The notes beneath the pieces are model-generated. The model saw only the letters and a program-made list of their open reading frames with translations, searched no databases and was not told the origin of the DNA. Shown in pieces: positions 1-64,000 of a DNA stretch of 64,000 bases. The position numbers and the translations under genes were made by a program. How positions within the stretch are numbered: the first letter of the stretch is position 1; each line of letters begins with the position of its first letter. The stretch is from Agreia sp. VKM Ac-1783 (GTDB lineage Bacteria; Actinomycetota; Actinomycetes; Actinomycetales; Microbacteriaceae): assembly GCF_900177765.1 (NCBI RefSeq), contig NZ_FXWI01000001.1:1-64000 (forward strand), in the 5' to 3' direction.

Positions 1-404
1 GTCACCGTCAGCAGGGCCAGGGCGGCCGGGGCGAGGAGCGCTGCGAACACGCCTTGCAGTCCGCGCGCGATGATGAGTTCGGTGCCGTTCTGGGCCATAC
101 CACCGATAGCGGAGGCGATACCGAAGCCGAGCATGCCCACGAGGAAGGTGCGCTTGCGGCCCCAGTAGTCGGCAACTCGGCCGCCGAGCAGCAGCAGAGC
201 ACCGAATGCCAGGGCGTAGGCGGTGATAACCCACTGGCGCTCTACGTCACTGAGGCCGAGCTCCTGCTGGGCCTGCGGGAGAGCGATGTTGACGATGGTG
301 CCGTCGAGCACCACGACGAGCTGAGTGAGCGCGAGAACGACGAGCGCCCACCAGCGCTGGGGAGAGGCGGACATTGCGGACACAGGCCGCGAGGGCATAG
401 ACAT
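1..404 (-). CDS. MFS drug exporter, DHA2 type, N-terminal part (runs off the window)
   Basis: Only the first 134 codons are inside the window; the frame stays open to base 1. The visible protein has a hydrophobic first helix with the motif VVLDGTIVNIALP and, after a second helix, the MFS motif A loop GGRVADYWGRKR. Both are typical of the 14-helix DHA2 (EmrB/QacA) proton antiporters that export drugs or other amphipathic compounds across the cytoplasmic membrane. ATG at 404 is chosen, with GGAG about 9 bases upstream; a second in-frame ATG lies two codons later. Substrate cannot be told. The gene reads away from the catabolic island and may be unrelated to it. Confidence 0.85.
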   Translation of the reverse strand, partial: MSMPSRPVSAMSASPQRWWALVVLALTQLVVVLDGTIVNIALPQAQQELGLSDVERQWVITAYALAFGALLLLGGRVADYWGRKRTFLVGMLGFGIASAIGGMAQNGTELIIARGLQGVFAALLAPAALALLTV

Positions 405-613
405 AGAAAAAATCTCCGGGGCTAGATGAGGGCGCCGGAGGTTTCGAGCCTCGGATCGACCGCGCAAAGCGCTCAGTCAACCGCTCCGATCAGAATCGGC
501 CAGACAACGACCATAATCTATTTCTGACTTCGACCGTCAGTGCATTTCCCCAAATCTTTCGGCGTGCGAGCATCTGACAAGGTGTGCGGCTCCAAGTCGC
601 CTCGCCGAGTCGA

Positions 614-2209
614 TCATTCGCGTTTGGAAGAGTGCTGGAAGGTGCGCAACTGGAGCATGAGGGAGAATCTGGACTCGCTGTTGCCCAGATCGATCCCGCC
701 GATCTCAGCGACTCGGCGCAGACGGTACCGGAAGGTATTGGCATGGACGTGTAGCGACACCGAGGCCGCTGACACATCGCCGAACGCGTCGAGCCACGCC
801 CTGAGCGTGTCGACCAGGTCGGTGTCGTGACGAGCGTCGTATGTGATCAGGCGATCCAAAGGGCCGGTCGGCTGCACATGCTCGGCCGCCATGATGTCGG
901 TGAGGCGCTGCAGAAGCACCGCGTCTTGAAGCTCGGTTGCGTGCACGAGCAGCGGTACGGTTGGCTGTGGTCGGGCCGACTGCAGGAGGAACGCTCTCAG
1001 CGCCTGGTCGGCCGACCTCCGGCTGTCTGGGGTGTCGGCGGCGTCTGCCACGGTATCGCCGATGACAGCCAGAAGCGCCTGAGCGCTCCACTTCTGTACG
1101 AACATCTGCACGGTCGATGTAACGGTGATGTCGCCGTTCTTGCCGAGCGGTACCACAGCGTAGACGTGACCGTCGACGAGCGCACTGCGCGCCTTGGGGA
1201 AGGTGGCCTGCATGTGCGAGCCGAAGACGAGGGCCGCCTCGCGCATGGCGGTGTCCATGGCGCCCGGCTCCTGCGAGGCGATGACCACGACTACCCACCG
1301 GGACCGGGTGATCCCGAGTTTGAATGCTTCCTCGCGCGCGGCCGGCCCGCCCCGCATGAGGCTGAGTACCTGGGCCGTTGCACCACCCTGGGCTGCGCGT
1401 TCCACCGCAGCAAGCTCGGCGACGTTGGGAGCGATCATCGCGGCACCCCTCAGCAGGGCCTCGTGCAATTCTGCGCTCGGCCCAGCCGCAGTGGCTGCCC
1501 AGATCGACCCCAGGGTGTGGCCCTTGTGATGAAGGCGCACGACCGCGCGGGGGATTGTGCCACCGACGCCCTCGGTCGGAACGTGCACCACCTCGTCACG
1601 CCCGTAGATGCGTTTGAAGTACCCTTCGGAACGGAGGAAGTCGGTGTTGTGCTGTGACACCTGGCGAGCGAGCACGGTGGCCTTGCGGGCTTCGTCCGCC
1701 CGGTTCTGGTCATCCGAGAAGGCCAGGATCTTCGATCCCAGATCCTCGATCGTGACGGGTGCGTCGACCATCTGGGAGACGGCGTTGGCGAGCGCGAAGA
1801 GGTCCACTCCACCCTGTCGGCCCGTGGTCTGCCCCGGCGACAGCGCGTCACCGAGGATCTGGTGCACGGAGACGATGAGTTGCCGCCAGGTGTACCCCTC
1901 GGCGAGCTCGAACACGGCGATGCCGCCCTCGACGGCCTCACGCACAGCCTCGCGGGGTGCTGCGGCCGCGCTGCGCACGATCACCGCGATGACCCCGCGG
2001 AGGCTCGCCTCTGCGAGCAGTTCGGCGAGGGCCGTCGCACCGCCCACACCCGGGCAGAGGAGGACGGTGCCCTCAGCCGCTTCGATGGATTCCACGGGGT
2101 CGTAGTAGTGGATGTCCGCGACGGGCGCGGAAGCGGCGATCCTGCCGGCGACGAGTTCGAGGACCGACGGTCCGAGCTCGCCGAGCATCTCTCCCAGGAC
2201 AACTGCCAC
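614..2209 (-). CDS. PucR-family transcriptional regulator
   Basis: A protein of about 530 residues ending in the PucR C-terminal helix-turn-helix (LHVHANTFRYRLRRVAEIGGIDL), the part that binds DNA in this family. The N-terminal half (IHYYDP, GTVLLCPGV) looks like the sensory PucR domain. PucR proteins usually activate neighbouring catabolic genes in response to a small ligand. The gene is divergent from a peptide-type ABC importer and is the best candidate regulator of it. The open frame extends to 2434, but that extension is basic and unlike coding sequence. GTG at 2209 has GGAGAG 11 bases upstream; ATG at 2188 is the alternative, with GGGAG only 2 bases away. Confidence 0.85.
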   Translation of the reverse strand: MAVVLGEMLGELGPSVLELVAGRIAASAPVADIHYYDPVESIEAAEGTVLLCPGVGGATALAELLAEASLRGVIAVIVRSAAAAPREAVREAVEGGIAVFELAEGYTWRQLIVSVHQILGDALSPGQTTGRQGGVDLFALANAVSQMVDAPVTIEDLGSKILAFSDDQNRADEARKATVLARQVSQHNTDFLRSEGYFKRIYGRDEVVHVPTEGVGGTIPRAVVRLHHKGHTLGSIWAATAAGPSAELHEALLRGAAMIAPNVAELAAVERAAQGGATAQVLSLMRGGPAAREEAFKLGITRSRWVVVVIASQEPGAMDTAMREAALVFGSHMQATFPKARSALVDGHVYAVVPLGKNGDITVTSTVQMFVQKWSAQALLAVIGDTVADAADTPDSRRSADQALRAFLLQSARPQPTVPLLVHATELQDAVLLQRLTDIMAAEHVQPTGPLDRLITYDARHDTDLVDTLRAWLDAFGDVSAASVSLHVHANTFRYRLRRVAEIGGIDLGNSESRFSLMLQLRTFQHSSKRE

Positions 2210-2298
2210 GAAACACCACGCTCTCCGACGCCGTGAATGACTCCCGGCTTCGTGCTCGAGTGTACAAGCGGACGATCCGATCGACGGGTGAGGAGGCT

Positions 2299-2347
2299 TG
2301 GTGAACCGGACATAGCCGGGCCGTACTTTCTGGTGAACGCAACATAG
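2299..2347. promoter_or_regulatory. Two direct repeats in the pucR-like/ABC divergent promoter region
   Basis: TGGTGAACCGGACATAG (2299-2315) and TGGTGAACGCAACATAG (2331-2347) match at 15 of 17 positions and start 32 bp apart, about three helical turns. They lie in the intergenic region between the PucR-type regulator and the importer operon, which fits a tandem binding site for that regulator. Their function is inferred from position and repetition only. Confidence 0.55.
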
Positions 2348-2458
2348 TGACGGTGTTTCGCGCCGGATACCTTCTACTCCAAGGGTTCGCCGGATCCCAC
2401 GGGCGTCTCCAGCAGATGTATCACGGACGCTCACCCTTCACCTACGAAAGCTGAAATC

Positions 2459-4015
2459 ATGACAGCCATGTTCTCGTCACATGCTCGTCGAGCGCTGGCC
2501 CTTGGGGTCTCACTCGCTGTAGCAGCACTCACCCTCGCAGGTTGTAGCGGGGCACCCTCGACCTCCAGTTCCAAGGAACTCACAATCGGCATGCAGACGA
2601 GCCCCGCCTCGCTCGACCCTGCACTGCTCGACCCCGGCCTCACCTACTTCGCCGACCTGGCGTACACGCCCCTCATCATCCGCGGTTCCGACGGAACGCT
2701 GCGACCGGGTCTGGCCACGGAGTGGGGATACATCGGTGACGGCAACACCACCTTCCAGCTCAAGCTGCGCGATGGCGTCGAGTTCTCGGATGGCGGCAAG
2801 CTGACCGCTCAAGGCGTCGTCGATCACCTGAACTATGTGCAGTCCGCGGGCGCCACTCCCTCCACCTGGCTCAGCGGCGCGACCTTCACTGCCGTCGACG
2901 ACATGACCGTCCAGGTCTCCTTGGCCAGCCCGGTGCCCAACGTCGAGTTCTTCTTCAGCCAGTTCGGTACAGGCCTCGCTGATGTGATCAGCCCCGACGG
3001 CCTCGCCGATCCCGCGTCGCTCGGCACGACTACTCACGGAGCCGGCCCCTATGTTCTCGACAAGGCTGCGACTGTCACGGGTGACCACTACGTGTACACC
3101 GCGAACCCCACTTACTGGGATGCCGAGAACGTGCACTGGGACAAAGTCACGATCAAGGTCATCGCGAACCAGAGTTCGATCCTGAACTCGATGAAGTCGG
3201 GACAGATCGATATCGCTCCGTTCGACTACACCACCGCAGCGGACGCCGAGGCCGCAGGCATGAACGTGCATTCCGTGCCGAACGTGTTCACAGGCCTCAA
3301 CCTGCTCGACCGAGCCGGCACCCTGGTGCCCGCCCTCGGTGACGTTCGCGTTCGACAGGCGATCAACTTCGCGATCGACCGCGATGCCGTAGGAAAAGCG
3401 CTCTACGGCGACTTCGCCGACCCCACTACGCAGACCACTCAGGATACGGGCTTCCAGGAGGATCTCGACGACTACTACGCCTACGACCCAGACAAAGCGC
3501 GCAAACTGCTCGCCGAGGCCGGCTACCCCGACGGATTCGAGTTCACTGTCGCCTCCACACCGTTCTTCAACGGCGACACAATGGTGCAGGCGATCGCCGG
3601 CCAGTTGGCAGAGGTGGGCATCACGCTGAAGATGGAGAGCATCGCAGACACCAGTGAGTGGGCGACGCGTATGTCGTCCGGCGAGTTCCCGGCAGCCTCG
3701 ATCGGGTACGGCAGCCTTCCGCTCTCGGTCGAAGGTCCTGGACTGTTCCTGCCGACCGCCTTCTTCAACGCCTTCCACAGTGAGGACGCGCAGCTCACCG
3801 ATCTCTACGGACAGCTGCTTGTCGCCGCACCGGACGACGTGCAGAGCGTAAGCGAGAAGCTTCAGAAGCGCGTCGTCGAACTCGCATGGTTTGCTCCGGT
3901 CGGCTGGGCCCCGCTCGGCTACTACTGGTCGGACAAGGTCGACTCGACCGAGCTCAACGCAACGACGGGTCTCTCGCCCAGCGCCGCGATCATCGACGTC
4001 AAGCCCGCTGACTGA
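2459..4015 (+). CDS. ABC transporter substrate-binding lipoprotein, family 5 (peptide/opine/nickel type)
   Basis: 518 residues, the usual length for SBP_bac_5 proteins such as DppA/OppA. The N-terminus has a positive region, a hydrophobic stretch and a lipobox ending LTLAGC with the lipidated Cys at residue 29. The mature part begins ELTIGMQTSPASLDPALLD and contains VRQAINFAIDRDAVGKALYG and DKARKLLAEAGYP, both family hallmarks. It should sit on the outer face of the membrane and deliver a peptide-like solute to the permeases encoded next. A second in-frame ATG lies three codons in. First gene of an operon running to about 8641. Ligand unknown; the neighbouring amidases and D-amino-acid enzymes suggest an amino-acid conjugate. 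Confidence 0.92.
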   Translation: MTAMFSSHARRALALGVSLAVAALTLAGCSGAPSTSSSKELTIGMQTSPASLDPALLDPGLTYFADLAYTPLIIRGSDGTLRPGLATEWGYIGDGNTTFQLKLRDGVEFSDGGKLTAQGVVDHLNYVQSAGATPSTWLSGATFTAVDDMTVQVSLASPVPNVEFFFSQFGTGLADVISPDGLADPASLGTTTHGAGPYVLDKAATVTGDHYVYTANPTYWDAENVHWDKVTIKVIANQSSILNSMKSGQIDIAPFDYTTAADAEAAGMNVHSVPNVFTGLNLLDRAGTLVPALGDVRVRQAINFAIDRDAVGKALYGDFADPTTQTTQDTGFQEDLDDYYAYDPDKARKLLAEAGYPDGFEFTVASTPFFNGDTMVQAIAGQLAEVGITLKMESIADTSEWATRMSSGEFPAASIGYGSLPLSVEGPGLFLPTAFFNAFHSEDAQLTDLYGQLLVAAPDDVQSVSEKLQKRVVELAWFAPVGWAPLGYYWSDKVDSTELNATTGLSPSAAIIDVKPAD

Positions 4016-4069
4016 AGCTGAGGAGCAAGCAATTATGAGGTCCAGCCACCTTTCCGAGGGAGTTTCGTC

Positions 4070-5011
4070 GTGATTCGCCTCCTGGCGAGGTGGCTGGGTA
4101 CCTCAGCGTTACTCCTCTTCGTTGTATCTGCCCTCACCTTCGTGCTCACCGCGCTCGCGCCCGGAGATGCGGCCCGGGTCATCCTGGGCAAGAACGGAAC
4201 AGAAGAGCAGTATCAGGCCCTTCGGCTACAGCTCGGCCTCGACGAGCCCCTGCCGGTTCGGTATTGGAACTGGCTGAGTGGTGCCCTTCACGGAGATCTG
4301 GGCGTGTCCATCTACAGTCAGCAGAGCGTGACCGACATCATCGGTGGACGCCTGGCTCCCACGCTCGCCCTGGTGGTCGGGGGCCTGATCTTCTCGGCGG
4401 TCTTGGGCATAGCGCTGGGCATCGCGAGTGCCCGCGGTCGTGGTCGCTTGTCGAAAGTGACAGACGTGATCTCGCTCCTCGGGGTATCGATTCCGCCTTT
4501 CTGGCTGGGCTTCATCCTCGTGACCGCCTTCGCGGTCGCCCTCCCCTTATTCCCCGCAACGGGCTACGTCGACTTCGCCAGCTCGCCCTCTGAATGGGCG
4601 CGCAGTCTGGTACTTCCCGTCATCACGCTCGGCGTGGGGGGCGTCGCCCTCATTGCGAAGCAGACACGCGACGCGATGAGCAAGCAGCTGAGTCTCGATT
4701 ACGTCGACGCCATGCGGGCGCAGGGACTGTCCGAGCGCTCGATCGTCTTCAGGCACGTGCTCAAGAATGCGGCCATTCCGATCACGACGGTCCTCGGAAT
4801 CCTGTTCACGGGCCTCTTCAGTGGAACCGTGCTTGTCGAGAACGTCTTCGCGCTTCCGGGACTCGGCGGTCTCATCGTGCAGGCGACGGCTTCGCATGAC
4901 ATCCCCATCGTGGAGGGGGTGGCACTGGTGTTCGCACTCGTCGTGGTGCTCACGAACCTCGTCGTCGACATCATCAACGGCCTGCTCAATCCGAAGGCGA
5001 GACTCGCATGA
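4070..5011 (+). CDS. ABC transporter permease, DppB type
   Basis: 313 residues with six predicted membrane helices. An N-terminal helix is followed by the conserved stretch ILGKNGTEEQYQALRLQLGLDEPLP seen in DppB/OppB/NikB proteins, and near the C-terminus there is a cytoplasmic EAA loop (DYVDAMRAQGLSERSIVFRH) that contacts the ATPase. GTG start at 4070 with GAGGG about 9 bases upstream. The last codons overlap the ATG of the next gene (ATGA at 5008-5011), so the two are translationally coupled. With the following fused permease-ATPase it forms the membrane channel of the importer. Confidence 0.92.
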   Translation: MIRLLARWLGTSALLLFVVSALTFVLTALAPGDAARVILGKNGTEEQYQALRLQLGLDEPLPVRYWNWLSGALHGDLGVSIYSQQSVTDIIGGRLAPTLALVVGGLIFSAVLGIALGIASARGRGRLSKVTDVISLLGVSIPPFWLGFILVTAFAVALPLFPATGYVDFASSPSEWARSLVLPVITLGVGGVALIAKQTRDAMSKQLSLDYVDAMRAQGLSERSIVFRHVLKNAAIPITTVLGILFTGLFSGTVLVENVFALPGLGGLIVQATASHDIPIVEGVALVFALVVVLTNLVVDIINGLLNPKARLA

Positions 5012-6873
5012 ATTCCGTACGCGCTTTTCTGCGCAAACCGCTGGCGGTCGCCGCTCTTGTCTTCCTTGTGGTCGTGGTGCTCGCGTGTCTGTTCGCCGAC
5101 GTACTGGCGCCCTACGATCCCATCGCTCAGGACCTTGCGGCGGCGAACTCCCTGCCCACCCCTGCTCACCTCCTCGGTGCGGACACCCTGGGTCGTGACA
5201 TCTTGAGTCGACTGCTGTTCGGTGGGCAGGTGACGCTCTCTGGCTCGCTCGTCGCGGTGTTGGTGTTCTTGGTCTTCGGCCTCACCCTCGGAATGCTCGC
5301 GGGCTACGTTCGCGGTGTGCTCGACGTGGTTCTGACAAAGATCGTCGAAGTACTGTACGCGGTGCCGGTGATCATCATCCTTCTCGTCGTGCTGTCGGTG
5401 TTCAGCCAGAACCTCGTGGTGGCCATGGTGACCCTGGGCGTTCTCGGCTTCGGCGGGCTCTTCCGGGTCGTGCGCGCCACCACGCTCGCCGCCAGCGGCG
5501 AACTGTACGTCAAGGCAGCGCGCGCTTCCGGATTGAGCCATGGCAAGGTGCTGTGGCGACACATACTCCCGAACGTCTGGGGGCCGGTGATCGTGCAGGT
5601 TTCGCTGTTCGCGGCCTCTGCTGTACTCGTCGAGAGCGGACTGGCGTTCCTCGGGTTCTCGGTGAAGGCCCCCGACCCGAGTTGGGGCTCGATGATCAGT
5701 GATGCCTCGCAGGCCCTGACCCGTTACCCGTGGTTGCTGGTGCCGCCGGGGGCTACCATCGCTCTCGTCGTGTTGTGCCTCGGACTCGTCGGCGACGGTG
5801 TGCGCGACTCGATGTCACGCGATGGCAGGGCACCGGCGCGCAACACCGGAGCCCGCGCAGCACTCCCAGACAGGGATGTGCCCGAGACAAACGACTCCGC
5901 ACTTCTCAGCGTGCGCGACCTCTCGGTCGGTTTCGGTCGCGGCTCCGACACGACCATTGTCGTGCGTAACGTGAACTTCGACGTCATGCGCGGCGAGGCG
6001 CTCGGCATCGTGGGCGAATCCGGCAGCGGCAAGACCGTCACGGCGAGAGCGCTGATCGGACTGCTGGGTTCCGGCGGCCGTGTTCTCGGAGGCTCGATCA
6101 CTTTCGACGGTGTCAGTCTCGGCACGCTCGGACGCTCCGCTTTGGCGCGCTTACGAGGATCGGGCATCGGGCTCATTCCGCAGGAGCCGATGAACACTCT
6201 CGATCCTGTCTTCACCATCGGCTCCCAACTCCGGGAGGTGATTCGCCGTCACGACAGATCCTCGCGGCGGGCGAGCGAAGAGCGCGCTGTCGAGCTGCTG
6301 GAACTTGTCGGCATCCACGACCCGGCGGCGGTGCTGCGGAAGTATCCCCACGAGCTCTCCGGCGGAATGGCGCAACGCATCGGCATCGCTCTGGCGCTGG
6401 CCGGACGGCCGAAGCTTCTGATCGCCGATGAGCCGACAACTGCCCTCGACGTGACTGTGCAGCAGCAGATTCTCGATCTGCTCGTCGAACTCCGCCATCG
6501 ATTCGGAATGGCTCTCGTGCTCGTCACGCACGACTGGGGCGTGCTCGCGGACGTCTGCGATCGCGCGGCCGTGATGTACGCGGGGGAAGTCGTGGAAGAG
6601 GCCGCGGTGGTCGAGCTGTACGAGCGGCCCCTGCACCCCTATACCCGTGCGCTGATCGCGGCAAATCCGCATGGCGCGGTGCCAGGGGAACCGCTGCCGA
6701 GCATCCCGGGTCAGGTTCCGCCGCCGACGGCGTGGCCGAAGGGCTGTCACTTCGCGAGCAGGTGCGCGTTGGCGACGGACGCCTGCCGCGAGGCCCCCAT
6801 ACCGTTCGTGCTTCCCGAGCCCGACCGCGGCAGCCGATGTATCCGTATTGACGCACTGGTAGGTGAGGCATGA
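5008..6873 (+). CDS. Fused ABC permease and ATPase (DppC-DppD in one chain)
   Basis: A 621-residue protein joining two subunits that are separate in most Dpp/Opp systems. Residues 1 to about 275 are a DppC-type permease with LLGADTLGRDILSRLLFG and the EAA loop ELYVKAARASGLSHGKV. A hydrophilic linker of about 20 residues follows. The rest is an OppD/DppD-type ATPase with Walker A GESGSGKT (about residue 336), signature LSGGMAQR, Walker B LLIADEP and a C-terminal oligopeptide-transporter extension with a Cys pair (CHFASRC). No stop or frameshift occurs between the parts. Such fusions are known in actinobacterial peptide/nickel transporters. Overlaps both neighbours by 4 bases. Confidence 0.92.
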   Translation: MNSVRAFLRKPLAVAALVFLVVVVLACLFADVLAPYDPIAQDLAAANSLPTPAHLLGADTLGRDILSRLLFGGQVTLSGSLVAVLVFLVFGLTLGMLAGYVRGVLDVVLTKIVEVLYAVPVIIILLVVLSVFSQNLVVAMVTLGVLGFGGLFRVVRATTLAASGELYVKAARASGLSHGKVLWRHILPNVWGPVIVQVSLFAASAVLVESGLAFLGFSVKAPDPSWGSMISDASQALTRYPWLLVPPGATIALVVLCLGLVGDGVRDSMSRDGRAPARNTGARAALPDRDVPETNDSALLSVRDLSVGFGRGSDTTIVVRNVNFDVMRGEALGIVGESGSGKTVTARALIGLLGSGGRVLGGSITFDGVSLGTLGRSALARLRGSGIGLIPQEPMNTLDPVFTIGSQLREVIRRHDRSSRRASEERAVELLELVGIHDPAAVLRKYPHELSGGMAQRIGIALALAGRPKLLIADEPTTALDVTVQQQILDLLVELRHRFGMALVLVTHDWGVLADVCDRAAVMYAGEVVEEAAVVELYERPLHPYTRALIAANPHGAVPGEPLPSIPGQVPPPTAWPKGCHFASRCALATDACREAPIPFVLPEPDRGSRCIRIDALVGEA

Positions 6874-7685
6874 GCAAATTACTCGAGGTGACTGACCTGA
6901 CGGTGTCCTACCGACGGGGTTTCCGTCATCCCCCGCTGCTGGCCAATGACGGGGTATCGATCTCCATTTCCCGAGGCAAGACTCTCGGCATCGTGGGGGA
7001 GAGCGGCTCGGGCAAATCGACGCTGGGGGATGCCATCCTGGGGTTCGCGCCCGTCTCGAGCGGCAGCATCCGTTTCGATGGCGAGGAGCTGGTCGGTGCC
7101 TCGGCGGCCCGTCGTCGCGAACTGACCAAGAACATCCAGGTCATTTTCCAGAACCCCTACGGCTCACTGAACCCCGCCAAGCCCGTCGGCGCGACTCTTC
7201 TCGAGCCGCTCGTCGCCCATCGGATCGCGAGCGGCGCCGCGGCAACAGCACGCGTGGAAGAGTGGCTCGAAGTCGTTGGACTGCCAGCCGATGCGGCGAA
7301 GCGCTATCCTCGCGACTTCTCGGGCGGGCAGCGTCAGCGCATCGCCATCGCCCGAGCGTTGCTCGTCGAGCCCGAACTTGTCGTATGCGACGAGGCTGTC
7401 AGCGCGCTGGATCTCTCCATTCAAGCTCAGATTCTAAATCTGCTGCTCGACCTCCAGCATCGTCTCGGCGTGAGCTATCTCTTCATCACTCACGACATGG
7501 CTGTCGTGGAGCACATGGCAGATCGCGTCGCAGTGATGCACAGGGGAGTGGTCGTCGAGGAGGGATCTGCCCGCGATGTCGTGCATGCTCCAACCGCTGA
7601 GTACACCCAGGCGCTCCTCGCTGCTGCCCCCTCGCCTGATCCCCGTATCCAGCAAGCGCGTCGACGAGAGCGGACTGCGCCATGA
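6870..7685 (+). CDS. ABC transporter ATP-binding protein, DppF/OppF type
   Basis: 271 residues with Walker A GESGSGKST, the Q-loop region VIFQNPYGSLNPAK, signature FSGGQRQR, Walker B LVVCDEAVSALD and the switch His in FITHDM. It should pair with the ATPase half of the preceding fused protein to power import. Note DEAVSALD rather than the commoner DEPTSALD, a variant frequent in OppF proteins. ATG overlaps the previous stop (ATGA) and the last codons overlap the following hydrolase gene, so it is inside one operon. Confidence 0.93.
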   Translation: MSKLLEVTDLTVSYRRGFRHPPLLANDGVSISISRGKTLGIVGESGSGKSTLGDAILGFAPVSSGSIRFDGEELVGASAARRRELTKNIQVIFQNPYGSLNPAKPVGATLLEPLVAHRIASGAAATARVEEWLEVVGLPADAAKRYPRDFSGGQRQRIAIARALLVEPELVVCDEAVSALDLSIQAQILNLLLDLQHRLGVSYLFITHDMAVVEHMADRVAVMHRGVVVEEGSARDVVHAPTAEYTQALLAAAPSPDPRIQQARRRERTAP

Positions 7686-8641
7686 GCCGCGTCGTGCTGG
7701 AGGAAGCGATTCGTGAGTGGCTCTCACGGAACGAGGAACTCTCGTCGGCCCTCGGTCTCGACGACGATGCACCGAGCGAAGCAGGGCGTGCGTCGAATAG
7801 AGATCTGAGCGACCAGCTGTTTGCAGAATTCGGCCTCCACGCTGACTGGGATGTGTCCGTCGAGGATCATCTGGTCTCGGTGCACGGAGGTGAGATCCGG
7901 GTGCGGCAGTACCGGCCGAACCGTGTGAGGGGTGTTCTGCCGGGATACCTGCTTCTTCATGGCGGAGCCTTCTGGCTCGGGAGCATCGACGAATCGATCA
8001 ATCGAGCATTGGCTTCTCAGCGTGCGGCGGAAGCGGGAGTGTCTCTCTTCGACGTGGACTACCGGCTGGCGCCCGAGCATCCCTTCCCCGCCGGTCTTGA
8101 AGACGCATTCACGGCGCTGACGTGGGTGCACGAGAACCACGACAGTCTCGGGGTCGATCCCGATCGCCTGGTCATCGGAGGAGTCTCCGCGGGCGGCAAT
8201 CTCGCGGCCGCACTCAGTCAGCTCACTCGAGACAGAGGAGGGCCACGGCTCGCAGGTCAGATCCTCGAAGTGCCGTTGGTCGATTTTCGGGGCGCTCTCG
8301 AGTGGTCGGGGGAAGGCGCTGACATCGTCGGAAGCTTGGATCTGGCCGGCGTGGCGGCGTTCTATGCGCCGGGTCAGTCCTTGGACAGCCCGTACCTGTC
8401 GCCGATCGCAGGATCGTTCGAGGGTCTGCCCCCGACGCACGTGATGACTGCGGAGTACGACCTCATCGCTGCTGGCGCAGAGAAGTACGTCGTCGCCTTG
8501 CGCGAGGCCGGCGTCGATGTCTCCTCGACGCGGCACTCGGGGATGCTGCACGGCACACCGGGAATCACCGGGCGAGTGCGGCAGGCCCGGCTGTGGCACG
8601 AGGAGGTATCGGCAGTGCTGCGCGACATGGTCGGACGCTGA
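7682..8641 (+). CDS. Alpha/beta hydrolase, hormone-sensitive-lipase family
   Basis: 319 residues. The HSL (family IV) oxyanion motif is LLLHGGAFWLGS, the nucleophile elbow is GGVSAGGNLAAAL, the acid residue is probably in MTAEYDLIAAGAEKY and the His in HSGMLHG near the C-terminus. These enzymes hydrolyse short acyl esters or amides in the cytoplasm. ATG at 7682 overlaps the stop of the ATPase gene (ATGA), which ties the enzyme to the importer and suggests it acts on the imported compound. Substrate unknown. Related to the next gene, with the same layout (LAPEHPFPAGLEDA against LAPEYPYPVALNEG). Confidence 0.9.
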   Translation: MSRVVLEEAIREWLSRNEELSSALGLDDDAPSEAGRASNRDLSDQLFAEFGLHADWDVSVEDHLVSVHGGEIRVRQYRPNRVRGVLPGYLLLHGGAFWLGSIDESINRALASQRAAEAGVSLFDVDYRLAPEHPFPAGLEDAFTALTWVHENHDSLGVDPDRLVIGGVSAGGNLAAALSQLTRDRGGPRLAGQILEVPLVDFRGALEWSGEGADIVGSLDLAGVAAFYAPGQSLDSPYLSPIAGSFEGLPPTHVMTAEYDLIAAGAEKYVVALREAGVDVSSTRHSGMLHGTPGITGRVRQARLWHEEVSAVLRDMVGR

Positions 8642-8726
8642 CACGGACCGGCCGTCTTCCGAAGCTGTAGCGCAACCCCTTAAACCATCCCGACATCATC
8701 CGCCTCGTCCCAAGAAAGAGGACACC

Positions 8727-9692
8727 ATGCACATCGACCCGATCGCCCTCGACACACTGTCGTCCCTGGCCCAGCAGCCTTCGGATCCGGCGCTAACCCC
8801 GGCCCAGCGTCGCGACATCGTCGCCGACGACCTGCAGCAGTTCATGACGAGCCTCCCGCGCGATCCGCGGTGGGATGCGGTGGAGATCACCGACCTCACG
8901 GTCGCAGGTGAGCATCGCGAGATCCCGATCCGGATCTTCCGTCCGTCCGGAACCGCCGAAGCCCTGCCGTCGGTGCTGTACTTCTTCGGCGGCGCCTTCT
9001 GGATGCGTTCATACGACACCGAGGACATGCTCTCCATCTGCCGCCAGCTCGCCGTTGAGGCGAATGCCGTCGTCGTCGAGATCGACTACGCGCTTGCCCC
9101 CGAATATCCCTACCCTGTGGCCCTGAACGAGGGCGCGGCGGTGCTGCGATGGATGGCGGAAAGCGGGCACGCGTACGGCATCGACCCCACGCGACTCGCA
9201 GTAGGAGGCATCTCCTCAGGCGGCGCCATTGCGGCAGGGGTGGCACTCATGGACCGGGACAGCGGAACACCACTCGTGCGCCTGCAGATACTCGAGGTGC
9301 CCGGCATCGACCTCGCACTGTCACTGAGCGCCAGCCCGCCTGCCGAGTTCACCGACGCCGACCTCGAGACCTTCCTCGAGTTCCAGAAGTTCTATCTTCC
9401 AGACGGAGTACCGGCCGACGATCCCTACGTCTCGCCGGCAGACACGCCCTCGGTCGAGGGCCTGCCGCCCGCTCTGATCCTGTCGGCTGAATTCGACGTC
9501 ATCCGTCCGTCGGGCGAGGCCTACGCCGATCGCTTGCGGCTCGCGGGTGTCACGTGCGTGTCGGTGGTCTTCGGCGGGCAGGTGCACTTCTCGCCTCAGC
9601 TCGCTTCTGTGTCGCCCTCGTCGCGGGCATGGCGGGGGATGGTCACGGAGGCCGTGCGCGGCCTGCGCCGCAACCCCGCCGCGCCGCTCTAA
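8727..9692 (+). CDS. Alpha/beta hydrolase, HSL family, with altered oxyanion motif
   Basis: 321 residues from ATG 8727, which has AAGAAAGAGG just upstream; the open frame extends further 5' but overlaps the previous gene. Nucleophile elbow GGISSGGAIAAG, acid candidate in LSAEFDVIRPSGE and His in GGQVHFSP are all present. The oxyanion segment reads YFFGGAFWMRS, so the usual His of HGG is Phe. This is a paralogue of the preceding hydrolase, probably from duplication, and may have a different substrate. It lies 85 bases after its neighbour and probably in the same transcript. Confidence 0.88.
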   Translation: MHIDPIALDTLSSLAQQPSDPALTPAQRRDIVADDLQQFMTSLPRDPRWDAVEITDLTVAGEHREIPIRIFRPSGTAEALPSVLYFFGGAFWMRSYDTEDMLSICRQLAVEANAVVVEIDYALAPEYPYPVALNEGAAVLRWMAESGHAYGIDPTRLAVGGISSGGAIAAGVALMDRDSGTPLVRLQILEVPGIDLALSLSASPPAEFTDADLETFLEFQKFYLPDGVPADDPYVSPADTPSVEGLPPALILSAEFDVIRPSGEAYADRLRLAGVTCVSVVFGGQVHFSPQLASVSPSSRAWRGMVTEAVRGLRRNPAAPL

Positions 9693-9708
9693 GGCCGAGT
9701 CGGTCACT

Positions 9709-9813
9709 ATGGAGGACAATCACGTCTGTGCCGCCGAGCACTTGATCATTCCGACCGAGAGCGGAGCGCTCTATTTCGCCGCAGTCACGCCGGTGGTGAA
9801 ATCGACCTCATGA
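9709..9813 (+). CDS. Possible 34-residue leader peptide coupled to the decarboxylase gene
   Basis: A short open frame MEDNHVCAAEHLIIPTESG... whose TGA overlaps the ATG of the keto acid decarboxylase gene (ATGA at 9810-9813). The decarboxylase start lacks a strong ribosome binding site, so translation of this frame could feed ribosomes to it. No family is recognised and the frame itself has only a weak upstream purine run. It could equally be chance open sequence in the leader. Confidence 0.25.
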   Translation: MEDNHVCAAEHLIIPTESGALYFAAVTPVVKSTS

Positions 9814-11489
9814 CGATCACTGATGGCTTTGTCTCTGTAGGCCAGTACCTCGCCACCCGTCTCCTGCAGCTCGGCGTGCGCCACGTCTTCGGCCTGCCAG
9901 GCGACTTCAATCTCAACCTTCTCGACGAGATGGCCACTGTCGAAGGAATCGAGTGGGTCGGTTCATCCAACGAGCTGAACGCCGCGTACTCGGCCGATGG
10001 CTACGCACGAGTCGGCAGGTGCGCGGGCGCGCTCGTCACCACGTTCGGTGTCGGCGAGCTCTCTGCGCTCAATGGCATCGCCGGCAGCTTCGCCGAGCAC
10101 GTGCCGGTCATCCACATCGGTGGCCTGCCCGCGCGTGCGTCGATGGACTCCAGCGCTCCTCTCCACCACACTCTCCTCGACGGCGACTACGGACACTTCG
10201 TTCGGATGTTCCGCGAGGTGACCGTGGCCGATGCCATCATCGACGAGGCCACCGCGGCCGGCGAGATCGATCGACTGCTCGTGGCCATGATCTCGGCGAG
10301 CAAGCCCGTCTACCTCGGGGTGCCTCTCGATGTGGCGAAGGCCCCCGTCTCGGCCCGATCGCTCGACGTTCCGCTCGCGCCGCTGGCAAGCGACCCGCAT
10401 GCTCTTTCGGCCTTCGCGGTGGCGCTCTCGCGCGAATTCGCGGACGCTCGATCGCTCGTGGTCCTGGCGGGTCCAGACATCCACAGACGCGGGATCGAGC
10501 GCGATGTTGCTGAACTCGCCGAACTCCCCGGCATCAGCATCGCCTCGCAGAGCGGCTCGAAGGCGATCCTTGATGAGAGTCACCCGTCCAGTCTGGGCAC
10601 CTACCTCGGGGCCACGACGCGCAACGCCGAATCGCGTGCACGCGTGGACGACGCGGAACACCTCGTGATGATCGGCACGGCGTTCAGCGACTTCACGACG
10701 GGATTCTTCACGCATGGCTACGACCCCGCGTCTGCTGTCGAGCTGGCGCTCGATCATGCGCGCATCGGGCATGCTGTCTACCCGGGCGTTCGTCTTGACG
10801 ACGCGGTGCGCGCCCTACGTCACGCCGCGGAGTTGGCCCCGCTTCAAGTTGGGCCGGTGATCGAGCCCGTCGCCGCTGCTTCTCGCGTGACCGTGGAAGG
10901 CGATTCGGCTCTCGCACACGACTCGTTCTGGCCCGAGATCCAAGACTGGCTTGAACCCGACACGACCATTGCAGCCGAGGCGGGGACGGCATTCTATGGC
11001 GTGTTGGATCTCGACCTCCCCGAGCGCAGCGACCTGATGGGCCAGCCGATCTGGTCGTCGATCGGGTTCACTCTGCCCGCCATTTTCGGCGCCATGCTCG
11101 CACGTCCCGATCGCCGCCCCGTGCTGTTCATCGGAGACGGATCGGCTCAACTCACGATTCAGGAGTTGGGTCACCTCTACGCATACGGTCGCAATCCCGT
11201 GGTCTTCCTCCTCGACAACGACGGCTATACGGTCGAACGGAAGATCCAGAGCCCGGATGCGCGCTATCAGGACATCGTGCGCTGGAACTGGGATCTCGTG
11301 CCGGCTGCATTCGGCGCCGACGATATCTCCGTGCTCAGCGCCAGTACTTCGGCCGAGCTGCAGACAGCACTGTCCAGAGCCCGCGCCGCCGATCGCGGCG
11401 CTTTCATCCGGGTGGTTCTTCCCAAGTACGACGCTCCTCGTCTACTGGAGGTGCTCGCGCGTGGCATCTCGGAGGTCAACAAGCACTGA
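9810..11489 (+). CDS. Thiamine-diphosphate 2-keto acid decarboxylase (indolepyruvate/pyruvate decarboxylase family)
   Basis: 559 residues, the family's usual length. The N-terminal pyrimidine-binding domain has HVFGLPGDFNLNLLD and the cofactor-activating Glu in SSNELNAAYSADGYAR. The paired His of decarboxylases is in PLHHTLLDGDYGHF. The C-terminal domain has the diphosphate/Mg motif GDGSAQLTIQELGHL ending in LLDNDGYTVE. These features mark a non-oxidative decarboxylase that turns a 2-keto acid into an aldehyde and CO2 (Ehrlich pathway), not an acetolactate synthase. The exact keto acid, whether branched-chain, aromatic or pyruvate, cannot be read from sequence. Nearby amino-acid dehydrogenases would supply it. 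Confidence 0.9.
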   Translation: MTITDGFVSVGQYLATRLLQLGVRHVFGLPGDFNLNLLDEMATVEGIEWVGSSNELNAAYSADGYARVGRCAGALVTTFGVGELSALNGIAGSFAEHVPVIHIGGLPARASMDSSAPLHHTLLDGDYGHFVRMFREVTVADAIIDEATAAGEIDRLLVAMISASKPVYLGVPLDVAKAPVSARSLDVPLAPLASDPHALSAFAVALSREFADARSLVVLAGPDIHRRGIERDVAELAELPGISIASQSGSKAILDESHPSSLGTYLGATTRNAESRARVDDAEHLVMIGTAFSDFTTGFFTHGYDPASAVELALDHARIGHAVYPGVRLDDAVRALRHAAELAPLQVGPVIEPVAAASRVTVEGDSALAHDSFWPEIQDWLEPDTTIAAEAGTAFYGVLDLDLPERSDLMGQPIWSSIGFTLPAIFGAMLARPDRRPVLFIGDGSAQLTIQELGHLYAYGRNPVVFLLDNDGYTVERKIQSPDARYQDIVRWNWDLVPAAFGADDISVLSASTSAELQTALSRARAADRGAFIRVVLPKYDAPRLLEVLARGISEVNKH

Positions 11490-11491
11490 GC

Positions 11492-12100
11492 TCAGAACGA
11501 TGGCGGGGTCATGGCGCCGATCAGGACGGCCGCCGCGGTGGTGGCGTTCGCGTACCAGTGCGGTATCGACGCGTCGTAGGTGATCGTGTCACCCGCGGCG
11601 AGTTCGTGCCTCTCGTCTCCCACTACGACGATCAATTCACCCTCGACGATGATCACGCACTCCTCGCCGTCGTGGCGGAACGGCGCCGATTCGTTGCTCC
11701 AGCCCGCGCCGATTTCGGCGCGGATCATTCCGAGCTGGCCGTTCAGACTCGGCGTGAGGAGTTCGTAGACCAGATCGCGCTCAGACAACAGGAGTCGACG
11801 GTGGGATCCCGCACGAACCAGTTCGACATGCTGGGGCTGGGGGTCTGGGCCACCGAAGAATTCGCCGACGCCTACCCCCAGGGCCTGGGCGAGTTTGATC
11901 AGGGTGCTGTAGGAGGGATTGCCGTTGCCGCGCTCGATCTGGCTGAGGATCCCGGAGCTTACGCCGGCAGCGCCGGCAAGGGCGTTGAGGCTCATGCCGG
12001 AGGCCGACCGCAGCGACCGCACGATGTCTCCGAGCTCCTGAGGGGCTTCTGTAGGGTCCTGCGTCGCGGATAGCTCTGGCTCGTCGCTCATCTCGCTCAT
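11492..12100 (-). CDS. XRE-cupin transcriptional regulator
   Basis: 202 residues. An N-terminal Cro/C1-type helix-turn-helix (IVRSLRSASGMSLNALAGAAGVSSGILSQIERG) is followed by a cupin barrel (RHDGEECVIIVEGELIVVVGDERHELAAGDTITYDASIPH). Such regulators bind DNA through the HTH and a small ligand through the cupin, often controlling amino-acid or amine catabolism. It ends 3 bases from the convergent decarboxylase stop. ATG at 12100 is used; a second in-frame ATG lies three codons later. It follows the amidohydrolase by 13 bases, so the two are probably cotranscribed. Confidence 0.9.
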   Translation of the reverse strand: MSEMSDEPELSATQDPTEAPQELGDIVRSLRSASGMSLNALAGAAGVSSGILSQIERGNGNPSYSTLIKLAQALGVGVGEFFGGPDPQPQHVELVRAGSHRRLLLSERDLVYELLTPSLNGQLGMIRAEIGAGWSNESAPFRHDGEECVIIVEGELIVVVGDERHELAAGDTITYDASIPHWYANATTAAAVLIGAMTPPSF

Positions 12101-12113
12101 CTCGTCCTCACGC

Positions 12114-13349
12114 TCACGCTTGCAGGGCTAGATCGTTGCGGTAGACCGTGCCTGCCTTAGCCACGAAACGAATCGCGCGAAGCGCGGTGATGTCCTCGAG
12201 AGGATCCCCGTCAACGATGATGAGGTCGGCGGCCTTACCGACCTCGAGCGTTCCGGTTGTTGCGTGCAGGCCCGCGTTCACGGCACCGTCGCGCGTAGCG
12301 GAGAGAAGCGCTCGCGCCGGGGTGAGCCCGATCCTCACCATGGCGATAATCTCGTCGACGAGCCCATCGTGCGGGTTGAATGGTGTGCCCGCATCCGTGC
12401 CCGCCGCGATGTTCACTCCCGCTTCGACCGCGGCTCGGAACATCGAGATGCTGCGGTCCTCCTCCGCTCTGGCCTTGTCGACGATCCACGACGGGATCGT
12501 GCCGTTCGCGCCCTCGGCGACAATATTGCCGATCGCCGCGAGGGTGGGGACGAGGTAGGTGCCTCGATCGAGCGCGAGGTCGAAAAGGGCCGCGTCCAGG
12601 TGGAATCCGTGTTCGATCGTGTCTACGCCTGCAAGAATTGCGTTCTCGATGCCCTCTCGGCCGATCGCGTGAGTCGATACTCGACGGCCCGCATTGTGCG
12701 CCTCCTGCACGATCACCGCGAGCTCCTCTCGCAGCAGCGCCGTCTGCGTGGGCTTGACCTCCGATGTGAGCACTCCGCCGGTCGCCATGGCTTTGATGAA
12801 GCTCGCTCCCTCCTTGAGCTGCCCGCGGACAGCCGTCCGCACGGCGTCGACTCCATCCGCCTCGACGCCCATGAAGTAGCAATGTCCGCCGGTCATGGTG
12901 ATGACGCGGCCGGCAGCGACGACGCGGGGACCGGGGACGATGCCCGTGTCGATCGCGCGGCCGAGATCGATCACCACGTTGTCGGCGGCCCCGCAGTCCT
13001 TCACCGTCGTGATTCCTGCGTTCAGCGTGATGAGCGCGTTCGCGGCCGCACGGTATGCCGCCGTCGCCGTCGAGTCGCTGCGCACCTGGGCGCCGAGGTC
13101 GGCTGCTCCATCGTTGGCGAGGTGCACGTGCGAGTTGATCAGGCCGGGCATAATCGTTCCGGCTGCAGCATCGATCACGATGTCGACGGGAGGAGCCTCA
13201 GCATCGGGGCCGATCCATCCGATCACTCCATGATCGACGAGGATCGATCGACCAGCGTCAGTTGTGCGCCCATCGTTACCGTCGAAGATTCGACCATTCC
13301 GCACGAGCCAGCGTGCTGAGGGTTGTCGTTGGAGCTGGTGAGTGATCAT
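12114..13349 (-). CDS. Amidohydrolase-superfamily metal-dependent peptidase/amidase
   Basis: 411 residues. Amidohydrolase metal ligands are visible: GLINSHVHLAND near residue 75, a Lys candidate in FIKAMATGGVLT, His residues in STHAIGREG and DTIEHGFHLD, and the Asp in AAGTDAGTPFNPH. The pattern resembles imidazolonepropionase-like and Xaa-Pro/Lys-Arg carboxypeptidase members that remove a C-terminal amino acid from an N-acylated substrate. Cytoplasmic, with no signal peptide. ATG at 13349 is preferred over GTG 13370. Neither has a ribosome binding site, which suggests a leaderless or nearly leaderless mRNA. Its context fits release of an amino acid from an imported conjugate. Confidence 0.85.
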   Translation of the reverse strand: MITHQLQRQPSARWLVRNGRIFDGNDGRTTDAGRSILVDHGVIGWIGPDAEAPPVDIVIDAAAGTIMPGLINSHVHLANDGAADLGAQVRSDSTATAAYRAAANALITLNAGITTVKDCGAADNVVIDLGRAIDTGIVPGPRVVAAGRVITMTGGHCYFMGVEADGVDAVRTAVRGQLKEGASFIKAMATGGVLTSEVKPTQTALLREELAVIVQEAHNAGRRVSTHAIGREGIENAILAGVDTIEHGFHLDAALFDLALDRGTYLVPTLAAIGNIVAEGANGTIPSWIVDKARAEEDRSISMFRAAVEAGVNIAAGTDAGTPFNPHDGLVDEIIAMVRIGLTPARALLSATRDGAVNAGLHATTGTLEVGKAADLIIVDGDPLEDITALRAIRFVAKAGTVYRNDLALQA

Positions 13350-13358
13350 AAAATATTC

Positions 13359-13368
13359 ACTATAGTGC
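13359..13368. promoter_or_regulatory. 10-bp palindrome in front of the amidohydrolase gene
   Basis: CACTATAGTG is a perfect dyad 9 bases upstream of the amidohydrolase ATG. On the minus strand it contains TATAGT, which could be a -10 element, and TATAAT occurs about 20 bases further upstream, at the end of the Lrp-type gene. An operator overlapping a promoter is possible. Candidate binders are the adjacent XRE-cupin or Lrp proteins; which one is not shown. Confidence 0.3.
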
Positions 13369-13384
13369 ACGGTTATCTACTGAA

Positions 13385-13909
13385 TTATACGGAAGTCTTG
13401 CTTCGCAGGAGTTGGGCGGTTCGATAGGGGATCAACTCCTTGAGGATGATCGACGTCGAGGTCCGTCGGATGCCCGTGCAGCCGAGAATTCGCTGGCCCA
13501 CCCGGTAGAGGTCATCCGCGTCGATCGCCACGACGTGGCAGATGAGGTCTGTCTCCCCGGACACCGCGTTACATTCAAGAACTTCAGGAATGGTCAACAG
13601 TTCTTTCATGGCTTTCTCGAATTCACTCTGGCCCACCTCTGCGGTGACGAAGGCTCGCGTGCCATACCCGAGCGACTCTGGTCGCACGAGCGTGCTGGTC
13701 AGGCGAAGAACTCCCTCGCCGAATAGAAGTGAGATCCGTGCCTGCACTGTGCCACGGGCAAGGCGTAGGCGCTCGGACAGCCACCCGACCGTCGCCCGGG
13801 GTTCCACGTCGAGAGCGAGTATGACTCTCTGGCTCGCTTCATCGATCCTTTTGGCCATATTCGCCACGGCATGTCCCAACGTCTGCAGATCATCGATCAA
13901 ATCGATCAT
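13385..13909 (-). CDS. Lrp/AsnC-family transcriptional regulator
   Basis: 174 residues. The N-terminal winged helix (ATVGWLSERLRLARGTVQARISLL) is followed by a RAM-type sensing domain (RAFVTAEVGQSEFEKAM... VSGETDLICHVVAIDADDLYRV). Lrp/AsnC proteins bind an amino acid in the RAM domain and control amino-acid metabolism. It is divergent from the ACT-domain and Leu/Val-type dehydrogenase genes and upstream of the amidohydrolase on its own strand, so it could regulate both. An alternative start at 13855 (MAKRIDEASQ) gives 156 residues, closer to the family norm; neither start has a clear ribosome binding site. Confidence 0.85.
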   Translation of the reverse strand: MIDLIDDLQTLGHAVANMAKRIDEASQRVILALDVEPRATVGWLSERLRLARGTVQARISLLFGEGVLRLTSTLVRPESLGYGTRAFVTAEVGQSEFEKAMKELLTIPEVLECNAVSGETDLICHVVAIDADDLYRVGQRILGCTGIRRTSTSIILKELIPYRTAQLLRSKTSV

Positions 13910-13960
13910 TATGTCGAACGACTATTCCATATCTTGAACGGTCACAACGACAATTTATGC

Positions 13961-14257
13961 ATGAACGCCGCGGATGTGACAACCGTTGAGATCATCGTCA
14001 GCGACGATTCGACGGCCCTCGGCCTCATCGTGCGCGTGGTCTCAACACCTCCCTTCTCGCTGGAGAGGCTGCGCTTCTCGAAAGTCACCGCCACGAAGAG
14101 CCGTCAGGTCCTGATGGACGTCGTTGCGAACGGTCGCTGCGATCTGCTCAGTAAGAGGTTGAACCGCATTGTGCCGGTGCTGCGTGTGCGTCTACTCGAT
14201 CCGCTAGAACTCTCCCCACGACGAAAGAACAGAAATGACATACCCAGGACTGCCTGA
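13961..14257 (+). CDS. Small ACT-domain protein resembling the acetohydroxyacid synthase regulatory subunit
   Basis: 98 residues. The segment TTVEIIVSDDSTALGLIVRV, a middle strand around LERLRF, then DLLSKRLNRIVPVLRVRLLDP follow the beta-alpha-beta-beta-alpha-beta pattern of the ACT domain in IlvN/IlvH, including the 'L.K.L.R.V.VL...L.DP' end. ACT domains bind amino acids as allosteric ligands. Codon use is clearly coding (G/C third positions). The 3' end overlaps the following dehydrogenase gene by 23 bases, so the two are coupled. No catalytic synthase subunit is nearby, so it may tune the dehydrogenase or act alone. ATG 13961 has no good ribosome binding site; the frame is open upstream. 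Confidence 0.6.
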   Translation: MNAADVTTVEIIVSDDSTALGLIVRVVSTPPFSLERLRFSKVTATKSRQVLMDVVANGRCDLLSKRLNRIVPVLRVRLLDPLELSPRRKNRNDIPRTA

Positions 14258-15296
14258 TTTCGACCATGAACGTGTGACAACCGTGGTGGGAGAGCGCTCG
14301 GGCGCGACGATAACCGTTGCCTTGCATTCGAGCCGGCTCGGCCCCGCGCTCGGCGGCTGCCGTTTGTGGAACTACGACAGCTGGCTCGACGGAGTCGTAG
14401 ACGCTTTGCGTCTGTCGTCGGCTATGACCCTCAAGAACGCTGCGGCGGGCCTCAACGCTGGCGGAGGAAAATCTGTGATCGCGCTCCGACGGGGCGAGGT
14501 CCTCGATCCGCAGCGACGACGGAATGCCCTGCTCGACCTGGGTGACCTCGTCGAAACGTTCGACGGTCGATACCGCACGGCCGAAGATGTCGGAACCAAC
14601 GAGGCGGATATGGGTGTCGTGGCCGAGCGCACCCCGCATGTGGTGGGCTTGCCGGCACAGGGCGGTGGCACCGGAAACCCGGCCCACGACACCGCCCTCG
14701 GCGTCTACGCGAGCATCGGCGCCACGCTCGAGGCGATGGGAGCCCCCGGCATTGTAGGCAAGACGATAACGATCTCCGGCCTCGGTCAAGTGGGTGGTCG
14801 CCTTGCCAAGCTGCTCGCCGCCGATGGTGCGCAGCTGATTGTGGCCGATGTGAATCCCGCGTGCCGAGCTCTGGCAGACGAACTCGGCGCACAATGGGTC
14901 TCCATCGAGGAGGTGCTGGTGACCCGGGCGCACGTGTTCGTTCCTGCCGCCTTGGGAGGAGTCCTCACCGATGATGTGATCGATGCGCTACCCGTTCGCG
15001 CCGTCGTCGGCCCGGCCAACAACCCGCTTGCCCACAGGGAGGGCGCTGATCGTCTGGCCGAGCGGGGGATTCTCTACGCGCCCGACTTCGTCGTCAATGC
15101 GGGGGGAGTCATCTACCTGACTATGGCGGCGGAAGGCGCTGACCGGTCGATCATCGACGATCGTGTGCGAGGCATCGGTGACACGCTCCGAGCGGCGTTC
15201 CGAGATGCCGACGAGAAGGGCATCACGCCCCTCGCCGCGGCCGAGGGGATCGCTGCTGCGCGGTTGGCCGATGCGATTGGCCGTTCGCACAGCTAA
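14235..15296 (+). CDS. Leucine/valine/phenylalanine-type NAD-dependent amino acid dehydrogenase
   Basis: 353 residues. The catalytic region has LGPALGGCRLW, the first Lys in MTLKNAAAGLNAGGGK and the second in GGGKSVIAL (about residue 79), as in Leu/Phe/Val dehydrogenases. A nucleotide-binding Rossmann fold follows, ITISGLGQVGGRLAKLLAADGAQLIVAD, where the final Asp favours NAD. The C-terminus has ARAVVGPANNPL-like text and APDFVVNAGGV. The enzyme interconverts an L-amino acid and its 2-keto acid. Beside a keto acid decarboxylase and a D-amino-acid dehydrogenase it could either deaminate the L form or reaminate keto acid. Which side chain is accepted cannot be read from sequence. Confidence 0.9.
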   Translation: MTYPGLPDFDHERVTTVVGERSGATITVALHSSRLGPALGGCRLWNYDSWLDGVVDALRLSSAMTLKNAAAGLNAGGGKSVIALRRGEVLDPQRRRNALLDLGDLVETFDGRYRTAEDVGTNEADMGVVAERTPHVVGLPAQGGGTGNPAHDTALGVYASIGATLEAMGAPGIVGKTITISGLGQVGGRLAKLLAADGAQLIVADVNPACRALADELGAQWVSIEEVLVTRAHVFVPAALGGVLTDDVIDALPVRAVVGPANNPLAHREGADRLAERGILYAPDFVVNAGGVIYLTMAAEGADRSIIDDRVRGIGDTLRAAFRDADEKGITPLAAAEGIAAARLADAIGRSHS

Positions 15297-15308
15297 CGTG
15301 TAGCAATT

Positions 15309-16886
15309 GTGGATTCCCGAACAAGATTGCGTCCGTCCTCGAAAGGTAACTTGATAGCCGTGCTGACACCTGATGGCGATTTCCCGGAGCGTCCGTGCCA
15401 GACGCTCTTCGTCGGAGGAAGGGTCATCGATCCTGAGACCGGCCTCGACGCCGTGCGCAACGTCGGTCTTTGCGATGGCTCGATCAGTTACATCGGTTCG
15501 GGGCGCCCGCCGTCGGAGTTGATCGTCGACGTCGCTGGCTTGGTAGTAGCGCCCGGGTTCATTGACATGCACAGCCACGCGCAGTCCCCTACGGGCCTCT
15601 TGTTGCAAGCTCTCGACGGCGTCACGACAGCGCTCGACCTCGAGGCCGGCGCTCTGCCCGTGTCGGTGGTGTACGAGCGGGCCGAAGCCGAGGGGCGACC
15701 CATCAACTTCGGCTTCTCGTCATCCTGGGCGCTGGCCCGGATGCAGGTTCTCGACGATGTGAAGCTGCCTGATGAGAACACCGCAGACCCTCTGCCGGAG
15801 CCGATTCACGTGTTCGAGGAGAACCAGACGCGAGCGAGGTGGAACACCCCCGCAAGCGATCGGGAGGTCGACGCGATCTTGGATCGTGTCGAGCAGGGGG
15901 TTCATGAGGGCGGCATCGGTATCGGTGTGCTCCTCGGCTATTCCCCTCTGTCGGGTCGCGAGGAGTTCTACCGCACCGCTCAACTGGCGGAGCGGTTGAG
16001 CGTACCCGCATTCACCCACTCCCGACAGATGTCCAACATCGAACCGGGCTCGTCGCTGGACGGAGCTCTCGAAATCATCGGTGCGGCGGCGGGAACGGGC
16101 GCAGCGCTGCACATCTGCCACATCAACAGCACCTCCCTGCAACGCATCGACGACGTCGGGCTGGCGGTGGAGATCGCTCAAGCGCGCGGCACCCGTGTCA
16201 CCACGGAGGCCTACCCCTACGCGGCCGGTTCGACGGGAGTCGGGGCCGCGTTCTTCGAACCCGACAAACTCGACAGGTTGGGGATCACGACGCGCTCGAT
16301 CAAGTACCTTCCCACGGGCGAGCGCATCGCCTCCCTGGATCGGCTGGTCGAGTTGCGGCAGATGGATCCAGGCGGCATGTGCATCATAGATTTCCTGGAC
16401 ACCGATGATCCAACGCAGCTGGCGATGCTCATCCGCGGGCTCACCATGCCCGGCGGGGTCATCGCCTCCGACTCGATGCCGCTCACACACGGACCTCACC
16501 GGGTGTACAACGAGTGGCCGCCCCCGGAAGGTGCCCTCACGCATCCTCGCAGCGCCGGATGCTTTGCGCGCACCTTCGGGTGGCTCGTTCGGGAGCTCGG
16601 CGTGCTCACCCTCGAGGATGCGCTCAGGAGGGTCACGTACGCCCCTGCATCCATCCTCGAAGACTCGGTTCCCGCAATGAAGAAGAAGGGTCGCGTGCAA
16701 GTGGGCGCCGACGCCGATCTCGCGATCTTCGATCCCCAGACCATCTCTGATCGCTCCACCTTCGAGACCACGAGACCGTCGACCGGATTCAGGCACGTGC
16801 TCGTGGCGGGCACCTTCGTCGTCCGCGATGGCATCGCCATTGCCGCGAGCCGTGCAGGTCGCGCGATTCGTAGCGTCGTGCGCTAG
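15309..16886 (+). CDS. N-acyl-D-amino-acid deacylase-like amidohydrolase
   Basis: Up to 525 residues. The first metal-binding motif is FIDMHSHAQSP; later come FTHSRQMSN, LHICHINSTS and, near the end, SDSMPLTHGPHRVY and an amidohydrolase C-terminal barrel (KGRVQVGADADLAIFDPQTI). This set matches D-aminoacylase/dihydroorotase-like enzymes that remove an acyl group from N-acyl-D-amino acids or N-acyl-D-glutamate. No signal peptide, so cytoplasmic. The start is uncertain: GTG 15309 lacks a ribosome binding site, whereas TTG 15351 and GTG 15360 follow GAAAGG at 15341. Thirteen bases after the dehydrogenase, likely the same transcript. Context supports D-amino-acid release. Confidence 0.85.
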   Translation: MDSRTRLRPSSKGNLIAVLTPDGDFPERPCQTLFVGGRVIDPETGLDAVRNVGLCDGSISYIGSGRPPSELIVDVAGLVVAPGFIDMHSHAQSPTGLLLQALDGVTTALDLEAGALPVSVVYERAEAEGRPINFGFSSSWALARMQVLDDVKLPDENTADPLPEPIHVFEENQTRARWNTPASDREVDAILDRVEQGVHEGGIGIGVLLGYSPLSGREEFYRTAQLAERLSVPAFTHSRQMSNIEPGSSLDGALEIIGAAAGTGAALHICHINSTSLQRIDDVGLAVEIAQARGTRVTTEAYPYAAGSTGVGAAFFEPDKLDRLGITTRSIKYLPTGERIASLDRLVELRQMDPGGMCIIDFLDTDDPTQLAMLIRGLTMPGGVIASDSMPLTHGPHRVYNEWPPPEGALTHPRSAGCFARTFGWLVRELGVLTLEDALRRVTYAPASILEDSVPAMKKKGRVQVGADADLAIFDPQTISDRSTFETTRPSTGFRHVLVAGTFVVRDGIAIAASRAGRAIRSVVR

Positions 16887-16945
16887 TGCAACGGCACCCC
16901 CACCAGTACTTGTTCCCCACCCAGTACCCACCCAGGAGGCAATTC

Positions 16946-17644
16946 ATGTCCACGCCGCTCACTATCGGTCTTCTCGTATTCCCGGACGTCACGCAGCTCG
17001 ATCTCACCGGACCGCTGCAGGTGTTCACGTCGGTACCGGGCGTGACAGTCCATCTGGTGTGGAAGGATCTCGAGCCGGTGCAGTCCGACGCCGTGATGAA
17101 GATCCTGCCCACCACCACCTTTGCCGAGTGTCCTCAGCTCGACGTGATCTGTGTCCCGGGTGGGTATGGCGCGGACGAGATGCTCAACGATGTTGAGGTT
17201 CTCGACTTCCTCCGCGCCCAGGCCGAGGGCGCCCGCTACATCACCTCCGTATGTACGGGTGCGCTGATCCTCGGAGCCGCCGGACTTCTCTCGGGATACC
17301 GGGCGACGACCCACTGGACGGCGATCGACAGCTTGGAACCGTTCGGAGCGATCCCGGTCAAGACCCGTGTGTGTGTCGACCGCAACCGTGTGACGGGAGG
17401 CGGCGTGACCGCGGGCATCGACTTCGCATTGACTCTGGTCGCGGAGATCTTCGATCGTCCGACTGCTGAGGCTGTTCAGCTCAGGCTCGAGTACAACCCG
17501 GCCCCGCCGTTCACTTCAGGATCGCCCGACACGGCGCCGAAGGAGGTTCTCGAGCCTTACCTTGAGCGCATCGCGCCCATGCGGGCGTATCGTGCGGGTG
17601 CCGTGGCACGCGCAGTAGCAAACGTGAACGGCACGGACAACTGA
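16946..17644 (+). CDS. DJ-1/PfpI-family protein, isonitrile hydratase-like
   Basis: 232 residues from ATG 16946 with AGGAGG 7 bases upstream. The N-terminal FPDVTQLDLTGPLQVF carries the Asp conserved in isonitrile hydratases, and the nucleophile elbow is SVCTGALILGAAGLLSGYRATTHW with Cys about residue 103. These are the two residues implicated in InhA-type isonitrile hydratases, which convert isocyanides to N-formamides. A formamide is itself an N-acyl amine, so the assignment fits an amidase-rich pathway, although many relatives are uncharacterised. No AraC-type DNA-binding domain is fused to it. Confidence 0.8.
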   Translation: MSTPLTIGLLVFPDVTQLDLTGPLQVFTSVPGVTVHLVWKDLEPVQSDAVMKILPTTTFAECPQLDVICVPGGYGADEMLNDVEVLDFLRAQAEGARYITSVCTGALILGAAGLLSGYRATTHWTAIDSLEPFGAIPVKTRVCVDRNRVTGGGVTAGIDFALTLVAEIFDRPTAEAVQLRLEYNPAPPFTSGSPDTAPKEVLEPYLERIAPMRAYRAGAVARAVANVNGTDN

Positions 17645-17715
17645 ACCAATCGAAGTGAACATCGTTGTCCAATCCGACGATGTTTAGAGGCTCAGCCCTT
17701 GGTGCAATAGCTGCC

Positions 17716-18861
17716 ATGTACACCGATATGGCCAGCCCCGCCACCTCGTCAGAAGTCCCCCCGACCGCCGATGTCGTCATCGTGGGAGGTGGAATCGCGG
17801 GAGTCTCCCTGGCCGCCGAGATCGGCGATCGAGCTCGAGTAGTCCTGCTCGAAGCAGACGACGCGCTGTTCCGGCACACGAGCAGTCGCTCTGCGCAGCA
17901 GGTGCAGCCCAGCTACGGCCCGCCCGCGGTCCGGCAGCTGACGAGCACCACTCTGAGTATCCTCCGTCGGCTCGACGAGAACGCTCCCGCTCCCGTCCTC
18001 TCGTCTCGAATTCTGTACGTCATCGGGTTGGATGACTCGTCCAAAGTCTCGCAAATGGCGAGCGAGGGCACGGGGTTGCGCCTGACGAGCCACTCCGAGG
18101 TCGAGGATGCCGTACCGGGACTCCTTCCTGGACTCGTTCGCGAGGTCGCGGCAGACGATGACGCAAGCGAGGTGAAGGTCAAGCTCCTTCTCACGAGATA
18201 TGCGAAACGCGCGCAGGCGCACGGGGTCGAGTTCGTGTCCCGGGCGAAACTGACCGCGGTGGCCAGGGTCGGCTCCAGCTATCGGCTCACAACGACGGCC
18301 GGAACTGTCACCGCTCCGATCATCGTCAATGCTGCCGGGGCGTGGGCGGATGATGTCGCCGCTCTGGCCGGGTCGCGGCCTCTGGGCCTCGCCCCCCTGC
18401 GCCGCACGGTGATCCTTACAGCGCCCACCGGCACTCCGGTCGGGCCGATGTGGCCGATGATCTACGACGCAGCCGGGTCGCTCTATTTCAGGCCGCACGG
18501 GCGTCAGGTTCTTGCCTCACCACTCGAGGACGAGGCGAGCCTCGCAGAGGACGCACGCCCAAGAGAGGACGTCATCGAGCGAACCCTCGCGAGGCTCAAC
18601 GCGCTGACCTCGTTTGAGGTAGCGGGAGCCAGCGAAGCCTGGACAGGACTTCGAACCGTCACGCGTGATGATGTGCCTGCGGTGGGTTTCGATCACGACT
18701 CCGACGGGTTCTTCTGGCTTGCCGGACAGGGCGGATACGGTATCCAGACCTCTGCGGCGATCTCGATTCTGGCTGCCGCGGCCATCCTTCGCGAGGCGAG
18801 CCCGCTGACCGGAGACGACCAGCAGGCGTTCGAGAGCATGACTCCGAACCGCTTCGCCTGA
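17716..18861 (+). CDS. FAD-dependent D-amino acid dehydrogenase, DauA (D-arginine dehydrogenase)-like
   Basis: About 381 residues. The N-terminal dinucleotide fold is VVIVGGGIAGVSLAAE with the acidic strand end VVLLEAD. The stretch HTSSRSAQQVQPSYGPPAVRQLT and the C-terminal GFFWLAGQGGYGIQTSAAI closely follow the pattern recalled for Pseudomonas DauA, which oxidises D-arginine and other D-amino acids to the keto acid. NAAGAWADDVAALAG is a further DAO-family mark. The enzyme would feed electrons to a quinone or other acceptor. Start uncertain: TTG 17665, ATG 17716 and ATG 17728 are all in frame and none has a strong ribosome binding site. Confidence 0.85.
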   Translation: MYTDMASPATSSEVPPTADVVIVGGGIAGVSLAAEIGDRARVVLLEADDALFRHTSSRSAQQVQPSYGPPAVRQLTSTTLSILRRLDENAPAPVLSSRILYVIGLDDSSKVSQMASEGTGLRLTSHSEVEDAVPGLLPGLVREVAADDDASEVKVKLLLTRYAKRAQAHGVEFVSRAKLTAVARVGSSYRLTTTAGTVTAPIIVNAAGAWADDVAALAGSRPLGLAPLRRTVILTAPTGTPVGPMWPMIYDAAGSLYFRPHGRQVLASPLEDEASLAEDARPREDVIERTLARLNALTSFEVAGASEAWTGLRTVTRDDVPAVGFDHDSDGFFWLAGQGGYGIQTSAAISILAAAAILREASPLTGDDQQAFESMTPNRFA

Positions 18862-18944
18862 TGCTCATCGCTAGAGTGCGGCCATTCGTGCCATGCCAGC
18901 TGGCTCCTCGATTGCGCCTTAGAATCGCAGGAAAGGAGGTGTGC

Positions 18945-19319
18945 ATGGCCGTCAGGCGCAATCGGGGAGAGCTTGAGACCTCTGTATTGAGAATCCTCTG
19001 GAGCGCCGAGCGTCCGCTTTCCGCGCGGCAGATCATGGATGACTTTCCGGCCGGTGCCGCTCCGGCTCTCACGACGATGCTGACGGTGCTCGATCGCCTT
19101 GTGAAAAAGACGACCGTGACCAAGATTTCCAACGGCGCCAACGGCTTCGTCTTTGCTGCCTCAGCTCCCGAATCGAGCTTCACCGCTGACGCAATGGTCT
19201 CTGCGCTCAGCGCGAGCAGCGACAGGGGAGCGGCGTTGCTGCAGTTCGCGGGGGAGCTCGACCGTCAGGACATCGAGCTTCTGCGCTCGGTGCTGGGAAC
19301 TGACGAGCCCTCAGAATGA
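18945..19319 (+). CDS. BlaI/MecI/CopY-family repressor
   Basis: 124 residues from ATG 18945, which has the strong site AAAGGAGG 8 bases upstream; the longer open frame is ignored. The winged helix contains ETSVLRILWSAERPLSARQIMDDF and LTTMLTVLDRLVKK, the hallmark of BlaI/MecI/CopY regulators, followed by a dimerisation segment (LLQFAGELDRQDIELLRSVL). Family members repress by binding TACA..TGTA dyads and are inactivated by proteolysis or metal. Its stop overlaps the start of an M56 protease gene, the classical BlaI-BlaR1 pairing. Two matching dyads occur at 24511 and 27345. Confidence 0.93.
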   Translation: MAVRRNRGELETSVLRILWSAERPLSARQIMDDFPAGAAPALTTMLTVLDRLVKKTTVTKISNGANGFVFAASAPESSFTADAMVSALSASSDRGAALLQFAGELDRQDIELLRSVLGTDEPSE

Positions 19320-20155
19320 TCGGCCTCGTCGGCAGCCTGATCCTGGCGGCCATCATTCTCACAGTCGCGGCGCCCGTCATTCTCTCGTATGGGGCATGGC
19401 GAACGAGATGGCCGCGTCTGGCGTTGGCAGCATGGCATACCGCCCTCCTGTTAGGAGTGCTCTGCTTGGCGGCGAGCCTGGCGGTGTCGATTCTCGCTGC
19501 TGTGGCGCAACGCCCGGGGCAGCTGTCGAATTGGTTCGAGCCGACAGTCTTGGTCTTCTTCGGTTGGGTGGGCCTGGCCGTGGTCGGAGGCCTGCTGGCG
19601 CTCTTGTTCACCTATACCGAACCCATCGGCCGTGACGATCGACGACTTCAAGCAGAGTTCAGCCGGCTCGCCGCACAGTCGACATCGACGTGCCAGCAGG
19701 TTCACGGCTTCGATGTCGTCGTCGTGAAGTCGAGTGCCCCGATCGCGCTTAGTCTGTCGGGGCGGGAATCGCGGATCGTCGTTTCCTCGTGCCTCACACG
19801 CGCGCTTTCGGCTTCCCAGCTTCGTGCCGTGATCGAACATGAAAGAGCTCATCTCGTGCAGCACCATCGCCTGGTGAGCCGAATCGCCTATCTGAACCGG
19901 GTGTGTCTGCCCATGCTCCCCGCGGCTCGACAGCTGAATCGCACGACCGGACTCCTCGTCGAACTCATAGCAGACGACGAGGCGGCCAGACAGGTCGGCG
20001 CCGTGAATACCGCGAATGCGCTCCTGGCCACGGCACAACTCAGCGATGACGAAGCGATGAAGCTGCGCGCTCGTCGTATCGCGGCCCGGCCTCCCCGCGG
20101 AAGTCTCAGCTCGTCCGCGCGCGTTCGTCGTACGCTCGCCACCCTCGCCGACTGA
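19316..20155 (+). CDS. M56-family (BlaR1-like) membrane metallopeptidase
   Basis: 279 residues with three or four predicted membrane helices: residues about 1-25, 35-60 and 80-105 and possibly a later one. The zinc motif HERAH is at residues 175-179 (IEHERAHLVQHH), as in BlaR1/MecR1 and HtpX-like peptidases. Members cleave their partner repressor after sensing a signal. No penicillin-binding sensor domain is present, so the signal is not a beta-lactam bound in BlaR1 fashion. It overlaps the repressor gene (ATGA) and its stop abuts the convergent P-type ATPase stop with no gap. Confidence 0.88.
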   Translation: MIGLVGSLILAAIILTVAAPVILSYGAWRTRWPRLALAAWHTALLLGVLCLAASLAVSILAAVAQRPGQLSNWFEPTVLVFFGWVGLAVVGGLLALLFTYTEPIGRDDRRLQAEFSRLAAQSTSTCQQVHGFDVVVVKSSAPIALSLSGRESRIVVSSCLTRALSASQLRAVIEHERAHLVQHHRLVSRIAYLNRVCLPMLPAARQLNRTTGLLVELIADDEAARQVGAVNTANALLATAQLSDDEAMKLRARRIAARPPRGSLSSSARVRRTLATLAD

Positions 20156-22423
20156 TCAACGACGGGATGCGCCGAAGGTGCGAAGGCGAAGGCTGTTGGA
20201 GATCACCAACACCGAAGACAGTGCCATTGCGGCCGCTGCGATCAGCGGGTTGAGAAAGCCCAGGGCGGCAATGGGAATCGCGGCGATGTTATAGCCGAAA
20301 GCCCAGACGAGATTGCCGCGTATAGTGCGCAGCGTCTTGCGCGACAGCAGCACGGCGTCGACGACCACCCGCAGATCGTCGCGTACGAGGATGATGTCGG
20401 CGGCCTTCATGGCGATGTCCGTTCCCTGAACCATCGCCATGCCAAGGTCGGCGGCGGCGAGGGCGGCGGAGTCGTTGATCCCGTCTCCGACCATTGCAAC
20501 CCGGTGTCCGGATGCCTTCAGCTCGTCGATCACACGCACCTTGTCAGCCGGCAGCACCTCGGCGATGACCCGGTCGACGCCGACCTGTCGACCTATGGAT
20601 TCGGCAATCCTCGCAGCATCTCCGGTGAGCAGCACGGTGCGCAGTCCGAGGGATCTCAGGGTCGCCACGGCGGGCTCTGCGCTTTCCTTGAGAGTATCGG
20701 TGACCGCCAGCACGACGACCGCTGTGCCGTCGACGGAGAGAGTGATTGCAGACGCGCCCGAGGACAGCACTTCGTCGAGGGCCGCTTCCGCGGCGTCGTC
20801 GAGGACGACGCCGCTCTCGGCAAGCAGTCGCTGGTTGCCGATGACGCACGACCTGCCGTCGACGACGCCGGATGCGCCCATGCCGGTCAGTGCGCGAAAG
20901 TCGGCGACCCCGGGCAGCTCGGCGTGTCGGGTCCTCGCATGCTCCACGATCGAGCGGCCGACCGGATGCTCGGAGCCCGTCTCGAGAGCGCCCGCGATAC
21001 GAAGCGCGTCATCGACGTCGACCGTGCCGATCGCAATGATCCGCTCAACCTTCATCTGTCCTGTCGTGAGCGTGCCGGTCTTATCGAAGACGACGGTATC
21101 GATGACGCCGCTGGCCTCCAGGGCATCCTGCCCCTTGATCAGAATGCCGAGCTGGCCTCCTCTGCCGATTCCCACCATGAGCGCTGTGGGCGTCGCAAGC
21201 CCCAGCGCACACGGGCAGGCGATGATCAGCACAGCAATACCGATGCCGACGGCTCTGCCGGGCTCTGTTTCGTTCACAATCCAGATGGCCGTGATCATGA
21301 TCGCCAGCGCGATGACGACCGGCACGAAGATGGAGGAGATCTTGTCGGCCACGGTTTGGGCGCGAGCCTTGCGGCGCTGCGCGTCTTCGGTGAGAGCAGC
21401 CATCTGGGCAAGACGCGTGTGAGCGCCGACGGCGGTGGCGCGCACACAGAGGCGTCCTGCGATATTCGTGGTGCCACCGATGACCGCGTGGCCGACCTCA
21501 ACCTCCGTCGGGGCCGACTCGCCGGTCATGGAGCTGGTGTCGAGCGTGGAGCGCCCCTCGACGATCTCGCCGTCCACAGGCATCCGTTCACCCGGCAGAA
21601 CGACGACCACGTCATCGATGCGCAGAGAGGTACTCGGCACGACCTCCTCGGTTCCATCGGGAAGCCGCAGGCGAGCTGTGCGCACGGCGAGGTTGCCGAT
21701 CGCGTTCAATACATCGCCCGCACGGCGACGGGAGCGCGTTTCGAAGTAGCGGCCCCCGAGCTGGAACGTGATCATGCCGGCGGCGACGTCGAGGTAGATG
21801 GAGTCTGCACCGGCGGGCGTGACTCCGAACCCCAGCCAATAGCCGGGGCTGTCGCTGGGTGCGAAGAGCAGGGTGTAGACGGCCCACCCGAATGAGACGA
21901 TGCTGCCGAGAGACACCAGCGTGTCCATGCTCGCTGTTCCGCGGCGGAGGCCACGAACGGTTGCCCTATGGAACGGCCAGGCTGCCCACGTGACGATCGG
22001 CAGGGCGAGGAGGACGCAGACCGCCTGCCAGCCTTGGAACCGAAAACCGGGCACGAGAGCGAGAAGGATCGTGAGATCGCATAGCGGAATCGTCAGAAGC
22101 GCAGCAACGGCCAGCCGGCGACGAAGTGATGATATGCGCATCTCGGTCGCCCGGAGAGACCAGCTGTCGTCGTCACCTGATCGAACGGCGGCAGAGTATC
22201 CGGCCCGTCTCACCGCATCGATCGCTAGCTGTGCGCGCTCCGGCGGGATGCCTGTGACAAGTGCCCGCTCCGTCGCGAAGTTCACTGAGGCAGTGACTCC
22301 GTCGAGCTTGTTCAGCTTGCGTTCGACTGCGCTCGAGCAGGCAGAGCAGGTCATCCCCCCGACATCGAGCTCGAGATACTCGTCGCTGGATGTCGATGTG
22401 TGTGGCGCCGGTGTGGTGGTCAT
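20156..22423 (-). CDS. Heavy-metal (copper-type) translocating P-type ATPase
   Basis: 755 residues. An N-terminal metal-binding domain has GMTCSACSSAVERKLNKLDG with CxxC at about residues 26-29. Transmembrane helix 6 carries CPCALGLATPTALMVGIG, the Cu-type CPC motif. The phosphorylation site is VFDKTGTLTTG, and MVGDGINDSAALAAADLG closes the P domain. The protein should move Cu(I) outward across the cytoplasmic membrane, either for detoxification or to supply cuproenzymes such as cytochrome oxidase. Its ATG overlaps the stop of the CopD-CtaG gene (ATGA), so both are made from one transcript. Confidence 0.94.
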   Translation of the reverse strand: MTTTPAPHTSTSSDEYLELDVGGMTCSACSSAVERKLNKLDGVTASVNFATERALVTGIPPERAQLAIDAVRRAGYSAAVRSGDDDSWSLRATEMRISSLRRRLAVAALLTIPLCDLTILLALVPGFRFQGWQAVCVLLALPIVTWAAWPFHRATVRGLRRGTASMDTLVSLGSIVSFGWAVYTLLFAPSDSPGYWLGFGVTPAGADSIYLDVAAGMITFQLGGRYFETRSRRRAGDVLNAIGNLAVRTARLRLPDGTEEVVPSTSLRIDDVVVVLPGERMPVDGEIVEGRSTLDTSSMTGESAPTEVEVGHAVIGGTTNIAGRLCVRATAVGAHTRLAQMAALTEDAQRRKARAQTVADKISSIFVPVVIALAIMITAIWIVNETEPGRAVGIGIAVLIIACPCALGLATPTALMVGIGRGGQLGILIKGQDALEASGVIDTVVFDKTGTLTTGQMKVERIIAIGTVDVDDALRIAGALETGSEHPVGRSIVEHARTRHAELPGVADFRALTGMGASGVVDGRSCVIGNQRLLAESGVVLDDAAEAALDEVLSSGASAITLSVDGTAVVVLAVTDTLKESAEPAVATLRSLGLRTVLLTGDAARIAESIGRQVGVDRVIAEVLPADKVRVIDELKASGHRVAMVGDGINDSAALAAADLGMAMVQGTDIAMKAADIILVRDDLRVVVDAVLLSRKTLRTIRGNLVWAFGYNIAAIPIAALGFLNPLIAAAAMALSSVLVISNSLRLRTFGASRR

Positions 22424-24501
22424 CGCTGTTCTCCTTGGTCGACTTTCTGCGATTCCGATGGGCGTGATGCGGACGCGGACGCTGGCGCAGCGTGTCCGAC
22501 GGCGCGCTTGGCCAGTTCCGTGAGCATCTCGTTGTAGGCGTCGAAGCTGTCGTCGAGGCCGCTGTCGAGATGACGATCGGTGCGCTTAGCGGATCGCGAA
22601 TCCTGCTTCGACCATTGAGTCACGAGGGCGATGACCACCACGATCAGAGGCAGTTCGCCGGCAGACCACGCGATTCCTCCCCCGAGGTATTGGTCTCCGG
22701 CCAGATCCGTCATCCACGGGGCGTCGATGTACTGGTAGAAGGTCTCCGCGATGATCGTGCTCGACGTCATCACGACCACGCCGAAGAACGCGTGGAACGG
22801 CATAGCCGCAAGCACAAGGCCGAGCTTTCCGATGTGCGGAAGCGGGCGGGGTGGATGGTCGACTCCGATGACGAGGCCGTAGAAGAGATAGCCGCCCACC
22901 AGAAAATGAAGGTTCATCAGCTGGTGCGACCAGTGGTACCGCATCGCCTCTTGAAAAATGGGGGTGAGGTATATGAGGTAGTAGCTGCCCACAAAAGTGA
23001 TGAACACCCAGAGCGGGTTGTACATCGAGCGGGTGACCGACCAGATCAGAAGGCCCGTGAGCCACTCGTGCACTCCGGCGGCCTCACCACGGCGGCGCGG
23101 AGGAATAGCCCTGAGTGCCAAAGTGACCGCGCCGCCCATCACGAGAAGGAGTGGACCGAGCATGTTCAGGCTCATATGCAGAACCATGTGCAGGCTGAAT
23201 GACACGGTCGAGTACCGGCCTAGCCCCGATGAGGTGGTGAGAACGATGACCGACCACCCCGCAACCCAGGTGACCGTTCTTCCCAGCGGCCAGGAGTCGC
23301 CGCGGCGCCTGAGTCGCACGACCGCGACGAGGTAGAGGCTTACTGCGAGGATCGAGATGACGGCGAAGAGGATGTTGAGTCGCCAGTCGGTGGCGAGAAC
23401 GCCCAGCGTCGGTGCCGGCGTCACATCGAAGCCGAGAAACAATTGCATGATCGAGGTCGGCACAAAATATTGGGGCGGGGGTATTCGAGTCATGGCGACA
23501 AGTGCGCCGAGAAGAATCGCAAACAGAATAGATGCCGCGATGAGCACCCGCGGGGCTTCAGCACCCGTGGGAGCTGGCCGGGCGGCATCCGGACCTTTTG
23601 TGCCGGGGCGCCAGATGAAACCCAGGGCTGCAAGCGCTGCCAGGATGCCGAAGACGGCGAGGAACAGCCATCCGGTGCGAGAGGCGAACGGCACGTCGCC
23701 AGCCAACTCGAATGCGGCGATGACCACCTGGCCGGCGGCGGTGACGGTTGCGCAGCCGATGCTCAGGCGCACAAATCGCTTCTGGGCGACAGCAGAAGAC
23801 GTGCGGCCGCTCGTCCAGCCGAGAGCCATCACGGCGGTCGCCCCCGCCCAGAGCGCCAACGCTGGAGTCGCCAGAACCGCAGCATCGCCGCCGAGATCGT
23901 GATTCGGTCCCACGAGAACCTGAGTCACGAGCACCGGAGGGAGGAGTGCTACGGCTGACAGTGCCACCATGGCAGCGGTCGCCATCCAGGTTCGGACGAC
24001 GTTCGCCGCGCAGAAGATGACGAAGGCCAGAAGCGCCGACACGGTCCACGCACCGGGAAGGTACGACGCCTGAGCGAGGTCACCGAGCTTGCCCGGTTCG
24101 AGTAGTCGGGACAAGGGGACCCCGTTGGCGTCGGCCGAGTCCACGAAGATAAGCGCGGTCGCTGCGATCGCCCAGACGCCGGCACTCCAGCGCACGAGCG
24201 CCAGGTCGGCGCCGTTCACGACCTCGAGCCGGCCACGGCCTTGTCGCGGTACGACGAAGGCGGTCACGGAAAGGGCGCCGATGCAGAGGGCGCCGGCGAG
24301 TTCGGCCGTCAAACGGAGCAATGCGCTCGTTGTCGACGTGGCGATGCCGGGGTAGTTTCGGTTCACCGCGTCGTAGCCGGAGCTGCCGAGAAGAATCACC
24401 GTCGTGAGCACGATCGCTGCCGAGAGCAAGGTCGCGGCGGTGAGTCCGATGCCTGTGAGCCTCGACCGTGACACGGGTGGGGACACTCCTGCATCAATCA
24501 T
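22420..24501 (-). CDS. Fused CopD-type copper transporter and CtaG-type cytochrome oxidase assembly protein
   Basis: 693 residues with many membrane helices. The N-terminal half resembles the CopD domain (copper uptake across the membrane); the C-terminal half is the caa3-type CtaG assembly factor family, with FSLHMVLHMSLNMLGPLLLVMG, HEWLTGLLIWSVTRSMYNPLWVF and YHWSHQLMNLHFLVGGYLFYG, rich in Met and His that could carry Cu. This fusion is typical of Actinobacteria. The start is ATG 24501 (TTG 24504 is one codon upstream); a 17-bp dyad lies 10 bases upstream. It heads an operon with the P-type ATPase and should link copper handling to respiration. Confidence 0.9.
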   Translation of the reverse strand: MIDAGVSPPVSRSRLTGIGLTAATLLSAAIVLTTVILLGSSGYDAVNRNYPGIATSTTSALLRLTAELAGALCIGALSVTAFVVPRQGRGRLEVVNGADLALVRWSAGVWAIAATALIFVDSADANGVPLSRLLEPGKLGDLAQASYLPGAWTVSALLAFVIFCAANVVRTWMATAAMVALSAVALLPPVLVTQVLVGPNHDLGGDAAVLATPALALWAGATAVMALGWTSGRTSSAVAQKRFVRLSIGCATVTAAGQVVIAAFELAGDVPFASRTGWLFLAVFGILAALAALGFIWRPGTKGPDAARPAPTGAEAPRVLIAASILFAILLGALVAMTRIPPPQYFVPTSIMQLFLGFDVTPAPTLGVLATDWRLNILFAVISILAVSLYLVAVVRLRRRGDSWPLGRTVTWVAGWSVIVLTTSSGLGRYSTVSFSLHMVLHMSLNMLGPLLLVMGGAVTLALRAIPPRRRGEAAGVHEWLTGLLIWSVTRSMYNPLWVFITFVGSYYLIYLTPIFQEAMRYHWSHQLMNLHFLVGGYLFYGLVIGVDHPPRPLPHIGKLGLVLAAMPFHAFFGVVVMTSSTIIAETFYQYIDAPWMTDLAGDQYLGGGIAWSAGELPLIVVVIALVTQWSKQDSRSAKRTDRHLDSGLDDSFDAYNEMLTELAKRAVGHAAPASASASRPSESQKVDQGEQR

Positions 24502-24510
24502 CAAGCATCA

Positions 24511-24527
24511 CTCTACATGTTGTAGAG
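24511..24527. promoter_or_regulatory. BlaI/CopY-type operator in front of the CopD-CtaG operon
   Basis: CTCTACATGTTGTAGAG is a perfect 7-bp dyad with a 3-base centre. It contains the TACA/TGTA halves of BlaI/CopY operators, and a near-identical site stands at 27345-27361. On the minus strand a -35-like TTGACT lies at 24543-24538, so a repressor on this dyad would cover the spacer and -10 region. Confidence 0.7.
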
Positions 24528-24535
24528 CAAAGGGT

Positions 24536-25276
24536 TCAGTCAAGTCTGCTGAGAATGATGTGTCTGGCTCCCGCCGCCGTGATGACGCTCTCTCCGTTGA
24601 CGTGAAAGACCTCGCGGAGGACTTCTCTTGTGATCGTGTGCGTCACGCTTCCCTGTGTATGGAGCCGACCCGCGGCGAGGACGAGTACGTCGTCGGCATA
24701 CTGATTGGCGAGGTCTATATCGTGGAGCGCGCAGACGACCGTGATGCCCATGTCTTCGACCATGTCGAGGATCGCGATCCGGTGTTCCACGTCGAGGTGG
24801 TTGGTCGGCTCGTCGAGAACGAGAAGCGAGGGTCGGTGCCGGATGGCGCGGGCGAGGAGGGCTCGTTGGGTTTGGCCACCCGACAGGGAGGGCAGGGGAT
24901 GGTCGGCGAGCGCCGAGAGTCCCACCCGGTCGAGCGCCTGCTCGACAGCTGACCGGTCAAGTGTCCGGGGACCCAGCGATACGAGTTCGGCGACCGTGAC
25001 GTCAGGAAGGGGGCCCGAGTCTTGGCGGAGGACCCCTATCTTCTGTGCGCGATCGGCGCCCCTCAGCCGTGCGATGTCGACGCCGTCGACCGTGATCTCT
25101 CCGCTGTAGGCCGCGTGGTGTCCGGTAAGCAGGTTGAGAAGGGTGCTTTTTCCGCTGCCGTTGGGTCCGATGATGGCGGCGAGGTGACCGCGATGGATCT
25201 CGGCGGATACATTTCGCAGAGCGTCGTGAGAGCCGAACCGAACCGAGACGTTCTCGAACCTCACATGCGCGGTCAT
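24536..25276 (-). CDS. ABC transporter ATPase, FecE/BtuD type (metal-chelate uptake)
   Basis: 246 residues from ATG 25276; the longer open frame upstream is an overlap with the permease gene. Walker A is IGPNGSGKST, the Q-loop is in VLRQDSGPLPDVTVAE, the signature is LSGGQTQRALLARAI, Walker B is LLVLDEPTNHLD and the switch His is in CALHDIDLANQYADDV. This is the pattern of ATPases for siderophore, haem or cobalamin uptake. It overlaps the permease stop (ATGA) and is last in a three-gene importer operon; the CopD-CtaG operator lies just beyond its stop. Confidence 0.92.
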   Translation of the reverse strand: MTAHVRFENVSVRFGSHDALRNVSAEIHRGHLAAIIGPNGSGKSTLLNLLTGHHAAYSGEITVDGVDIARLRGADRAQKIGVLRQDSGPLPDVTVAELVSLGPRTLDRSAVEQALDRVGLSALADHPLPSLSGGQTQRALLARAIRHRPSLLVLDEPTNHLDVEHRIAILDMVEDMGITVVCALHDIDLANQYADDVLVLAAGRLHTQGSVTHTITREVLREVFHVNGESVITAAGARHIILSRLD

Positions 25277-26352
25277 GAGAAGGCCGTCGTTCGATTCCGG
25301 CGCATAAGGAAGATGAAGATCGGAACGCCGATCGCCGCGGTGAAGATGCCCACGGGTAACTCCGATGGTGCGAGAACGGTCCGCGCGGCAAGGTCCGCGA
25401 CGACGAGGAGGATTGCGCCGAGGAGGGCGCTGACGGGGATCACGCGGCGGTGCATACCTCCCACGAGCAGGCGGGCGATATGGGGAATGATCAGGCCGAC
25501 GAATCCGATGGTTCCGGAGGCGGCCACAGCTGCGCCCGTCAGAAGCGAGGCCAGGGCGAAGACGACAAGCCGGGTGCGGCCTGGGTTCGCCCCCGATGCG
25601 GCAGCGTGCGCGTCTCCGAGGCCGAGCAGGTCGAGCCTGCCCGCGAGCGCCAGGGTGGCGGCGATAGTGGCGATGATCACCGGCGCGATGATTGCGATGA
25701 GGCTCCACTGCGAACCGGCGAGGCTGCCGAGCAGCCAGAAGATGACCTGTTGGGTGGCGTCTGAATTTCCGGATCGGATGAGAAGAAACGACATCACGCC
25801 TCCGAGCAGCTGCCCGACGGCTACTCCCGAAAGAATGAGGCGCCCGGCTGAGAGGCCCCAGCGAGATGCGGCAGTCATTGCGACGACGGCTCCGGTGGCG
25901 GCGGCACCAATGAACGCCGCGATCGGAAGGAGGAAGGCCCCCACCGTTGCAACGCCCACCGTGGTGATGATCAGAACGGCCGCGACACCCGCGCCGGAAG
26001 ACAATCCCAGAACGTAAGGATCGGCGATGGGGTTGCGCACAAGCACCTGAACGCACGCACCTGCCACCGCGAGTCCGGCGCCGACGACGACGGCCTGTAC
26101 GACCCGGGGCATCCGCAGATCCCAGATGATGAAGTCCATGGGGCCGGATGCTCCGGAGCCTGCCATTCGATCGGCGATGATCCGCACGATGCGCTGGGGA
26201 TCGATCGAGATTGCACCGGCGCCGACGCTCAGTACGGTCATAACCAGGAGAAAGACGAGGAGTGTGCTGACGACCACGGACGTCGGCACGCGACGAAGGA
26301 GCCCTGTGCGTCGGGCTCTAAGTGGCCGCTCAGGACGCCTTGGCGACAGCAT
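25273..26352 (-). CDS. ABC transporter permease, FecCD type
   Basis: 359 residues with about ten membrane helices. FecCD-family marks include DFIIWDLRMPRVVQAVVVGAGLAVAGACVQ, NPIADPYVLGLSSGAG and FVGLIIPHIARLLVGG. Such permeases form the homodimeric channel for siderophores, haem or vitamin B12. ATG 26352 overlaps the end of the binding-protein gene by 23 bases and its 3' end overlaps the ATPase gene by 4, so the three are one operon. Confidence 0.93.
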   Translation of the reverse strand: MLSPRRPERPLRARRTGLLRRVPTSVVVSTLLVFLLVMTVLSVGAGAISIDPQRIVRIIADRMAGSGASGPMDFIIWDLRMPRVVQAVVVGAGLAVAGACVQVLVRNPIADPYVLGLSSGAGVAAVLIITTVGVATVGAFLLPIAAFIGAAATGAVVAMTAASRWGLSAGRLILSGVAVGQLLGGVMSFLLIRSGNSDATQQVIFWLLGSLAGSQWSLIAIIAPVIIATIAATLALAGRLDLLGLGDAHAAASGANPGRTRLVVFALASLLTGAAVAASGTIGFVGLIIPHIARLLVGGMHRRVIPVSALLGAILLVVADLAARTVLAPSELPVGIFTAAIGVPIFIFLMRRNRTTAFS

Positions 26353-27337
26353 CCGCGATCATCCTTACGGCCTCTGCGTTGAGCATGCTCGGTGACATAA
26401 GCGTGCGCTGGGGAATGACGACGATGTTGCCGGATCGTGCAGCGGTTGTGCCTGCCAGCAAAGGGGTTGCTGCAATCTGGGCTTTCAGCTCAGCGTCGCT
26501 ATCGGCCGAAAACCCCGATATGGCCACGATGACCTTCGGGTCAGCGGCGGCGACCGTTTCGGCCGACAATGTGGCGAAGTCCTGTAGCTGGTCTCGAGCG
26601 ATGTTCGTTCCTCCGGCCAATGTGATGATGGCGTTCGCGAAGCTGGAGCCGCCGTTGGTCGCGATGCCCGTTCCGGCATCCGGAACGCGCGAAAGTGCCA
26701 ATACGGGAACCTCGTCGCTGGCCGCGTTCGACGCAGACGCGTCCACCTCGGTGCGGAGCTGCGAGATAAGCTTCTCTCCGCGCTCAGGCACGTCGAAGAC
26801 ATCGGCAAGCGCAGCGATGTATCTGTATCTCTCGTCGATGTTGTCCATCGGCCCGTCCTGCATGGCGCCGCAGGCGGAAAGAGCTGCGCTGCCGGCGTCA
26901 TGCAGTTGTTGGACCGAGGGTGTGCCATCGAATTTTCCGAATTCATAGGGCGAGATGCCTACGACGAGGTCGGGTTCCGCGGCAACGACTGCCTCCGCCG
27001 AGCCCCGTGCACTGTCGAGCACGGGAATCGCATCGAGCTTCGCTCGGAGATCGCCGTCGAAGTCCTCCGCGAAATCAGGGGCTGCGGTGCCCACGATCGT
27101 GTCGCCGAAACCGAGCTCCACGATGAAAGCGGCTGCACCGGCATCCATCGTGACGACTCGCTTGGGCGCGTCTTTGAGTTCTGCTGCGCCGGGGCATGAC
27201 GGGTCTGTTGTGACCTGGGTCGGGGCTGATGCGCCTGGTGTCGCAAGGGAAGCCGTTCCAGCGGCGCTGGCGGCGCAACCCGACAGTGCGATCGGGAGGG
27301 CAAGGGCAAACGGAATCAATATACGACGGGGATTCAC
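26330..27337 (-). CDS. Substrate-binding lipoprotein of a FecB/BtuF-type importer
   Basis: 335 residues with GTG start at 27337. The signal has a lipobox ending IALSGC with Cys at residue 21. The mature protein follows the periplasmic-binding family 2 layout: KRVVTMDAGAAAFIVELGFGDTIVGTA, ..EPDLVVGISP.., and a C-terminal lobe ending IVVIPQRTLMSPSMLNAEAVRMIADAV. The ligand could be a siderophore, haem, cobalamin or a copper chelate. A predicted BlaI/CopY operator 8 bases upstream of the start places it with the copper genes, which makes a copper-related ligand worth considering. Confidence 0.9.
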   Translation of the reverse strand: MNPRRILIPFALALPIALSGCAASAAGTASLATPGASAPTQVTTDPSCPGAAELKDAPKRVVTMDAGAAAFIVELGFGDTIVGTAAPDFAEDFDGDLRAKLDAIPVLDSARGSAEAVVAAEPDLVVGISPYEFGKFDGTPSVQQLHDAGSAALSACGAMQDGPMDNIDERYRYIAALADVFDVPERGEKLISQLRTEVDASASNAASDEVPVLALSRVPDAGTGIATNGGSSFANAIITLAGGTNIARDQLQDFATLSAETVAAADPKVIVAISGFSADSDAELKAQIAATPLLAGTTAARSGNIVVIPQRTLMSPSMLNAEAVRMIADAVAKAS

Positions 27338-27344
27338 TCATTCA

Positions 27345-27361
27345 CTCTACTTCATGTAGAG
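27345..27361. promoter_or_regulatory. Second BlaI/CopY-type operator, in front of the importer operon
   Basis: CTCTACTTCATGTAGAG matches the site at 24511-24527 in both outer arms (CTCTAC and TGTAGAG) and in spacing; only the centre differs. It lies 8 bases upstream of the importer's GTG start, the same placement as the other copy (10 bases upstream). Confidence 0.65.
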
Positions 27362-27379
27362 CGACTATGGCGTGGTCGC

Positions 27380-27759
27380 GGCGATGAGCTCGTAGATCAT
27401 GTCCCTCGAGTACCCGTCGGGGTTCTCCATGTCTTGTCTTCGTACCAGGAGTAGTCGGCTTGCTGGGCTTCGATTGGGGTGGATTGCCGCTCCGATCGAG
27501 ATTACGGACTCCGTAAGCATCCACCGGGACTTCAACACCATCAGCGTTGGTCGCATCGACGACCTTGCGCTATAGCGCTCCCCTGGGCTCGTACGATCTT
27601 TGTCGTCAGCTCCTTGAAGAAACAGGGGTGCTATTCACTCCAGGCGCGGCCTTCGATATCGAAGGCACCGTCCGCATTGGCTTTGCTGACGACAGCGAGA
27701 CCTTGAGAATCGGACTGGGGCTTTTCGGTGCCTTTCTTGACGAATTAGGTCGCGCCTAG
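27380..27759 (+). pseudogene. Decayed class I/II aminotransferase fragment
   Basis: Three frames in succession give pieces of a PLP aminotransferase in the right order. From 27380 comes DELVDHV...VLHVLSS, which resembles the Asp-containing strand and the region before the PLP lysine. From 27456 a shifted frame gives RLAGLRLGWIAAPIEI...DFNTISVGRIDDLAL and a stop at 27573. A third frame from about 27595 gives the C-terminal end LCRQLLEETGVLFTPGAAF...VRIGFADDSETL to the stop at 27759. The PLP lysine is not visible and the small domain is largely deleted. No intact start exists. The remaining gap to 28017 shows nothing recognisable. Confidence 0.7.
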
Positions 27760-28017
27760 GCGAAGGCTCATAGTCAAACGTCAGTAATGAGGATTCCCGA
27801 GTGCCGTCATCAGTGCAACAGCGGATGGGTTTTAGAGCCATGACGATCCAGTTGAATGTGCAGATCTTCACCAAGACCAATCATGTCGGTGTTCACCGAG
27901 CGACGTGTCGCTCGGTGATCCTCCTAGCCGTTTGGGGATGCACACCACCCGGAACTCTCGACCGCCCCTCCGATGCGACGATCGCGCAATTCGCAGGATG
28001 CTGAGAGCGTAGCTTCG

Positions 28018-29397
28018 CTACGCGATGCGGATGAGCTTCTTGTTCACGAACTCGTCCATCGCCAGGCGACCCATCTCTCGCCCGGTGCCGGAGCGCTTCA
28101 CGCCCCCGAACGGCAGCTCGGCGGCGTCGCCGAGCACGAGGTTGATCCACACCATGCCCGCGTCGATCGCGTCGGCGACTCGGAGCGCCTGCTCCTGATC
28201 GGTCGTGTAGACGTAGGAGCCGAGGCCGAAGGGAGTGTCGTTCGCGAGCCTGACGGCCTCCTCTTCGCTCGCTGCGCGGTACAGAGCCGCGACCGGTCCG
28301 AAGAACTCCTCGTGGAACGCATCCATCTGCGGCGTGACATCGGCGAGCACGGCGGGCGGGAAGAAGTTGCCGTCGGGGTCACCGGACGCGAGGATCGTCG
28401 CGCCCTGCGATCGAGCGCGCTCCAGCTGCTCGCTCAGCCGCTCGGTGGCTGCCTTCGACGACAGCGGTCCGAGCTGCGTGGAGTCTGCCATCGGGTCGGC
28501 GGGGGTGTTCGCGGTGAACACCGACGTGAACTTCTCTGCGAACTCCTCGTAGAGCTCGTCGATGATGATGAAGCGCTTGGCCGCGTTGCACGACTGGCCG
28601 TTGTTGTCGAGGCGCGCGTTGACCGCGTCCTGCACCGCGGCATCCAGGTCATTTGTGGAGAGCAGGATGAACGGATCGGAGCCGCCGAGTTCGAGGACGA
28701 CCTTCTTGAGGTGCTTGCCGGCCAGCTCCGCGACGGCCGAACCGGCCCGCTCGGATCCGGTGACAGAGACGCCCTGTACGCGCGGGTCGGCGATGACGGT
28801 CGCGATCTGCTCGTTGGTCGCGAAGATGTTCACGTAGACCGAGTCGTGGGCGCTCAGCTCGGCCTCGGCGTCATCGAAGATCTGCGCGATCGCCGCTGCC
28901 GATTCAGGGCATTGCGGCGCGTGCTTCAGCAGGATGGTGTTGCCGTTGACCACATTCGGGCCGGCGAATCGGGCCACCTGGTAGTACGGGAAGTTCCACG
29001 GCATGATGCCGAGCAGCACGCCGAGCGAAGCGCGGCGCACGAACGCCGAGCCGGTGCCGTCGCTCAGCTCGATCGTCTCGTCGGCAGAGAAGGCCTCGCC
29101 GTTGTCGGCGTAGTACTGGTAGATCGCGGCGGCGAAATCGACCTCGCCCAGCGCCTGCTCCAGAGTCTTGCCCATCTCGCGCACAGCGATCTCGGCCAGC
29201 TGCTCGCGGCGCTCGGTGTGGAGCTGGGCAACCCGCGCCACGAGAGCAGCCCGCTCTGTGACCGCGACGCGTCGAGACCACTCCTCGTGCGCTGCCGAGG
29301 CCGAAGAGATTGCCTGCCGAAGCTCCTCGTCACTGATCGTCGGATAGTCGCGGAGGGTCTCTCCGGTTGCAGGATTGATGACGGCGTAGTCGCTCAC
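28018..29397 (-). CDS. NAD(P)-dependent succinate-semialdehyde-type aldehyde dehydrogenase
   Basis: 459 residues from GTG 29397, which has AAGGAG 7 bases upstream; the frame stays open further 5' but that part is not homologous. The enzyme has IMPWNFPYYQVAR, the Glu motif VVLELGGSDPF, and the nucleophile in NNGQSCNAAKRFI, a combination typical of bacterial succinate-semialdehyde dehydrogenases (GabD1 type). C-terminal PFGGVKRSGTGREMG is present. It oxidises an aldehyde to the acid in the cytoplasm. A 4-aminobutyrate transaminase 13 kb away (41545) would produce its expected substrate, but the two are not an operon. Confidence 0.9.
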   Translation of the reverse strand: MSDYAVINPATGETLRDYPTISDEELRQAISSASAAHEEWSRRVAVTERAALVARVAQLHTERREQLAEIAVREMGKTLEQALGEVDFAAAIYQYYADNGEAFSADETIELSDGTGSAFVRRASLGVLLGIMPWNFPYYQVARFAGPNVVNGNTILLKHAPQCPESAAAIAQIFDDAEAELSAHDSVYVNIFATNEQIATVIADPRVQGVSVTGSERAGSAVAELAGKHLKKVVLELGGSDPFILLSTNDLDAAVQDAVNARLDNNGQSCNAAKRFIIIDELYEEFAEKFTSVFTANTPADPMADSTQLGPLSSKAATERLSEQLERARSQGATILASGDPDGNFFPPAVLADVTPQMDAFHEEFFGPVAALYRAASEEEAVRLANDTPFGLGSYVYTTDQEQALRVADAIDAGMVWINLVLGDAAELPFGGVKRSGTGREMGRLAMDEFVNKKLIRIA

Positions 29398-29535
29398 GGG
29401 TGTGCTCCTTGAATCTGAGGAATGCAGTCTTCGAATTCTAAGAGGCGGTGTGCCGTTCGCCGAGATGCCACGAGCGGTTGCTTCGCGCCGATGAGATGCC
29501 ACGTGCGTCGACGTCAACTGGCATCTCGACGCGTG

Positions 29536-30651
29536 TCAGGCTCGCCGTGGCGGCGCTCCGAGCGATTCGGTCTCGTCGACGACCAGCCGCATGACATCGT
29601 CGAGGCTCTGTCGCCTCGCGAATGCTGCACGCTGGCGGTCTGAGGAATTGCCCCGGGCGAGAGCCTGCTCCGCCAGATCGCGCACGACCTCGTATTCGCC
29701 GAACTCGTGGAGCACGGGTCTGAGGCTTTCGATCAGACTGCGAACCGCCTCGCCAGCCTGGATGGGACGCGGCCTGGGACCGGCGCTCAGCAGCTCAGAT
29801 GAGAGCCCCGTACGCGCGGCCTGCCACAGGGCGGCCCTCTGCACCGGCGCTCGCCGAGGCTGCAGGGGCACGCCGTTCTCGATGTCGATCTCGGCGGCGC
29901 GAACGGTCGCTCTGAAAAGCCCGGCGATGAGCACCGCGTCATCGACGAGCGGCAGCGCGTCGCACACCCGCAACTCGAGCGTGGGTGCATGGGCCGACGG
30001 TCTGATGTCGAAGTAGGCCATGCCGTCGTCGGAGATGACGCCGGTCGCGATCAGATCGGCAATGAGTTCGTCGTACTCGGCGGCGGATGCGAGGGGCCCG
30101 GTCGCGCCCGCGCTGGGCCATCGCTGCCAGACCAGACTTCGCACGCTCGCGTAGCCGGTGTCATGTCCGTTCCAGAACGGCGAACTCGCGGACAGGGCGA
30201 GCAGAGTGGGCAGATGCTCGGCCACGCGCTGGGCGAGCTGGATGGCGAGGTCGCGGTCGGAGACTCCTACATGCACCTGGAAGCCGCAGATCAGCTGCTC
30301 GTCGACCAAGAGCCGGTACTTCTCCTGCATGGCGCCGAAGCGCTGCGACGGAGTGAGCTCGAAGTCGGAGATCTCGGAACGTGGCGCCGTGCCGACCGCG
30401 GCGATCCCGACGCCGAGCGGCCCCGCGACATCCATCACGCCCCGGCGCAACCGCACGAGCTCGTCGCGCAACTCGCCGAGCGATTGCACGACGCGGCTGT
30501 TCGTCTCGACGGTGGTGCGCTGCAGTTCGGCCGCATAGCTCTCGCTCGCCAGCTGATTCAGCAGGTGCGGAGCCGATGCGGAGAGGTGCCACGAATCGAG
30601 GTCGATGAGGTGAAGCTCTTCTTCTGCGCCTAGCGTCAGTTCCGCGCTCAT
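29536..30651 (-). CDS. Carboxylate-amine ligase, YbdK/GCS2 family
   Basis: 371 residues from ATG 30651 (GTG 30657 is two codons upstream). The start LTLGAEEELHLIDLDSWHLS and GFQVHVGVSDRDLAIQLAQRVAEHLP are marks of the glutamate-cysteine ligase 2 family, and TLELRVCDALPLVDDAVLIAGL is the second conserved block. YbdK-type proteins show weak glutamate-cysteine ligase activity. In Actinobacteria, relatives include EgtA of ergothioneine synthesis, but no other egt gene is near. The gene lies alone between the aldehyde dehydrogenase and a winged-helix regulator, both on the same strand. Confidence 0.88.
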   Translation of the reverse strand: MSAELTLGAEEELHLIDLDSWHLSASAPHLLNQLASESYAAELQRTTVETNSRVVQSLGELRDELVRLRRGVMDVAGPLGVGIAAVGTAPRSEISDFELTPSQRFGAMQEKYRLLVDEQLICGFQVHVGVSDRDLAIQLAQRVAEHLPTLLALSASSPFWNGHDTGYASVRSLVWQRWPSAGATGPLASAAEYDELIADLIATGVISDDGMAYFDIRPSAHAPTLELRVCDALPLVDDAVLIAGLFRATVRAAEIDIENGVPLQPRRAPVQRAALWQAARTGLSSELLSAGPRPRPIQAGEAVRSLIESLRPVLHEFGEYEVVRDLAEQALARGNSSDRQRAAFARRQSLDDVMRLVVDETESLGAPPRRA

Positions 30652-30713
30652 GAGCACAACCTACTGGTACGAGGTCGCTGGTGGCAGCCCTTGCCGCGGA
30701 GCAGTGCCTCGGC

Positions 30714-31421
30714 TTAGAAGAGGTCGGGCGACGGCGTCGAGGTGTGCTGCACCGACACGTCGGCGTGGCGATCGAAGCGGTAGCCCGCGCCGCGGACGGT
30801 GCGCACGATGTCTTCGTAGTCGCCGAGCTTGGCGCGGAGGCGGCGCACGTGCACGTCGATCGTGCGCTCGTTCGGAATGTCGCTGTCATCGGCCGACCAG
30901 AGCGACGCGATGAGTTCGGCGCGGTCGATGGTCTTTCCCTCGCGCAGCACGAGGTACTGCAGCAGCTCGAACTCCTTGTACGTGAGGTTCGCCGCGTTGT
31001 TGTCGAGCAGCACGCGCTTGCGCGACAGGTCGATGACGACGCCGTCGCGAGCGCGGTCTTCGTCTTCGGGGGTGTGGCGGTGCTTGGCGAGCGCTGCGGG
31101 ATCCTGCAGCGCGAGGCGCACCACGTCGACGTCGCGTCCGCCGGCGCCGCGCGGGGCCAGGGCGACCGCGGCGTAGGTCTCTGATGACGGCGACAGCTGG
31201 GCGGCGAGTGCTCGCAGCTGAGCGACGATCTCCGAGAGGTCGGTGCCGTCGGCGGCAGCCTTGTCTTCGTCGATTCCGACGTAGAGAACGAAGCCGCGAG
31301 CCTCGGTGCCGGTGGGCACGGCGCGAAGATGAGCCGACGACGACTCTGGAGCGACCTGCTCGGAGCGGGTGATCGGGGTGACGGCGGCGGCGGGGCGGGT
31401 GTCGAGGTGTGCAAGAGACAT
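30714..31421 (-). CDS. Winged-helix regulator with OmpR-type DNA-binding domain but no receiver
   Basis: 235 residues. The C-terminal third is an OmpR/PhoB-type winged helix (VLLDNNAANLTYKEFELLQYLV, then NERTIDVHVRRLRAKLGDYEDIVRTVRGAGYRFD). The N-terminal 110 residues do not show the Asp/Lys pattern of a receiver domain; they contain GFVLYVGIDEDKAA and an Ala-rich helix. It is therefore an orphan regulator whose input is unknown. ATG 31421 has GAAGGA about 10 bases upstream. A structured 397-base gap precedes it. Confidence 0.85.
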   Translation of the reverse strand: MSLAHLDTRPAAAVTPITRSEQVAPESSSAHLRAVPTGTEARGFVLYVGIDEDKAAADGTDLSEIVAQLRALAAQLSPSSETYAAVALAPRGAGGRDVDVVRLALQDPAALAKHRHTPEDEDRARDGVVIDLSRKRVLLDNNAANLTYKEFELLQYLVLREGKTIDRAELIASLWSADDSDIPNERTIDVHVRRLRAKLGDYEDIVRTVRGAGYRFDRHADVSVQHTSTPSPDLF

Positions 31422-31818
31422 GGGGGAGATCCTTCGATGATGTGCCCGAGGGCTCCGGCCGGATTCGGCGACGAAGCGGATGCCCTGGGGCGGGTTGTGC
31501 GAATGGTGCGGCGGGGAGCCGGAGACCGCGGAGAGTTCTGAGGAGTCAGAACCATGCGGGAGGAACGGAGGTCTCTGCGTCAGAGAGAAGCAGACCTCAG
31601 AACCGAGCGAACCTGATTGTCAGGCGCAGTGTCTGGATTAGGCACACATTCGGCAACACATGACAGCGCTGCTGGGCATCATCATGCCAGCAGTCCCCAG
31701 TGCCTCAAAGGAGGTAAGGGCGAGCGCGTTGTCAGTCATAAATGAAAGCTAAGCGGAATATGACTCCGCGTGTCAAGAACTTTTTTCGTCGCGAGGTCGA
31801 TCGTGACCTCGCAACGCC
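31422..31818 (-). promoter_or_regulatory. Non-coding gap with three stem-loops upstream of the winged-helix gene
   Basis: No coding frame is supported here. Three inverted repeats are visible: GTTCTGA-GGAG-TCAGAAC (31535-31552), a 9-bp arm pair GAGGTCT..TGC / GCAGACCTC with one bulge (31568-31598), and CTGCTGG..CCAGCAG with an inner GCAT/ATGC (31669-31693). They would lie in a long 5' leader of the winged-helix gene if its promoter is near 31700. None is followed by a T run. Leader RNA control or a small RNA is possible; no known riboswitch family is recognised. Confidence 0.35.
31791..31812 (-). terminator. Stem-loop directly after upp
   Basis: GCGAGGTC-GATCGT-GACCTCGC is a perfect 8-bp stem starting 6 bases past the upp stop codon on the minus strand. 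It is not followed by a T run on that strand, so it is either an actinobacterial U-less terminator or an mRNA 3'-end stabiliser. Confidence 0.5.
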
Positions 31819-32451
31819 TCAGACGAGCCCGTAGAGGCGGTCGCCCGCGTCTCCGAGACCGGGAACGATATAGCCCTTCTCGTTGAGCCGCTCGTCGAGC
31901 GCTCCGAGGACGAGGTGCACCTCGCGACCCTCGACGGCCTTCTCGAGAGCAGCCACGCCCTCGGGGGCTCCGAGGAGGCAGATGGCCGTCACGTCGACGG
32001 CGCCGCGGTCGAAGAGGAACTCGATCGCCGCACTCAGCGATCCACCGGTGGCGAGCATCGGGTCGAGCACGAAGCACTGGCGGTCGCTCAGGTCGTCGGG
32101 CAGACGCTCGGCGTAGGTGGTCGGCTCGAACGTCTCTTCGTCGCGCACCATGCCGAGAAAGCCGACCTCGGCGCTCGGAACGAGCTTCATCATGCCCTCG
32201 AGCATGCCGAGTCCGGCTCGGAGAATGGGAACGATCAGGGGGCGAGGCTCCGAGATGGCGAGGCCCTGGGTCTCGGCGACCGGCGTCTGAATGGTGACGA
32301 CCTCGGTGCGTACCTCGCGCGTGGCCTCGTAGGCGAGCAGCGTCACGAGCTCTTCGGTGAGCGCGCGGAATGTCGGTGACGGCGTCGACTTCTCTCGCAG
32401 CACGGTGAGCTTGTGCGTGATGAGCGGGTGGTCGGCAACGTGTACTCGCAT
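31819..32451 (-). CDS. upp: Uracil phosphoribosyltransferase
   Basis: 210 residues, the standard length. It begins [42 protein letters not shown], the conserved Upp N-terminus, and has the PRPP-binding loop [19 protein letters not shown] and the uracil-binding end [16 protein letters not shown]. It makes UMP from uracil and PRPP in pyrimidine salvage. It is divergent from tadA, with only 36 bases between the two starts. Confidence 0.97.
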
Positions 32452-32487
32452 AGGCTCAATCTACTGGAGCGGAAGGGGACCGGCGGA

Positions 32488-33015
32488 ATGTCCGATCGAT
32501 CGCACCCCGCGCATCCATGGCCTGCCGCCTACGGCGAGCGGATGCGCGAGCTCCTCGCAGACGCCCGGCTCGCCGAGGCGTCGGGCGATGTGCCCGTGGC
32601 GGCCATAGTTCTGGATGCCTCGGGCCGGGTCATCGGACGAGGCCGCAACGAGCGCGAGCTGCTGCACGACCCCACCGCGCACGCAGAGGTGCTGGCGCTC
32701 CGCGAGGCTTCCGCGGCGACGGGGGACTGGCGTCTCGAGGGCTGCACGTTGATCGTCACCCTCGAACCGTGCGTTATGTGCGCCGGGGCGATCCTCGGCG
32801 CTCGCGTTCCCACTGTGGTGTTCGGCGCGTGGGACGAGAAGGCGGGCGCCGTCGGCTCTGTGTATGACGTGCTGCGCGATGTTCGGCTGAACCACCGGGT
32901 CGAGGTGTGGGCTGGAGTCGAGGCCGACGCCTGCGCGTCAGCGCTGACCGCGTTCTTCGATCAGCGCAGGGATTCGGGCGAGTCGGCGACCGCGTCGGAC
33001 ACGCTCGGCGCGTAG
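32488..33015 (+). CDS. tadA: tRNA adenosine(34) deaminase
   Basis: 175 residues from ATG 32488, preceded by GGAAGGGG. Zinc and catalytic residues are visible as HAE (His65, Glu67) and PCVMC (Cys95, Cys98). The following stretch GARVPTVVFGAWDEKAGAVGSVYD is typical of TadA, which converts A34 to inosine in tRNA-Arg(ACG). Upp and tadA are commonly adjacent and divergent in Actinobacteria. The 3' end overlaps the convergent CDF exporter gene by 55 bases. Confidence 0.95.
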   Translation: MSDRSHPAHPWPAAYGERMRELLADARLAEASGDVPVAAIVLDASGRVIGRGRNERELLHDPTAHAEVLALREASAATGDWRLEGCTLIVTLEPCVMCAGAILGARVPTVVFGAWDEKAGAVGSVYDVLRDVRLNHRVEVWAGVEADACASALTAFFDQRRDSGESATASDTLGA

Positions 33016-33914
33016 ACATCCGGCTCGAGGTAGATCACCCGGGCGATCGGCACGGCCTCGCGGATGCGCGCTTCGACGGCATTGATGGCCAACGCGATGT
33101 CGGTGAGCGTGGTGACCGCGGGAAGGGTGATCTTGGCGCCGACGAGCATCTCTTCTGGCCCGAGATACATCGTCTTCAGGTGCACGAGGTGCTCGACCTC
33201 GGGGCTCGAGGTGATGGCGTTCTCGATCTTGGCAAGGTCTTCGTCGGTGGCTCCCTCACCGACCAGCAGGCTCTTGGTCTCGATGCCCAGGATTACGGCG
33301 ACGAGTACGAGGAGGGCGCCGATGAAGACCGTGCCGATGCCGTCCCACACCCCGTTGCCGGTGAGCACGGTCAGACCGACTCCGGCGAACGCGAAGACGA
33401 GGCCCAACAGCGCGGCGGTGTCTTCCAGCAGCACGACCGGCAACTCCGGCGCCTTCGCCCGGCGGATGAACTGCAACCAGCTCAGCTTGCCCCGAGTGGG
33501 GTTGGACTCGCCGATCGCCGTGCGCAGGGAGAACCCCTCGAGCCCGATGGCGATGACGAGAACCAGCATCGGTAACCACCACACCTCGAGCGGATGCGGG
33601 TTGTTGATCTTCTCGATGCCCTCGTACAGGGCGAAGACGCCACCCACCGAGAACAGGATGATCGACACGACGAAGGCGTAGACGTAGCGCTCGCGGCCGT
33701 AGCCGAACGGATGCGCCCGGTCGGCCTGCTTGCGCGACTTGCGGCCTCCGAGCAGCAACAGCAGCTGGTTGCCCGAGTCGGCGGCGGAGTGCACGCTCTC
33801 TGCGAGCATCGACGACGACCCCGAGAAGAGAAAGGCGATGAACTTGGTCAGAGCGATGCCCAGATTGGCCGCTAGTGCGGCGAAGATCGCCTTGCTGCCA
33901 CCGGATGCGCTCAT
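32961..33914 (-). CDS. Cation diffusion facilitator family transporter
   Basis: 317 residues. Six membrane helices are predicted in the first 200 residues. The metal-site helices include SMLAESVHSAADSGNQLLLLLG (HxxxD in helix 2) and VVLLEDTAALLGLVFAFAGV (ExxAA pattern in helix 5, with Glu-Asp in place of the more usual HxxxD). A cytoplasmic C-terminal domain follows (SSPEVEHLVHLKTMYLGPEEMLVGAKI). The sequence looks like the SLC30A9-like subgroup. It should export a divalent cation such as Zn or Mn by proton exchange; the metal cannot be fixed from sequence. Confidence 0.9.
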   Translation of the reverse strand: MSASGGSKAIFAALAANLGIALTKFIAFLFSGSSSMLAESVHSAADSGNQLLLLLGGRKSRKQADRAHPFGYGRERYVYAFVVSIILFSVGGVFALYEGIEKINNPHPLEVWWLPMLVLVIAIGLEGFSLRTAIGESNPTRGKLSWLQFIRRAKAPELPVVLLEDTAALLGLVFAFAGVGLTVLTGNGVWDGIGTVFIGALLVLVAVILGIETKSLLVGEGATDEDLAKIENAITSSPEVEHLVHLKTMYLGPEEMLVGAKITLPAVTTLTDIALAINAVEARIREAVPIARVIYLEPDVYAPSVSDAVADSPESLR

Positions 33915-33936
33915 GCCTCAATCCTAGGATGGACCC

Positions 33937-34785
33937 GTGACCGACACCTCTGCCATTTCACTGCCCGCCATCGCCATCCTCGGCGCCGGATCGATGGGGC
34001 GCGCCATCCTCTCGGGTCTGCTCGCGCCCACGGTCGACGTATCCGGCGGCATCCGTGTGACTAATCGCTCGGCCGCGCGGGCCGCCGAGTTCGATGACGT
34101 GGAGGCGGTCACGGCCTGGGCGACCGACGACGATCCCGAGGCGAATCGCCGGGCCGTCGCCGGGGCATCCATCGTTCTGGTGGCGGTGAAGCCGCCCATG
34201 GTGCCGGCCCTGCTCGACGAGATCGCGGATGCGCTCGAGCCCGGCGCGATCGTCGTGAGCGTGGCGGCCGGCGTGACCGTCGCGACCTTCGAGCAGCGCC
34301 TGCCCGAGGCGGTGTCGGTTCTGCGGTCGATGCCGAACACGCCCGCCATCGTGGGCAGTGCCGTGACCGGGCTCTCGGCGGGAACGCGCTCGACGCCCGA
34401 GGATCTCGCCCTGGTCACACGGGTGTTCGAGACGGTCGGCGAGGTCGTGGTCGTGCCCGAAGACAAGCTGGATGCGCTGTCGACGATCTCGGGCTCGGGC
34501 CCGGCGTACGTGTTCTTTCTGATCGAGCAGCTCACCGCGGTGGCGGTCGAGAAGGGCTTCACTCCGGAGGAGGCGGCCGTTCTGGTGAACGGCACGTTCT
34601 TGGGTGCGTCGCAGCTGCTCGCCGCATCGACCAGCACCCCGTCTGAGCTGCGTCGCCAGGTGACGAGCCCCAACGGAACGACAGAGCGAGCCGTCGCTGT
34701 GCTGCAAGACGGGGGAGTCGACGAGCTGTTCGCCAGGGCGACGGATGCGGCGCTCGCCCGCGCGCGTGAGCTCGCCGCCGGCTGA
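33937..34785 (+). CDS. proC: Pyrroline-5-carboxylate reductase
   Basis: 282 residues with GTG start at 33937 (AGGATGG upstream). The N-terminal Rossmann motif is AILGAGSMGRAILSGLL; VVAVKPPMVPALLDEI and VLRSMPNTPAIVGSAVTGLS are conserved in ProC; the C-terminal dimerisation domain has SGSGPAYVFFLIEQL and VTSPNGTTERAVAVLQDGGV. It makes L-proline from pyrroline-5-carboxylate with NAD(P)H. The divergent CDF gene begins 22 bases away. proC is the first member of a neighbourhood shared with mycobacteria (Rv0500 onward). Confidence 0.97.
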   Translation: MTDTSAISLPAIAILGAGSMGRAILSGLLAPTVDVSGGIRVTNRSAARAAEFDDVEAVTAWATDDDPEANRRAVAGASIVLVAVKPPMVPALLDEIADALEPGAIVVSVAAGVTVATFEQRLPEAVSVLRSMPNTPAIVGSAVTGLSAGTRSTPEDLALVTRVFETVGEVVVVPEDKLDALSTISGSGPAYVFFLIEQLTAVAVEKGFTPEEAAVLVNGTFLGASQLLAASTSTPSELRRQVTSPNGTTERAVAVLQDGGVDELFARATDAALARARELAAG

Positions 34786-34792
34786 GGCTGCC

Positions 34793-34870
34793 GGTCTCGA
34801 TACACTCATTCCTCGACCAGCGCACTCTGTGCGTCGATCGAGTAGGTCGCTCAGCGACCGTATCGAGATC
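34793..34870. repeat. REP-like palindromic repeat, copy 1 (degenerate)
   Basis: GGTCTCGATAC (34793-34803) and GTATCGAGATC (34860-34870) form the outer arms; the inside contains CATTCCTCGACCAGCGC and GATCGAGTAG. This copy is shorter than the others and its interior is partly rearranged. It lies between proC and the SGNH hydrolase gene. Confidence 0.75.
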
Positions 34871-34912
34871 AAGCCCCTGCACGATGTCGGGGCGCAGCGA
34901 TAGCGTTTCAGA

Positions 34913-35644
34913 GTGAACCTTCTCTCGCTCTGGCCGATCAGCCTGATCGTGCGGCATCGCGAAACGGCGGCCGCGCGCATAGACCTCACGATCCCGGTGA
35001 ACTCGGCGTTCTGGCGTGCTCGTCAGAAGAAGGCGGGCGAGCTGCTCTACGTGGTCATCGGAGATTCGGCGGCGCAGGGAATCGGCGCATCGAAGCCCTA
35101 TCGCGGCTACGTCCAGGTCGTGGCGAACCACTTCGCTGCAGAGACGGGGCGCACGGTGCGCATCGTCAATCTCAGCGTCGCGGGTGCCCGACTTCGCGAG
35201 GCCCTCGCCATCCAGATGCCGAAGCTCGCCAAGCTGCTACGCGACGCCACACCCGACCTGATGACGGTGTCGATCGGGGCCAACGACATCAACTCGTTCG
35301 AGAAAGAGCGCTTCGCCCGCGAGCTCGAAGAGCTGTACTCGCAACTGCCGTCGACCGCGATCGTGGCAGACCTGCCGTGCTTTCACATCCCCCAGCGCGA
35401 GCGTCTGGTGGCTGTCGCCAATCGCATCGTGCGGGCCACCGCCGAGCGCCACGGCCTGACCGTCGCGCCGCTCTACGCGGTGACCAAGCGGCAGGGAATC
35501 GTGAAGGCCGTCTACCAGTCGGCTGCCGATCTCTTCCACCCCAACGACCGCGGATACAGGGTCTGGGCGTCGGCGTTTCTGCCGGAGGTCGCGTCGCGAG
35601 CCCGACGCGTCCGGGCTCGCGAGGCGACCTCGCCGACTCAGTAG
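34913..35644 (+). CDS. SGNH/GDSL-family hydrolase
   Basis: 243 residues, GTG start. Block I is VVIGDSAAQGIGASKPYRGY with the catalytic Ser, block III has SIGANDIN, and block V has DLFHPNDRGYRVWA with the catalytic Asp and His. These enzymes are esterases or lipases with broad specificity. No clear signal peptide: the first 30 residues contain LLSLWPISLIV then charged sequence, so a weak anchor is possible. The last 7 bases overlap the convergent membrane-protein gene. Confidence 0.88.
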   Translation: MNLLSLWPISLIVRHRETAAARIDLTIPVNSAFWRARQKKAGELLYVVIGDSAAQGIGASKPYRGYVQVVANHFAAETGRTVRIVNLSVAGARLREALAIQMPKLAKLLRDATPDLMTVSIGANDINSFEKERFARELEELYSQLPSTAIVADLPCFHIPQRERLVAVANRIVRATAERHGLTVAPLYAVTKRQGIVKAVYQSAADLFHPNDRGYRVWASAFLPEVASRARRVRAREATSPTQ

Positions 35645-38139
35645 CCCCTGGAGTTGGGCACGAAGGTCGCCTTGTCGCCGTCGATCTTCACATCACCGTT
35701 CACCCGGATGCTCGACTTGTTCGAGCCGTCGCGCACGCCTCCCGAGGTGTACGTGTAGGTGACCGAGGCAGAGCCGGTCTTGGTGGTCGTCACCTGCAGC
35801 GTGCCCTCGTAGTCGATGCCGACCTCGTAGACCGGAGCCTCGGTCAGGGTCCACACCACGTTGGTGGGGTTGCCGTACGAGTAGTACAGATCGTTCGGGC
35901 AGTTGTCGGGTTCGAGCGACGTCGACGCGATGCACTCCGCGAGGTACGCGTCGACCTGCTTGCTGATCTCTTCGCTCAGGCTCGGCGTGGCCTTGGGCTC
36001 GAGTTCGACGCCGTCGCTGGTGCCGCCGACCGGGCCGCCGGCCATGACGGTACCGGAACGGGGTTCCGCAGTGATCCACTTGCTCGACTTCGAGATGCTG
36101 AAGTCGTAGCGACCCGGGAATGCAGGGAGGTTCACGACGGTACCGCGCTGCTCTGCGCTCAGTTCGATCGGCACCCCGTTGACCTCGACCTGGTCGAGGG
36201 TGTCGGGAATGTACACGGGGAGCGACGTCTGGTCGGGGCGCGAGAGCTTCCAGTCATCGAAGAAGACCCACTGCTTGCCGCGTGAGAGCACCGAGAACTG
36301 CATCGTGGCCTTGCTTCCGTCTTGGTCGACCTCGGCGGTCACCGTCGCGGAGTCGCCGGAGGTAGTCACCGACGTGATGTCGTACGACGTGATGCGCTCG
36401 GCGGCGGCGGCGAAGATCTTGTCTGTGAGCAGCACTCGCTCGGAGTTGGGTGCGTCGACGTCGCTGAGCTCCAGCGCGCGTGAGGCGTTACCGTCCTTCA
36501 GCGCGTCGAGGTACTCCGTGACCTTCGCCTGCGGTGCGTTGACGACACCGTTGGCGATCGAGAGTCCCACCGAGGCGAGCACAGCGACGACGATCACGCC
36601 GCCCGCCACGATCGAGCCGATCACGATGCGCTTCTTCGTGCGCGGGTCGAGCGGGGTGGCGGCCGGGGCCGATCCGGATGCGGGAGGCCCGGCATCCGGT
36701 GTCGGCGAGGCGACCGGCTCGACGACCGAGGGCGCCCCGACGCCCGTCGCGGCTGTCGCCGCTGACGTAGCGGCGGCGGCGGCCGTGGCGGGCTGAGCGG
36801 GAGACGGAGGGGGAGTCGAGCCGCCGAATCGCAGCGCGAGCCCGTTCAGACGAGCGACGAGGCTGGCGGGCAGAACCCCGAGCACGTACCCTGCGACGTA
36901 GCGCGAGACGACCTCGACGAGGGCTCCGAGCGCGGCGAAGAGCAGAACCGTGTACGGCGCGGGGCCAGCGGTGATCGAGCCCGAGACGAAACCGCCGACG
37001 GAACCGCTTGCCGCGACCGATCCGAACATCGAGATGAGCAGACCGACGAAGGCGAAGGCGCCGATGGTCGAGCTCCAGGCCGCTACCGGCTTCGCAGGTC
37101 GCGAGGCCCGGAGAATCCGCAGGAGCGTGCCGCTGGTCGCGATGAGTGCGATGACCAGCACGATATCGATGATGACGACCCAGGCATCGGCAGACCCGAT
37201 CCAGATCGAGCTGGGCGTCGAGGTTCCCATCGTCTGCATAAGGCTTCCGCCGGCCGAGAGCTGGCCGAAGTGCATGACCGCAAGTGCGTCGACCGCGGCC
37301 GTCGGAAGCCAGAGCGGTGCGCTCAAGAGTGCGCGCGGCCCCGACTGCACGGAGACCCCGATGATGAGCGCGATGCCGACGATCACCGATGCGACGACGG
37401 TGTAACCGCAGGCGATCCAGAGCGCCGAGCTGAGCGACGCGGGAAGTCGAAGGGTGACACCGAAGGGCTTCGCCTCGAGTCGGGCGCTGGGCGTGGTCGC
37501 ACGACCGATCACAGCGCTGAGGGTCATGATCACCAGCGCACCGGCGATGAGGCTGAACGATGCCGTCGTAACCGAGAACGTCGTGCCCTCCGCCGAGTAG
37601 GCGATAGAGCCGACGAGGGTCAGGATCGTGATCAGAAGGGAGTAGACCAGGCCTTGGGCCAGTGCGGTGATCCAGCGCACCGACGCCGTGTCGCTCGGCA
37701 CGCGCCGCTCGGCGACGTGAGAAGTGACCGCGAGAGCCCCGGCCTGCACCAGCAGAAAGAGAAGCGGCACGACGAACACGAACACGGAGCCGCTGATAGA
37801 CAGGCCCATGGCGCCGGCGGAGACCGAGCCGGTGATCGTTCCGAAGAGCCCGGCGCCCATCAGCTGCAGGGGCAGGCTGGCCACCAACGACCAGGGTCGG
37901 GGCTCGTCGATCGAGAGCACGGTGAGGATCGTCGTCAGGAGCCCGAGCGCGTAGCTCGCCACCAGCGTGATCGCCACGGGAACAAGCATCGCCGCCAGGC
38001 GCTGCGGACCGAATGCTCGAGCGAAAACGGATGGCGGCCCTGCGGGTGGCTGCGCCCCGGCGGCGGGTTGCGGCTGAGCCGGTGGAAACGGCGGCGGGCT
38101 GCTGGGCTGGCCCTCGGGCGCGGTTGATTCGTCGGTCAC
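35638..38139 (-). CDS. Large membrane protein of unknown function with an extracytoplasmic C-terminal domain
   Basis: 833 residues with no family recognised. The first 35 residues are rich in Pro/Gln/Ala. Residues about 45-430 hold roughly ten hydrophobic segments. A linker of Ala/Thr/Pro (about 455-525) follows and then the charged KKR before one more helix (IVIGSIVAGGVIVVAVLASVGLSIANGVV). The last 270 residues are hydrophilic and probably outside: an NTF2/DUF4878-like start (AKVTEYLDALKDGNASRALELSDVD) then beta-rich sequence with two Cys (AECIASTSLEPDNCPNDLYY) that could form a disulphide. ATG 38139 begins MTDESTAPEG. No operon partner. Confidence 0.75.
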   Translation of the reverse strand: MTDESTAPEGQPSSPPPFPPAQPQPAAGAQPPAGPPSVFARAFGPQRLAAMLVPVAITLVASYALGLLTTILTVLSIDEPRPWSLVASLPLQLMGAGLFGTITGSVSAGAMGLSISGSVFVFVVPLLFLLVQAGALAVTSHVAERRVPSDTASVRWITALAQGLVYSLLITILTLVGSIAYSAEGTTFSVTTASFSLIAGALVIMTLSAVIGRATTPSARLEAKPFGVTLRLPASLSSALWIACGYTVVASVIVGIALIIGVSVQSGPRALLSAPLWLPTAAVDALAVMHFGQLSAGGSLMQTMGTSTPSSIWIGSADAWVVIIDIVLVIALIATSGTLLRILRASRPAKPVAAWSSTIGAFAFVGLLISMFGSVAASGSVGGFVSGSITAGPAPYTVLLFAALGALVEVVSRYVAGYVLGVLPASLVARLNGLALRFGGSTPPPSPAQPATAAAAATSAATAATGVGAPSVVEPVASPTPDAGPPASGSAPAATPLDPRTKKRIVIGSIVAGGVIVVAVLASVGLSIANGVVNAPQAKVTEYLDALKDGNASRALELSDVDAPNSERVLLTDKIFAAAAERITSYDITSVTTSGDSATVTAEVDQDGSKATMQFSVLSRGKQWVFFDDWKLSRPDQTSLPVYIPDTLDQVEVNGVPIELSAEQRGTVVNLPAFPGRYDFSISKSSKWITAEPRSGTVMAGGPVGGTSDGVELEPKATPSLSEEISKQVDAYLAECIASTSLEPDNCPNDLYYSYGNPTNVVWTLTEAPVYEVGIDYEGTLQVTTTKTGSASVTYTYTSGGVRDGSNKSSIRVNGDVKIDGDKATFVPNSRGY

Positions 38140-38282
38140 TGGAATTCCCTCGAGTTGGCCTGGATGCGGCGTGGGATTTTCCCCTCACCTTGTCTAGCAT
38201 CCGATGGCGCCCGAACGAGGGTGTTCGGTGTCCGCATTTATGCCGACACTCGCAGCGACCGTCTTGCTATTCGAGGGCCTCG

Positions 38283-38951
38283 CTACTCGAGGGCGGAGAA
38301 TTTCTCGATGTCGCTCGATGTGCCCGAGACGATGATGATGTCGTGATCCGTCACGACGGTCTTTTCCGTAGCGTAGGTGAACGGCTTGCCGGGCGACTTG
38401 ACGCCGACCACGGTGATGTTGTGCCGGGAGCGCACGCCCGACTCTGTGAGGTTCTTTCCGCGGATGGGCTTGGGCGGGAACATCTTGACGAGCGCGAAGT
38501 CATCGTCGAACTCGATGAAGTCGAGCATGCGACCCGACACGAGGTGGGCGACGCGCTCGCCGGCCTCCGCCTCGGGGTAGATGACGTGGTTCGCACCGAT
38601 GCGCTCGAGGATCTTGCCGTGCGACTTCGAGATGGCCTTGGCCCAGATCTGGGGAACCTTGAGGTCGACGAGATTCGCGGTGATCAGAACGCTGGCCTCG
38701 ATCGAGGAGCCGACGGCGACGACCGCGATCGAGAACTCGCCCGCGCCGATCTGCCGTAGCGCATCGATGTTGCGCGCATCCGCCTGCACGGTGTGGGTGA
38801 TGCGCTCGGACCATTTCTGAACAAGAGTGTCGTTGTCGTCGATGGCCAGAACCTCGCGGCCGAGGCGGTCGAGCTGGCCGGCCGTGGCGGCGCCGAAGCG
38901 CCCGAGGCCGATCACGAGAACGGGGGCGTCGTGCTTGATGCGATCAACCAA
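38283..38951 (-). CDS. Potassium channel regulatory subunit, KtrA/TrkA type
   Basis: 222 residues. The N-terminal RCK domain has the NAD/ATP-binding motif VLVIGLGRFGAATAGQLDRLGREVLAIDDN, ADARNIDALRQIG and IWAKAISKSHGKILERIGANHVIYPE. A C-terminal TrkA-C domain follows (KNLTESGVRSRHNITVVGVK). The cytoplasmic ring gates the membrane subunit encoded just upstream; its ATG overlaps the end of that gene by 8 bases, so they are coupled. Residue order and size match KtrA rather than the two-domain-repeat TrkA. Confidence 0.92.
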   Translation of the reverse strand: MVDRIKHDAPVLVIGLGRFGAATAGQLDRLGREVLAIDDNDTLVQKWSERITHTVQADARNIDALRQIGAGEFSIAVVAVGSSIEASVLITANLVDLKVPQIWAKAISKSHGKILERIGANHVIYPEAEAGERVAHLVSGRMLDFIEFDDDFALVKMFPPKPIRGKNLTESGVRSRHNITVVGVKSPGKPFTYATEKTVVTDHDIIIVSGTSSDIEKFSALE

Positions 38952-40386
38952 CGATGGGCCTCTCTTCGGGTCGTCTGAACAGCTGCCGGCGCTGGCTCGC
39001 TGCCAGGGCCGCGGCGAGAGTCACTGTACCAACGCGGCCCATGAACATCGTGGCCGCCATCACGTAGATGCCCGAGTCTGGCAGGGATGCCGTGAGTCCG
39101 GTCGACAGGCCGGACGTCGCGAAGGCGGAGATCACGTCGAAGAGCACGAAGTCGAGCGGCGCCTTGGTGATCTGCAGGATCACGATCGACGCGAAGGCCA
39201 CAGTGGTGGCGCCCCAGAGCACCACACTCACCCCGAGTCGCAGCACGTCGCCGGGGATGCGCCGTCCGAAGGCCTCCATCGACTCGTTGCCACGTGCCTC
39301 GGCGAAGGCGGCCAGAAACAGCACGGCGAGCGTCGTCACCTTGATTCCACCAGCGGTGGATGCCGAGCCCCCGCCGATGAACATCAGCATGTCGGTGACG
39401 AGAAGGCTGGAGCCGTTGAGTTGGTCGATCGGCACGGTCGAGAATCCGCCGGATCGCGTCATGACAGACAGGAACAGAGACTGGAAGATCGTGTCGCCCG
39501 CGTTGAGACCGCCGTAGGTCTTCGGATTGTCGAACTCGAGAATGATGTAGAGAACGGCCCCGGCGAGGATGAGGATCAGCGACGTGAGGAGGGTGAGCTT
39601 GACGTGCAACGACCATCGCAGCGGCTTCTTGATATTGCGCGACAGCACGTAGATCACCGGGAACCCGATGCTGCCCATGACGACACCCAGCATGAGGATG
39701 CTGAGGAACCAGTAGTCGTTCGCAAACGGTGTGAGCCCCTCGGCGTTGGGCGAGAATCCGGTGTTCGTGAACGCCATCGCCGAGTAGTAGAAGCTGTCGG
39801 TGATGGCCGGCCCGAGGGCGACGCCGTCGATGATCATGCGGGGGATGAGAAGCAGGGCGATCACGAGCTGGATCACGAGGGAGCTCACCGCGACGGTGGC
39901 CAGCAGCCCGCCGATCTCGCCGAGCCGCACGGCCTGGCCCTCCGACACGGCACCGTGGCGCATCCGCATCGGGTTGGTGTCGCCCGCCGCCATGAGCCGG
40001 CTCTTCAGACCGAGCTTGCGCGATACGGCGAGGCCGAGGATCGACGCGAGGGTCAGAACTCCGAGGGCGCCGATCTGCACGCCGATGTAGATGAAGATGT
40101 GGCCGGCGACAGACCAGTGCGTGGCCATGTCGACGGTCGAGAGTCCGGTGACGCAGATCACAGAGACGGCGGTGAAGAGCGCGTCGGCGAGAGGGGTGGT
40201 TGCTCCCTTCGCCTGGGAGATGGGGAGCGAGAAGAGCACGGTGAAGATCAGGATCATCGCCGTGAAGATGAGGATCGCGAATCTCGAGGGTGACTGCTCG
40301 GAGAACTCGTCGATCATGTCTCGCACGCGGCCGATGGGCGTGCGGCTGGCGTAGACGGAGCGCCGCGTGGGTGCGGGTATGCGCAT
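38944..40386 (-). CDS. Potassium channel membrane subunit, KtrB/TrkH type
   Basis: 480 residues from ATG 40386, with GAAGGA 7 bases upstream; the open frame runs 26 codons further without support. Four pore-loop repeats are visible: SVICVTGLSTVDMATH (filter TGLS), FTNTGFSPNAEG, TRSGGFSTVPIDQL and ATSGLSTGLTASLP near the end. It forms the K+ path of a Ktr system, driven by Na+ or membrane potential. The order of membrane subunit then regulatory subunit in one operon is common in Actinobacteria. Confidence 0.92.
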   Translation of the reverse strand: MRIPAPTRRSVYASRTPIGRVRDMIDEFSEQSPSRFAILIFTAMILIFTVLFSLPISQAKGATTPLADALFTAVSVICVTGLSTVDMATHWSVAGHIFIYIGVQIGALGVLTLASILGLAVSRKLGLKSRLMAAGDTNPMRMRHGAVSEGQAVRLGEIGGLLATVAVSSLVIQLVIALLLIPRMIIDGVALGPAITDSFYYSAMAFTNTGFSPNAEGLTPFANDYWFLSILMLGVVMGSIGFPVIYVLSRNIKKPLRWSLHVKLTLLTSLILILAGAVLYIILEFDNPKTYGGLNAGDTIFQSLFLSVMTRSGGFSTVPIDQLNGSSLLVTDMLMFIGGGSASTAGGIKVTTLAVLFLAAFAEARGNESMEAFGRRIPGDVLRLGVSVVLWGATTVAFASIVILQITKAPLDFVLFDVISAFATSGLSTGLTASLPDSGIYVMAATMFMGRVGTVTLAAALAASQRRQLFRRPEERPIVG

Positions 40387-40528
40387 CGAGCGTCCTTCGT
40401 AGACAAGGCCGACAGGTGCTCGGCCGGCCGATTGAATTCCCGTCATGGTACTCCGGAGAGGCATCCGGTCGGCGCGCCAAGCCCCGCGGCTGAGGAGTAA
40501 TCAGCCATCGACTGACTACCCTTGTGCC

Positions 40529-41029
40529 ATGGCCGACATCTTCTCCGTGATCGCTGACCCGACGAGACGCCACCTGCTCGAGCTGCTGCTCGAGCGCTAC
40601 ACGGCGGCTGGTTCCGCCGAGGTCACGCCGCACGCCGGTGAGTCGAGCGTCTCCGAGCTGGTTCACGCGCTCGACCTGAGCCAGCCCACGGTGTCGAAGC
40701 ACCTCAAGGTTCTGCGCGACGCCGGCCTCGTCGCCGTTCGCGAAGAGGGTCAGCACCGCTATTACAAGCTCGACGCCTCGCCGCTTGAAGAGGTAGAAGA
40801 CTGGGCCATCCCCTTTCTCTCGGCCGATTTCGACGGTTCGCTCAAAGACGACGACGCCGAGTGGGCAGACACGAATACGGCCGGCCAGACCCCGGATGCC
40901 GCGGGCTCGGCTTCGGAATTCGCCCGTAACGTCGGGCGCACAGTCGCGACCTCGAGCCACCAGGCGCGGGCTGTCGTCGAGGATCTGCAGGCCAACGCAA
41001 CCAGGCTGGTGTCGCGACTGCGCAAATAG
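40529..41029 (+). CDS. ArsR-family helix-turn-helix regulator
   Basis: 166 residues from ATG 40529. The winged helix reads MADIFSVIADPTRRHLLELLLERY then VSELVHALDLSQPTVSKHLKVLRDAGLVAVREEGQHRYYKLD, the standard ArsR pattern. No metal-binding Cys (ELCVC) is present, so it is not an arsenic-type sensor. A 70-residue tail rich in Asp, Ala and Ser, absent from simple ArsR proteins, follows. It is divergent from the potassium channel operon, which it might control, although many such proteins act elsewhere. Confidence 0.85.
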   Translation: MADIFSVIADPTRRHLLELLLERYTAAGSAEVTPHAGESSVSELVHALDLSQPTVSKHLKVLRDAGLVAVREEGQHRYYKLDASPLEEVEDWAIPFLSADFDGSLKDDDAEWADTNTAGQTPDAAGSASEFARNVGRTVATSSHQARAVVEDLQANATRLVSRLRK

Positions 41030-41156
41030 CGCCGGTGACCCGGTTGCCCCGCATCCGGTGCACCCCCTAGAGTTGCGAATCATCACGGAGTCTCATTCGT
41101 CACTCCTGTGACTCGTTGCAGTGCTCGTAGAGATGCTCGTACAGAAAAGAGACGCC

Positions 41157-41354
41157 ATGGCTGGTTCAGACCTGCCCGATGTGCGCTTTCTGACCGTGGC
41201 CGAGGTCGCAGACATGATGCGGGTATCCAAGATGACCGTCTATCGCATGGTGCACTCGGGTGAGATGCCGGCGATCCGCTTCGGACGCAGCTTCCGCGTG
41301 CCAGAGACCGCGGTGGCCGAGGCGCTGACGCAGCACGCAGCAGACACGGCGTAG
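41157..41354 (+). CDS. Small excisionase-type helix-turn-helix protein (Rv0500A-like)
   Basis: 65 residues from ATG 41157, with AAAAGAGA upstream. The whole protein is a MerR/excisionase-like winged helix: FLTVAEVADMMRVSKMTVYRMVHSGEMPAIRFGRSFRVPE. In Actinobacteria a protein of this type normally sits between proC and the bS22 gene, as Rv0500A does in Mycobacterium tuberculosis. Here it has kept its place, but gabT and a repeat separate it from bS22. No phage genes are nearby, so a housekeeping DNA-binding role is likelier than a true excisionase. Confidence 0.88.
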   Translation: MAGSDLPDVRFLTVAEVADMMRVSKMTVYRMVHSGEMPAIRFGRSFRVPETAVAEALTQHAADTA

Positions 41355-41364
41355 CCCCGCTTCT

Positions 41365-41541
41365 GCGCTGGTCGAGTGCGGAGTGTTCTGCGCTGGTCGA
41401 GTAGCCCGAGGCAGCCCGCGGCCGAAGCGTATCGAGGCCACCGCGGGGTGATCTCGATACGCCGCGCTCGTTCCTCGCGCGGCTACTCGATCAACGCAGG
41501 GCCGTGCTCGTTCCTCGCGCGGCTACTCGATCGGCGCAGGG
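41365..41541. repeat. REP-like palindromic repeat, copy 2 (compound)
   Basis: Contains GCGCTGGTCGAGTAGCCCGAG (first 20 bases are the shared core), GAAGCGTATCGAG and GATCTCGATACGCCGCGCTCG, then two tandem units of GCTCGTTCCTCGCGCGGCTA followed by CTCGATC (about 41467 and 41506). It fills the space between the small HTH gene and the convergent gabT gene. The tandem duplication of the right arm is unique to this copy. Confidence 0.8.
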
Positions 41542-41544
41542 CGG

Positions 41545-42876
41545 CTAGAGCGACGCCAGCGCCTCTTCGAGGACGGTCGCCGCGTCGTCGATGAGCTCGT
41601 CGCTGATGACGACCGACGGCATGATGCGCAGCACCGAGTCCCAGCTGCCCGCGTCGAGCACGATCACGCCGTGCGTGGTGGCGTACTTCAGAATCGCCGT
41701 CAGTGCCTCGGGGTTGGGCTCGCGCGTGCCCGGCTTCACGAGCTCGACGCCGAACATGGCTCCCTTGCCGCGCACCTCGCCGACCACGTCGAACTTCTCT
41801 GGCCAGTCGCCGATGCGCGCCCAGAGCGAAGCCTCGACGCGCTGCGCTTCGGCCAGCAGGCCCTCGCGCTCGATGATGTCGAACACCTCGAGGGCGGCCG
41901 CGGTCGAGACCGGGTTGCCGCCGAACGTGCCGCCGATGCCGCCCGGCTGAACGGCATCCATGATCTCTGCGCGGCCGGTGACGGCGGCCAGCGGGAAGCC
42001 GCCCGCGATGCCCTTGGCCGTGGTGATGAGGTCGGGGATCACGCCGTCGTGGTGCTCGATGGAGTACCAGGTTCCCGTGCGCGCGATGCCGGCTTGGATC
42101 TCGTCGGCCACGAAGACGATGCCGTTCTCGCGGCAGAACTCGGCGATGCGGGCGAAGTAGCCGGGCGCCGGAATGACGATGCCGCCGTCACCCTGGATGG
42201 GCTCCACGAAGAACGCCGCGATCTCGCTGGCTCCGATGTGGGTCGTGATGTAGTCGATGGTCTTCTCGGCCGCCTCGGCTCCCGAGAGTCCGTCGCGGAA
42301 CGGGTAGCTCGTGGGAACGCTGTAGACCTCGCCGGGGAACGGACCCATGCCGGCGCGCTCCGGCCAGGGGCGGTAGGTCATGGCCATCGTGAGGTTGGTG
42401 CGGCCGTGGAACGCGTGGTCGAGGCTCACGATCGCGCGGCGCCCGGTGTATTTGCGGGCGATCTTCACCGCGTTCTCCACGGCCTCGGCTCCCGAGTTCA
42501 CCAGGATCGAGTGCTTCTCGAAGTCGCCGGGCGTGATCTCGGCGAGCTTCTCTGCCACGCGCACGTAATTCTCGTAGGGCGTGACCGTGAAGAGGGTGTG
42601 GGTCAGCTTGCCGGCCTGCGCGGCGGCCGCGGCCGCGACATCCGGATGCGCGTGGCCGATCGTGGTGACACCGATGCCGCAGCCGAGATCGATCAGCTGG
42701 TTGCCGTCGACGTCGACCAGGATCGCCCCGTCACCGCGCTCCATGTAGATGTTCGCCAGGGTGCCGGCGCCGCGAGAGACGGAACGGACTCGACGCTCCT
42801 GAAGCGCGACTGATTTCGGGCCCGGAAGTTCTGTGACGAGAGAGCGCTGCTGGGTGATGTCGAAGTCGCGGATCAT
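41545..42876 (-). CDS. gabT: 4-aminobutyrate--2-oxoglutarate transaminase
   Basis: 443 residues. GabT marks: ERGDGAILVDVDGNQLIDLGCGIGVTTIGHAHP, VNSGAEAVENAVKIARKYTGR (phosphate site), FVEPIQGDGGIVIPAPGYF, VADEIQAGIARTG (PLP Asp) and the PLP lysine in LITTAKGIAGGFPLAAVTG. It moves the amino group of GABA to 2-oxoglutarate, giving succinate semialdehyde, which the enzyme at 28018 could oxidise. It stands alone, divergent from the bS22 gene, and interrupts an otherwise conserved gene order. Confidence 0.95.
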   Translation of the reverse strand: MIRDFDITQQRSLVTELPGPKSVALQERRVRSVSRGAGTLANIYMERGDGAILVDVDGNQLIDLGCGIGVTTIGHAHPDVAAAAAAQAGKLTHTLFTVTPYENYVRVAEKLAEITPGDFEKHSILVNSGAEAVENAVKIARKYTGRRAIVSLDHAFHGRTNLTMAMTYRPWPERAGMGPFPGEVYSVPTSYPFRDGLSGAEAAEKTIDYITTHIGASEIAAFFVEPIQGDGGIVIPAPGYFARIAEFCRENGIVFVADEIQAGIARTGTWYSIEHHDGVIPDLITTAKGIAGGFPLAAVTGRAEIMDAVQPGGIGGTFGGNPVSTAAALEVFDIIEREGLLAEAQRVEASLWARIGDWPEKFDVVGEVRGKGAMFGVELVKPGTREPNPEALTAILKYATTHGVIVLDAGSWDSVLRIMPSVVISDELIDDAATVLEEALASL

Positions 42877-42905
42877 GCCTTCAGCCTAGGCGCCTGGTGC
42901 CCGCA

Positions 42906-42935
42906 TTAGTCGTTCAGCGTTCGGCCTTGTAGACT
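42906..42935 (+). promoter_or_regulatory. Candidate promoter of the bS22 gene
   Basis: TTAGTC (42906-42911) and TAGACT (42930-42935) are separated by 18 bases and stand about 65 bases upstream of the bS22 start codon. The -10 fits the actinobacterial TANNNT pattern; the -35 is weak. Confidence 0.4.
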
Positions 42936-42999
42936 GCTCCGAGGCAAAATTCTCTTCCGCTGCGATCTGCGCAGCGAAGCTCAAAATCGTGAGGTCCCT

Positions 43000-43098
43000 G
43001 TGGGTTCAGTAATCAAGAAGCGTCGCAAGCGTATGGCGAAGAAGAAGCACCGCAAGCTGCTTCGCAAGACACGTCACCAGCGCCGCAACAAGAAGTAG
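43000..43098 (+). CDS. Small ribosomal subunit protein bS22 (32 residues)
   Basis: GTG start at 43000 with GAGGT 5 bases upstream, then VIKKRRKRMAKKKHRKLLRK and a basic tail ending HQRRNKK. Over half of the residues are Lys or Arg. This is the tiny protein found in actinobacterial 30S subunits, equivalent to Rv0500B in Mycobacterium tuberculosis and sharing the AURKAIP1/COX24-type motif. It is easily missed because of its size. A strong terminator follows at 43135. Confidence 0.95.
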   Translation: MGSVIKKRRKRMAKKKHRKLLRKTRHQRRNKK

Positions 43099-43134
43099 CA
43101 TCTCGCGCAGCGCTGTGCGCTGCCGAAGTAGCAC

Positions 43135-43163
43135 AAGCGCCAGGCCTCAGGTCTGGCGCTTTT
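43135..43163 (+). terminator. Rho-independent terminator of the bS22 gene
   Basis: AAGCGCCAG and CTGGCGCTT form a 9-bp stem with a 9-base loop, ending in a TTTT run. It lies 37 bases after the bS22 stop codon and reads on the plus strand. Confidence 0.88.
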
Positions 43164-43180
43164 GCTGTGCCCGGAAAGCG

Positions 43181-43276
43181 CTGATCGAGTAGTCGCGCGA
43201 CGAAGGAGCCGACGTATCGAGATCACCGTAACGGTGGTCTCGATACGCTCGTCCCTCGCTACTCGACCGGCGCAGC
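43181..43276. repeat. REP-like palindromic repeat, copy 3
   Basis: Outer arms CTGATCGAGTAG and CTACTCGACCGG flank GTATCGAGATCACCG and CGGTGGTCTCGATACGCTCG, so the element is a nested palindrome able to form a long hairpin. It lies between the bS22 terminator and the 3' end of the HAD phosphatase gene. Confidence 0.85.
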
Positions 43277-43286
43277 GGGCAGGCGC

Positions 43287-44060
43287 TCAGCGAGCCCGGC
43301 GGGCCTCTCGGCGCACGCGCTTGCGAGCCTCTTTGATGCTCGACGGGTTCAGCCGCATCACGGGCCACTCGTGCTTCGTCGCGTGCGCGTGCAGGGCGTG
43401 GTCAGGGTTCACCACGACCGGATGCCCGACGAACGTCAGCAGCGGAATGTCGTTGCTCGAGTCGGAGTAGGCCCAGCACTCCGCAGGGTCGACGCCGATG
43501 CCGTTGGCGAGGGCGATGGATGCATCGGCCTTGTCTTGCGCGTGCATCACCGGGCCTTCGAGTACGCCCGTGTAGACGCCGTCTTTCGATTCGAACCGCG
43601 TGCCGAGCGCGCCGGTCAGACCGAGCCGTCGAGCAAAGACGTCGGCGACCTCGCTGGCGGTGGCAGACACGATCCAGACCTGGTGGCCCATGGCCAGATG
43701 CTCTTTCGTGAGGGCGACCGTCTCGGGCCAGAGCCGCTGGCTGATGCGACGATCGAAGATGTCCTCGCTCAGCGAGCGGATCTCGGCCTGGGTCTTGCCC
43801 TCGATCAGGCGCAGGGCCTTCTCTTTGATGTCGCTGAGGTGGCCCATGTTCTCGCCCACCTTGATGAAGTGACGCTGCTGCCAGAAGAAGCGCCAGATGT
43901 CGCGGGGCGAGAGCATGCCCCGACGCCACGCACCGATCGCCACGTGCCAGACGCTCGCTCCGCGCAGAAGCGTGTTGTCGACATCGAAGAAGGCGATGAC
44001 AGGGCGATTTGCGGCGGGCGACTCGAGGTCGCTGCCCGGCGGCAGTTCGGTATTCGGCAT
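43287..44060 (-). CDS. HAD-IB family phosphatase, SerB1-like
   Basis: 257 residues. Motif I is VIAFFDVDNTLLRGAS with the nucleophile Asp; motif II is in VWIVSATASEVADVFARRLGL; motif III/IV has DKADASIALANGIG and CWAYSDSSNDIPLLTFVGHPVVVNPD. This is the HAD-IB class that includes phosphoserine phosphatase-like SerB1 of mycobacteria (Rv0505c) found in the same neighbourhood. Its substrate is not proven in that family. The C-terminus is basic (RKRVRREARRAR). Divergent from the glutaredoxin-like gene. Confidence 0.9.
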   Translation of the reverse strand: MPNTELPPGSDLESPAANRPVIAFFDVDNTLLRGASVWHVAIGAWRRGMLSPRDIWRFFWQQRHFIKVGENMGHLSDIKEKALRLIEGKTQAEIRSLSEDIFDRRISQRLWPETVALTKEHLAMGHQVWIVSATASEVADVFARRLGLTGALGTRFESKDGVYTGVLEGPVMHAQDKADASIALANGIGVDPAECWAYSDSSNDIPLLTFVGHPVVVNPDHALHAHATKHEWPVMRLNPSSIKEARKRVRREARRAR

Positions 44061-44118
44061 GGGTTCCCCATGGTACCCACCCGGGCTACGCGACGGCGTC
44101 GGGGTCTAGGGTGAATGA

Positions 44119-44400
44119 GTGCCCGCCATCCAGCTCACCCTGCTCTCGAAGCCGGGGTGCCATCTCTGCGATGACGCCCGACAGGTGGTGTCCGACGTGC
44201 TGGTGACGATTCCGCCACGCGACGGCGTGCCTTCGGTGGTCTTCGATGAGAAGTCGATCCTCGACGACCCCGAGCTCTTCGATGAGTACGTCGAGGAGAT
44301 TCCCGTGGTGCTGATCAATGGTCGCGTGCACACGATCTGGCGCGTCGACCCGGCGCGCCTCACGAACGCTCTCACCACCGAACTCGAGGAGTTGGCATGA
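44119..44400 (+). CDS. Glutaredoxin-family thioredoxin-fold protein
   Basis: 93 residues, GTG start. The redox motif is LLSKPGCHLCDDARQVV (CxxC at about residues 14-17), with the conserved cis-Pro in EEIPVVLING. It matches the small DUF836/Rv0508-type proteins that follow serB1 in Actinobacteria. Probably a cytoplasmic thiol-disulphide protein. Its stop overlaps the start of the next gene (ATGA), so the two are coupled. Confidence 0.88.
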   Translation: MPAIQLTLLSKPGCHLCDDARQVVSDVLVTIPPRDGVPSVVFDEKSILDDPELFDEYVEEIPVVLINGRVHTIWRVDPARLTNALTTELEELA

Positions 44401-44696
44401 TCCGTCACGTTGTCGCATGGAAGCTCGCCGCTGAGGACGAAGAGGGGAAGGTCGCCGCTGCCGCCGCTATTCAGGCCGCCCTCGCGCCCCTGCCCGCGAT
44501 CATTCCCGAGATCAAGAGCTTCTCGATCGGGCCCAACGTGGCCTACCCCGATCAGAACTGGGACATCTGCCTCGTCGCCGATTACGACGACCTCGAGGGG
44601 CTCGAGACCTACCAGGTGCACCCCGAGCACCTGAAGGCCGTCGACGTCGTCCGGCCGCTCGTGTCGACGCGGGCGAGCGTCGACTTCGAACTCTAG
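44397..44696 (+). CDS. Dabb-family (stress-response alpha/beta barrel) protein
   Basis: 99 residues. The start MIRHVVAWKLAAEDEEGK, then IIPEIKSFSIGPN and DICLVADYDDLEGLETYQVHPEHLKAVDVV, is the Dabb domain, a dimeric ferredoxin-like barrel. The biochemical function is unknown for most members. It overlaps the glutaredoxin-like gene by 4 bases and is followed 5 bases later by an acetyltransferase gene, so the three probably form an operon. Confidence 0.88.
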   Translation: MIRHVVAWKLAAEDEEGKVAAAAAIQAALAPLPAIIPEIKSFSIGPNVAYPDQNWDICLVADYDDLEGLETYQVHPEHLKAVDVVRPLVSTRASVDFEL

Positions 44697-44701
44697 AAGC
44701 T

Positions 44702-45271
44702 GTGACGACACAGCTCGAGACGCCCAGGCTGATCCTTCGCCGCTGGCGTTCCTCCGACCGCGAGCCCTACTCCGCGATGAACGCCGATCCCGAGGTCATG
44801 CGCTACTTTCCGTCGGTGCTCGACAGGCAGAGAAGTGATGTCTCCGCCGACCGGCTCGACGCCGGGTTCGACCTCCACGGCCACGGCCGCTGGGCGCTGG
44901 AGCGTCGGGACACCGGAGAGTTCATCGGGTTCACGGGGGTGGGCCCCATGCCCGAGGGAGTGCCCGGTGCTGGGGGTATGGAGGTCGGCTGGCGGATCGC
45001 GCGCGCACACTGGCGGCAAGGATTCGCTCTCGAGGCCGCGACCGCGGCGCTGGATGCCGCATTCGCGCCGGACGCTGCGCCGCAGCTTGTCGAGGTGAAC
45101 TCCATCACCGCCGTCGGCAACGAGCCCTCGCGCGGCGTAATGCGCCGTCTGGGCATGCGTCACGTCGACGACTTCGAGCATCCGGGCGTGCCCGAAGGCT
45201 CGCCCGTCAGGGCGTGCGTGCGCTACATACTCAGCCGCGACGAATGGATGCGGTCGCGCTCGGACTCCTGA
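44702..45271 (+). CDS. GNAT-family N-acetyltransferase (RimJ/RimL type)
   Basis: 189 residues, GTG start. It opens LETPRLILRRWRSSDREPYSAMNADPEVMRYFP, the typical RimJ/RimL-like start, and has the acetyl-CoA region VGWRIARAHWRQGFALEAATAALD and SITAVGNEPSRGVMRRLGMRHV. The acceptor, whether ribosomal protein, small amine or peptide, is unknown. Five bases after the Dabb gene. Confidence 0.9.
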   Translation: MTTQLETPRLILRRWRSSDREPYSAMNADPEVMRYFPSVLDRQRSDVSADRLDAGFDLHGHGRWALERRDTGEFIGFTGVGPMPEGVPGAGGMEVGWRIARAHWRQGFALEAATAALDAAFAPDAAPQLVEVNSITAVGNEPSRGVMRRLGMRHVDDFEHPGVPEGSPVRACVRYILSRDEWMRSRSDS

Positions 45272-45302
45272 CGGTGTTTGCGGCCGCGCGCAGCGTGCTG
45301 GG

Positions 45303-45623
45303 TCAGGACGCCTCGGAGCGCCGCGATTCCTCGCGCTCTCGCTCGCGGATGAAGTCTGCCGCCGTGAGGCCGTGCACGCGCTTGGAGTACATCGACGCGT
45401 TCAGGCCTTCGACGAAGACACCCGGGTCGGCATTGAGCGCCGTCGCGAGGCGGACGAGCGTCTCGACGTTCGGATGGACCTGACCGCGTTCGATCTTGCC
45501 GACACTGGTCCAGTGCATCTCCGACAGCGAGGCGAGGTCTTCGAGAGTGAGACCCAACTTGAGGCGCTGCTCGCGCACTCGCTCGCCTAAAATCGCGGCG
45601 GCATCCGAGTGCGTTTTGGTCAC
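45303..45623 (-). CDS. Small XRE-family helix-turn-helix regulator
   Basis: 106 residues. An N-terminal Cro/C1-type HTH (LGERVREQRLKLGLTLEDLASLSEMHWTSVGKIERGQVHPNVETLVRLATAL) covers most of the protein; the tail (LTAADFIREREREESRR) is charged and probably helical. No ligand domain is present. It stands between the acetyltransferase, with which it converges, and a small membrane-protein gene on the same strand. Confidence 0.88.
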   Translation of the reverse strand: MTKTHSDAAAILGERVREQRLKLGLTLEDLASLSEMHWTSVGKIERGQVHPNVETLVRLATALNADPGVFVEGLNASMYSKRVHGLTAADFIREREREESRRSEAS

Positions 45624-45719
45624 GCGTCATGATGTCGCGCATAAGAGAAGCGAAGCCAGAGCGCCGAGGCTCAATGCGTTTGTGCCCTGCGTCGAACGGC
45701 GTCGAAGCAGGGCGCCGGA

Positions 45720-45848
45720 TCAGCGGGCGAGGTACTCGCGCGTGGGCTGGCGACGGTACCCGTCGGTGGCGACGGCGCGCACGGTGGCGGCGATTCCGGC
45801 GACGGAGATGACGGCGAAGATGGACGATACGACGATGGCGATAAGCAT
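45720..45848 (-). CDS. 42-residue single-helix membrane protein
   Basis: ATG 45848 follows GAAAGG by 9 bases. The peptide has a hydrophobic helix (MLIAIVVSSIFAVISVAGIA) and a short polar end ...TDGYRRQPTREYLAR. Short proteins with a similar TDGYRR tail seem to recur in Microbacteriaceae, but this is recalled rather than checked. Function unknown. The ribosome binding site and the clean hydrophobic/polar split support a real gene. Confidence 0.6.
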   Translation of the reverse strand: MLIAIVVSSIFAVISVAGIAATVRAVATDGYRRQPTREYLAR

Positions 45849-46012
45849 GAGTTGGGAACCTTTCTTGTTCTAAGTCTCAACTTCTCAACCCGGAAGCACA
45901 ACTAACTATTTCTATGGCCGAGAAGTATTTTCGCTACTTTGTTCTCGCGGTCTGTAAGCGCATAGATCGGCTATCAGCTTTTCCCCGACCGCCGCTCCGT
46001 AAACTGGACTCC

Positions 46013-46657
46013 GTGGTAGCCAGCCAGATCCATCTCGTGCGTCACGGCGAGGTCTTCAATCCCCAACGTGTGCTCTACGGGCGACTCCCGGGATTCGGTC
46101 TTTCCGACCTCGGTCATGAGATGGCGCGTTCCGCCGCGGCCGAGCTCGTCGAGAGGCGTCGCAGCATCAGCGCCCTCTACGCATCGCCGCTTCAGCGCAC
46201 ACAGGAGTCGGCGCAACCGGTCTCCCAGGCGTTCGAGCTGCCCATCATCACCGATCCGCGCATCATCGAGCCCACGAACCGTTTCGAGGGGCTGAACATG
46301 CGCGGCCGAAGCTCCGCGCTCAAGAACCCCCGAACGTGGCCGTGGCTCCGCAATCCCACCATCCCCAGCTGGGGCGAGCCGTATGCATCCATCAAGATCC
46401 GGATGCTCGCTGCCATGAGTGACGCCTACAACTCTGTCGAATCAGGAGACGTGGTTCTCGTGAGCCATCAGCTGCCCATCTGGACGACCCATCTCGCGAT
46501 CGCCGGAAAACCCCTCTTCCACGATCCGCGCCGTCGCCGCTGCGAACTCTCGAGCATCACGAGTTTCGAGCGCGTCGGCAATCGCTGGGTCGAGACCGGC
46601 TACGTCGATCCCGCCGCCGATCTGGCCGAGAACGCGACAGACGTGGGTGCCGTATGA
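46013..46657 (+). CDS. Histidine phosphatase (phosphoglycerate mutase-like) protein
   Basis: 214 residues from GTG 46013; the frame is open upstream but not conserved. The catalytic motif is IHLVRHGEVFNP, the second His is in VVLVSHQLPIWTTHLAI, and YASPLQRTQESAQP is the usual acid-base region. It is a cytoplasmic phosphatase of unknown substrate. The stop overlaps the ATG of the TlpA-like gene (ATGA), placing it first in the cytochrome c maturation operon, an arrangement common in Actinobacteria. Confidence 0.88.
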   Translation: MVASQIHLVRHGEVFNPQRVLYGRLPGFGLSDLGHEMARSAAAELVERRRSISALYASPLQRTQESAQPVSQAFELPIITDPRIIEPTNRFEGLNMRGRSSALKNPRTWPWLRNPTIPSWGEPYASIKIRMLAAMSDAYNSVESGDVVLVSHQLPIWTTHLAIAGKPLFHDPRRRRCELSSITSFERVGNRWVETGYVDPAADLAENATDVGAV

Positions 46658-47265
46658 ACGGCATCCGGATGCGCCGCGCGGCGAAAGCGGGCGTGGCGGG
46701 CCTCGTCGTGGCCAGCGCCCTCCTGCTTGCGGGCTGCTCCAACGACCCCCTCGCAGACCAGTACCTGTCGGGCGACGGCAAGAACTACATCGCCGGCGAC
46801 GGCACGGTCACCGAGATCAAGCCCGAGGCGCGCCAGAAGGCTGTCGACTTCGCAGGTACGACGGCCGAGGGATCCTCGGTGAGCCAGGCCGATTACTCCG
46901 GCGAGGTCGTCGTGCTGAACTTCTGGTACGCCAGCTGCGCGCCGTGCCGGGTCGAGGCTCCCGAGCTCGCCAAGCTCAGCGCCAAGTACGACGGACAGGG
47001 TGCGAGCTTCCTCGGGGTCAACGTGCGCGACCAGGCGCCTCAGGCCATCAGCTTCGAGAAGAACTACGGCATCACGTATCCCTCGGTCATCGACACCGAC
47101 GGTGCTCTTCAGCTCGCCTTCAGCGGAGAGGTGTCGCCGAATGCCGTGCCGACCACCCTCGTGATCGACAAAGAGGGCCGTGTCGCCGCGCGCATCCTCG
47201 GGCAGGTGAGCGAGCCGTCGATTCTCGACACGCTCATCCGCGACACCATTGCTGAGTCGAGCTAG
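46654..47265 (+). CDS. TlpA/ResA-type thiol-disulphide lipoprotein
   Basis: 203 residues. The signal ends in a lipobox ASALLLAGC with Cys at residue 28. The thioredoxin fold has NFWYASCAPCRVEAPEL (CxxC at about residues 95-98) and the cis-Pro in SPNAVPTTLVIDKEG. Anchored outside the membrane, it keeps apocytochrome c haem-binding Cys reduced, with electrons supplied by the CcdA protein encoded next. Coupled to the phosphatase gene by ATGA. Confidence 0.93.
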   Translation: MNGIRMRRAAKAGVAGLVVASALLLAGCSNDPLADQYLSGDGKNYIAGDGTVTEIKPEARQKAVDFAGTTAEGSSVSQADYSGEVVVLNFWYASCAPCRVEAPELAKLSAKYDGQGASFLGVNVRDQAPQAISFEKNYGITYPSVIDTDGALQLAFSGEVSPNAVPTTLVIDKEGRVAARILGQVSEPSILDTLIRDTIAESS

Positions 47266-47270
47266 CACTG

Positions 47271-48026
47271 GTGAACAATCCCTTCGCGGAGGCGGTGCTG
47301 TCCGGGCAGCTGCTGCTCGCCCTGCCGATCGCCCTGCTGGCCGGCCTCGTGTCGTTCGCGTCGCCCTGCGTTCTGCCGCTCGTTCCCGGGTATCTCGGCT
47401 ACATCGGCGGCTTCGCCTCGGCTCCGGATGCGACGGATCGCGCACGCGGACGCGGCCGGCTCCTGCTCGGCGTGGCCCTGTTCGTGCTCGGGTTCTCGCT
47501 GGTCTTCGTCGCCTACGGTGCGGCCTTCGGTGCCGTCGGCGCCTGGCTGACCACGTGGCAGGACCTGATCACCCGCATCCTCGGAGTGGTCGTGATCGTG
47601 CTCGGCCTGGTCTTCGTCGGGCAGTTCACCTTCATGCAGCGCACATTCAAACCCTCGTGGGCCCCCGCGACGGGCCTTGCGGGAGCGCCTCTATTGGGCC
47701 TCGTCTTCGGGCTGGGCTGGACCCCGTGCATCGGCCCGACCCTCTCGGCCATCTTCGCCCTCAGCCTCAACGGCGCCTCGCCATGGCGCGGCGCGCTGCT
47801 CGGCCTCGTCTACTGCATCGGGCTCGGAGTTCCGTTCCTGCTCGTCGCTCTCGGTTTCAACTGGGTCACCGGATCCGTCGCATTCCTCAAGCGGCATATT
47901 CGCGCGGTCAACATCATCGGCGGAGCGCTGCTCATCGCCGTCGGCCTCTTGATGGTCTCGGGAATCTGGACCATCGTCATGAACAACCTGCAGGGGGTGA
48001 TGTTCTCCTTTGTCTCGCCCGTCTGA
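47271..48026 (+). CDS. ccdA: CcdA/DsbD-type membrane thiol reductant transporter
   Basis: 251 residues, GTG start 5 bases after the TlpA-like stop. Six membrane helices are predicted. The two conserved Cys are in FASPCVLPLVPGYLGYIGG and LGWTPCIGPTLSAIF, the redox pair that carries electrons from cytoplasmic thioredoxin to the outer face. It works with the TlpA-like lipoprotein in System II cytochrome c maturation. The 3' end overlaps the resB gene by 17 bases. Confidence 0.94.
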   Translation: MNNPFAEAVLSGQLLLALPIALLAGLVSFASPCVLPLVPGYLGYIGGFASAPDATDRARGRGRLLLGVALFVLGFSLVFVAYGAAFGAVGAWLTTWQDLITRILGVVVIVLGLVFVGQFTFMQRTFKPSWAPATGLAGAPLLGLVFGLGWTPCIGPTLSAIFALSLNGASPWRGALLGLVYCIGLGVPFLLVALGFNWVTGSVAFLKRHIRAVNIIGGALLIAVGLLMVSGIWTIVMNNLQGVMFSFVSPV

Positions 48027-49680
48027 TCATTTCGATTCCCCGAGCCCGACGCCCGAGTCCGCGCGTGACGGCGGCTCGGCATCCATCACTCAACCGAAGT
48101 TGGGCGTCGTCGGCTGGCTGCGCTGGTTCTGGCGGCAGCTGTCGAGCATGCGCACGGCGCTGTTCCTGCTGTTGCTGCTCGCCCTGGCCGCGGTGCCCGG
48201 ATCGCTCGTTCCCCAGCGATCGAGCGACCCCAACGGCGTGACGCAGTACTTCGTCGACAATCCGACTCTGGCACCCATCCTCGACAGCGTGCAGATGTTC
48301 TCCGTCTACAGCTCGGTGTGGTTCTCGAGCATCTACCTGCTGCTGTTCATCTCGCTGGTCGGCTGCGTGATTCCGCGCACCAAGCATCATTTCGACGCGC
48401 TGCGCTCGGCCCCGCCGAAGACGCCGGCCAGGCTCGAACGGCTCGGCGGCTTCACGACCCGGCAGGCCGAGGGTGACTCCTCTGCGATCCTCGAGTCGGC
48501 GCGCACGATCCTCAAGAAGTCCGGTTACCGGGTGCGTCTGTTCCAGGATGCGCGTTCCACGTCGGTCTCGGCCGAGCGGGGATACGCGCGCGAGACCGGC
48601 AACCTGGTCTTCCACACGGCACTCGTCGGCATCCTCGTCACCGTCGGAATCGGCGGCGGCTTCGGCTACGCGGGTCAGCGCGTGGTGGTGGAGGGGCAGA
48701 CGTTCGTGAACACCCTGCTCGCCTTCGACTCGTTCAACCCCGGGCGGTTCTTCTCCGACGACACGCTCGCCCCGTTCACTCTGCGGCTCGACAAGTTCGA
48801 CGCCACCTACGAGACGAAGAACCTCAATGCGTTCGGTCAGCCCATCGACTACTCCGCGCACGTGACGACCGCCGAAGACGGCAAGGAATCCGACGGCGAG
48901 GTCAAGGTCAACAGCCCGCTCAAGATCGGCGGCTCCGATGTCTATCTGCTCGGAAACGGTTATGCGCCGACGCTCACCGTCAAGAATGCCCAGGGCGATG
49001 TCGTGTTCACCGACTCGGTTCCGTTCCTGCCGCAAGACGCGAACCTCACCTCTCTCGGAGTCATTAAGATCACGGACGGTCTGCCCGAACAGGTGGGCAT
49101 GATCGGGTTCTTCTACCCGACGCAGGACGTGGGCTCGAACGGCGCCTACTTCTCGTCATTCCCCGAGGCGGAATACCCGGTCGTCACCCTCAATGTCTAC
49201 GAGGGCGACCTCGGCCTCGACAAGGGTGTGCCGACATCCGTCTACTCTCTGGCCACCGACAAGATGACCCAGCTCACCGGTGGCAAGACCGGCATCGACT
49301 CGATCGAGCTCAAGCCGGGCGAGACGGCCGAGCTGCCGAACGGTATGGGCACGGTCACGCTCGACGGAATCAAACGCTTCGCGTCGTTCGACATCCATCG
49401 CGACCCGACGCAGGCCTGGGTGCTCGTGTTCGCGATCCTGGTGCTCGGCGGTCTGCTCACGTCGCTGTTCATTCCCCGCCGTCGCGTGTGGGTGAAACTC
49501 ATCGAGAACGCCGACGGCACGGGCGTGACTCTCGAGTACGCAGGACTGGCCCGCGGTGACGACCCGAGACTCGACGACGCTGTCGCCGAGATAGCCGATA
49601 AACACATCAAGAGCCTTCCGACGCCCGCCGGCAAGACGACAACCACAAACCCCGGCGCGAATACGCCAGACGACGCTTAG
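48010..49680 (+). CDS. resB: ResB (Ccs1) cytochrome c maturation protein
   Basis: About 556 residues. Start TTG 48010 lies inside the ccdA 3' end and suggests coupled translation; it has no perfect ribosome binding site (AGGGGG is 12 bases upstream). Marks of ResB are WFWRQLSSMRTALFLLLLLALAAVPGS, VPQRSSDPNGVTQYF and VWFSSIYLLLFISLVGCVIPR, then a large extracytoplasmic domain and a last helix VLVFAILVLGGLLTSLF. With CcsB it brings haem to apocytochrome c. Confidence 0.93.
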   Translation: MSRPSDHFDSPSPTPESARDGGSASITQPKLGVVGWLRWFWRQLSSMRTALFLLLLLALAAVPGSLVPQRSSDPNGVTQYFVDNPTLAPILDSVQMFSVYSSVWFSSIYLLLFISLVGCVIPRTKHHFDALRSAPPKTPARLERLGGFTTRQAEGDSSAILESARTILKKSGYRVRLFQDARSTSVSAERGYARETGNLVFHTALVGILVTVGIGGGFGYAGQRVVVEGQTFVNTLLAFDSFNPGRFFSDDTLAPFTLRLDKFDATYETKNLNAFGQPIDYSAHVTTAEDGKESDGEVKVNSPLKIGGSDVYLLGNGYAPTLTVKNAQGDVVFTDSVPFLPQDANLTSLGVIKITDGLPEQVGMIGFFYPTQDVGSNGAYFSSFPEAEYPVVTLNVYEGDLGLDKGVPTSVYSLATDKMTQLTGGKTGIDSIELKPGETAELPNGMGTVTLDGIKRFASFDIHRDPTQAWVLVFAILVLGGLLTSLFIPRRRVWVKLIENADGTGVTLEYAGLARGDDPRLDDAVAEIADKHIKSLPTPAGKTTTTNPGANTPDDA

Positions 49681-49693
49681 GATTACCCCCGTG

Positions 49694-50698
49694 ATGGAAA
49701 CGCTCGAACAGTACTCGATTCTCCTCGTCTATTCGGCGATGGCGATCTACGCGCTCGCGTTCATCTCCTTCGCGCTCGACCTGGCGAAGCGGTCGTCGCA
49801 GATGAAGGCGGCGGCGGCCGTTGCCGCACCCGTGACCGCAGAACTCGTCGGCGCATCCGTGTCTGGCCGAGGTGGCGCCGTCGCCGCGCCCGCCGCGCCC
49901 GCTGGAGCTGGCGACGCATCCGGTGTCGATGCGAGCCGCAAGCGGTCTGTCACCCTGCGGATCGGTGTGGCGCTCACCATTCTCGGGTTCCTGCTGCAGC
50001 TGGTCGGTGTCGTGCTGCGCGGCATCGCCGCAGGGCGGGTGCCGTGGGCCAACATGTACGAGTTCTCGATCACGGGAACGCTGCTGATCATGGCCGTCTT
50101 CCTCGTCGTGCTGATTCGTGAAGACCTGCGCTTCCTCGGAACGTTCATCACGGGCCTCGTGCTGATCCTGCTCGGTGTCTCGACGGTCAACTACTACGTC
50201 GCTGTCGTACCGCTGCCCCCGGCGCTCGAGTCCGCGTGGCTCGTCATCCACGTGTTCGTCGCCAGCCTGGGAACCGCGTTCTTCGCGCTCGGTGGTGCGC
50301 TCTCCGGCATCCAGTTGCTGCAGAACCGTCGCGAGGCGTCGCCGAAGTCGCGCTTCCTCAACTTCCGCCTGCTCGACACGCTGCCCGACTCGGTGCGCCT
50401 CGAGAACCTGGCCTACCGCATCAACATCGTCGGTTTCGTGTTCTGGACCTTCACGCTCATCGCCGGCGCCGTCTGGGCCGAGCGGGCGTGGGGTCGCTAC
50501 TGGGGCTGGGACACCAAAGAGGTGTGGACCTTCATCATCTGGGTCATCTACGCCGGCTACATCCACGCTCGGGCCACGAAGGGCTGGCGCGGATCGCGGT
50601 CGGCTTGGCTGGCGCTGATCGGCTTCGCGGCGGTGCTGTTCAACTTCGGCGTCGTCAACGTCTTCTTCAAGGGGCTGCACGCCTACTCGGGCCTGTAA
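49694..50698 (+). CDS. ccsB: CcsB/CcsA-type cytochrome c synthase (haem export and ligation)
   Basis: 334 residues from ATG 49694 (GTG 49691 is directly before). About eight membrane helices. The tryptophan-rich haem-handling motif is AERAWGRYWGWDTKEVWTFIIW, and conserved His residues are in VIHVFVASLG and YIHARATKGW. An Ala/Gly-rich insert near residues 35-75 separates the first helix from the core. Partner of ResB in the System II synthase. Last gene of the operon. Confidence 0.94.
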   Translation: METLEQYSILLVYSAMAIYALAFISFALDLAKRSSQMKAAAAVAAPVTAELVGASVSGRGGAVAAPAAPAGAGDASGVDASRKRSVTLRIGVALTILGFLLQLVGVVLRGIAAGRVPWANMYEFSITGTLLIMAVFLVVLIREDLRFLGTFITGLVLILLGVSTVNYYVAVVPLPPALESAWLVIHVFVASLGTAFFALGGALSGIQLLQNRREASPKSRFLNFRLLDTLPDSVRLENLAYRINIVGFVFWTFTLIAGAVWAERAWGRYWGWDTKEVWTFIIWVIYAGYIHARATKGWRGSRSAWLALIGFAAVLFNFGVVNVFFKGLHAYSGL

Positions 50699-50713
50699 GC
50701 CGCTCGCTCGAAT

Positions 50714-50770
50714 TCAGGAAGAACGGCCGAAACCGCGTACTTTCGTGCACGGCAGGCGCGTTCTTCCTGA
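50714..50770. repeat. 12-bp inverted repeat between ccsB and menC
   Basis: TCAGGAAGAACG (50714-50725) and CGTTCTTCCTGA (50759-50770) are exact complements around a 33-base centre. It lies between two convergent genes and could end transcription both ways, although no T run follows either arm. Confidence 0.65.
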
Positions 50771-50791
50771 GTCGTGGCGCGGGCCTCGGGG

Positions 50792-51790
50792 TCACGAGCG
50801 CGCAGACAGCAGCTCGTAGCAGCGGGTGATTCGGGCGCGCCACCAGGCGTCGCGCTCGGCGGATGCCGCGTGCTGCGCCAGCAAGGCGTCGCCCAGTTCC
50901 ACGCGTTCCACCTCGATGAAACCGCCGACGGCGCGCACGGGCCGCGCGGTCACATCCGCGGCCAGCAGCGACGCCGTGCCGAGCCCGCAGTCGAAGTCGA
51001 GTGAGGGGATGCTGGCGGCGAGCCAGGCGCCCATCGAGAGTCCGACCGACGTGTCGAGCGCGCTCGAGACGACGACGGGCAGCCCGGCGTCGCGAACGAT
51101 GTCGAGTGCGGAGTGCACACCGCCCAGTGGCTGGGCCTTGATCACCAGGAGGTCCGCGGCGCCGGCGCGCGCCACCTCGAGGGGATCCTCGGCTCGGCGA
51201 ACACTCTCGTCGGCCGCGATCGGGATGTCCCAGTCGTGCAGTCGCACACGCAGCTCGGCGAGCTCGGCGATCGACGCGCACGGCTGCTCCACGTACTCGA
51301 GGTCGAATTCGGCCAGCGCATGGATAGCGTGCTCGGCCTCGTCGACGTTCCAGCCGCCGTTGGCATCGACACGGATGCGTCCCTCGGCGCCGAGCTCCGC
51401 GCGCACGGCGCGCACACGGGCGACGTCGTCGGCGAGCACCTGCCCTGCTTCCGCGACCTTTACCTTGGCAGTGCGGCACCCGTCATACAGAGCGAGGATC
51501 TCGGGCACACGCGACGCATCCACCGCGGGAACCGTCGCGTTCACGCGGATGCGGTCGCGCAGCGGCGAGGGTTGCGCGCGCCAACCGAAGTCGATGGCCG
51601 CGCCGAGCCAGGTGGCGGCCTCGTCGTCGCCGTATTCGACGAAGGGCGAGAACTCGGTGGAGCCCTCGGGTCCGCGGAACACCACGGCCTCGCGGGTGTC
51701 GATGCGCCGAAACCGGGTGGTCAGCGGAAGAGAGACGACGTGCGCGGCGGCGAGCAGATCGGCGAGAGGGGGGAGTGCGGGAGAGGCCAT
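50792..51790 (-). CDS. menC: o-Succinylbenzoate synthase
   Basis: 332 residues from ATG 51790; the longer frame upstream is not homologous. The enolase-superfamily barrel has the KxK pair in CRTAKVKVAEAG, metal ligands in RIRVDANGGWNVDEA, YVEQPC and IAADESV, and the second Lys in LLVIKAQPLGGV. It dehydrates SHCHC to o-succinylbenzoate in menaquinone synthesis. menB, menE and menA follow within 12 kb. It converges on ccsB and is 22 bases downstream of the RNase H gene on the same strand. Confidence 0.93.
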   Translation of the reverse strand: MASPALPPLADLLAAAHVVSLPLTTRFRRIDTREAVVFRGPEGSTEFSPFVEYGDDEAATWLGAAIDFGWRAQPSPLRDRIRVNATVPAVDASRVPEILALYDGCRTAKVKVAEAGQVLADDVARVRAVRAELGAEGRIRVDANGGWNVDEAEHAIHALAEFDLEYVEQPCASIAELAELRVRLHDWDIPIAADESVRRAEDPLEVARAGAADLLVIKAQPLGGVHSALDIVRDAGLPVVVSSALDTSVGLSMGAWLAASIPSLDFDCGLGTASLLAADVTARPVRAVGGFIEVERVELGDALLAQHAASAERDAWWRARITRCYELLSARS

Positions 51791-51812
51791 CTGCCCATTC
51801 TGCTCTGCGCGC

Positions 51813-52340
51813 CTAGAAGAGCGAGGGCGGGGCGGTGTCTTCAGCCAGAACGGCCTCGACCGGGGTGGATGCCGCGACGCCCGGCCATCCCGGACCGCTC
51901 GGCACCGCCGTGCGGTTCTGGTACGCCGTGGATGCCGCTCGGGCACGTGCGTCGGCCGCCTCGTTCATGGGGTGGTTCGCGTGCCCCTTGACCCACTCGA
52001 AGGTCACGACGCGGCCCTGCAGAGCCTCGTCGAGCTGTTTGATGATCTCGACGTTCAGCACAGGCTTGCCGTCGGCCTTGCGCCAGCCCTTGCGCTTCCA
52101 GCCGGAGAGCCACTCGGTGCACGCCTTGATGGCGTACTGGCTGTCGCACAGGATGTGCAGGGGCTCGGATTCGCCCTCCGTCGCGCGCAGAAGCTCGAGA
52201 ACCGCGGTGAGTTCGCCGATGTTATTCGTGGCCCGCGGCCATCCGCCCGCCGCCCAGCGCTCGTCGTCGACGTACCAGGCCCAGCCTGCGGGGCCGGGGT
52301 TGCCGAGGGCTGAGCCGTCTGCGGAAGCGACGATCGTCAC
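51813..52340 (-). CDS. rnhA: Ribonuclease HI
   Basis: 175 residues from GTG 52340, which has AAGGAG 8 bases upstream. Catalytic acids are visible in VASADGSALGNPGPAGWAW (Asp), NNIGELTAVLELL (Glu), LCDSQYAIKACTEWL (Asp) and VKGHANHPMNEAADARA (Asp). It cuts RNA in RNA-DNA hybrids. An extra C-terminal tail of about 35 residues beyond the usual RNase HI end (rich in Ala, Pro and Ser) is of unknown role. Confidence 0.93.
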   Translation of the reverse strand: MTIVASADGSALGNPGPAGWAWYVDDERWAAGGWPRATNNIGELTAVLELLRATEGESEPLHILCDSQYAIKACTEWLSGWKRKGWRKADGKPVLNVEIIKQLDEALQGRVVTFEWVKGHANHPMNEAADARARAASTAYQNRTAVPSGPGWPGVAASTPVEAVLAEDTAPPSLF

Positions 52341-52417
52341 GGGGGAACTCCTTCTGGCGCACGAAGCGGGAATGCGCACTATCGAGGGTAGGCGACTCCG
52401 GCTGACACACTGGACAG

Positions 52418-53734
52418 ATGGACGGAGACGACGAGGAGGTCACCAAGAAGGTCGTCCGTCGATCGAGACCCGCGGAGGCGAAACGGTCGCGCCCCGCAGC
52501 GCCCGCCCAGCCGTCGAACTCGCCGGTGTACGGAACTCCGCCGGGAACGGATCCGACACTGCCGGCCTATGGCAGCCGCGATTCGGCCAAGCCGATCGAG
52601 CCGGCACAGCACGACTTCGATCCCCGTGCCGAAGAGAAGGCGGCCGCGGCCAAGGCAGCAGACGCCGCCGCAAAGGCGGCAGCCGCCGCGCGCCAAGAGA
52701 ACGCGGCCAAAGTCGCCCGGGCGGCCAAGGTCCGCGCACAGGAGCGCGCAGCGCAGAAGGCCGCGAAGGCCCAGGCGGCGAGGGCAGCCTACGCCGCGAA
52801 GAAAGAGCGGACGGCCCGGATCGCGGAGGAGACCCGACAGGCTCGACTCGCGCGCACCGGTACCAGGGGAAGCCGCAGCTCTCAGCGCGCACGGGAGCGC
52901 CAGTTCGGCGGGATGTCACGGATGCCCGGTCGTGGTCGAACCGAAGAGCGCATCCGGAGGTTCGGAACGTGGCCGCAACTGCTGTTCGCAGCTCTGATCA
53001 GTGCGGGCGTGATCTTAATTCCGATCATCGTGACCAACAGCTCACCGCCGTCATCGACGGTGTCAGACGGGGTCGATTGGACGGGCTACCCAGGTCAATA
53101 CGCCGACGACGCCCAGAAAACTCTCGCCGCACCACGCCAGGAGGAGGCCGTTGCGGAGAACACGGCTCTCCTCGCGGAGCTGCGGGCGGCGGTCGATGAC
53201 GAAATCGCCGTCTCGTGGATCGAACACGGCTCGGCGACCGAGCGGTCGCTCGAGAACAGCTGGGGCGGGCCGAGTCTCCTGAACGAATGGACGTCGCCCC
53301 GCTGGTACACGACAGAGCCGATCTCCGGCCAGAAGCTCAAGCAGCGGCTGGTCGACCGTGTCAGCGAGGTGCTCTCCGATCACGGATTCGAGGATCCGCG
53401 GCTAGTGAACGATCCCGACACATCGTTCTACTCTCCGAGATCGATCGAGCGGTTGTATGGCGGCTCGAAGCCCGCCACCCAAGTGATCTGGGAGCTCAAG
53501 GCCACGAGCGTCGAAGACGAGTACGTCGACTTCACCTTCACGATCACCGACCTCTCGAACGACAAGACCGGCCAATTCGCCGAAGACGCCGAGCGAAACG
53601 CGGAGTACCTCGACACGCCCGTGAGCTCGATGGCGATGACGCTCACGAGTCGTGGGCTTCTCGCTGCCTCCGATGCGCCCGAGTTCCGCGAAAGGGCGGC
53701 GCCGTTCGAGGACAAAGAGCCGCCGAAGGGGTAG
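52418..53734 (+). CDS. Membrane-anchored protein of unknown function, paralogue 1
   Basis: 438 residues. Residues 1-60 are polar with PVYGTPPG; about 70-150 is a long Ala/Lys/Arg/Glu-rich helix, probably a coiled coil; one membrane helix (LLFAALISAGVILIPIIVT) near residue 195 is followed by about 230 residues outside. This last domain (VSDGVDWTGYPG, WGGPSLLNEW, GFEDPRLVNDP, QVIWELKA, SRGLLAASD, DKEPP) is shared with the next protein. No known family recognised. The upstream motif GGCTGACACACTGGACA is also duplicated before the next gene. Confidence 0.75.
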   Translation: MDGDDEEVTKKVVRRSRPAEAKRSRPAAPAQPSNSPVYGTPPGTDPTLPAYGSRDSAKPIEPAQHDFDPRAEEKAAAAKAADAAAKAAAAARQENAAKVARAAKVRAQERAAQKAAKAQAARAAYAAKKERTARIAEETRQARLARTGTRGSRSSQRARERQFGGMSRMPGRGRTEERIRRFGTWPQLLFAALISAGVILIPIIVTNSSPPSSTVSDGVDWTGYPGQYADDAQKTLAAPRQEEAVAENTALLAELRAAVDDEIAVSWIEHGSATERSLENSWGGPSLLNEWTSPRWYTTEPISGQKLKQRLVDRVSEVLSDHGFEDPRLVNDPDTSFYSPRSIERLYGGSKPATQVIWELKATSVEDEYVDFTFTITDLSNDKTGQFAEDAERNAEYLDTPVSSMAMTLTSRGLLAASDAPEFRERAAPFEDKEPPKG

Positions 53735-53763
53735 CAGAGCGACCCGGCTGGCACACTGGACGC

Positions 53764-54693
53764 ATGCACGACGACGCGGAGGGCGGCATCCCCGACTACG
53801 GCACGCCCGGTGGCACGCCGCCTCGCGTGGGCGGGCCGGTCTACGGCTCGGCTCGGCAGGCTCGAACGGCATCGGATGCGCCGGCCCCGGCGGTCGAGAC
53901 CGATCCGGGCGACGGCGGCGGCTTCGCAGGCTTCTTGGATGCCGTGCAGGACCGCGCGCAGGCGGTGCTCTCCGACCTCGGCATCGGCCCGGACGATGAT
54001 CTGCCGACGGTCTCTGACGGCGTCGACTGGTCGCTCTATCCGGGAACGCATGCGGGCGATGCCGACGTTGCTCTGGCGGCCCTCTCGCAGGAAGAGACGA
54101 TCGAGCGAAACGAGGCCCTTCTCGCGCGACTGCGCGACGCGATAACTCCGCGGTTCGGATTGAGTTGGGGGCTGTTCGGCGAGATCCCGCGCATCGAGCC
54201 GGAGGTCAACGACTGGGGAGGTGAGAGCCTGCTCGAGACGTGCACCACCGGAACCTGGCGCTCCACCGCGAAGCTCACGAATCCCCTCGTCAAGATGCAG
54301 CTCGTCGACCTGGTCACGGGCCTGCTCGAGGCCGAGGGCTTTCACGACGTGGCTCTGCGGAACGACCCGGCCCGCGCATCAGGGGCCGCGGCCCTCGCCG
54401 CGATGGAGCACGAATTCGGCGGCATGACCCTGCGGGATCAGGTGGTGTGGTCGCTGGTCGCCCGCGAATCCGTGCACTCGGACAGTGAGTTCGAGCTCAC
54501 GATCATCGAGCTGAAGCACGACCGCACCGGGCGTTTTCTCGAAGCCGCCAAGGCGAGGGCAGAGCTCCGCGGCGGGCCGATGAGTTCGGTCGACCTCGAG
54601 ATCGTGAGTCGCGGAACCCTGCCCGCAGAACTCAAGGACGAGTTCCGCGACAGGGCCCGCCGCTACGACGACCGCGAGCCTCCCGAGCTCTGA
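53764..54693 (+). CDS. Protein of unknown function, paralogue 2
   Basis: 309 residues from ATG 53764. After a Gly/Pro-rich start with PVYGSARQ, it lacks the coiled coil and membrane helix of its neighbour but keeps the C-terminal domain: VSDGVDWSLYPG, a QEE..N.ALLARLR helix, WGGESLLE, GFHDVALRNDP, EFGG, QVVWSLVA, DRTGRFLEAA, PMSSVDL, SRGTLPAE and REPPEL. The two genes are 29 bases apart and almost certainly arose by tandem duplication. No signal peptide, so the domain may be cytoplasmic here and extracytoplasmic in the paralogue. Function unknown. Confidence 0.75.
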   Translation: MHDDAEGGIPDYGTPGGTPPRVGGPVYGSARQARTASDAPAPAVETDPGDGGGFAGFLDAVQDRAQAVLSDLGIGPDDDLPTVSDGVDWSLYPGTHAGDADVALAALSQEETIERNEALLARLRDAITPRFGLSWGLFGEIPRIEPEVNDWGGESLLETCTTGTWRSTAKLTNPLVKMQLVDLVTGLLEAEGFHDVALRNDPARASGAAALAAMEHEFGGMTLRDQVVWSLVARESVHSDSEFELTIIELKHDRTGRFLEAAKARAELRGGPMSSVDLEIVSRGTLPAELKDEFRDRARRYDDREPPEL

Positions 54694-54706
54694 GCTCTGC
54701 CCGCCG

Positions 54707-54808
54707 CGTTGGTCGAGTAGGCCGCCTGCAGCCGTATCGAGACCACGCCGGGAGTGATCTCGATACGCGGTGCTCGTTCCTCACGACCGCTACTCGATCG
54801 GCGCCGGG
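54707..54808. repeat. REP-like palindromic repeat, copy 4
   Basis: GCGTTGGTCGAGTAG at the left and GCTACTCGATCGGCGC at the right are complementary outer arms; inside are CGTATCGAGACCACG and GTGATCTCGATACG. It lies between the paralogue pair and menB. Confidence 0.85.
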
Positions 54809-54824
54809 CTGGCAGACTGACATC

Positions 54825-55745
54825 ATGTCTGAAACACCGTTCGTCTCCGAGATCTTCGATGCATCCGAGTGGGCCACAGCGCCCGGGGCGAGTGCCCTGA
54901 CCGACATCACGTACCACCACTCGAACGACGGGCGCGTGGCGCGCATCGCCTTCAACAGGCCCGAGGTGCGCAATGCCTTCCGTCCGCACACCGTCGACGA
55001 GCTCTACCGTGCCCTCGACGACGCGCGGCAGAATCCGCGCATCGGCGTCGTGCTGCTCACCGGAAACGGGCCGAGCCCGAAAGACGGCGGCTGGGCCTTC
55101 TGCTCCGGCGGCGACCAGCGCATCCGGGGTCGCGACGGCTATCAGTACGCCGACGGCACGGTGCCCGACGGGCCGCTTGCCGGTGCCGCGACCGGTCGGC
55201 TGCACATCCTCGAGGTGCAGAGGCTCATCCGTACGATGCCCAAGGTCGTGATCGCGGTCGTTCCCGGCTGGGCGGCCGGCGGCGGGCACTCGCTGCACGT
55301 GGTCTGCGATCTGTCGATCGCGAGCGCCGAGCACGGCAAATTCAAACAGACGGATGCCGATGTCGGCTCGTTCGACGCCGGTTACGGCAGCGCGTACTTC
55401 GCCCGCCAGATCGGCCAGAAGTTCGCACGCGAGGTCTTCTTTCTCGCGCGGGAGTACTCGGCGCAGCGGGCCTACGAGATGGGCGCGGTGAACGTCGTCG
55501 TTCCGCACGCCGAACTCGAGCGTGAGGCGCTGGACTGGGCACGCACGATCCTGACCAAGTCGCCCACTGCCATCCGCATGCTGAAGTTCGCATTCAACGC
55601 GGTCGACGACGGGCTCATGGGGCAACAGGTGTTCGCGGGCGAGGCCACGCGCCTGGCCTACGGAACCGACGAGGCCGTGGAGGGCCGCGACTCGTTCCTG
55701 GAGAAGCGCGAACCCGACTGGTCGCCGTTCCCGTATCACTACTGA
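54825..55745 (+). CDS. menB: 1,4-Dihydroxy-2-naphthoyl-CoA synthase
   Basis: 306 residues. Crotonase fold with ITYHHSNDGRVARIAFNRPEVRNAFRPHTVDELY, the oxyanion region FCSGGDQRIRG, and the MenB-specific VIAVVPGWAAGGGHSLHVVCDLSIAS and DADVGSFDAGYGSAYFARQ. The end (EKREPDWSPFPYHY) is the conserved MenB C-terminus. It closes the second naphthoate ring from o-succinylbenzoyl-CoA, the product of MenE. It stands alone on the plus strand, flanked by a repeat and an OhrR operator. Confidence 0.97.
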   Translation: MSETPFVSEIFDASEWATAPGASALTDITYHHSNDGRVARIAFNRPEVRNAFRPHTVDELYRALDDARQNPRIGVVLLTGNGPSPKDGGWAFCSGGDQRIRGRDGYQYADGTVPDGPLAGAATGRLHILEVQRLIRTMPKVVIAVVPGWAAGGGHSLHVVCDLSIASAEHGKFKQTDADVGSFDAGYGSAYFARQIGQKFAREVFFLAREYSAQRAYEMGAVNVVVPHAELEREALDWARTILTKSPTAIRMLKFAFNAVDDGLMGQQVFAGEATRLAYGTDEAVEGRDSFLEKREPDWSPFPYHY

Positions 55746-55779
55746 GGCCGTGCACCTACTGAGGGCTTCCTGAGAAAGG

Positions 55780-55806
55780 ATTGCGCACAACTGAATTGTG
55801 CGCAAT
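55780..55806. promoter_or_regulatory. OhrR operator: perfect 11-bp dyad
   Basis: ATTGCGCACAA and TTGTGCGCAAT are exact complements around CTGAA and stand 9 bases before the ohrR start codon. MarR/OhrR proteins bind dyads of this kind over their own promoter. Confidence 0.8.
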
Positions 55807-55815
55807 GCTTTCGTC

Positions 55816-56328
55816 ATGACCACATCGACGAAAGCCCCTGCAGCGCCGCAGCCCTTCGTGATCGATGAGCTCGTCTGCTTCGCTCTCTACAACGCATCGC
55901 ACGCGATAACGCAGACGTACCGCTCGGTGCTCGCGCCCTGGGGTCTCACCTACCCGCAATACCTCGTGTTCGTCGTTCTCTGGAACGAGGGGGCCCTCTC
56001 GCTCCGCGACCTCGGCACCCGGCTCGAGCTCGACTCCGGCACCCTCTCGCCGCTCACGAAGCGCATGGAGGAGGCCGGCTACCTCGAGCGCTCGCGCGCA
56101 TCCGACGACGCGAGGGTCGTGACGATCGGCCTCACCGACAAGGGCGAACGGATGCGCGAGGAGCTCGCGGCCGTTCCGGCCTGCGTCTCCGGCGCGATGA
56201 AACTCGACCGTTCCACCGCTGCGCAGCTGCGAGGAATGCTGCACCAGCTGGCCGACGACACGCGTTCCTTCGACGCTGCGTCGTCAGGCCCAACCCAGAC
56301 CACCGGCGCACCCGACGCCGGTCGATGA
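55816..56328 (+). CDS. ohrR: OhrR organic-peroxide-sensing MarR-family repressor
   Basis: 170 residues from ATG 55816. The sensing Cys is in FVIDELVCFALYNASHAITQTYRSVL, in the position of OhrR Cys15, and the following tyrosine-rich stretch LTYPQYLVFVVLW is OhrR-specific. The winged helix is LRDLGTRLELDSGTLSPLTKRMEEAGYLERSR. Oxidation of the Cys by organic hydroperoxides should release it from the dyad just upstream. ohr follows in the same operon. The C-terminal tail is longer than usual (DAASSGPTQTTGAPDAGR). Confidence 0.94.
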   Translation: MTTSTKAPAAPQPFVIDELVCFALYNASHAITQTYRSVLAPWGLTYPQYLVFVVLWNEGALSLRDLGTRLELDSGTLSPLTKRMEEAGYLERSRASDDARVVTIGLTDKGERMREELAAVPACVSGAMKLDRSTAAQLRGMLHQLADDTRSFDAASSGPTQTTGAPDAGR

Positions 56329-56339
56329 AAGGAAACCCT

Positions 56340-56762
56340 ATGGAGATTCTCTACACCGCAGAAGCACTCTCGACCGGCGAAGGCCGCAACGGCCACGTGC
56401 GCACGAGCGACGGACAGGTCGACCTCGACCTCGCCATCCCCAAGGAGATGGGCGGATCGGGCAACGGAGCGAACCCCGAAGACCTCTTCGCCGCCGGCTA
56501 CGCGGCCTGCTTCCACTCCGCACTGCAGAGCGTCGCCCGCGCCCGCAAGGTGAAGATCTCCGACTCGAGCGTCGGCGGCCGCGTGCACATTGGCCCGAAC
56601 GGCGAAGGCGGATTCCAGCTCGCTGTCCTCCTCGAGGTCGTCCTCCCCGGTCTCGCGCTCGCGGACGCACAGGAGCTGGCCGACGCCGCCCACCAGGTCT
56701 GCCCGTACTCCAACGCGACCCGCGGCAACATCGACGTTCAGATCGTCGTCGAAGAGGGCTAG
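56340..56762 (+). CDS. ohr: Organic hydroperoxide reductase Ohr
   Basis: 140 residues from ATG 56340, with AAAGGA 7 bases upstream. Catalytic Cys residues are in GYAACFHSALQSVAR and HQVCPYSNATRGNIDVQIV, with the Glu in NPEDLFAAGYA. Ohr reduces fatty-acid and other organic hydroperoxides using lipoylated proteins. Standard length. It is 11 bases after ohrR and must be induced with it. Confidence 0.96.
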   Translation: MEILYTAEALSTGEGRNGHVRTSDGQVDLDLAIPKEMGGSGNGANPEDLFAAGYAACFHSALQSVARARKVKISDSSVGGRVHIGPNGEGGFQLAVLLEVVLPGLALADAQELADAAHQVCPYSNATRGNIDVQIVVEEG

Positions 56763-56783
56763 TCTCCTCCGTTTCTCCGCGCC

Positions 56784-56848
56784 GAGCGCGGGTGTTCTCG
56801 CCGACCGCCGTGGCCCAGCCACCGCGAATTGCGGGAGCACCCGCGCTC
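56784..56848. repeat. Nested palindromic repeat, second family, copy 1
   Basis: Outer arms GAGCGCGGGTG (56784-56794) and CACCCGCGCTC (56838-56848) enclose an inner GTGG-CCCAG-CCAC hairpin. A close relative lies at 59841-59907. The element separates ohr from the response regulator gene. Confidence 0.7.
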
Positions 56849-56860
56849 GCCGCGTTCCCA

Positions 56861-56878
56861 GCTTCAGCGGCGCTTCAG
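56861..56878 (+). promoter_or_regulatory. GCTTCAG direct repeats before the response regulator gene
   Basis: GCTTCAG occurs at 56861 and 56872, 11 bp apart, one helical turn, as expected for an OmpR/PhoB-type dimer. The sequence after the second copy (CGCC-n7-CAGACTGG) is closely matched downstream of the last GCTTCAG at 59342. The start ATG is 23 bases further, so the mRNA may be leaderless. Confidence 0.55.
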
Positions 56879-56901
56879 CGCCCGTCGGGCAGACTGGGCG
56901 C

Positions 56902-57579
56902 ATGCGCGTGCTGGTTGTCGAAGACGAGAAGCGCCTCGCCGAGGGGCTCAAACGCGGTCTCGAGGCCGAGGGCTTCGCGGTCGACGTGGCGTCCACGGGC
57001 ACCGACGGCCTCTGGCTCGCCACCGAGAACGACTACTCGGTGATCCTGCTCGACATCATGCTGCCCGGGATGAGCGGCTACCGCGTGTGCGAGCGACTGC
57101 GCGCCGCCGAGAACTGGACTCCGGTGCTGATGCTCACGGCGAAAGACGGCGAGTGGGATCAGGTCGAGGCGCTCGACACCGGCGCCGACGACTACCTCAC
57201 CAAGCCGTTCTCGTTTGCGATCCTGCTTGCACGCATCCGGGCCCTGATCAGGCGCGGCCAGAGTGAGCGGCCGGCCGTGCTCGAGGCGGGAGACATCCGC
57301 GTCGATCCGTCGACGCGCGAGGTGACCCGCGGCGCAGAGCGCATCGATGTGACCGCTCGGGAGTTCGCCGTGCTCGAGTACCTGATGCGGCGCAAGGGCG
57401 ACGTGGTCTCGAAGCGCGACATCATCGACAACGTCTGGGACGACGACTTCGACGGCGAGCAGAACATCGTCGAGGTCTACGTGGGGCATCTACGAAACAA
57501 GCTCGACCGCCCCTTCGGGCGACATGCCATCGAGACGCTTCGAGGCGCGGGCTACCGGCTGGCATCCCATGGCGGCTGA
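56902..57579 (+). CDS. OmpR/PhoB-type response regulator
   Basis: 225 residues from ATG 56902; the longer open frame is not used. Receiver domain: VLVVEDEKRLAEGL (acid pair), phosphoacceptor Asp51 in ILLDIMLPGMSG, LMLTAKDGEWD and the Lys of DDYLTKPF. DNA-binding winged helix: REFAVLEYLMRRKGDVVSKRDIIDNVWDDDFDGEQNIVEVYVGHLRNKL and IETLRGAGYRL. It probably activates its own operon and the PepSY-like gene at 59397, both preceded by GCTTCAG repeats. Overlaps the kinase gene by 11 bases. Confidence 0.94.
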   Translation: MRVLVVEDEKRLAEGLKRGLEAEGFAVDVASTGTDGLWLATENDYSVILLDIMLPGMSGYRVCERLRAAENWTPVLMLTAKDGEWDQVEALDTGADDYLTKPFSFAILLARIRALIRRGQSERPAVLEAGDIRVDPSTREVTRGAERIDVTAREFAVLEYLMRRKGDVVSKRDIIDNVWDDDFDGEQNIVEVYVGHLRNKLDRPFGRHAIETLRGAGYRLASHGG

Positions 57580-59149
57580 ACCGGCTCGGCGGCGTCGCCT
57601 GTCGTTGCGCTGGAGGATCGTTCTCGTGGCCACGGCAGTGGTCGCGGCGGCTCTTGCCATCGGATCCGCTGCTTTCGTCGGGGTTCTGCGCGAGTCGCTG
57701 GTGGCGGGCGTTCAACTGAGCGCCGAGCGGGATGCCGCTGAGTTGGTCGGCCAGGTCGAGACGACCGGGGTCGCGTCTGTCGACACGGACATCGACGATG
57801 ACGATGGGCGGATCGTGCAACTCGTGGCGACCGATGGGAGCCTGCTCGCGTCGACCGACAACGCCGAGGATCGGCCGTTGATCGCCGTGCCTCCGCTGCG
57901 CCACAGCGCCGCTCCCGTGCCCGACGACAGCCCCGTCACGCCGACGCCGTCGAGCAGCAATGACGACGGTGACTCCGACGACTCGGGCGACGACAACTCC
58001 GGCAGGGGGTCGCAAAGCGACTCCGCCGACTCCGACGACGATGTGGCCGATACACCGGCTACCGCTGACGACTCAGATGCGACGCCGACGACACCTCCCG
58101 TGCTCCTCGATGACTCGGCTACGCGATCGGTCAGCTCCGACGACGGTGAATCGTTCCTCGCGGTCGGACGCACGGCCACGGAGGCGGGCTCCGCTCGCGA
58201 GCTGTGGGTCGTGGCCGCTCGCAGTCTTGCCTCCGTCGACGGCACGATCGGCACGGTCGTGAGTCTCCTCGCGGTGGCCCTGCCGATTCTGCTCATCGTG
58301 CTGGGACTCACGATCTGGTTCGTCGTGGGCCGGGCTCTCCGCCCGGTCGATCGCATGCGACAGCAGGTCGACGAGGTCACGGCGTCGAGTCTCGACCGGC
58401 GCGTCGCAGACCCGGGCACAGACGACGAAGTCGGACGCCTCGCCCACACGATGAACCGCATGCTGCAGCGCCTCGACGACTCGCGCCGCTCGCAGAATCG
58501 TTTCATCTCGGATGCGTCGCACGAGCTCAAGTCGCCCCTCGCCTCGCTGCGCCAATACGCCGAGGTCGCCCGCGCGCATCCGGATCGCATCTCGCCCGAC
58601 GAGCTGTCGACCGCGGTGCTCGACGAGGGAGCGAGGCTCGAGAGCCTGGTGCAGGGCATGCTCGTTCTCGCGCGAGCAGACGAGCGGTCGCTCGCGAGAC
58701 CCACGACTCTCGTCGATCTCGACGACATCGTGTTCGCCGAAGCCCGGCGCCTGCGCGAGTCGACGTCGTTGACTATCGACTCCAGCGGAGTCGCGGCCGC
58801 GCAGCTACGGGGCGATGCCGGCCTGCTTGCGCAGCTGGTGCGCAATCTGGTCGACAACGCGGTTCGCCACGCGACCTCGATCGTCGTGCTCGCGGTGCAC
58901 GCCGATGATCCGGATGGCAGGGTCGTTCTCGTGGTCGAAGACGACGGCCAGGGCGTTCCCGAGGCGGACAGGCGACGTGTGTTCGAGCGTTTCGTGCGCC
59001 TCGACGAGGCCCGCGCCCGAGACGGCGGCGGCAGCGGGCTGGGGCTCGCCATCGTGCGCGAGATAGCCGCGGCCCACGGCGGCGCCGTCTCTGTCGAGGA
59101 GGGCGCACGCGGGGGAGCGCGCTTCGTCGTCACCCTGTCGGTCGACTGA
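57569..59149 (+). CDS. Sensor histidine kinase with a long acidic extracytoplasmic loop
   Basis: 526 residues from ATG 57569. Helices at about 15-38 and 230-253 bound an outer domain. Residues about 117-175 are almost all Asp, Ser, Thr and Pro (for example NDDGDSDDSGDDNSG), an unusual disordered acidic insert that could bind cations. Then come a HAMP domain, the phosphoacceptor His318 in SDASHELKSPLASLRQYAEVA, the N box NLVDNAVRHA and the G boxes VEDDGQGVPEADR and GGGSGLGLAIVREIA. It should phosphorylate the response regulator encoded upstream. Confidence 0.93.
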   Translation: MAAEPARRRRLSLRWRIVLVATAVVAAALAIGSAAFVGVLRESLVAGVQLSAERDAAELVGQVETTGVASVDTDIDDDDGRIVQLVATDGSLLASTDNAEDRPLIAVPPLRHSAAPVPDDSPVTPTPSSSNDDGDSDDSGDDNSGRGSQSDSADSDDDVADTPATADDSDATPTTPPVLLDDSATRSVSSDDGESFLAVGRTATEAGSARELWVVAARSLASVDGTIGTVVSLLAVALPILLIVLGLTIWFVVGRALRPVDRMRQQVDEVTASSLDRRVADPGTDDEVGRLAHTMNRMLQRLDDSRRSQNRFISDASHELKSPLASLRQYAEVARAHPDRISPDELSTAVLDEGARLESLVQGMLVLARADERSLARPTTLVDLDDIVFAEARRLRESTSLTIDSSGVAAAQLRGDAGLLAQLVRNLVDNAVRHATSIVVLAVHADDPDGRVVLVVEDDGQGVPEADRRRVFERFVRLDEARARDGGGSGLGLAIVREIAAAHGGAVSVEEGARGGARFVVTLSVD

Positions 59150-59208
59150 GAGTCCGCGCTGCTCGAGATCATCATGGGCGGACGTCCTCAGAGACAGGGT
59201 TCCCTTGC

Positions 59209-59299
59209 GCTGATTGAGTAGCCGCGCGACGAAGGAGCTGGCGTATCGAAATCACCCCATGGTTTCGATACGCTCGTTCCTCGCTACTCAACCAACGCG
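59209..59299. repeat. REP-like palindromic repeat, copy 5
   Basis: GCTGATTGAGTAGCCGCGCG at the left and CGCTACTCAACCAACGC at the right are the arms; the centre is GCGTATCGAAATCACC facing GGTTTCGATACGC. The arms carry T/A changes relative to copies 2 to 4 that keep the base pairing (TTGAGTAG with CTACTCAA), as expected if the hairpin matters. Confidence 0.85.
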
Positions 59300-59320
59300 G
59301 ATGACGAGTTCCTGAAGACC

Positions 59321-59348
59321 GCTTCAGGATGCTTCAGTGCCGCTTCAG
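59321..59348 (+). promoter_or_regulatory. Three GCTTCAG repeats before the PepSY-like gene
   Basis: GCTTCAG occurs at 59321, 59331 and 59342 (spacings 10 and 11 bp), matching the pair before the response regulator gene. The downstream context CGCC-n7-CACAGTGG also matches, so both promoters probably answer to the same regulator. Confidence 0.6.
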
Positions 59349-59396
59349 CGCCTCCCGGTCACAGTGGTCTCACCACCACAAACCAGGAGGCACATC

Positions 59397-59828
59397 ATGC
59401 AGAAGAAGACCATGTGGATCTCGGCCGCAGCCGTCGGAGCCGTTCTCGTTCTGGGCGGAGCCGGAGTCGCCGTCGCATCGAGCGACGTGTTCGACAACGA
59501 CGACGACCGCGTCGTCAGCACCTCGTCGGGCACCGGCTCGAACGATCGCTCGGTGACAGACCAGGACATCGACGACGACCGCGACATCAACGACGACCGT
59601 GACATCAACGACGTCGACGACACCGACGTTCCCGCGACCGCCGAGCAGCGCTCGGCCGCAGAGGCCGCAGCACTCGACGAGGTCGGGCAGGGAACCGTTC
59701 GCGAGTTCGACACCGGCGATGCCGATGACACCTACGCGTACAAGGTGGAAGTCTTGAAGGACGACGGCACCAGTGTCGAGGTCGAGCTCGACGCCGACCT
59801 GACCGTGCTGCGCGTCGACAACGACTGA
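59397..59828 (+). CDS. Secreted or anchored PepSY-like acidic protein
   Basis: 143 residues from ATG 59397, with AGGAGG 7 bases upstream. The N-terminus is a signal or anchor helix (MWISAAAVGAVLVLGGAGVAVA). It is followed by an acidic stretch with repeated DDRDIND units and then a PepSY-like domain (AEQRSAAEAAALDEVGQGTVREFD, then YAYKVEVLKDDGTSVEVELDADLTVLRVD). PepSY proteins often accompany two-component systems and are thought to modulate peptidases or sensors. Its acidic nature parallels the outer loop of the adjacent kinase. Confidence 0.85.
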   Translation: MQKKTMWISAAAVGAVLVLGGAGVAVASSDVFDNDDDRVVSTSSGTGSNDRSVTDQDIDDDRDINDDRDINDVDDTDVPATAEQRSAAEAAALDEVGQGTVREFDTGDADDTYAYKVEVLKDDGTSVEVELDADLTVLRVDND

Positions 59829-59840
59829 CCCTCCTTCGCG

Positions 59841-59907
59841 CGAACGCGGGTGTTCACGCCGAGCGTGGTGGCCAGACCACCGCGCAGGGCGCGAACACCC
59901 GCGTTCG
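59841..59907. repeat. Nested palindromic repeat, second family, copy 2
   Basis: A perfect 15-bp pair, CGAACGCGGGTGTTC (59841-59855) with GAACACCCGCGTTCG (59893-59907), encloses GTGGT-GGCCAG-ACCAC. Copy 1 is at 56784-56848. It stands 13 bases after the PepSY-like stop and may also end that transcript. Confidence 0.75.
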
Positions 59908-59962
59908 GCGATTCGGGGCAGACGTTACCCATCGGAAACACGCGCTCCCGTAGGGTGAACGG

Positions 59963-61183
59963 ATGACACGCCCGCTCGACATCGTGGTTGCGAACGATCC
60001 ACTGGCCGTGCTTCCGCGCCTGCGCGAAGCCCTGTCGCAGGGCGGCGCGGCCATCCTGCCCCGACTCGAGGAGCAACGCTCGCCCGACGCGCGGCCTCAG
60101 CCGCGGCACGCTGCTCCCGCGCCCGGAGAGACGCCCGCGGTGCGAGACAACCCCGTTCCCGCCGAGGTCGCCCAGAACGTCGCCCTCGTGATCGAGACGT
60201 CGGGCTCCTCGGGCGCGCCCAAGCGGGTGGCCCTCTCGACCGGAGCCCTTCTCGCCAGCGCAGCGTCGGTCGAGAGCGAACTCGGCGGCAACGGGCAGTG
60301 GCTGCTGTCGCTTCCCACCAACTACATCGCCGGCGTGCAGGTTCTCGTGCGCTCCATCGTGGCGGGAACGGCTCCGGTCATTCAGCCGCCCGGCCACTTC
60401 TCGGCCCGGGTCTTCGCCTCGCTCGTCGACGAGATGGATGCCCCGCTGCGGTTCGCCTCGCTGGTTCCGGCTCAGCTGGCCCGGGTCATCGACGCGGGCG
60501 AGGCCGACCCGGGCATCCGGCAGCAGCTGCATCGGCTCGACGCGATCCTCGTGGGTGGACAGGCGCTGCCGGCCGCCCTCTTCGAGCGAGCCGTCGAGCT
60601 CGGCCTCACGGTTCGTCGCACCTACGGCTCCTCCGAGACGGCGGGCGGATGCGTGTACGACGGCATTCCCCTCAGCCAGGTTCAGGCGCGGGTCACTGCG
60701 GGCGAGCTCGAACTATCGGGCCCGATGCTGGCCGAGGGATACCTCGGCGACCCGGAGCTCACCGACCGCAAGTTCCGCACCGAGAATGGGCGTCGCTGGT
60801 ATCGCACAGCCGACTCCGGCGACGTCGTCGACGGTGTCGTGCGCGTCTCCGGCCGCATCGACAACGTCATCATCTCCGGCGGCATCAAGGTGTCGCTCGA
60901 CCGGGTCGAGCGCGTCGTGCAGTCGCTCGACGGGTTCCGCGGAGCGGTCGTGGTTCCGCAGCCCAGCGCCGAGTGGGGGCAGGTCTCGGTCGTCGTCACA
61001 GACGGCCCTGTGGATGCCGACAGCCTGCAGCGCGTGCGCGACGCCGTGATCGCGGGGCCGGGTCGCGCGGCCGCACCCGTGCGCATCGTGACCGTCGAGG
61101 CCATGCCGACCCTCGCATCCGGAAAGCCCGACAGGCTCAGCCTTGCCCGAACGCTGGCGTCGGCCGAACCTGCCGCCGGCTGA
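59963..61183 (+). CDS. menE: o-Succinylbenzoate--CoA ligase
   Basis: 406 residues, short for an adenylating enzyme, as is usual for actinobacterial MenE. The ATP-binding P-loop is VIETSGSSGAPKRVALS; RTYGSSETAGGCVYDGIPL, RWYRTADSGDVVDGVVRVSGRIDNVIISGGIKVSLDRVE and the C-terminal Lys in MPTLASGKPDRLSL complete the ANL pattern. It activates o-succinylbenzoate for MenB. The stop at 61183 directly abuts the convergent nhaA stop at 61184. Confidence 0.93.
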   Translation: MTRPLDIVVANDPLAVLPRLREALSQGGAAILPRLEEQRSPDARPQPRHAAPAPGETPAVRDNPVPAEVAQNVALVIETSGSSGAPKRVALSTGALLASAASVESELGGNGQWLLSLPTNYIAGVQVLVRSIVAGTAPVIQPPGHFSARVFASLVDEMDAPLRFASLVPAQLARVIDAGEADPGIRQQLHRLDAILVGGQALPAALFERAVELGLTVRRTYGSSETAGGCVYDGIPLSQVQARVTAGELELSGPMLAEGYLGDPELTDRKFRTENGRRWYRTADSGDVVDGVVRVSGRIDNVIISGGIKVSLDRVERVVQSLDGFRGAVVVPQPSAEWGQVSVVVTDGPVDADSLQRVRDAVIAGPGRAAAPVRIVTVEAMPTLASGKPDRLSLARTLASAEPAAG

Positions 61184-62365
61184 TCAGGAGGTGCGGAGCT
61201 TCTCTACCGCACTCTCGCGAAGCACACGGAGTTTCTTGTAGTACGCGGCGAGGGTCGACACGAGCACCGCGGCGATGACGATGGAGATCGACGAGCCGAG
61301 CAAGACGGCGAGGGTGCCTTCGTCGGCCACCTCTTCTTTTCCGGCGAAGGCGAGCTCGTTCATGAGCAGCGACACGGTGAAGCCGACGCCGCCCAGGGCT
61401 CCGGCGGCGAGCAGTCCATGGAGAGTGAGGTGGGGCCGCTTCTCGCGTGGTCCGACGAAGCTCGAGAGCCATCCGCCGAGGCTGATGCCGATGATCTTGC
61501 CGACGGGCAGGGCGACCAGGATGCCCCAGAAGGGCGCGGCCAGCTCGCTCGGAGCGACCTGCGGAATGGCGACGAGTGCGGCCGAGAAGGCGAAGATCGG
61601 AATGATCGCGCCGTTCGTCACGGGCTCGAGCACGTGCCGCACCCGCATCGCCGGGATACGCACCATCGCCAGGCCGAGCGCCACCCCGGCGATCGTTGCA
61701 TGCACGCCGGAGAGATACGTGAGCGACCACGTGAGCACGGCGACGATAACCATCAGAATGCCCACGGGCGCCCGGTAACGCCCACCGAGGCTGCGGCTGA
61801 GCAGCCAGAACAGTGCGACCCCGACCGCGGCGAGACCGATGAACAGCAGGTTGGGATCGGCGGTGAAGAAGACGGCGATGATGAGGATCGCCACGATGTC
61901 GTCGAGGATCGCCAGCGCGAGGATGAAGATGCGCAGGCGTGACGGGATGCCCTTGCCGAAGACCGCAAGCACGCCGAGGGCGAAGGCGATGTCGGTGGCG
62001 GTAGGAATCGGCCACCCGCCCTCGTACCCGGAGCCGGACGTGAAAGCGACGAAGATAAGCGCCGGCACGATCACGCCGCCGAGCGCGGCGATGGCCGGGC
62101 GCACCGCCTTCGAGACACTGTTGAGTTGACCGACCGCGAACTCGTTCTTCAGCTCGACTGCGACCACGAAGAAGAAGATCGCGAGCAGACCGTCGCTGAT
62201 CCAGTGGCCCACAGAGAGGTCGAGCGGCGTGCCGGGAATGGCGAGGTGCGCGTCTTGCAGGTTCATGAGGCCGGGCCCCAGAGGCGTGTTCGCGGCGATG
62301 AGACCGATGGCCGCGGCCACCAGAAGGAAGAGGGCGGCTACGCGCTCGGATCGAATGAAGCTCAT
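61184..62365 (-). CDS. nhaA: Na+/H+ antiporter NhaA
   Basis: 393 residues from ATG 62365, with GAAGGA 6 bases upstream; the frame is open further 5' but unsupported. The NhaA hallmark PTATDIAFALGVLAVFGKGIPSRLRIFILALAILDDIVAILIIAVFF contains the two adjacent Asp that bind Na+, and GLLAAGALGGVGFTVSLLMNELAF is the conserved Lys-free helix region near the end. It exchanges cytoplasmic Na+ for protons to control pH and salt. Not functionally linked to the menaquinone genes around it. Confidence 0.95.
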   Translation of the reverse strand: MSFIRSERVAALFLLVAAAIGLIAANTPLGPGLMNLQDAHLAIPGTPLDLSVGHWISDGLLAIFFFVVAVELKNEFAVGQLNSVSKAVRPAIAALGGVIVPALIFVAFTSGSGYEGGWPIPTATDIAFALGVLAVFGKGIPSRLRIFILALAILDDIVAILIIAVFFTADPNLLFIGLAAVGVALFWLLSRSLGGRYRAPVGILMVIVAVLTWSLTYLSGVHATIAGVALGLAMVRIPAMRVRHVLEPVTNGAIIPIFAFSAALVAIPQVAPSELAAPFWGILVALPVGKIIGISLGGWLSSFVGPREKRPHLTLHGLLAAGALGGVGFTVSLLMNELAFAGKEEVADEGTLAVLLGSSISIVIAAVLVSTLAAYYKKLRVLRESAVEKLRTS

Positions 62366-62490
62366 GGGTGTCCTTCGTGCCTCCGTGTCGGAGGCGTCGT
62401 GAAGCGGAATGAAGCGATCCCCTGATCGCTTGCCGACCAGACTTCCCGGCGCACCAGCATCCATTCTACGTCGAGCCCTACAATCGTCGG

Positions 62491-63477
62491 GTGCCCACGA
62501 GTAAGAAGTCGCCCCGCAAGAAGTCCCCGTCGAGAAAAGCCCGCCGTGTGAAATCCACCGGGCATCCGGCCGGGCCCCGGGTCGCGCCGAACCGACCCAC
62601 GAAGGTCACGGCCCGCGACTGGATCGCGGGCGCGCGACTTCGCACGCTTCCACTCGCGATCGCGCCGGTCGCTCTGGGAACGGGTGCCGCTACGGTCCTC
62701 AGTTCGGTGCACGACAAGCTGCCTCTCGTCGCCCTGTGCCTGGCCGTCTCTCTGCTGCTGCAGATCGGCGTGAACTACGCGAACGATTACTCCGACGGCA
62801 TCCGGGGCACCGACGCCCACCGTGTCGGCCCCGCGCGGCTGACCGGCTCGGGCGCGGTGCGGCCGAAGCTGGTGCTGACGGTGGCGCTGGTCTTCTTCGG
62901 TCTGGCTGCGGCCGCCGGCCTCGCCGTCGTGTTCATCACGCAGATCTGGTGGCTGCTGGCCGTGGGCGCCGTGGCGATCGTCGCCGCGTGGTTCTACACC
63001 GGCGGTAAGCGGCCCTATGGATACGCGGGGCTCGGCGAGCTCTTCGTGTTCGTCTTCTTCGGGTTGGTCGCCACCCTCGGCACCCTGTGGGTTCTGGCCC
63101 GCGACCTCAGCCTCGAGGGACTTCTCAGCGCCGTGGCGATCGGGTTCATCTCGTGTGCCGTTCTGATGGTGAACAACATCCGCGACATTCCGCAGGACCG
63201 CATCGCGAAGAAGAAGACGCTCGCGGTGCGTGTCGGCGACCGGACGGCGCGCCTCCTGTATTGCTTCTTCATGTTGATTCCCTTCCTGGTGGTGGGATTC
63301 CTGACGCTCTTGTTCCCGCTCGCGATCCTCGTCTTCTTCGCTCTGCTGATCGCCATTCCGGCCTCGCTGATCGTGCTCACCGCGAAGACGCCCAAGGAAC
63401 TGATCCTGGCGCTGCAGCTCACGAGCCTCACCGGGCTCGTCTACGGACTGGGCCTGGCAGCAGCGATCGCCTTCTAG
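62491..63477 (+). CDS. menA: 1,4-Dihydroxy-2-naphthoate polyprenyltransferase
   Basis: 328 residues, GTG start. A basic N-terminal extension (KKSPRKKSPSRKARRVK) precedes the UbiA-family membrane core: RDWIAGARLRTLPLAIAPVALG, the first Asp motif in QIGVNYANDYSDGIRGTDAHRVGP and the second in LMVNNIRDIPQDRIAKKKTLAVRVGD. It attaches the polyprenyl tail to DHNA, making demethylmenaquinone. Eight or nine membrane helices. The basic extension is longer than usual; a later start such as at the RDWIAGARL region cannot be excluded but has no good codon. Confidence 0.95.
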   Translation: MPTSKKSPRKKSPSRKARRVKSTGHPAGPRVAPNRPTKVTARDWIAGARLRTLPLAIAPVALGTGAATVLSSVHDKLPLVALCLAVSLLLQIGVNYANDYSDGIRGTDAHRVGPARLTGSGAVRPKLVLTVALVFFGLAAAAGLAVVFITQIWWLLAVGAVAIVAAWFYTGGKRPYGYAGLGELFVFVFFGLVATLGTLWVLARDLSLEGLLSAVAIGFISCAVLMVNNIRDIPQDRIAKKKTLAVRVGDRTARLLYCFFMLIPFLVVGFLTLLFPLAILVFFALLIAIPASLIVLTAKTPKELILALQLTSLTGLVYGLGLAAAIAF

Positions 63478-63484
63478 TCGCGGC

Positions 63485-63596
63485 GCTGGTCTCGATACGG
63501 CGGCTCCTTCGTCGCGCGCCTACTCGACCAACGCGGGAAGTTTTGCGCTGGTCGAGTAGCCCGAGGCCGCCCGCGGCCGAAGCGTATCGAGACCGC
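63485..63596. repeat. REP-like palindromic repeat, copy 6
   Basis: GCTGGTCTCGATACGGCGGC, GCGCCTACTCGACCAACGC, then GCGCTGGTCGAGTAGCCCGAG (20-base core shared with copy 2) and GAAGCGTATCGAGACC. The outer arms GGTCTCGATACG and CGTATCGAGACC are complementary. Located between menA and the SRPBCC gene. Confidence 0.85.
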
Positions 63597-63635
63597 TCGG
63601 CGCGAGGCGAGCGCCGCAGCGCCTAGAGTCGAGGC

Positions 63636-64000
63636 ATGGCTGACTACTCGCGACCGAACACTTCTGCAGGCTGGGATGTCGGCGTTCGACAGACGGTTGC
63701 GGGCAGCCGCAAGGCCGTCTGGGCGTTTCTCGTGGGCGAGGGCCTGCCGCTCTGGCTGGGCAAGACCACGAAGCTTCCGCTGGTCAAGGGCGCTGCCTAC
63801 GAGACCGACGACGACATCACCGGGCGCGTTCTCAGCGTGCAGCCCGGAGTCGATCTGCGAGTGAGCTGGCGTCCCGGCGAATGGAATCACGATTCCACTC
63901 TGCAGCTGAGCCTCAAAGAGGCCGACGGCGTGACCACCATCTCGTTCCACCAGCAGAAGCTCACCAGCCGCGACGAGCGCAAGATGATGCTCGGCCGCTG
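63636..64000 (+). CDS. SRPBCC (AHSA1/START-like) protein, N-terminal part
   Basis: 121 codons are inside the window and the frame stays open to the end. The start MADYSRPNTSAGWDVGVRQTVAGSRKAVWAFLVGEG, then WLGKTTKLPLV, ETDDDITGRVLSVQPG and DSTLQLSLKEADGVTTISFHQQKL, follows the AHSA1-type SRPBCC fold, a hydrophobic ligand-binding cup. Such genes are often next to ArsR regulators, but none is visible here. Function unknown. Confidence 0.75.
   Translation, partial: MADYSRPNTSAGWDVGVRQTVAGSRKAVWAFLVGEGLPLWLGKTTKLPLVKGAAYETDDDITGRVLSVQPGVDLRVSWRPGEWNHDSTLQLSLKEADGVTTISFHQQKLTSRDERKMMLGR

Follow-up and report, generated by a model that had tools for sequence, protein, structure and literature searches.

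The block of genes that opens the 64-kb window (the whole stretch of DNA analysed, 64,000 nucleotides) is best explained, tentatively and with confidence just short of even, as a mosaic island for the catabolism of amino acids, D-forms among them, that are bound in peptides or N-acylated. It looks like an assembly of smaller conserved modules, the genes of which are ordinary singly and unusual in combination. The Opp system would bring in a peptide-bound or N-acylated compound, from which the amidohydrolases, and perhaps the esterases too, would free the amino acid, the deacylase acting on N-acyl-D-amino acids and the Xaa-Pro-type enzyme on dipeptides or N-acyl-L-amino acids. Oxidation of the freed neutral D-amino acid by the DauA-like enzyme would then yield a 2-keto acid, which the Leu/Val-type dehydrogenase would connect with the L-form and the decarboxylase would drain off as an aldehyde. 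In other Actinobacteria, related deacylases occur with genes for an acyltransferase, an N-acylamino-acid racemase and M20; the oxidative pair would replace this racemase route. The gene content, two recurring sub-modules, the neighbourhood statistics of the deacylase and the active-site residues are observed; we infer the stereochemistry, substrates, step order and co-regulation of the island, as well as the pathway as a whole. If the explanation is right, an oxidative alternative stands where related actinobacterial islands acylate and racemise, and a recurring, directly testable actinobacterial neighbourhood of PucR, Opp, S12, NSAR-type enolase, M20 and deacylase is exposed.

Gene content and layout

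All of the genes named in the sequence-only reading are present where it had placed them, with clear family matches in Pfam, NCBIfam and PDB sequence searches (Table 1). The interval it proposed, 2189..18861, encloses the later genes but not the PucR gene, position 2189 being approximately the start of that minus-strand gene; the PucR family search matched 617-2188. The frame of alpha/beta hydrolase 2 opens at 8517, a start at 8727 being more likely as judged by eye, and the later start of the isonitrile-hydratase-like (InhA-like) frame, which opens at 16886, was likewise chosen by eye. The direct repeat upstream of the importer is a candidate operator only, as two-copy short repeats may arise by chance. 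A 128-aa ORF (13871-14257) resembles an ACT-domain protein (NF008362, 19 bits against a cut-off of 68), but none of the fetched loci contains a clear relative, and it is probably not a gene.

Table 1. Features of the block, with strand and basis of assignment
Feature	Position	Strand	Basis
PucR-type regulator, AdeR-like C-terminal helix-turn-helix	614..2188	-	Pfam HTH_30 71 bits, GGDEF_2, weak PucR
Direct repeat, 17 nt x2, 32 bases apart, 82% alike	2299..2347	.	between PucR and importer
Peptide-type ABC substrate-binding protein	2459..4015	+	SBP_bac_5 227 bits
Opp/Dpp permease B	4070..5011	+	Pfam match
Permease C fused to first ATPase, 621 aa	5008..6873	+	BPD_transp_1, ABC_tran and oligo_HPY in one frame
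Second Opp/Dpp ATPase	6870..7685	+	Pfam match
Alpha/beta hydrolase 1, HSL/LipP1-like	7682..8641	+	Abhydrolase_3 183 bits; LipP1 202 bits (below cut-off 350)
Alpha/beta hydrolase 2, HSL-type	8727..9692	+	Abhydrolase_3 179 bits
2-keto-acid decarboxylase, indolepyruvate/branched-chain type	9810..11489	+	TIGR03393 507 bits (below cut-off 946)
XRE-cupin regulator, PuuR-like	11492..12100	-	HTH_31, Cupin_2
Amidohydrolase 1, Xaa-Pro dipeptidase/Arg carboxypeptidase type	12114..13370	-	NF051886 296 bits (below cut-off 500); 3mtw 206 bits
Lrp/AsnC regulator	13385..13909	-	AsnC_trans_reg
Leu/Val/Phe-type amino-acid dehydrogenase	14235..15296	+	family match; PDB matches
N-acyl-D-amino-acid deacylase-like amidohydrolase	15309..16886	+	NF006560 above cut-off; fold; tree
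Isocyanide (isonitrile) hydratase-like DJ-1/PfpI protein (InhA)	16946..17644	+	PDB match
DauA-like FAD D-amino-acid dehydrogenase	17665..18861	+	best PDB match P. aeruginosa DauA, 162 bits

The spacing of the genes suggests four transcripts: PucR (minus strand), binding protein to hydrolase 2 (plus), Lrp–Xaa-Pro–XRE/cupin (minus) and dehydrogenase–deacylase–InhA–DauA (plus), the second of which perhaps extends to the decarboxylase. A promoter and terminator scan returned hits at chance level, useless as operon evidence, and no operator common to the promoter regions was found among the 12-mers shared between three of them (5, 9 and 0, against shuffled means of 2.6, 6.5 and 2.6). Rfam at the gathering threshold gave no match in the 64-kb window, and a tRNA search found none. 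The G–C content of the block (0.642) is just under the lowest of 12 segments of the same genome (0.643-0.673), and, against a background of 189 genes, the codon scores of 14 block genes, with that of PucR set aside, rank from the 10th to the 56th percentile, 13 of the 14 below the median. At best, this hints weakly at a foreign origin. Among the matches listed for titles and abstract openings of the open-licence literature, no description of the gene set as a combination was found.

The deacylase and the FAD enzyme

The deacylase scores 598.6 bits against NCBIfam NF006560 (PRK09061 amidohydrolase subfamily; curated cut-off 340), and the nine top PDB matches of its predicted model are all of the D-aminoacylase type (TM 0.76-0.81 by target). 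Residues H88, H90, D388, H412 and R414 occur in 32/32 sequences (the window protein and 31 relatives), P413 is invariant, and both zinc-type histidines (237, 271) are kept. Of two features that mark subtype V D-aminoacylases, the HxH motif with the catalytic Asp and the HPR motif is found, whereas the zinc site made of a strand-2 Cys and two His is not: the position of the Cys aligns to Ala113, its neighbour Glu112 is invariant, and there is no Cys among the invariant columns of the 32 sequences. In D-aminoacylases, the HPR motif holds the substrate carboxylate. The protein has the fold of D-aminoacylase/N-acyl-D-glutamate deacylase (1m7j, 3gip) and OngB (9kb1), with a TM of about 0.8 by target, and shares with them the HxH and HPR motifs, the catalytic Asp and two more His; it is about 20% identical to them and has the zinc-binding Cys replaced.

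In the alignment of the FAD enzyme with DauA, Y53, R222, Y249 and R305 are kept, while H48, E87 and E246 are replaced by Gln, Leu and Gly, respectively. According to the DauA study (PMC11193025), E87 and E246 bind the guanidinium group; its residue numbering was transferred to the alignment by counting, and each of the seven positions carries the expected letter in the DauA chain. The FAD enzyme of the window retains catalytic residues but has lost both guanidinium-binding acids, so neutral D-amino acids are the likelier substrates. In 8-10 of the 18 order loci fetched for DauA relatives, Kbl, threonine dehydrogenase and HutI types lie nearby, and none of the 18 has a deacylase near the DauA relative, which tells against the proposed island. 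An amidohydrolase–aminotransferase–DauA island suggested by Pfam was rejected, as the NCBIfam assignments for the neighbours in locus L094 are glycine C-acetyltransferase, threonine dehydrogenase and imidazolonepropionase.

The dauBAR operon of P. aeruginosa converts D- to L-arginine by coupling a D-amino-acid dehydrogenase to an L-amino-acid dehydrogenase. The window shares with it a DauA-type FAD enzyme, an L-amino-acid dehydrogenase and a regulator; it differs in that the L-enzyme is of the Glu/Leu/Phe/Val family, the two guanidinium-binding acids are gone, and an importer, a deacylase and a decarboxylase are added.

Conserved modules in relatives

One recurring module consists of Lrp, the Leu/Val-type dehydrogenase and the 2-keto-acid decarboxylase. 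The best PDB matches of the decarboxylase (413-389 bits) are indolepyruvate and branched-chain keto-acid decarboxylases; those of the dehydrogenase are leucine, phenylalanine and tryptophan dehydrogenases (241, 228 and 177 bits), with no single substrate singled out. The decarboxylase adjoins the dehydrogenase in 2/8 decarboxylase loci, and Lrp adjoins the decarboxylase in 4/8; ten dehydrogenase loci were taken from the eleven best among 48 other genomes with a match. In the window, Lrp and the dehydrogenase point away from each other, an arrangement also seen in relatives, and the decarboxylase lies 2.7 kb off, behind minus-strand genes. Based on its divergent position beside the decarboxylase or dehydrogenase in relatives, Lrp presumably regulates this module. 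Amidohydrolase 1 is probably an L-specific dipeptidase or an N-acyl amidase.

The second module is seen around relatives of the deacylase. A contig scan gave at least 476 relatives, the best 80 of which were kept; 31 actinobacterial deacylase loci were hand-sorted by record titles and order membership and compared with 61 controls (49 loci that had been fetched for other genes of the window, plus 12 segments of its own genome). In the comparison that covered the block's own genes, loci anchored on a given gene did not serve as its controls. Bit-score thresholds were chosen by the analyst, and neighbour lists are approximate, as the ORF caller is crude. PucR was found in 10/31 of the actinobacterial loci and 0/61 controls, and the Opp permease–ATPase in 9/31 and 2/61. 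With locus L085, the source of the queries, left out, an NSAR-type (racemase-type) enolase occurs in 11/30 loci, an S12 hydrolase in 10/30 and an M20 hydrolase in 7/30, each against 0/61 controls; M55 D-aminopeptidase, present in 2/30 and in L085, is not significant (p 0.11). The Fisher tests treat kin loci as independent, and the tree places L007/L013, L009/L010 and L011/L012 as near relatives. This association of the deacylase with PucR, Opp, enolase, M20 and S12 supports a role in the use of N-acyl- or D-amino acids. The proposal that the block handles N-acyl- or D-amino-acid conjugates thus gains from the neighbours of the deacylase relatives and from the FAD active site, but the block is a mosaic of modules, and the single linear pathway that was proposed with it stays hypothetical. 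Co-conservation of the whole block, a check set beforehand for that proposal, is absent and goes against it: the deacylase is rare (1/150 family and 8/396 order genomes, own genome included), and no fetched relative has the full set.

Also against the proposed island, relatives of DauA, the decarboxylase and Lrp were found in none of the 92 deacylase loci overall, the isonitrile-hydratase-like protein in 3, the dehydrogenase and the Xaa-Pro enzyme in 2 each, one esterase in 1 and the other in 2. No significant association with the deacylase was seen there for the binding protein, for either esterase or for the Xaa-Pro enzyme. In the loci of the nearest relatives of the deacylase (L006, 57%; L007 and L013, 50%), PucR, Opp and enolase all lack a match, L007 and L013 carrying a sodium-solute symporter instead. 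In its favour, locus L167 of the same family combines Opp, enolase, M20 and S12 with the PucR relative, and no deacylase lies in the 20 kb fetched.

In the N-succinyl/N-acylamino-acid racemase (NSAR) route, D-amino acids are processed by an acyltransferase, NSAR and M20; genes of this route are accompanied by the actinobacterial deacylase relatives and by related genes for PucR and Opp. However, racemase-type enolase, M20, S12 and M55 all lack a match within the 64-kb window; the window is not itself an NSAR-type island, since NSAR, M20 and S12 are missing, and has the DauA-like enzyme and the amino-acid dehydrogenase instead. The dpp operon of B. subtilis joins an M55 D-aminopeptidase to a dipeptide importer, and is matched here by the Opp/Dpp-type importer and, in the relative L085, by an M55 gene, but not by any M55 gene of the window.

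Alternative readings

It is possible, and deserves serious though limited credence, that the parts are chance neighbours sharing no common pathway: a PucR-Opp-esterase unit for esters or peptides, an Lrp-controlled unit turning L-amino acids into aldehydes, and a deacylase-InhA-DauA unit. Each part is differently distributed in the family samples, from 49/150 genomes for the dehydrogenase down to 1/150 for the deacylase, with 24/90 for the binding protein, 9/120 for the decarboxylase, 4/120 for the Xaa-Pro enzyme and 2/90 for PucR (own genome included throughout; counts made at differing E-value limits), and the missing common operator motif is in keeping with separate units. Against this, relatives keep PucR, Opp and deacylase at the same locus, and only 12 bases separate the end of the dehydrogenase from the deacylase frame, so that the two recurring modules meet in what looks like a single operon. 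Moreover, L085 combines Opp (with a 623-aa frame at the place matching the fused permease C–ATPase), PucR, deacylase and, at its edge, a dehydrogenase, and locus L118 combines Lrp, decarboxylase, dehydrogenase and a Xaa-Pro-like enzyme.

A different chemistry is suggested by the InhA-like protein, the best PDB match of which is isocyanide hydratase (3non; 267 bits over 221 residues). Isonitrile hydratase followed by formamide deformylase is a route known for other enzymes. Here, InhA would turn an isonitrile into an N-formyl amino acid, the amidohydrolase would free formate, and the dehydrogenases would oxidise the amine; we consider it unlikely that isocyano or N-formyl amino acids are assimilated in this way. 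Still more doubtful is that the operon 14235-18861 forms a natural route of this kind, with isonitrile hydratase, deformylase and D-/L-amino-acid dehydrogenases acting sequentially and fed by the peptide importer. The alignment retains Asp17 and Cys101, described as acid/base and nucleophile of isocyanide hydratase (PMC10971408), and NfdA is named as a deformylase in PMC13081902. In L002, which also has an FAD oxidoreductase there, and in L004, deacylase and InhA relative are same-strand neighbours; in L075 the InhA relative lies 1.1 kb downstream of the deacylase, and in L165 an InhA copy adjoins an ELFV dehydrogenase. Yet the pairing with the deacylase is not significant (3/92 loci against 0/51 controls; 1/31 actinobacterial loci, p 0.38), seven InhA-like matches occur in the genome of L075 alone, and in ten Bradyrhizobium loci close InhA relatives have a divergent, weaker DJ-1-like gene as neighbour and no deacylase match nearby. 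An InhA relative also lies on a Pantoea plasmid, in a locus whose listed genes include no deacylase. Unlike 3non, the InhA-like gene lies in a deacylase/dehydrogenase operon, its hydratase activity being putative. The block nevertheless offers a genetic setting for asking about the natural role of isocyanide hydratases, and the isocyano/N-formyl route, if true, would give them a physiological one.

Least probable of all is that the substrate of the deacylase is some other N-acyl compound, with DauA and InhA as bystanders: the missing zinc-binding Cys would fit, as would OngB, a D-aminoacylase relative that acts on an N-acetylated sugar acid (PMC12017989) and so exemplifies a change of substrate, but no sugar enzyme is among the family matches of the block, and the neighbours of actinobacterial deacylase relatives indicate amino-acid chemistry.

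Gene content and conservation of the block

The block of candidate catabolic genes, from the PucR gene to the gene for the DauA-like FAD D-amino-acid dehydrogenase, has the gene content assigned by the sequence-only reading, with each family confirmed by hmmscan and PDB sequence searches. The dehydrogenase, deacylase, isocyanide-hydratase-like (InhA) and DauA-like genes form a plus-strand series of open frames in which no gap exceeds 20 bases; if the preferred, later start of InhA is taken, one gap becomes 59 bases.

Features of the block and its downstream flank (family and order are those of the source genome)
Feature	Position	Strand	Genomes with a match, own counted (E threshold)
PucR regulator	614..2188	-	2/90 (1e-50)
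Opp/Dpp importer, with permease-ATPase fusion			
Binding protein			24/90 (1e-60)
Two HSL-type hydrolases			
Keto-acid decarboxylase			9/120 (1e-60)
XRE-cupin regulator			
Xaa-Pro-type amidohydrolase			4/120 (1e-60)
Lrp regulator			
Leu/Val/Phe-type dehydrogenase		+	49/150 family (1e-40)
Deacylase-like amidohydrolase (NF006560, 598.6 bits; cut-off 340)		+	1/150 family, 8/396 order (1e-40)
InhA, DJ-1/PfpI protein		+	13/150 family (1e-30)
DauA-like FAD enzyme	17665..18861	+	19/297 order (1e-30)
BlaI-type repressor and M48/BlaR1-like protease, then convergent copper-type P-ATPase and CtaG genes	18861-20155, 20156-24504		

Co-conservation of the whole block in other genomes, named earlier as a check on the proposed island, was not found: the block is not kept as one unit. 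Two sampled same-genus genomes had no deacylase, InhA or dehydrogenase match at the tabulated thresholds, and besides the source genome no DauA match among the 297 order genomes (E 1e-30) was flagged as same-family.

The BlaI/M48 pair follows the DauA gene directly, overlapping it by one base. These flanking genes are likely a metal-handling unit, which may share a transcript with DauA.

Neighbours of the deacylase and of the decarboxylase

Relatives of the deacylase were examined at 92 loci (80 from a search of genome contigs, the best 80 of at least 476 relatives, five plasmid loci and seven order genomes). Among the 31 actinobacterial loci, PucR was found at 10 (0/61 control loci; p 6e-6) and the Opp permease-ATPase at nine (2/61; p 7e-4), and the 61 non-actinobacterial loci had them at none and two, respectively; related loci are counted separately, so that neighbourhood counts are not independent. 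The full island of Leucobacter komagatae (L085) comprises dehydrogenase, beta-lactamase-fold hydrolases, M55 D-aminopeptidase, Opp, binding protein, deacylase, M20 hydrolase, NSAR-type enolase and PucR. With queries from L085, itself excluded, the enolase was found at 11, an S12 hydrolase at 10, a second beta-lactamase-fold protein at nine, the M20 hydrolase at seven and the M55 enzyme at two (p 0.11) of 30 actinobacterial loci, and each at 0/61 controls. The L085 enolase exceeds the cut-off of TIGR01928, a model named o-succinylbenzoate synthase, whose family we take to include N-acylamino-acid racemases. In L167, a genome of the same family, Opp, enolase, M20, S12 and a PucR relative occur together, and no deacylase was found in the 20 kb covered. 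In the tree, the window deacylase falls within an actinobacterial clade (30 rows, support 99) containing all 12 enolase-linked members; its sister, L006 (support 94), is not enolase-linked.

Other observations argue that the block is not one unit. At the 92 deacylase loci (80 being the best of at least 476), DauA, decarboxylase and Lrp relatives were each absent, and those of the dehydrogenase (L004, L085), Xaa-Pro enzyme and binding protein occurred at two each, the esterases at one and two, and InhA at three (L002, L004, L075; 0/51 controls, not significant). At 8-10 of the 18 loci with a DauA relative, the surrounding genes are of the kinds typed in L094 as Kbl, threonine dehydrogenase and HutI. 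Among the matches listed, the closest deacylases, L006 and L007/L013, sit outside PucR/Opp/enolase-type islands.

Of the eight decarboxylase loci besides the window's own, from 120 family genomes, four (L113, L116, L117, L118) have an Lrp relative next to the decarboxylase, and two (L116, L118) have the dehydrogenase adjacent to it; Lrp is divergent to the dehydrogenase in two (L133, L135) of ten dehydrogenase loci drawn from the best matches. Judging from the families, this conserved module looks like an Lrp-linked unit converting an amino acid to keto acid and aldehyde.

At 12 loci, seven of them Bradyrhizobium, a gene resembling the L005 CobW-type GTPase is found no more than 5 kb from a deacylase relative (L005, L028, L030, L034-L036, L038, L041, L042, L051, L052, L058; only the L005 copy typed); its product may provide the amidohydrolase with its metal.

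Active sites and a candidate route

The predicted deacylase model (mean pLDDT 90.4) best matches D-aminoacylase-type structures. Both HxH histidines, two further histidines, an aspartate and the HPR motif are retained in 32/32 aligned sequences; the zinc-binding cysteine, Cys97 of OngB (PMC12017989), aligns with Ala113, adjacent to the invariant Glu112. With residue numbers transferred from PMC11193025, the FAD enzyme retains Y53, R222, Y249 and R305 of DauA and has H48, E87 and E246 replaced by Gln, Leu and Gly. Since E87 and E246 bind the guanidinium of D-arginine according to that paper, the substrate is more likely a neutral D-amino acid; because P. aeruginosa DauA itself has a broad range, this is a tendency and no proof.

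In the route that we consider most likely, for which we infer all substrates and the step order, N-acyl or peptide-bound amino acids would be imported and their amide bonds cleaved, neutral D-amino acids would be oxidised to keto acids, the NAD enzyme would interconvert keto acid and L-amino acid, and keto acid would be removed as aldehyde. New relative to the related islands, an oxidative pair would replace the racemase and M20 enzyme.

Origin of the block, and relatives of InhA

The source genome (3.76 Mb) has seven contigs, the window lying on one of 1.05 Mb. The GC content of the block is marginally under that of 12 other same-genome segments and its codon usage falls mostly under the median; these figures hint no more than weakly at a foreign origin.

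InhA retains Asp17 and Cys101, whose catalytic roles in isocyanide hydratase are described in PMC10971408. An isonitrile reading of the operon has a low probability. In ten Bradyrhizobium loci (L155-L164), InhA-like genes 64-72% identical to that of the window adjoin a divergent gene of weaker DJ-1/PfpI similarity, putatively GlxA-like by analogy with L004; no deacylase match lies beside them. The window's InhA is nearer to these genes than to any match from the sampled genomes of its family, of which the best is 54% identical. The Xanthobacter tagetidis genome (L165) has seven InhA-like matches, and at L165:5300-7000 another InhA-like gene adjoins a Leu/Val-type dehydrogenase.
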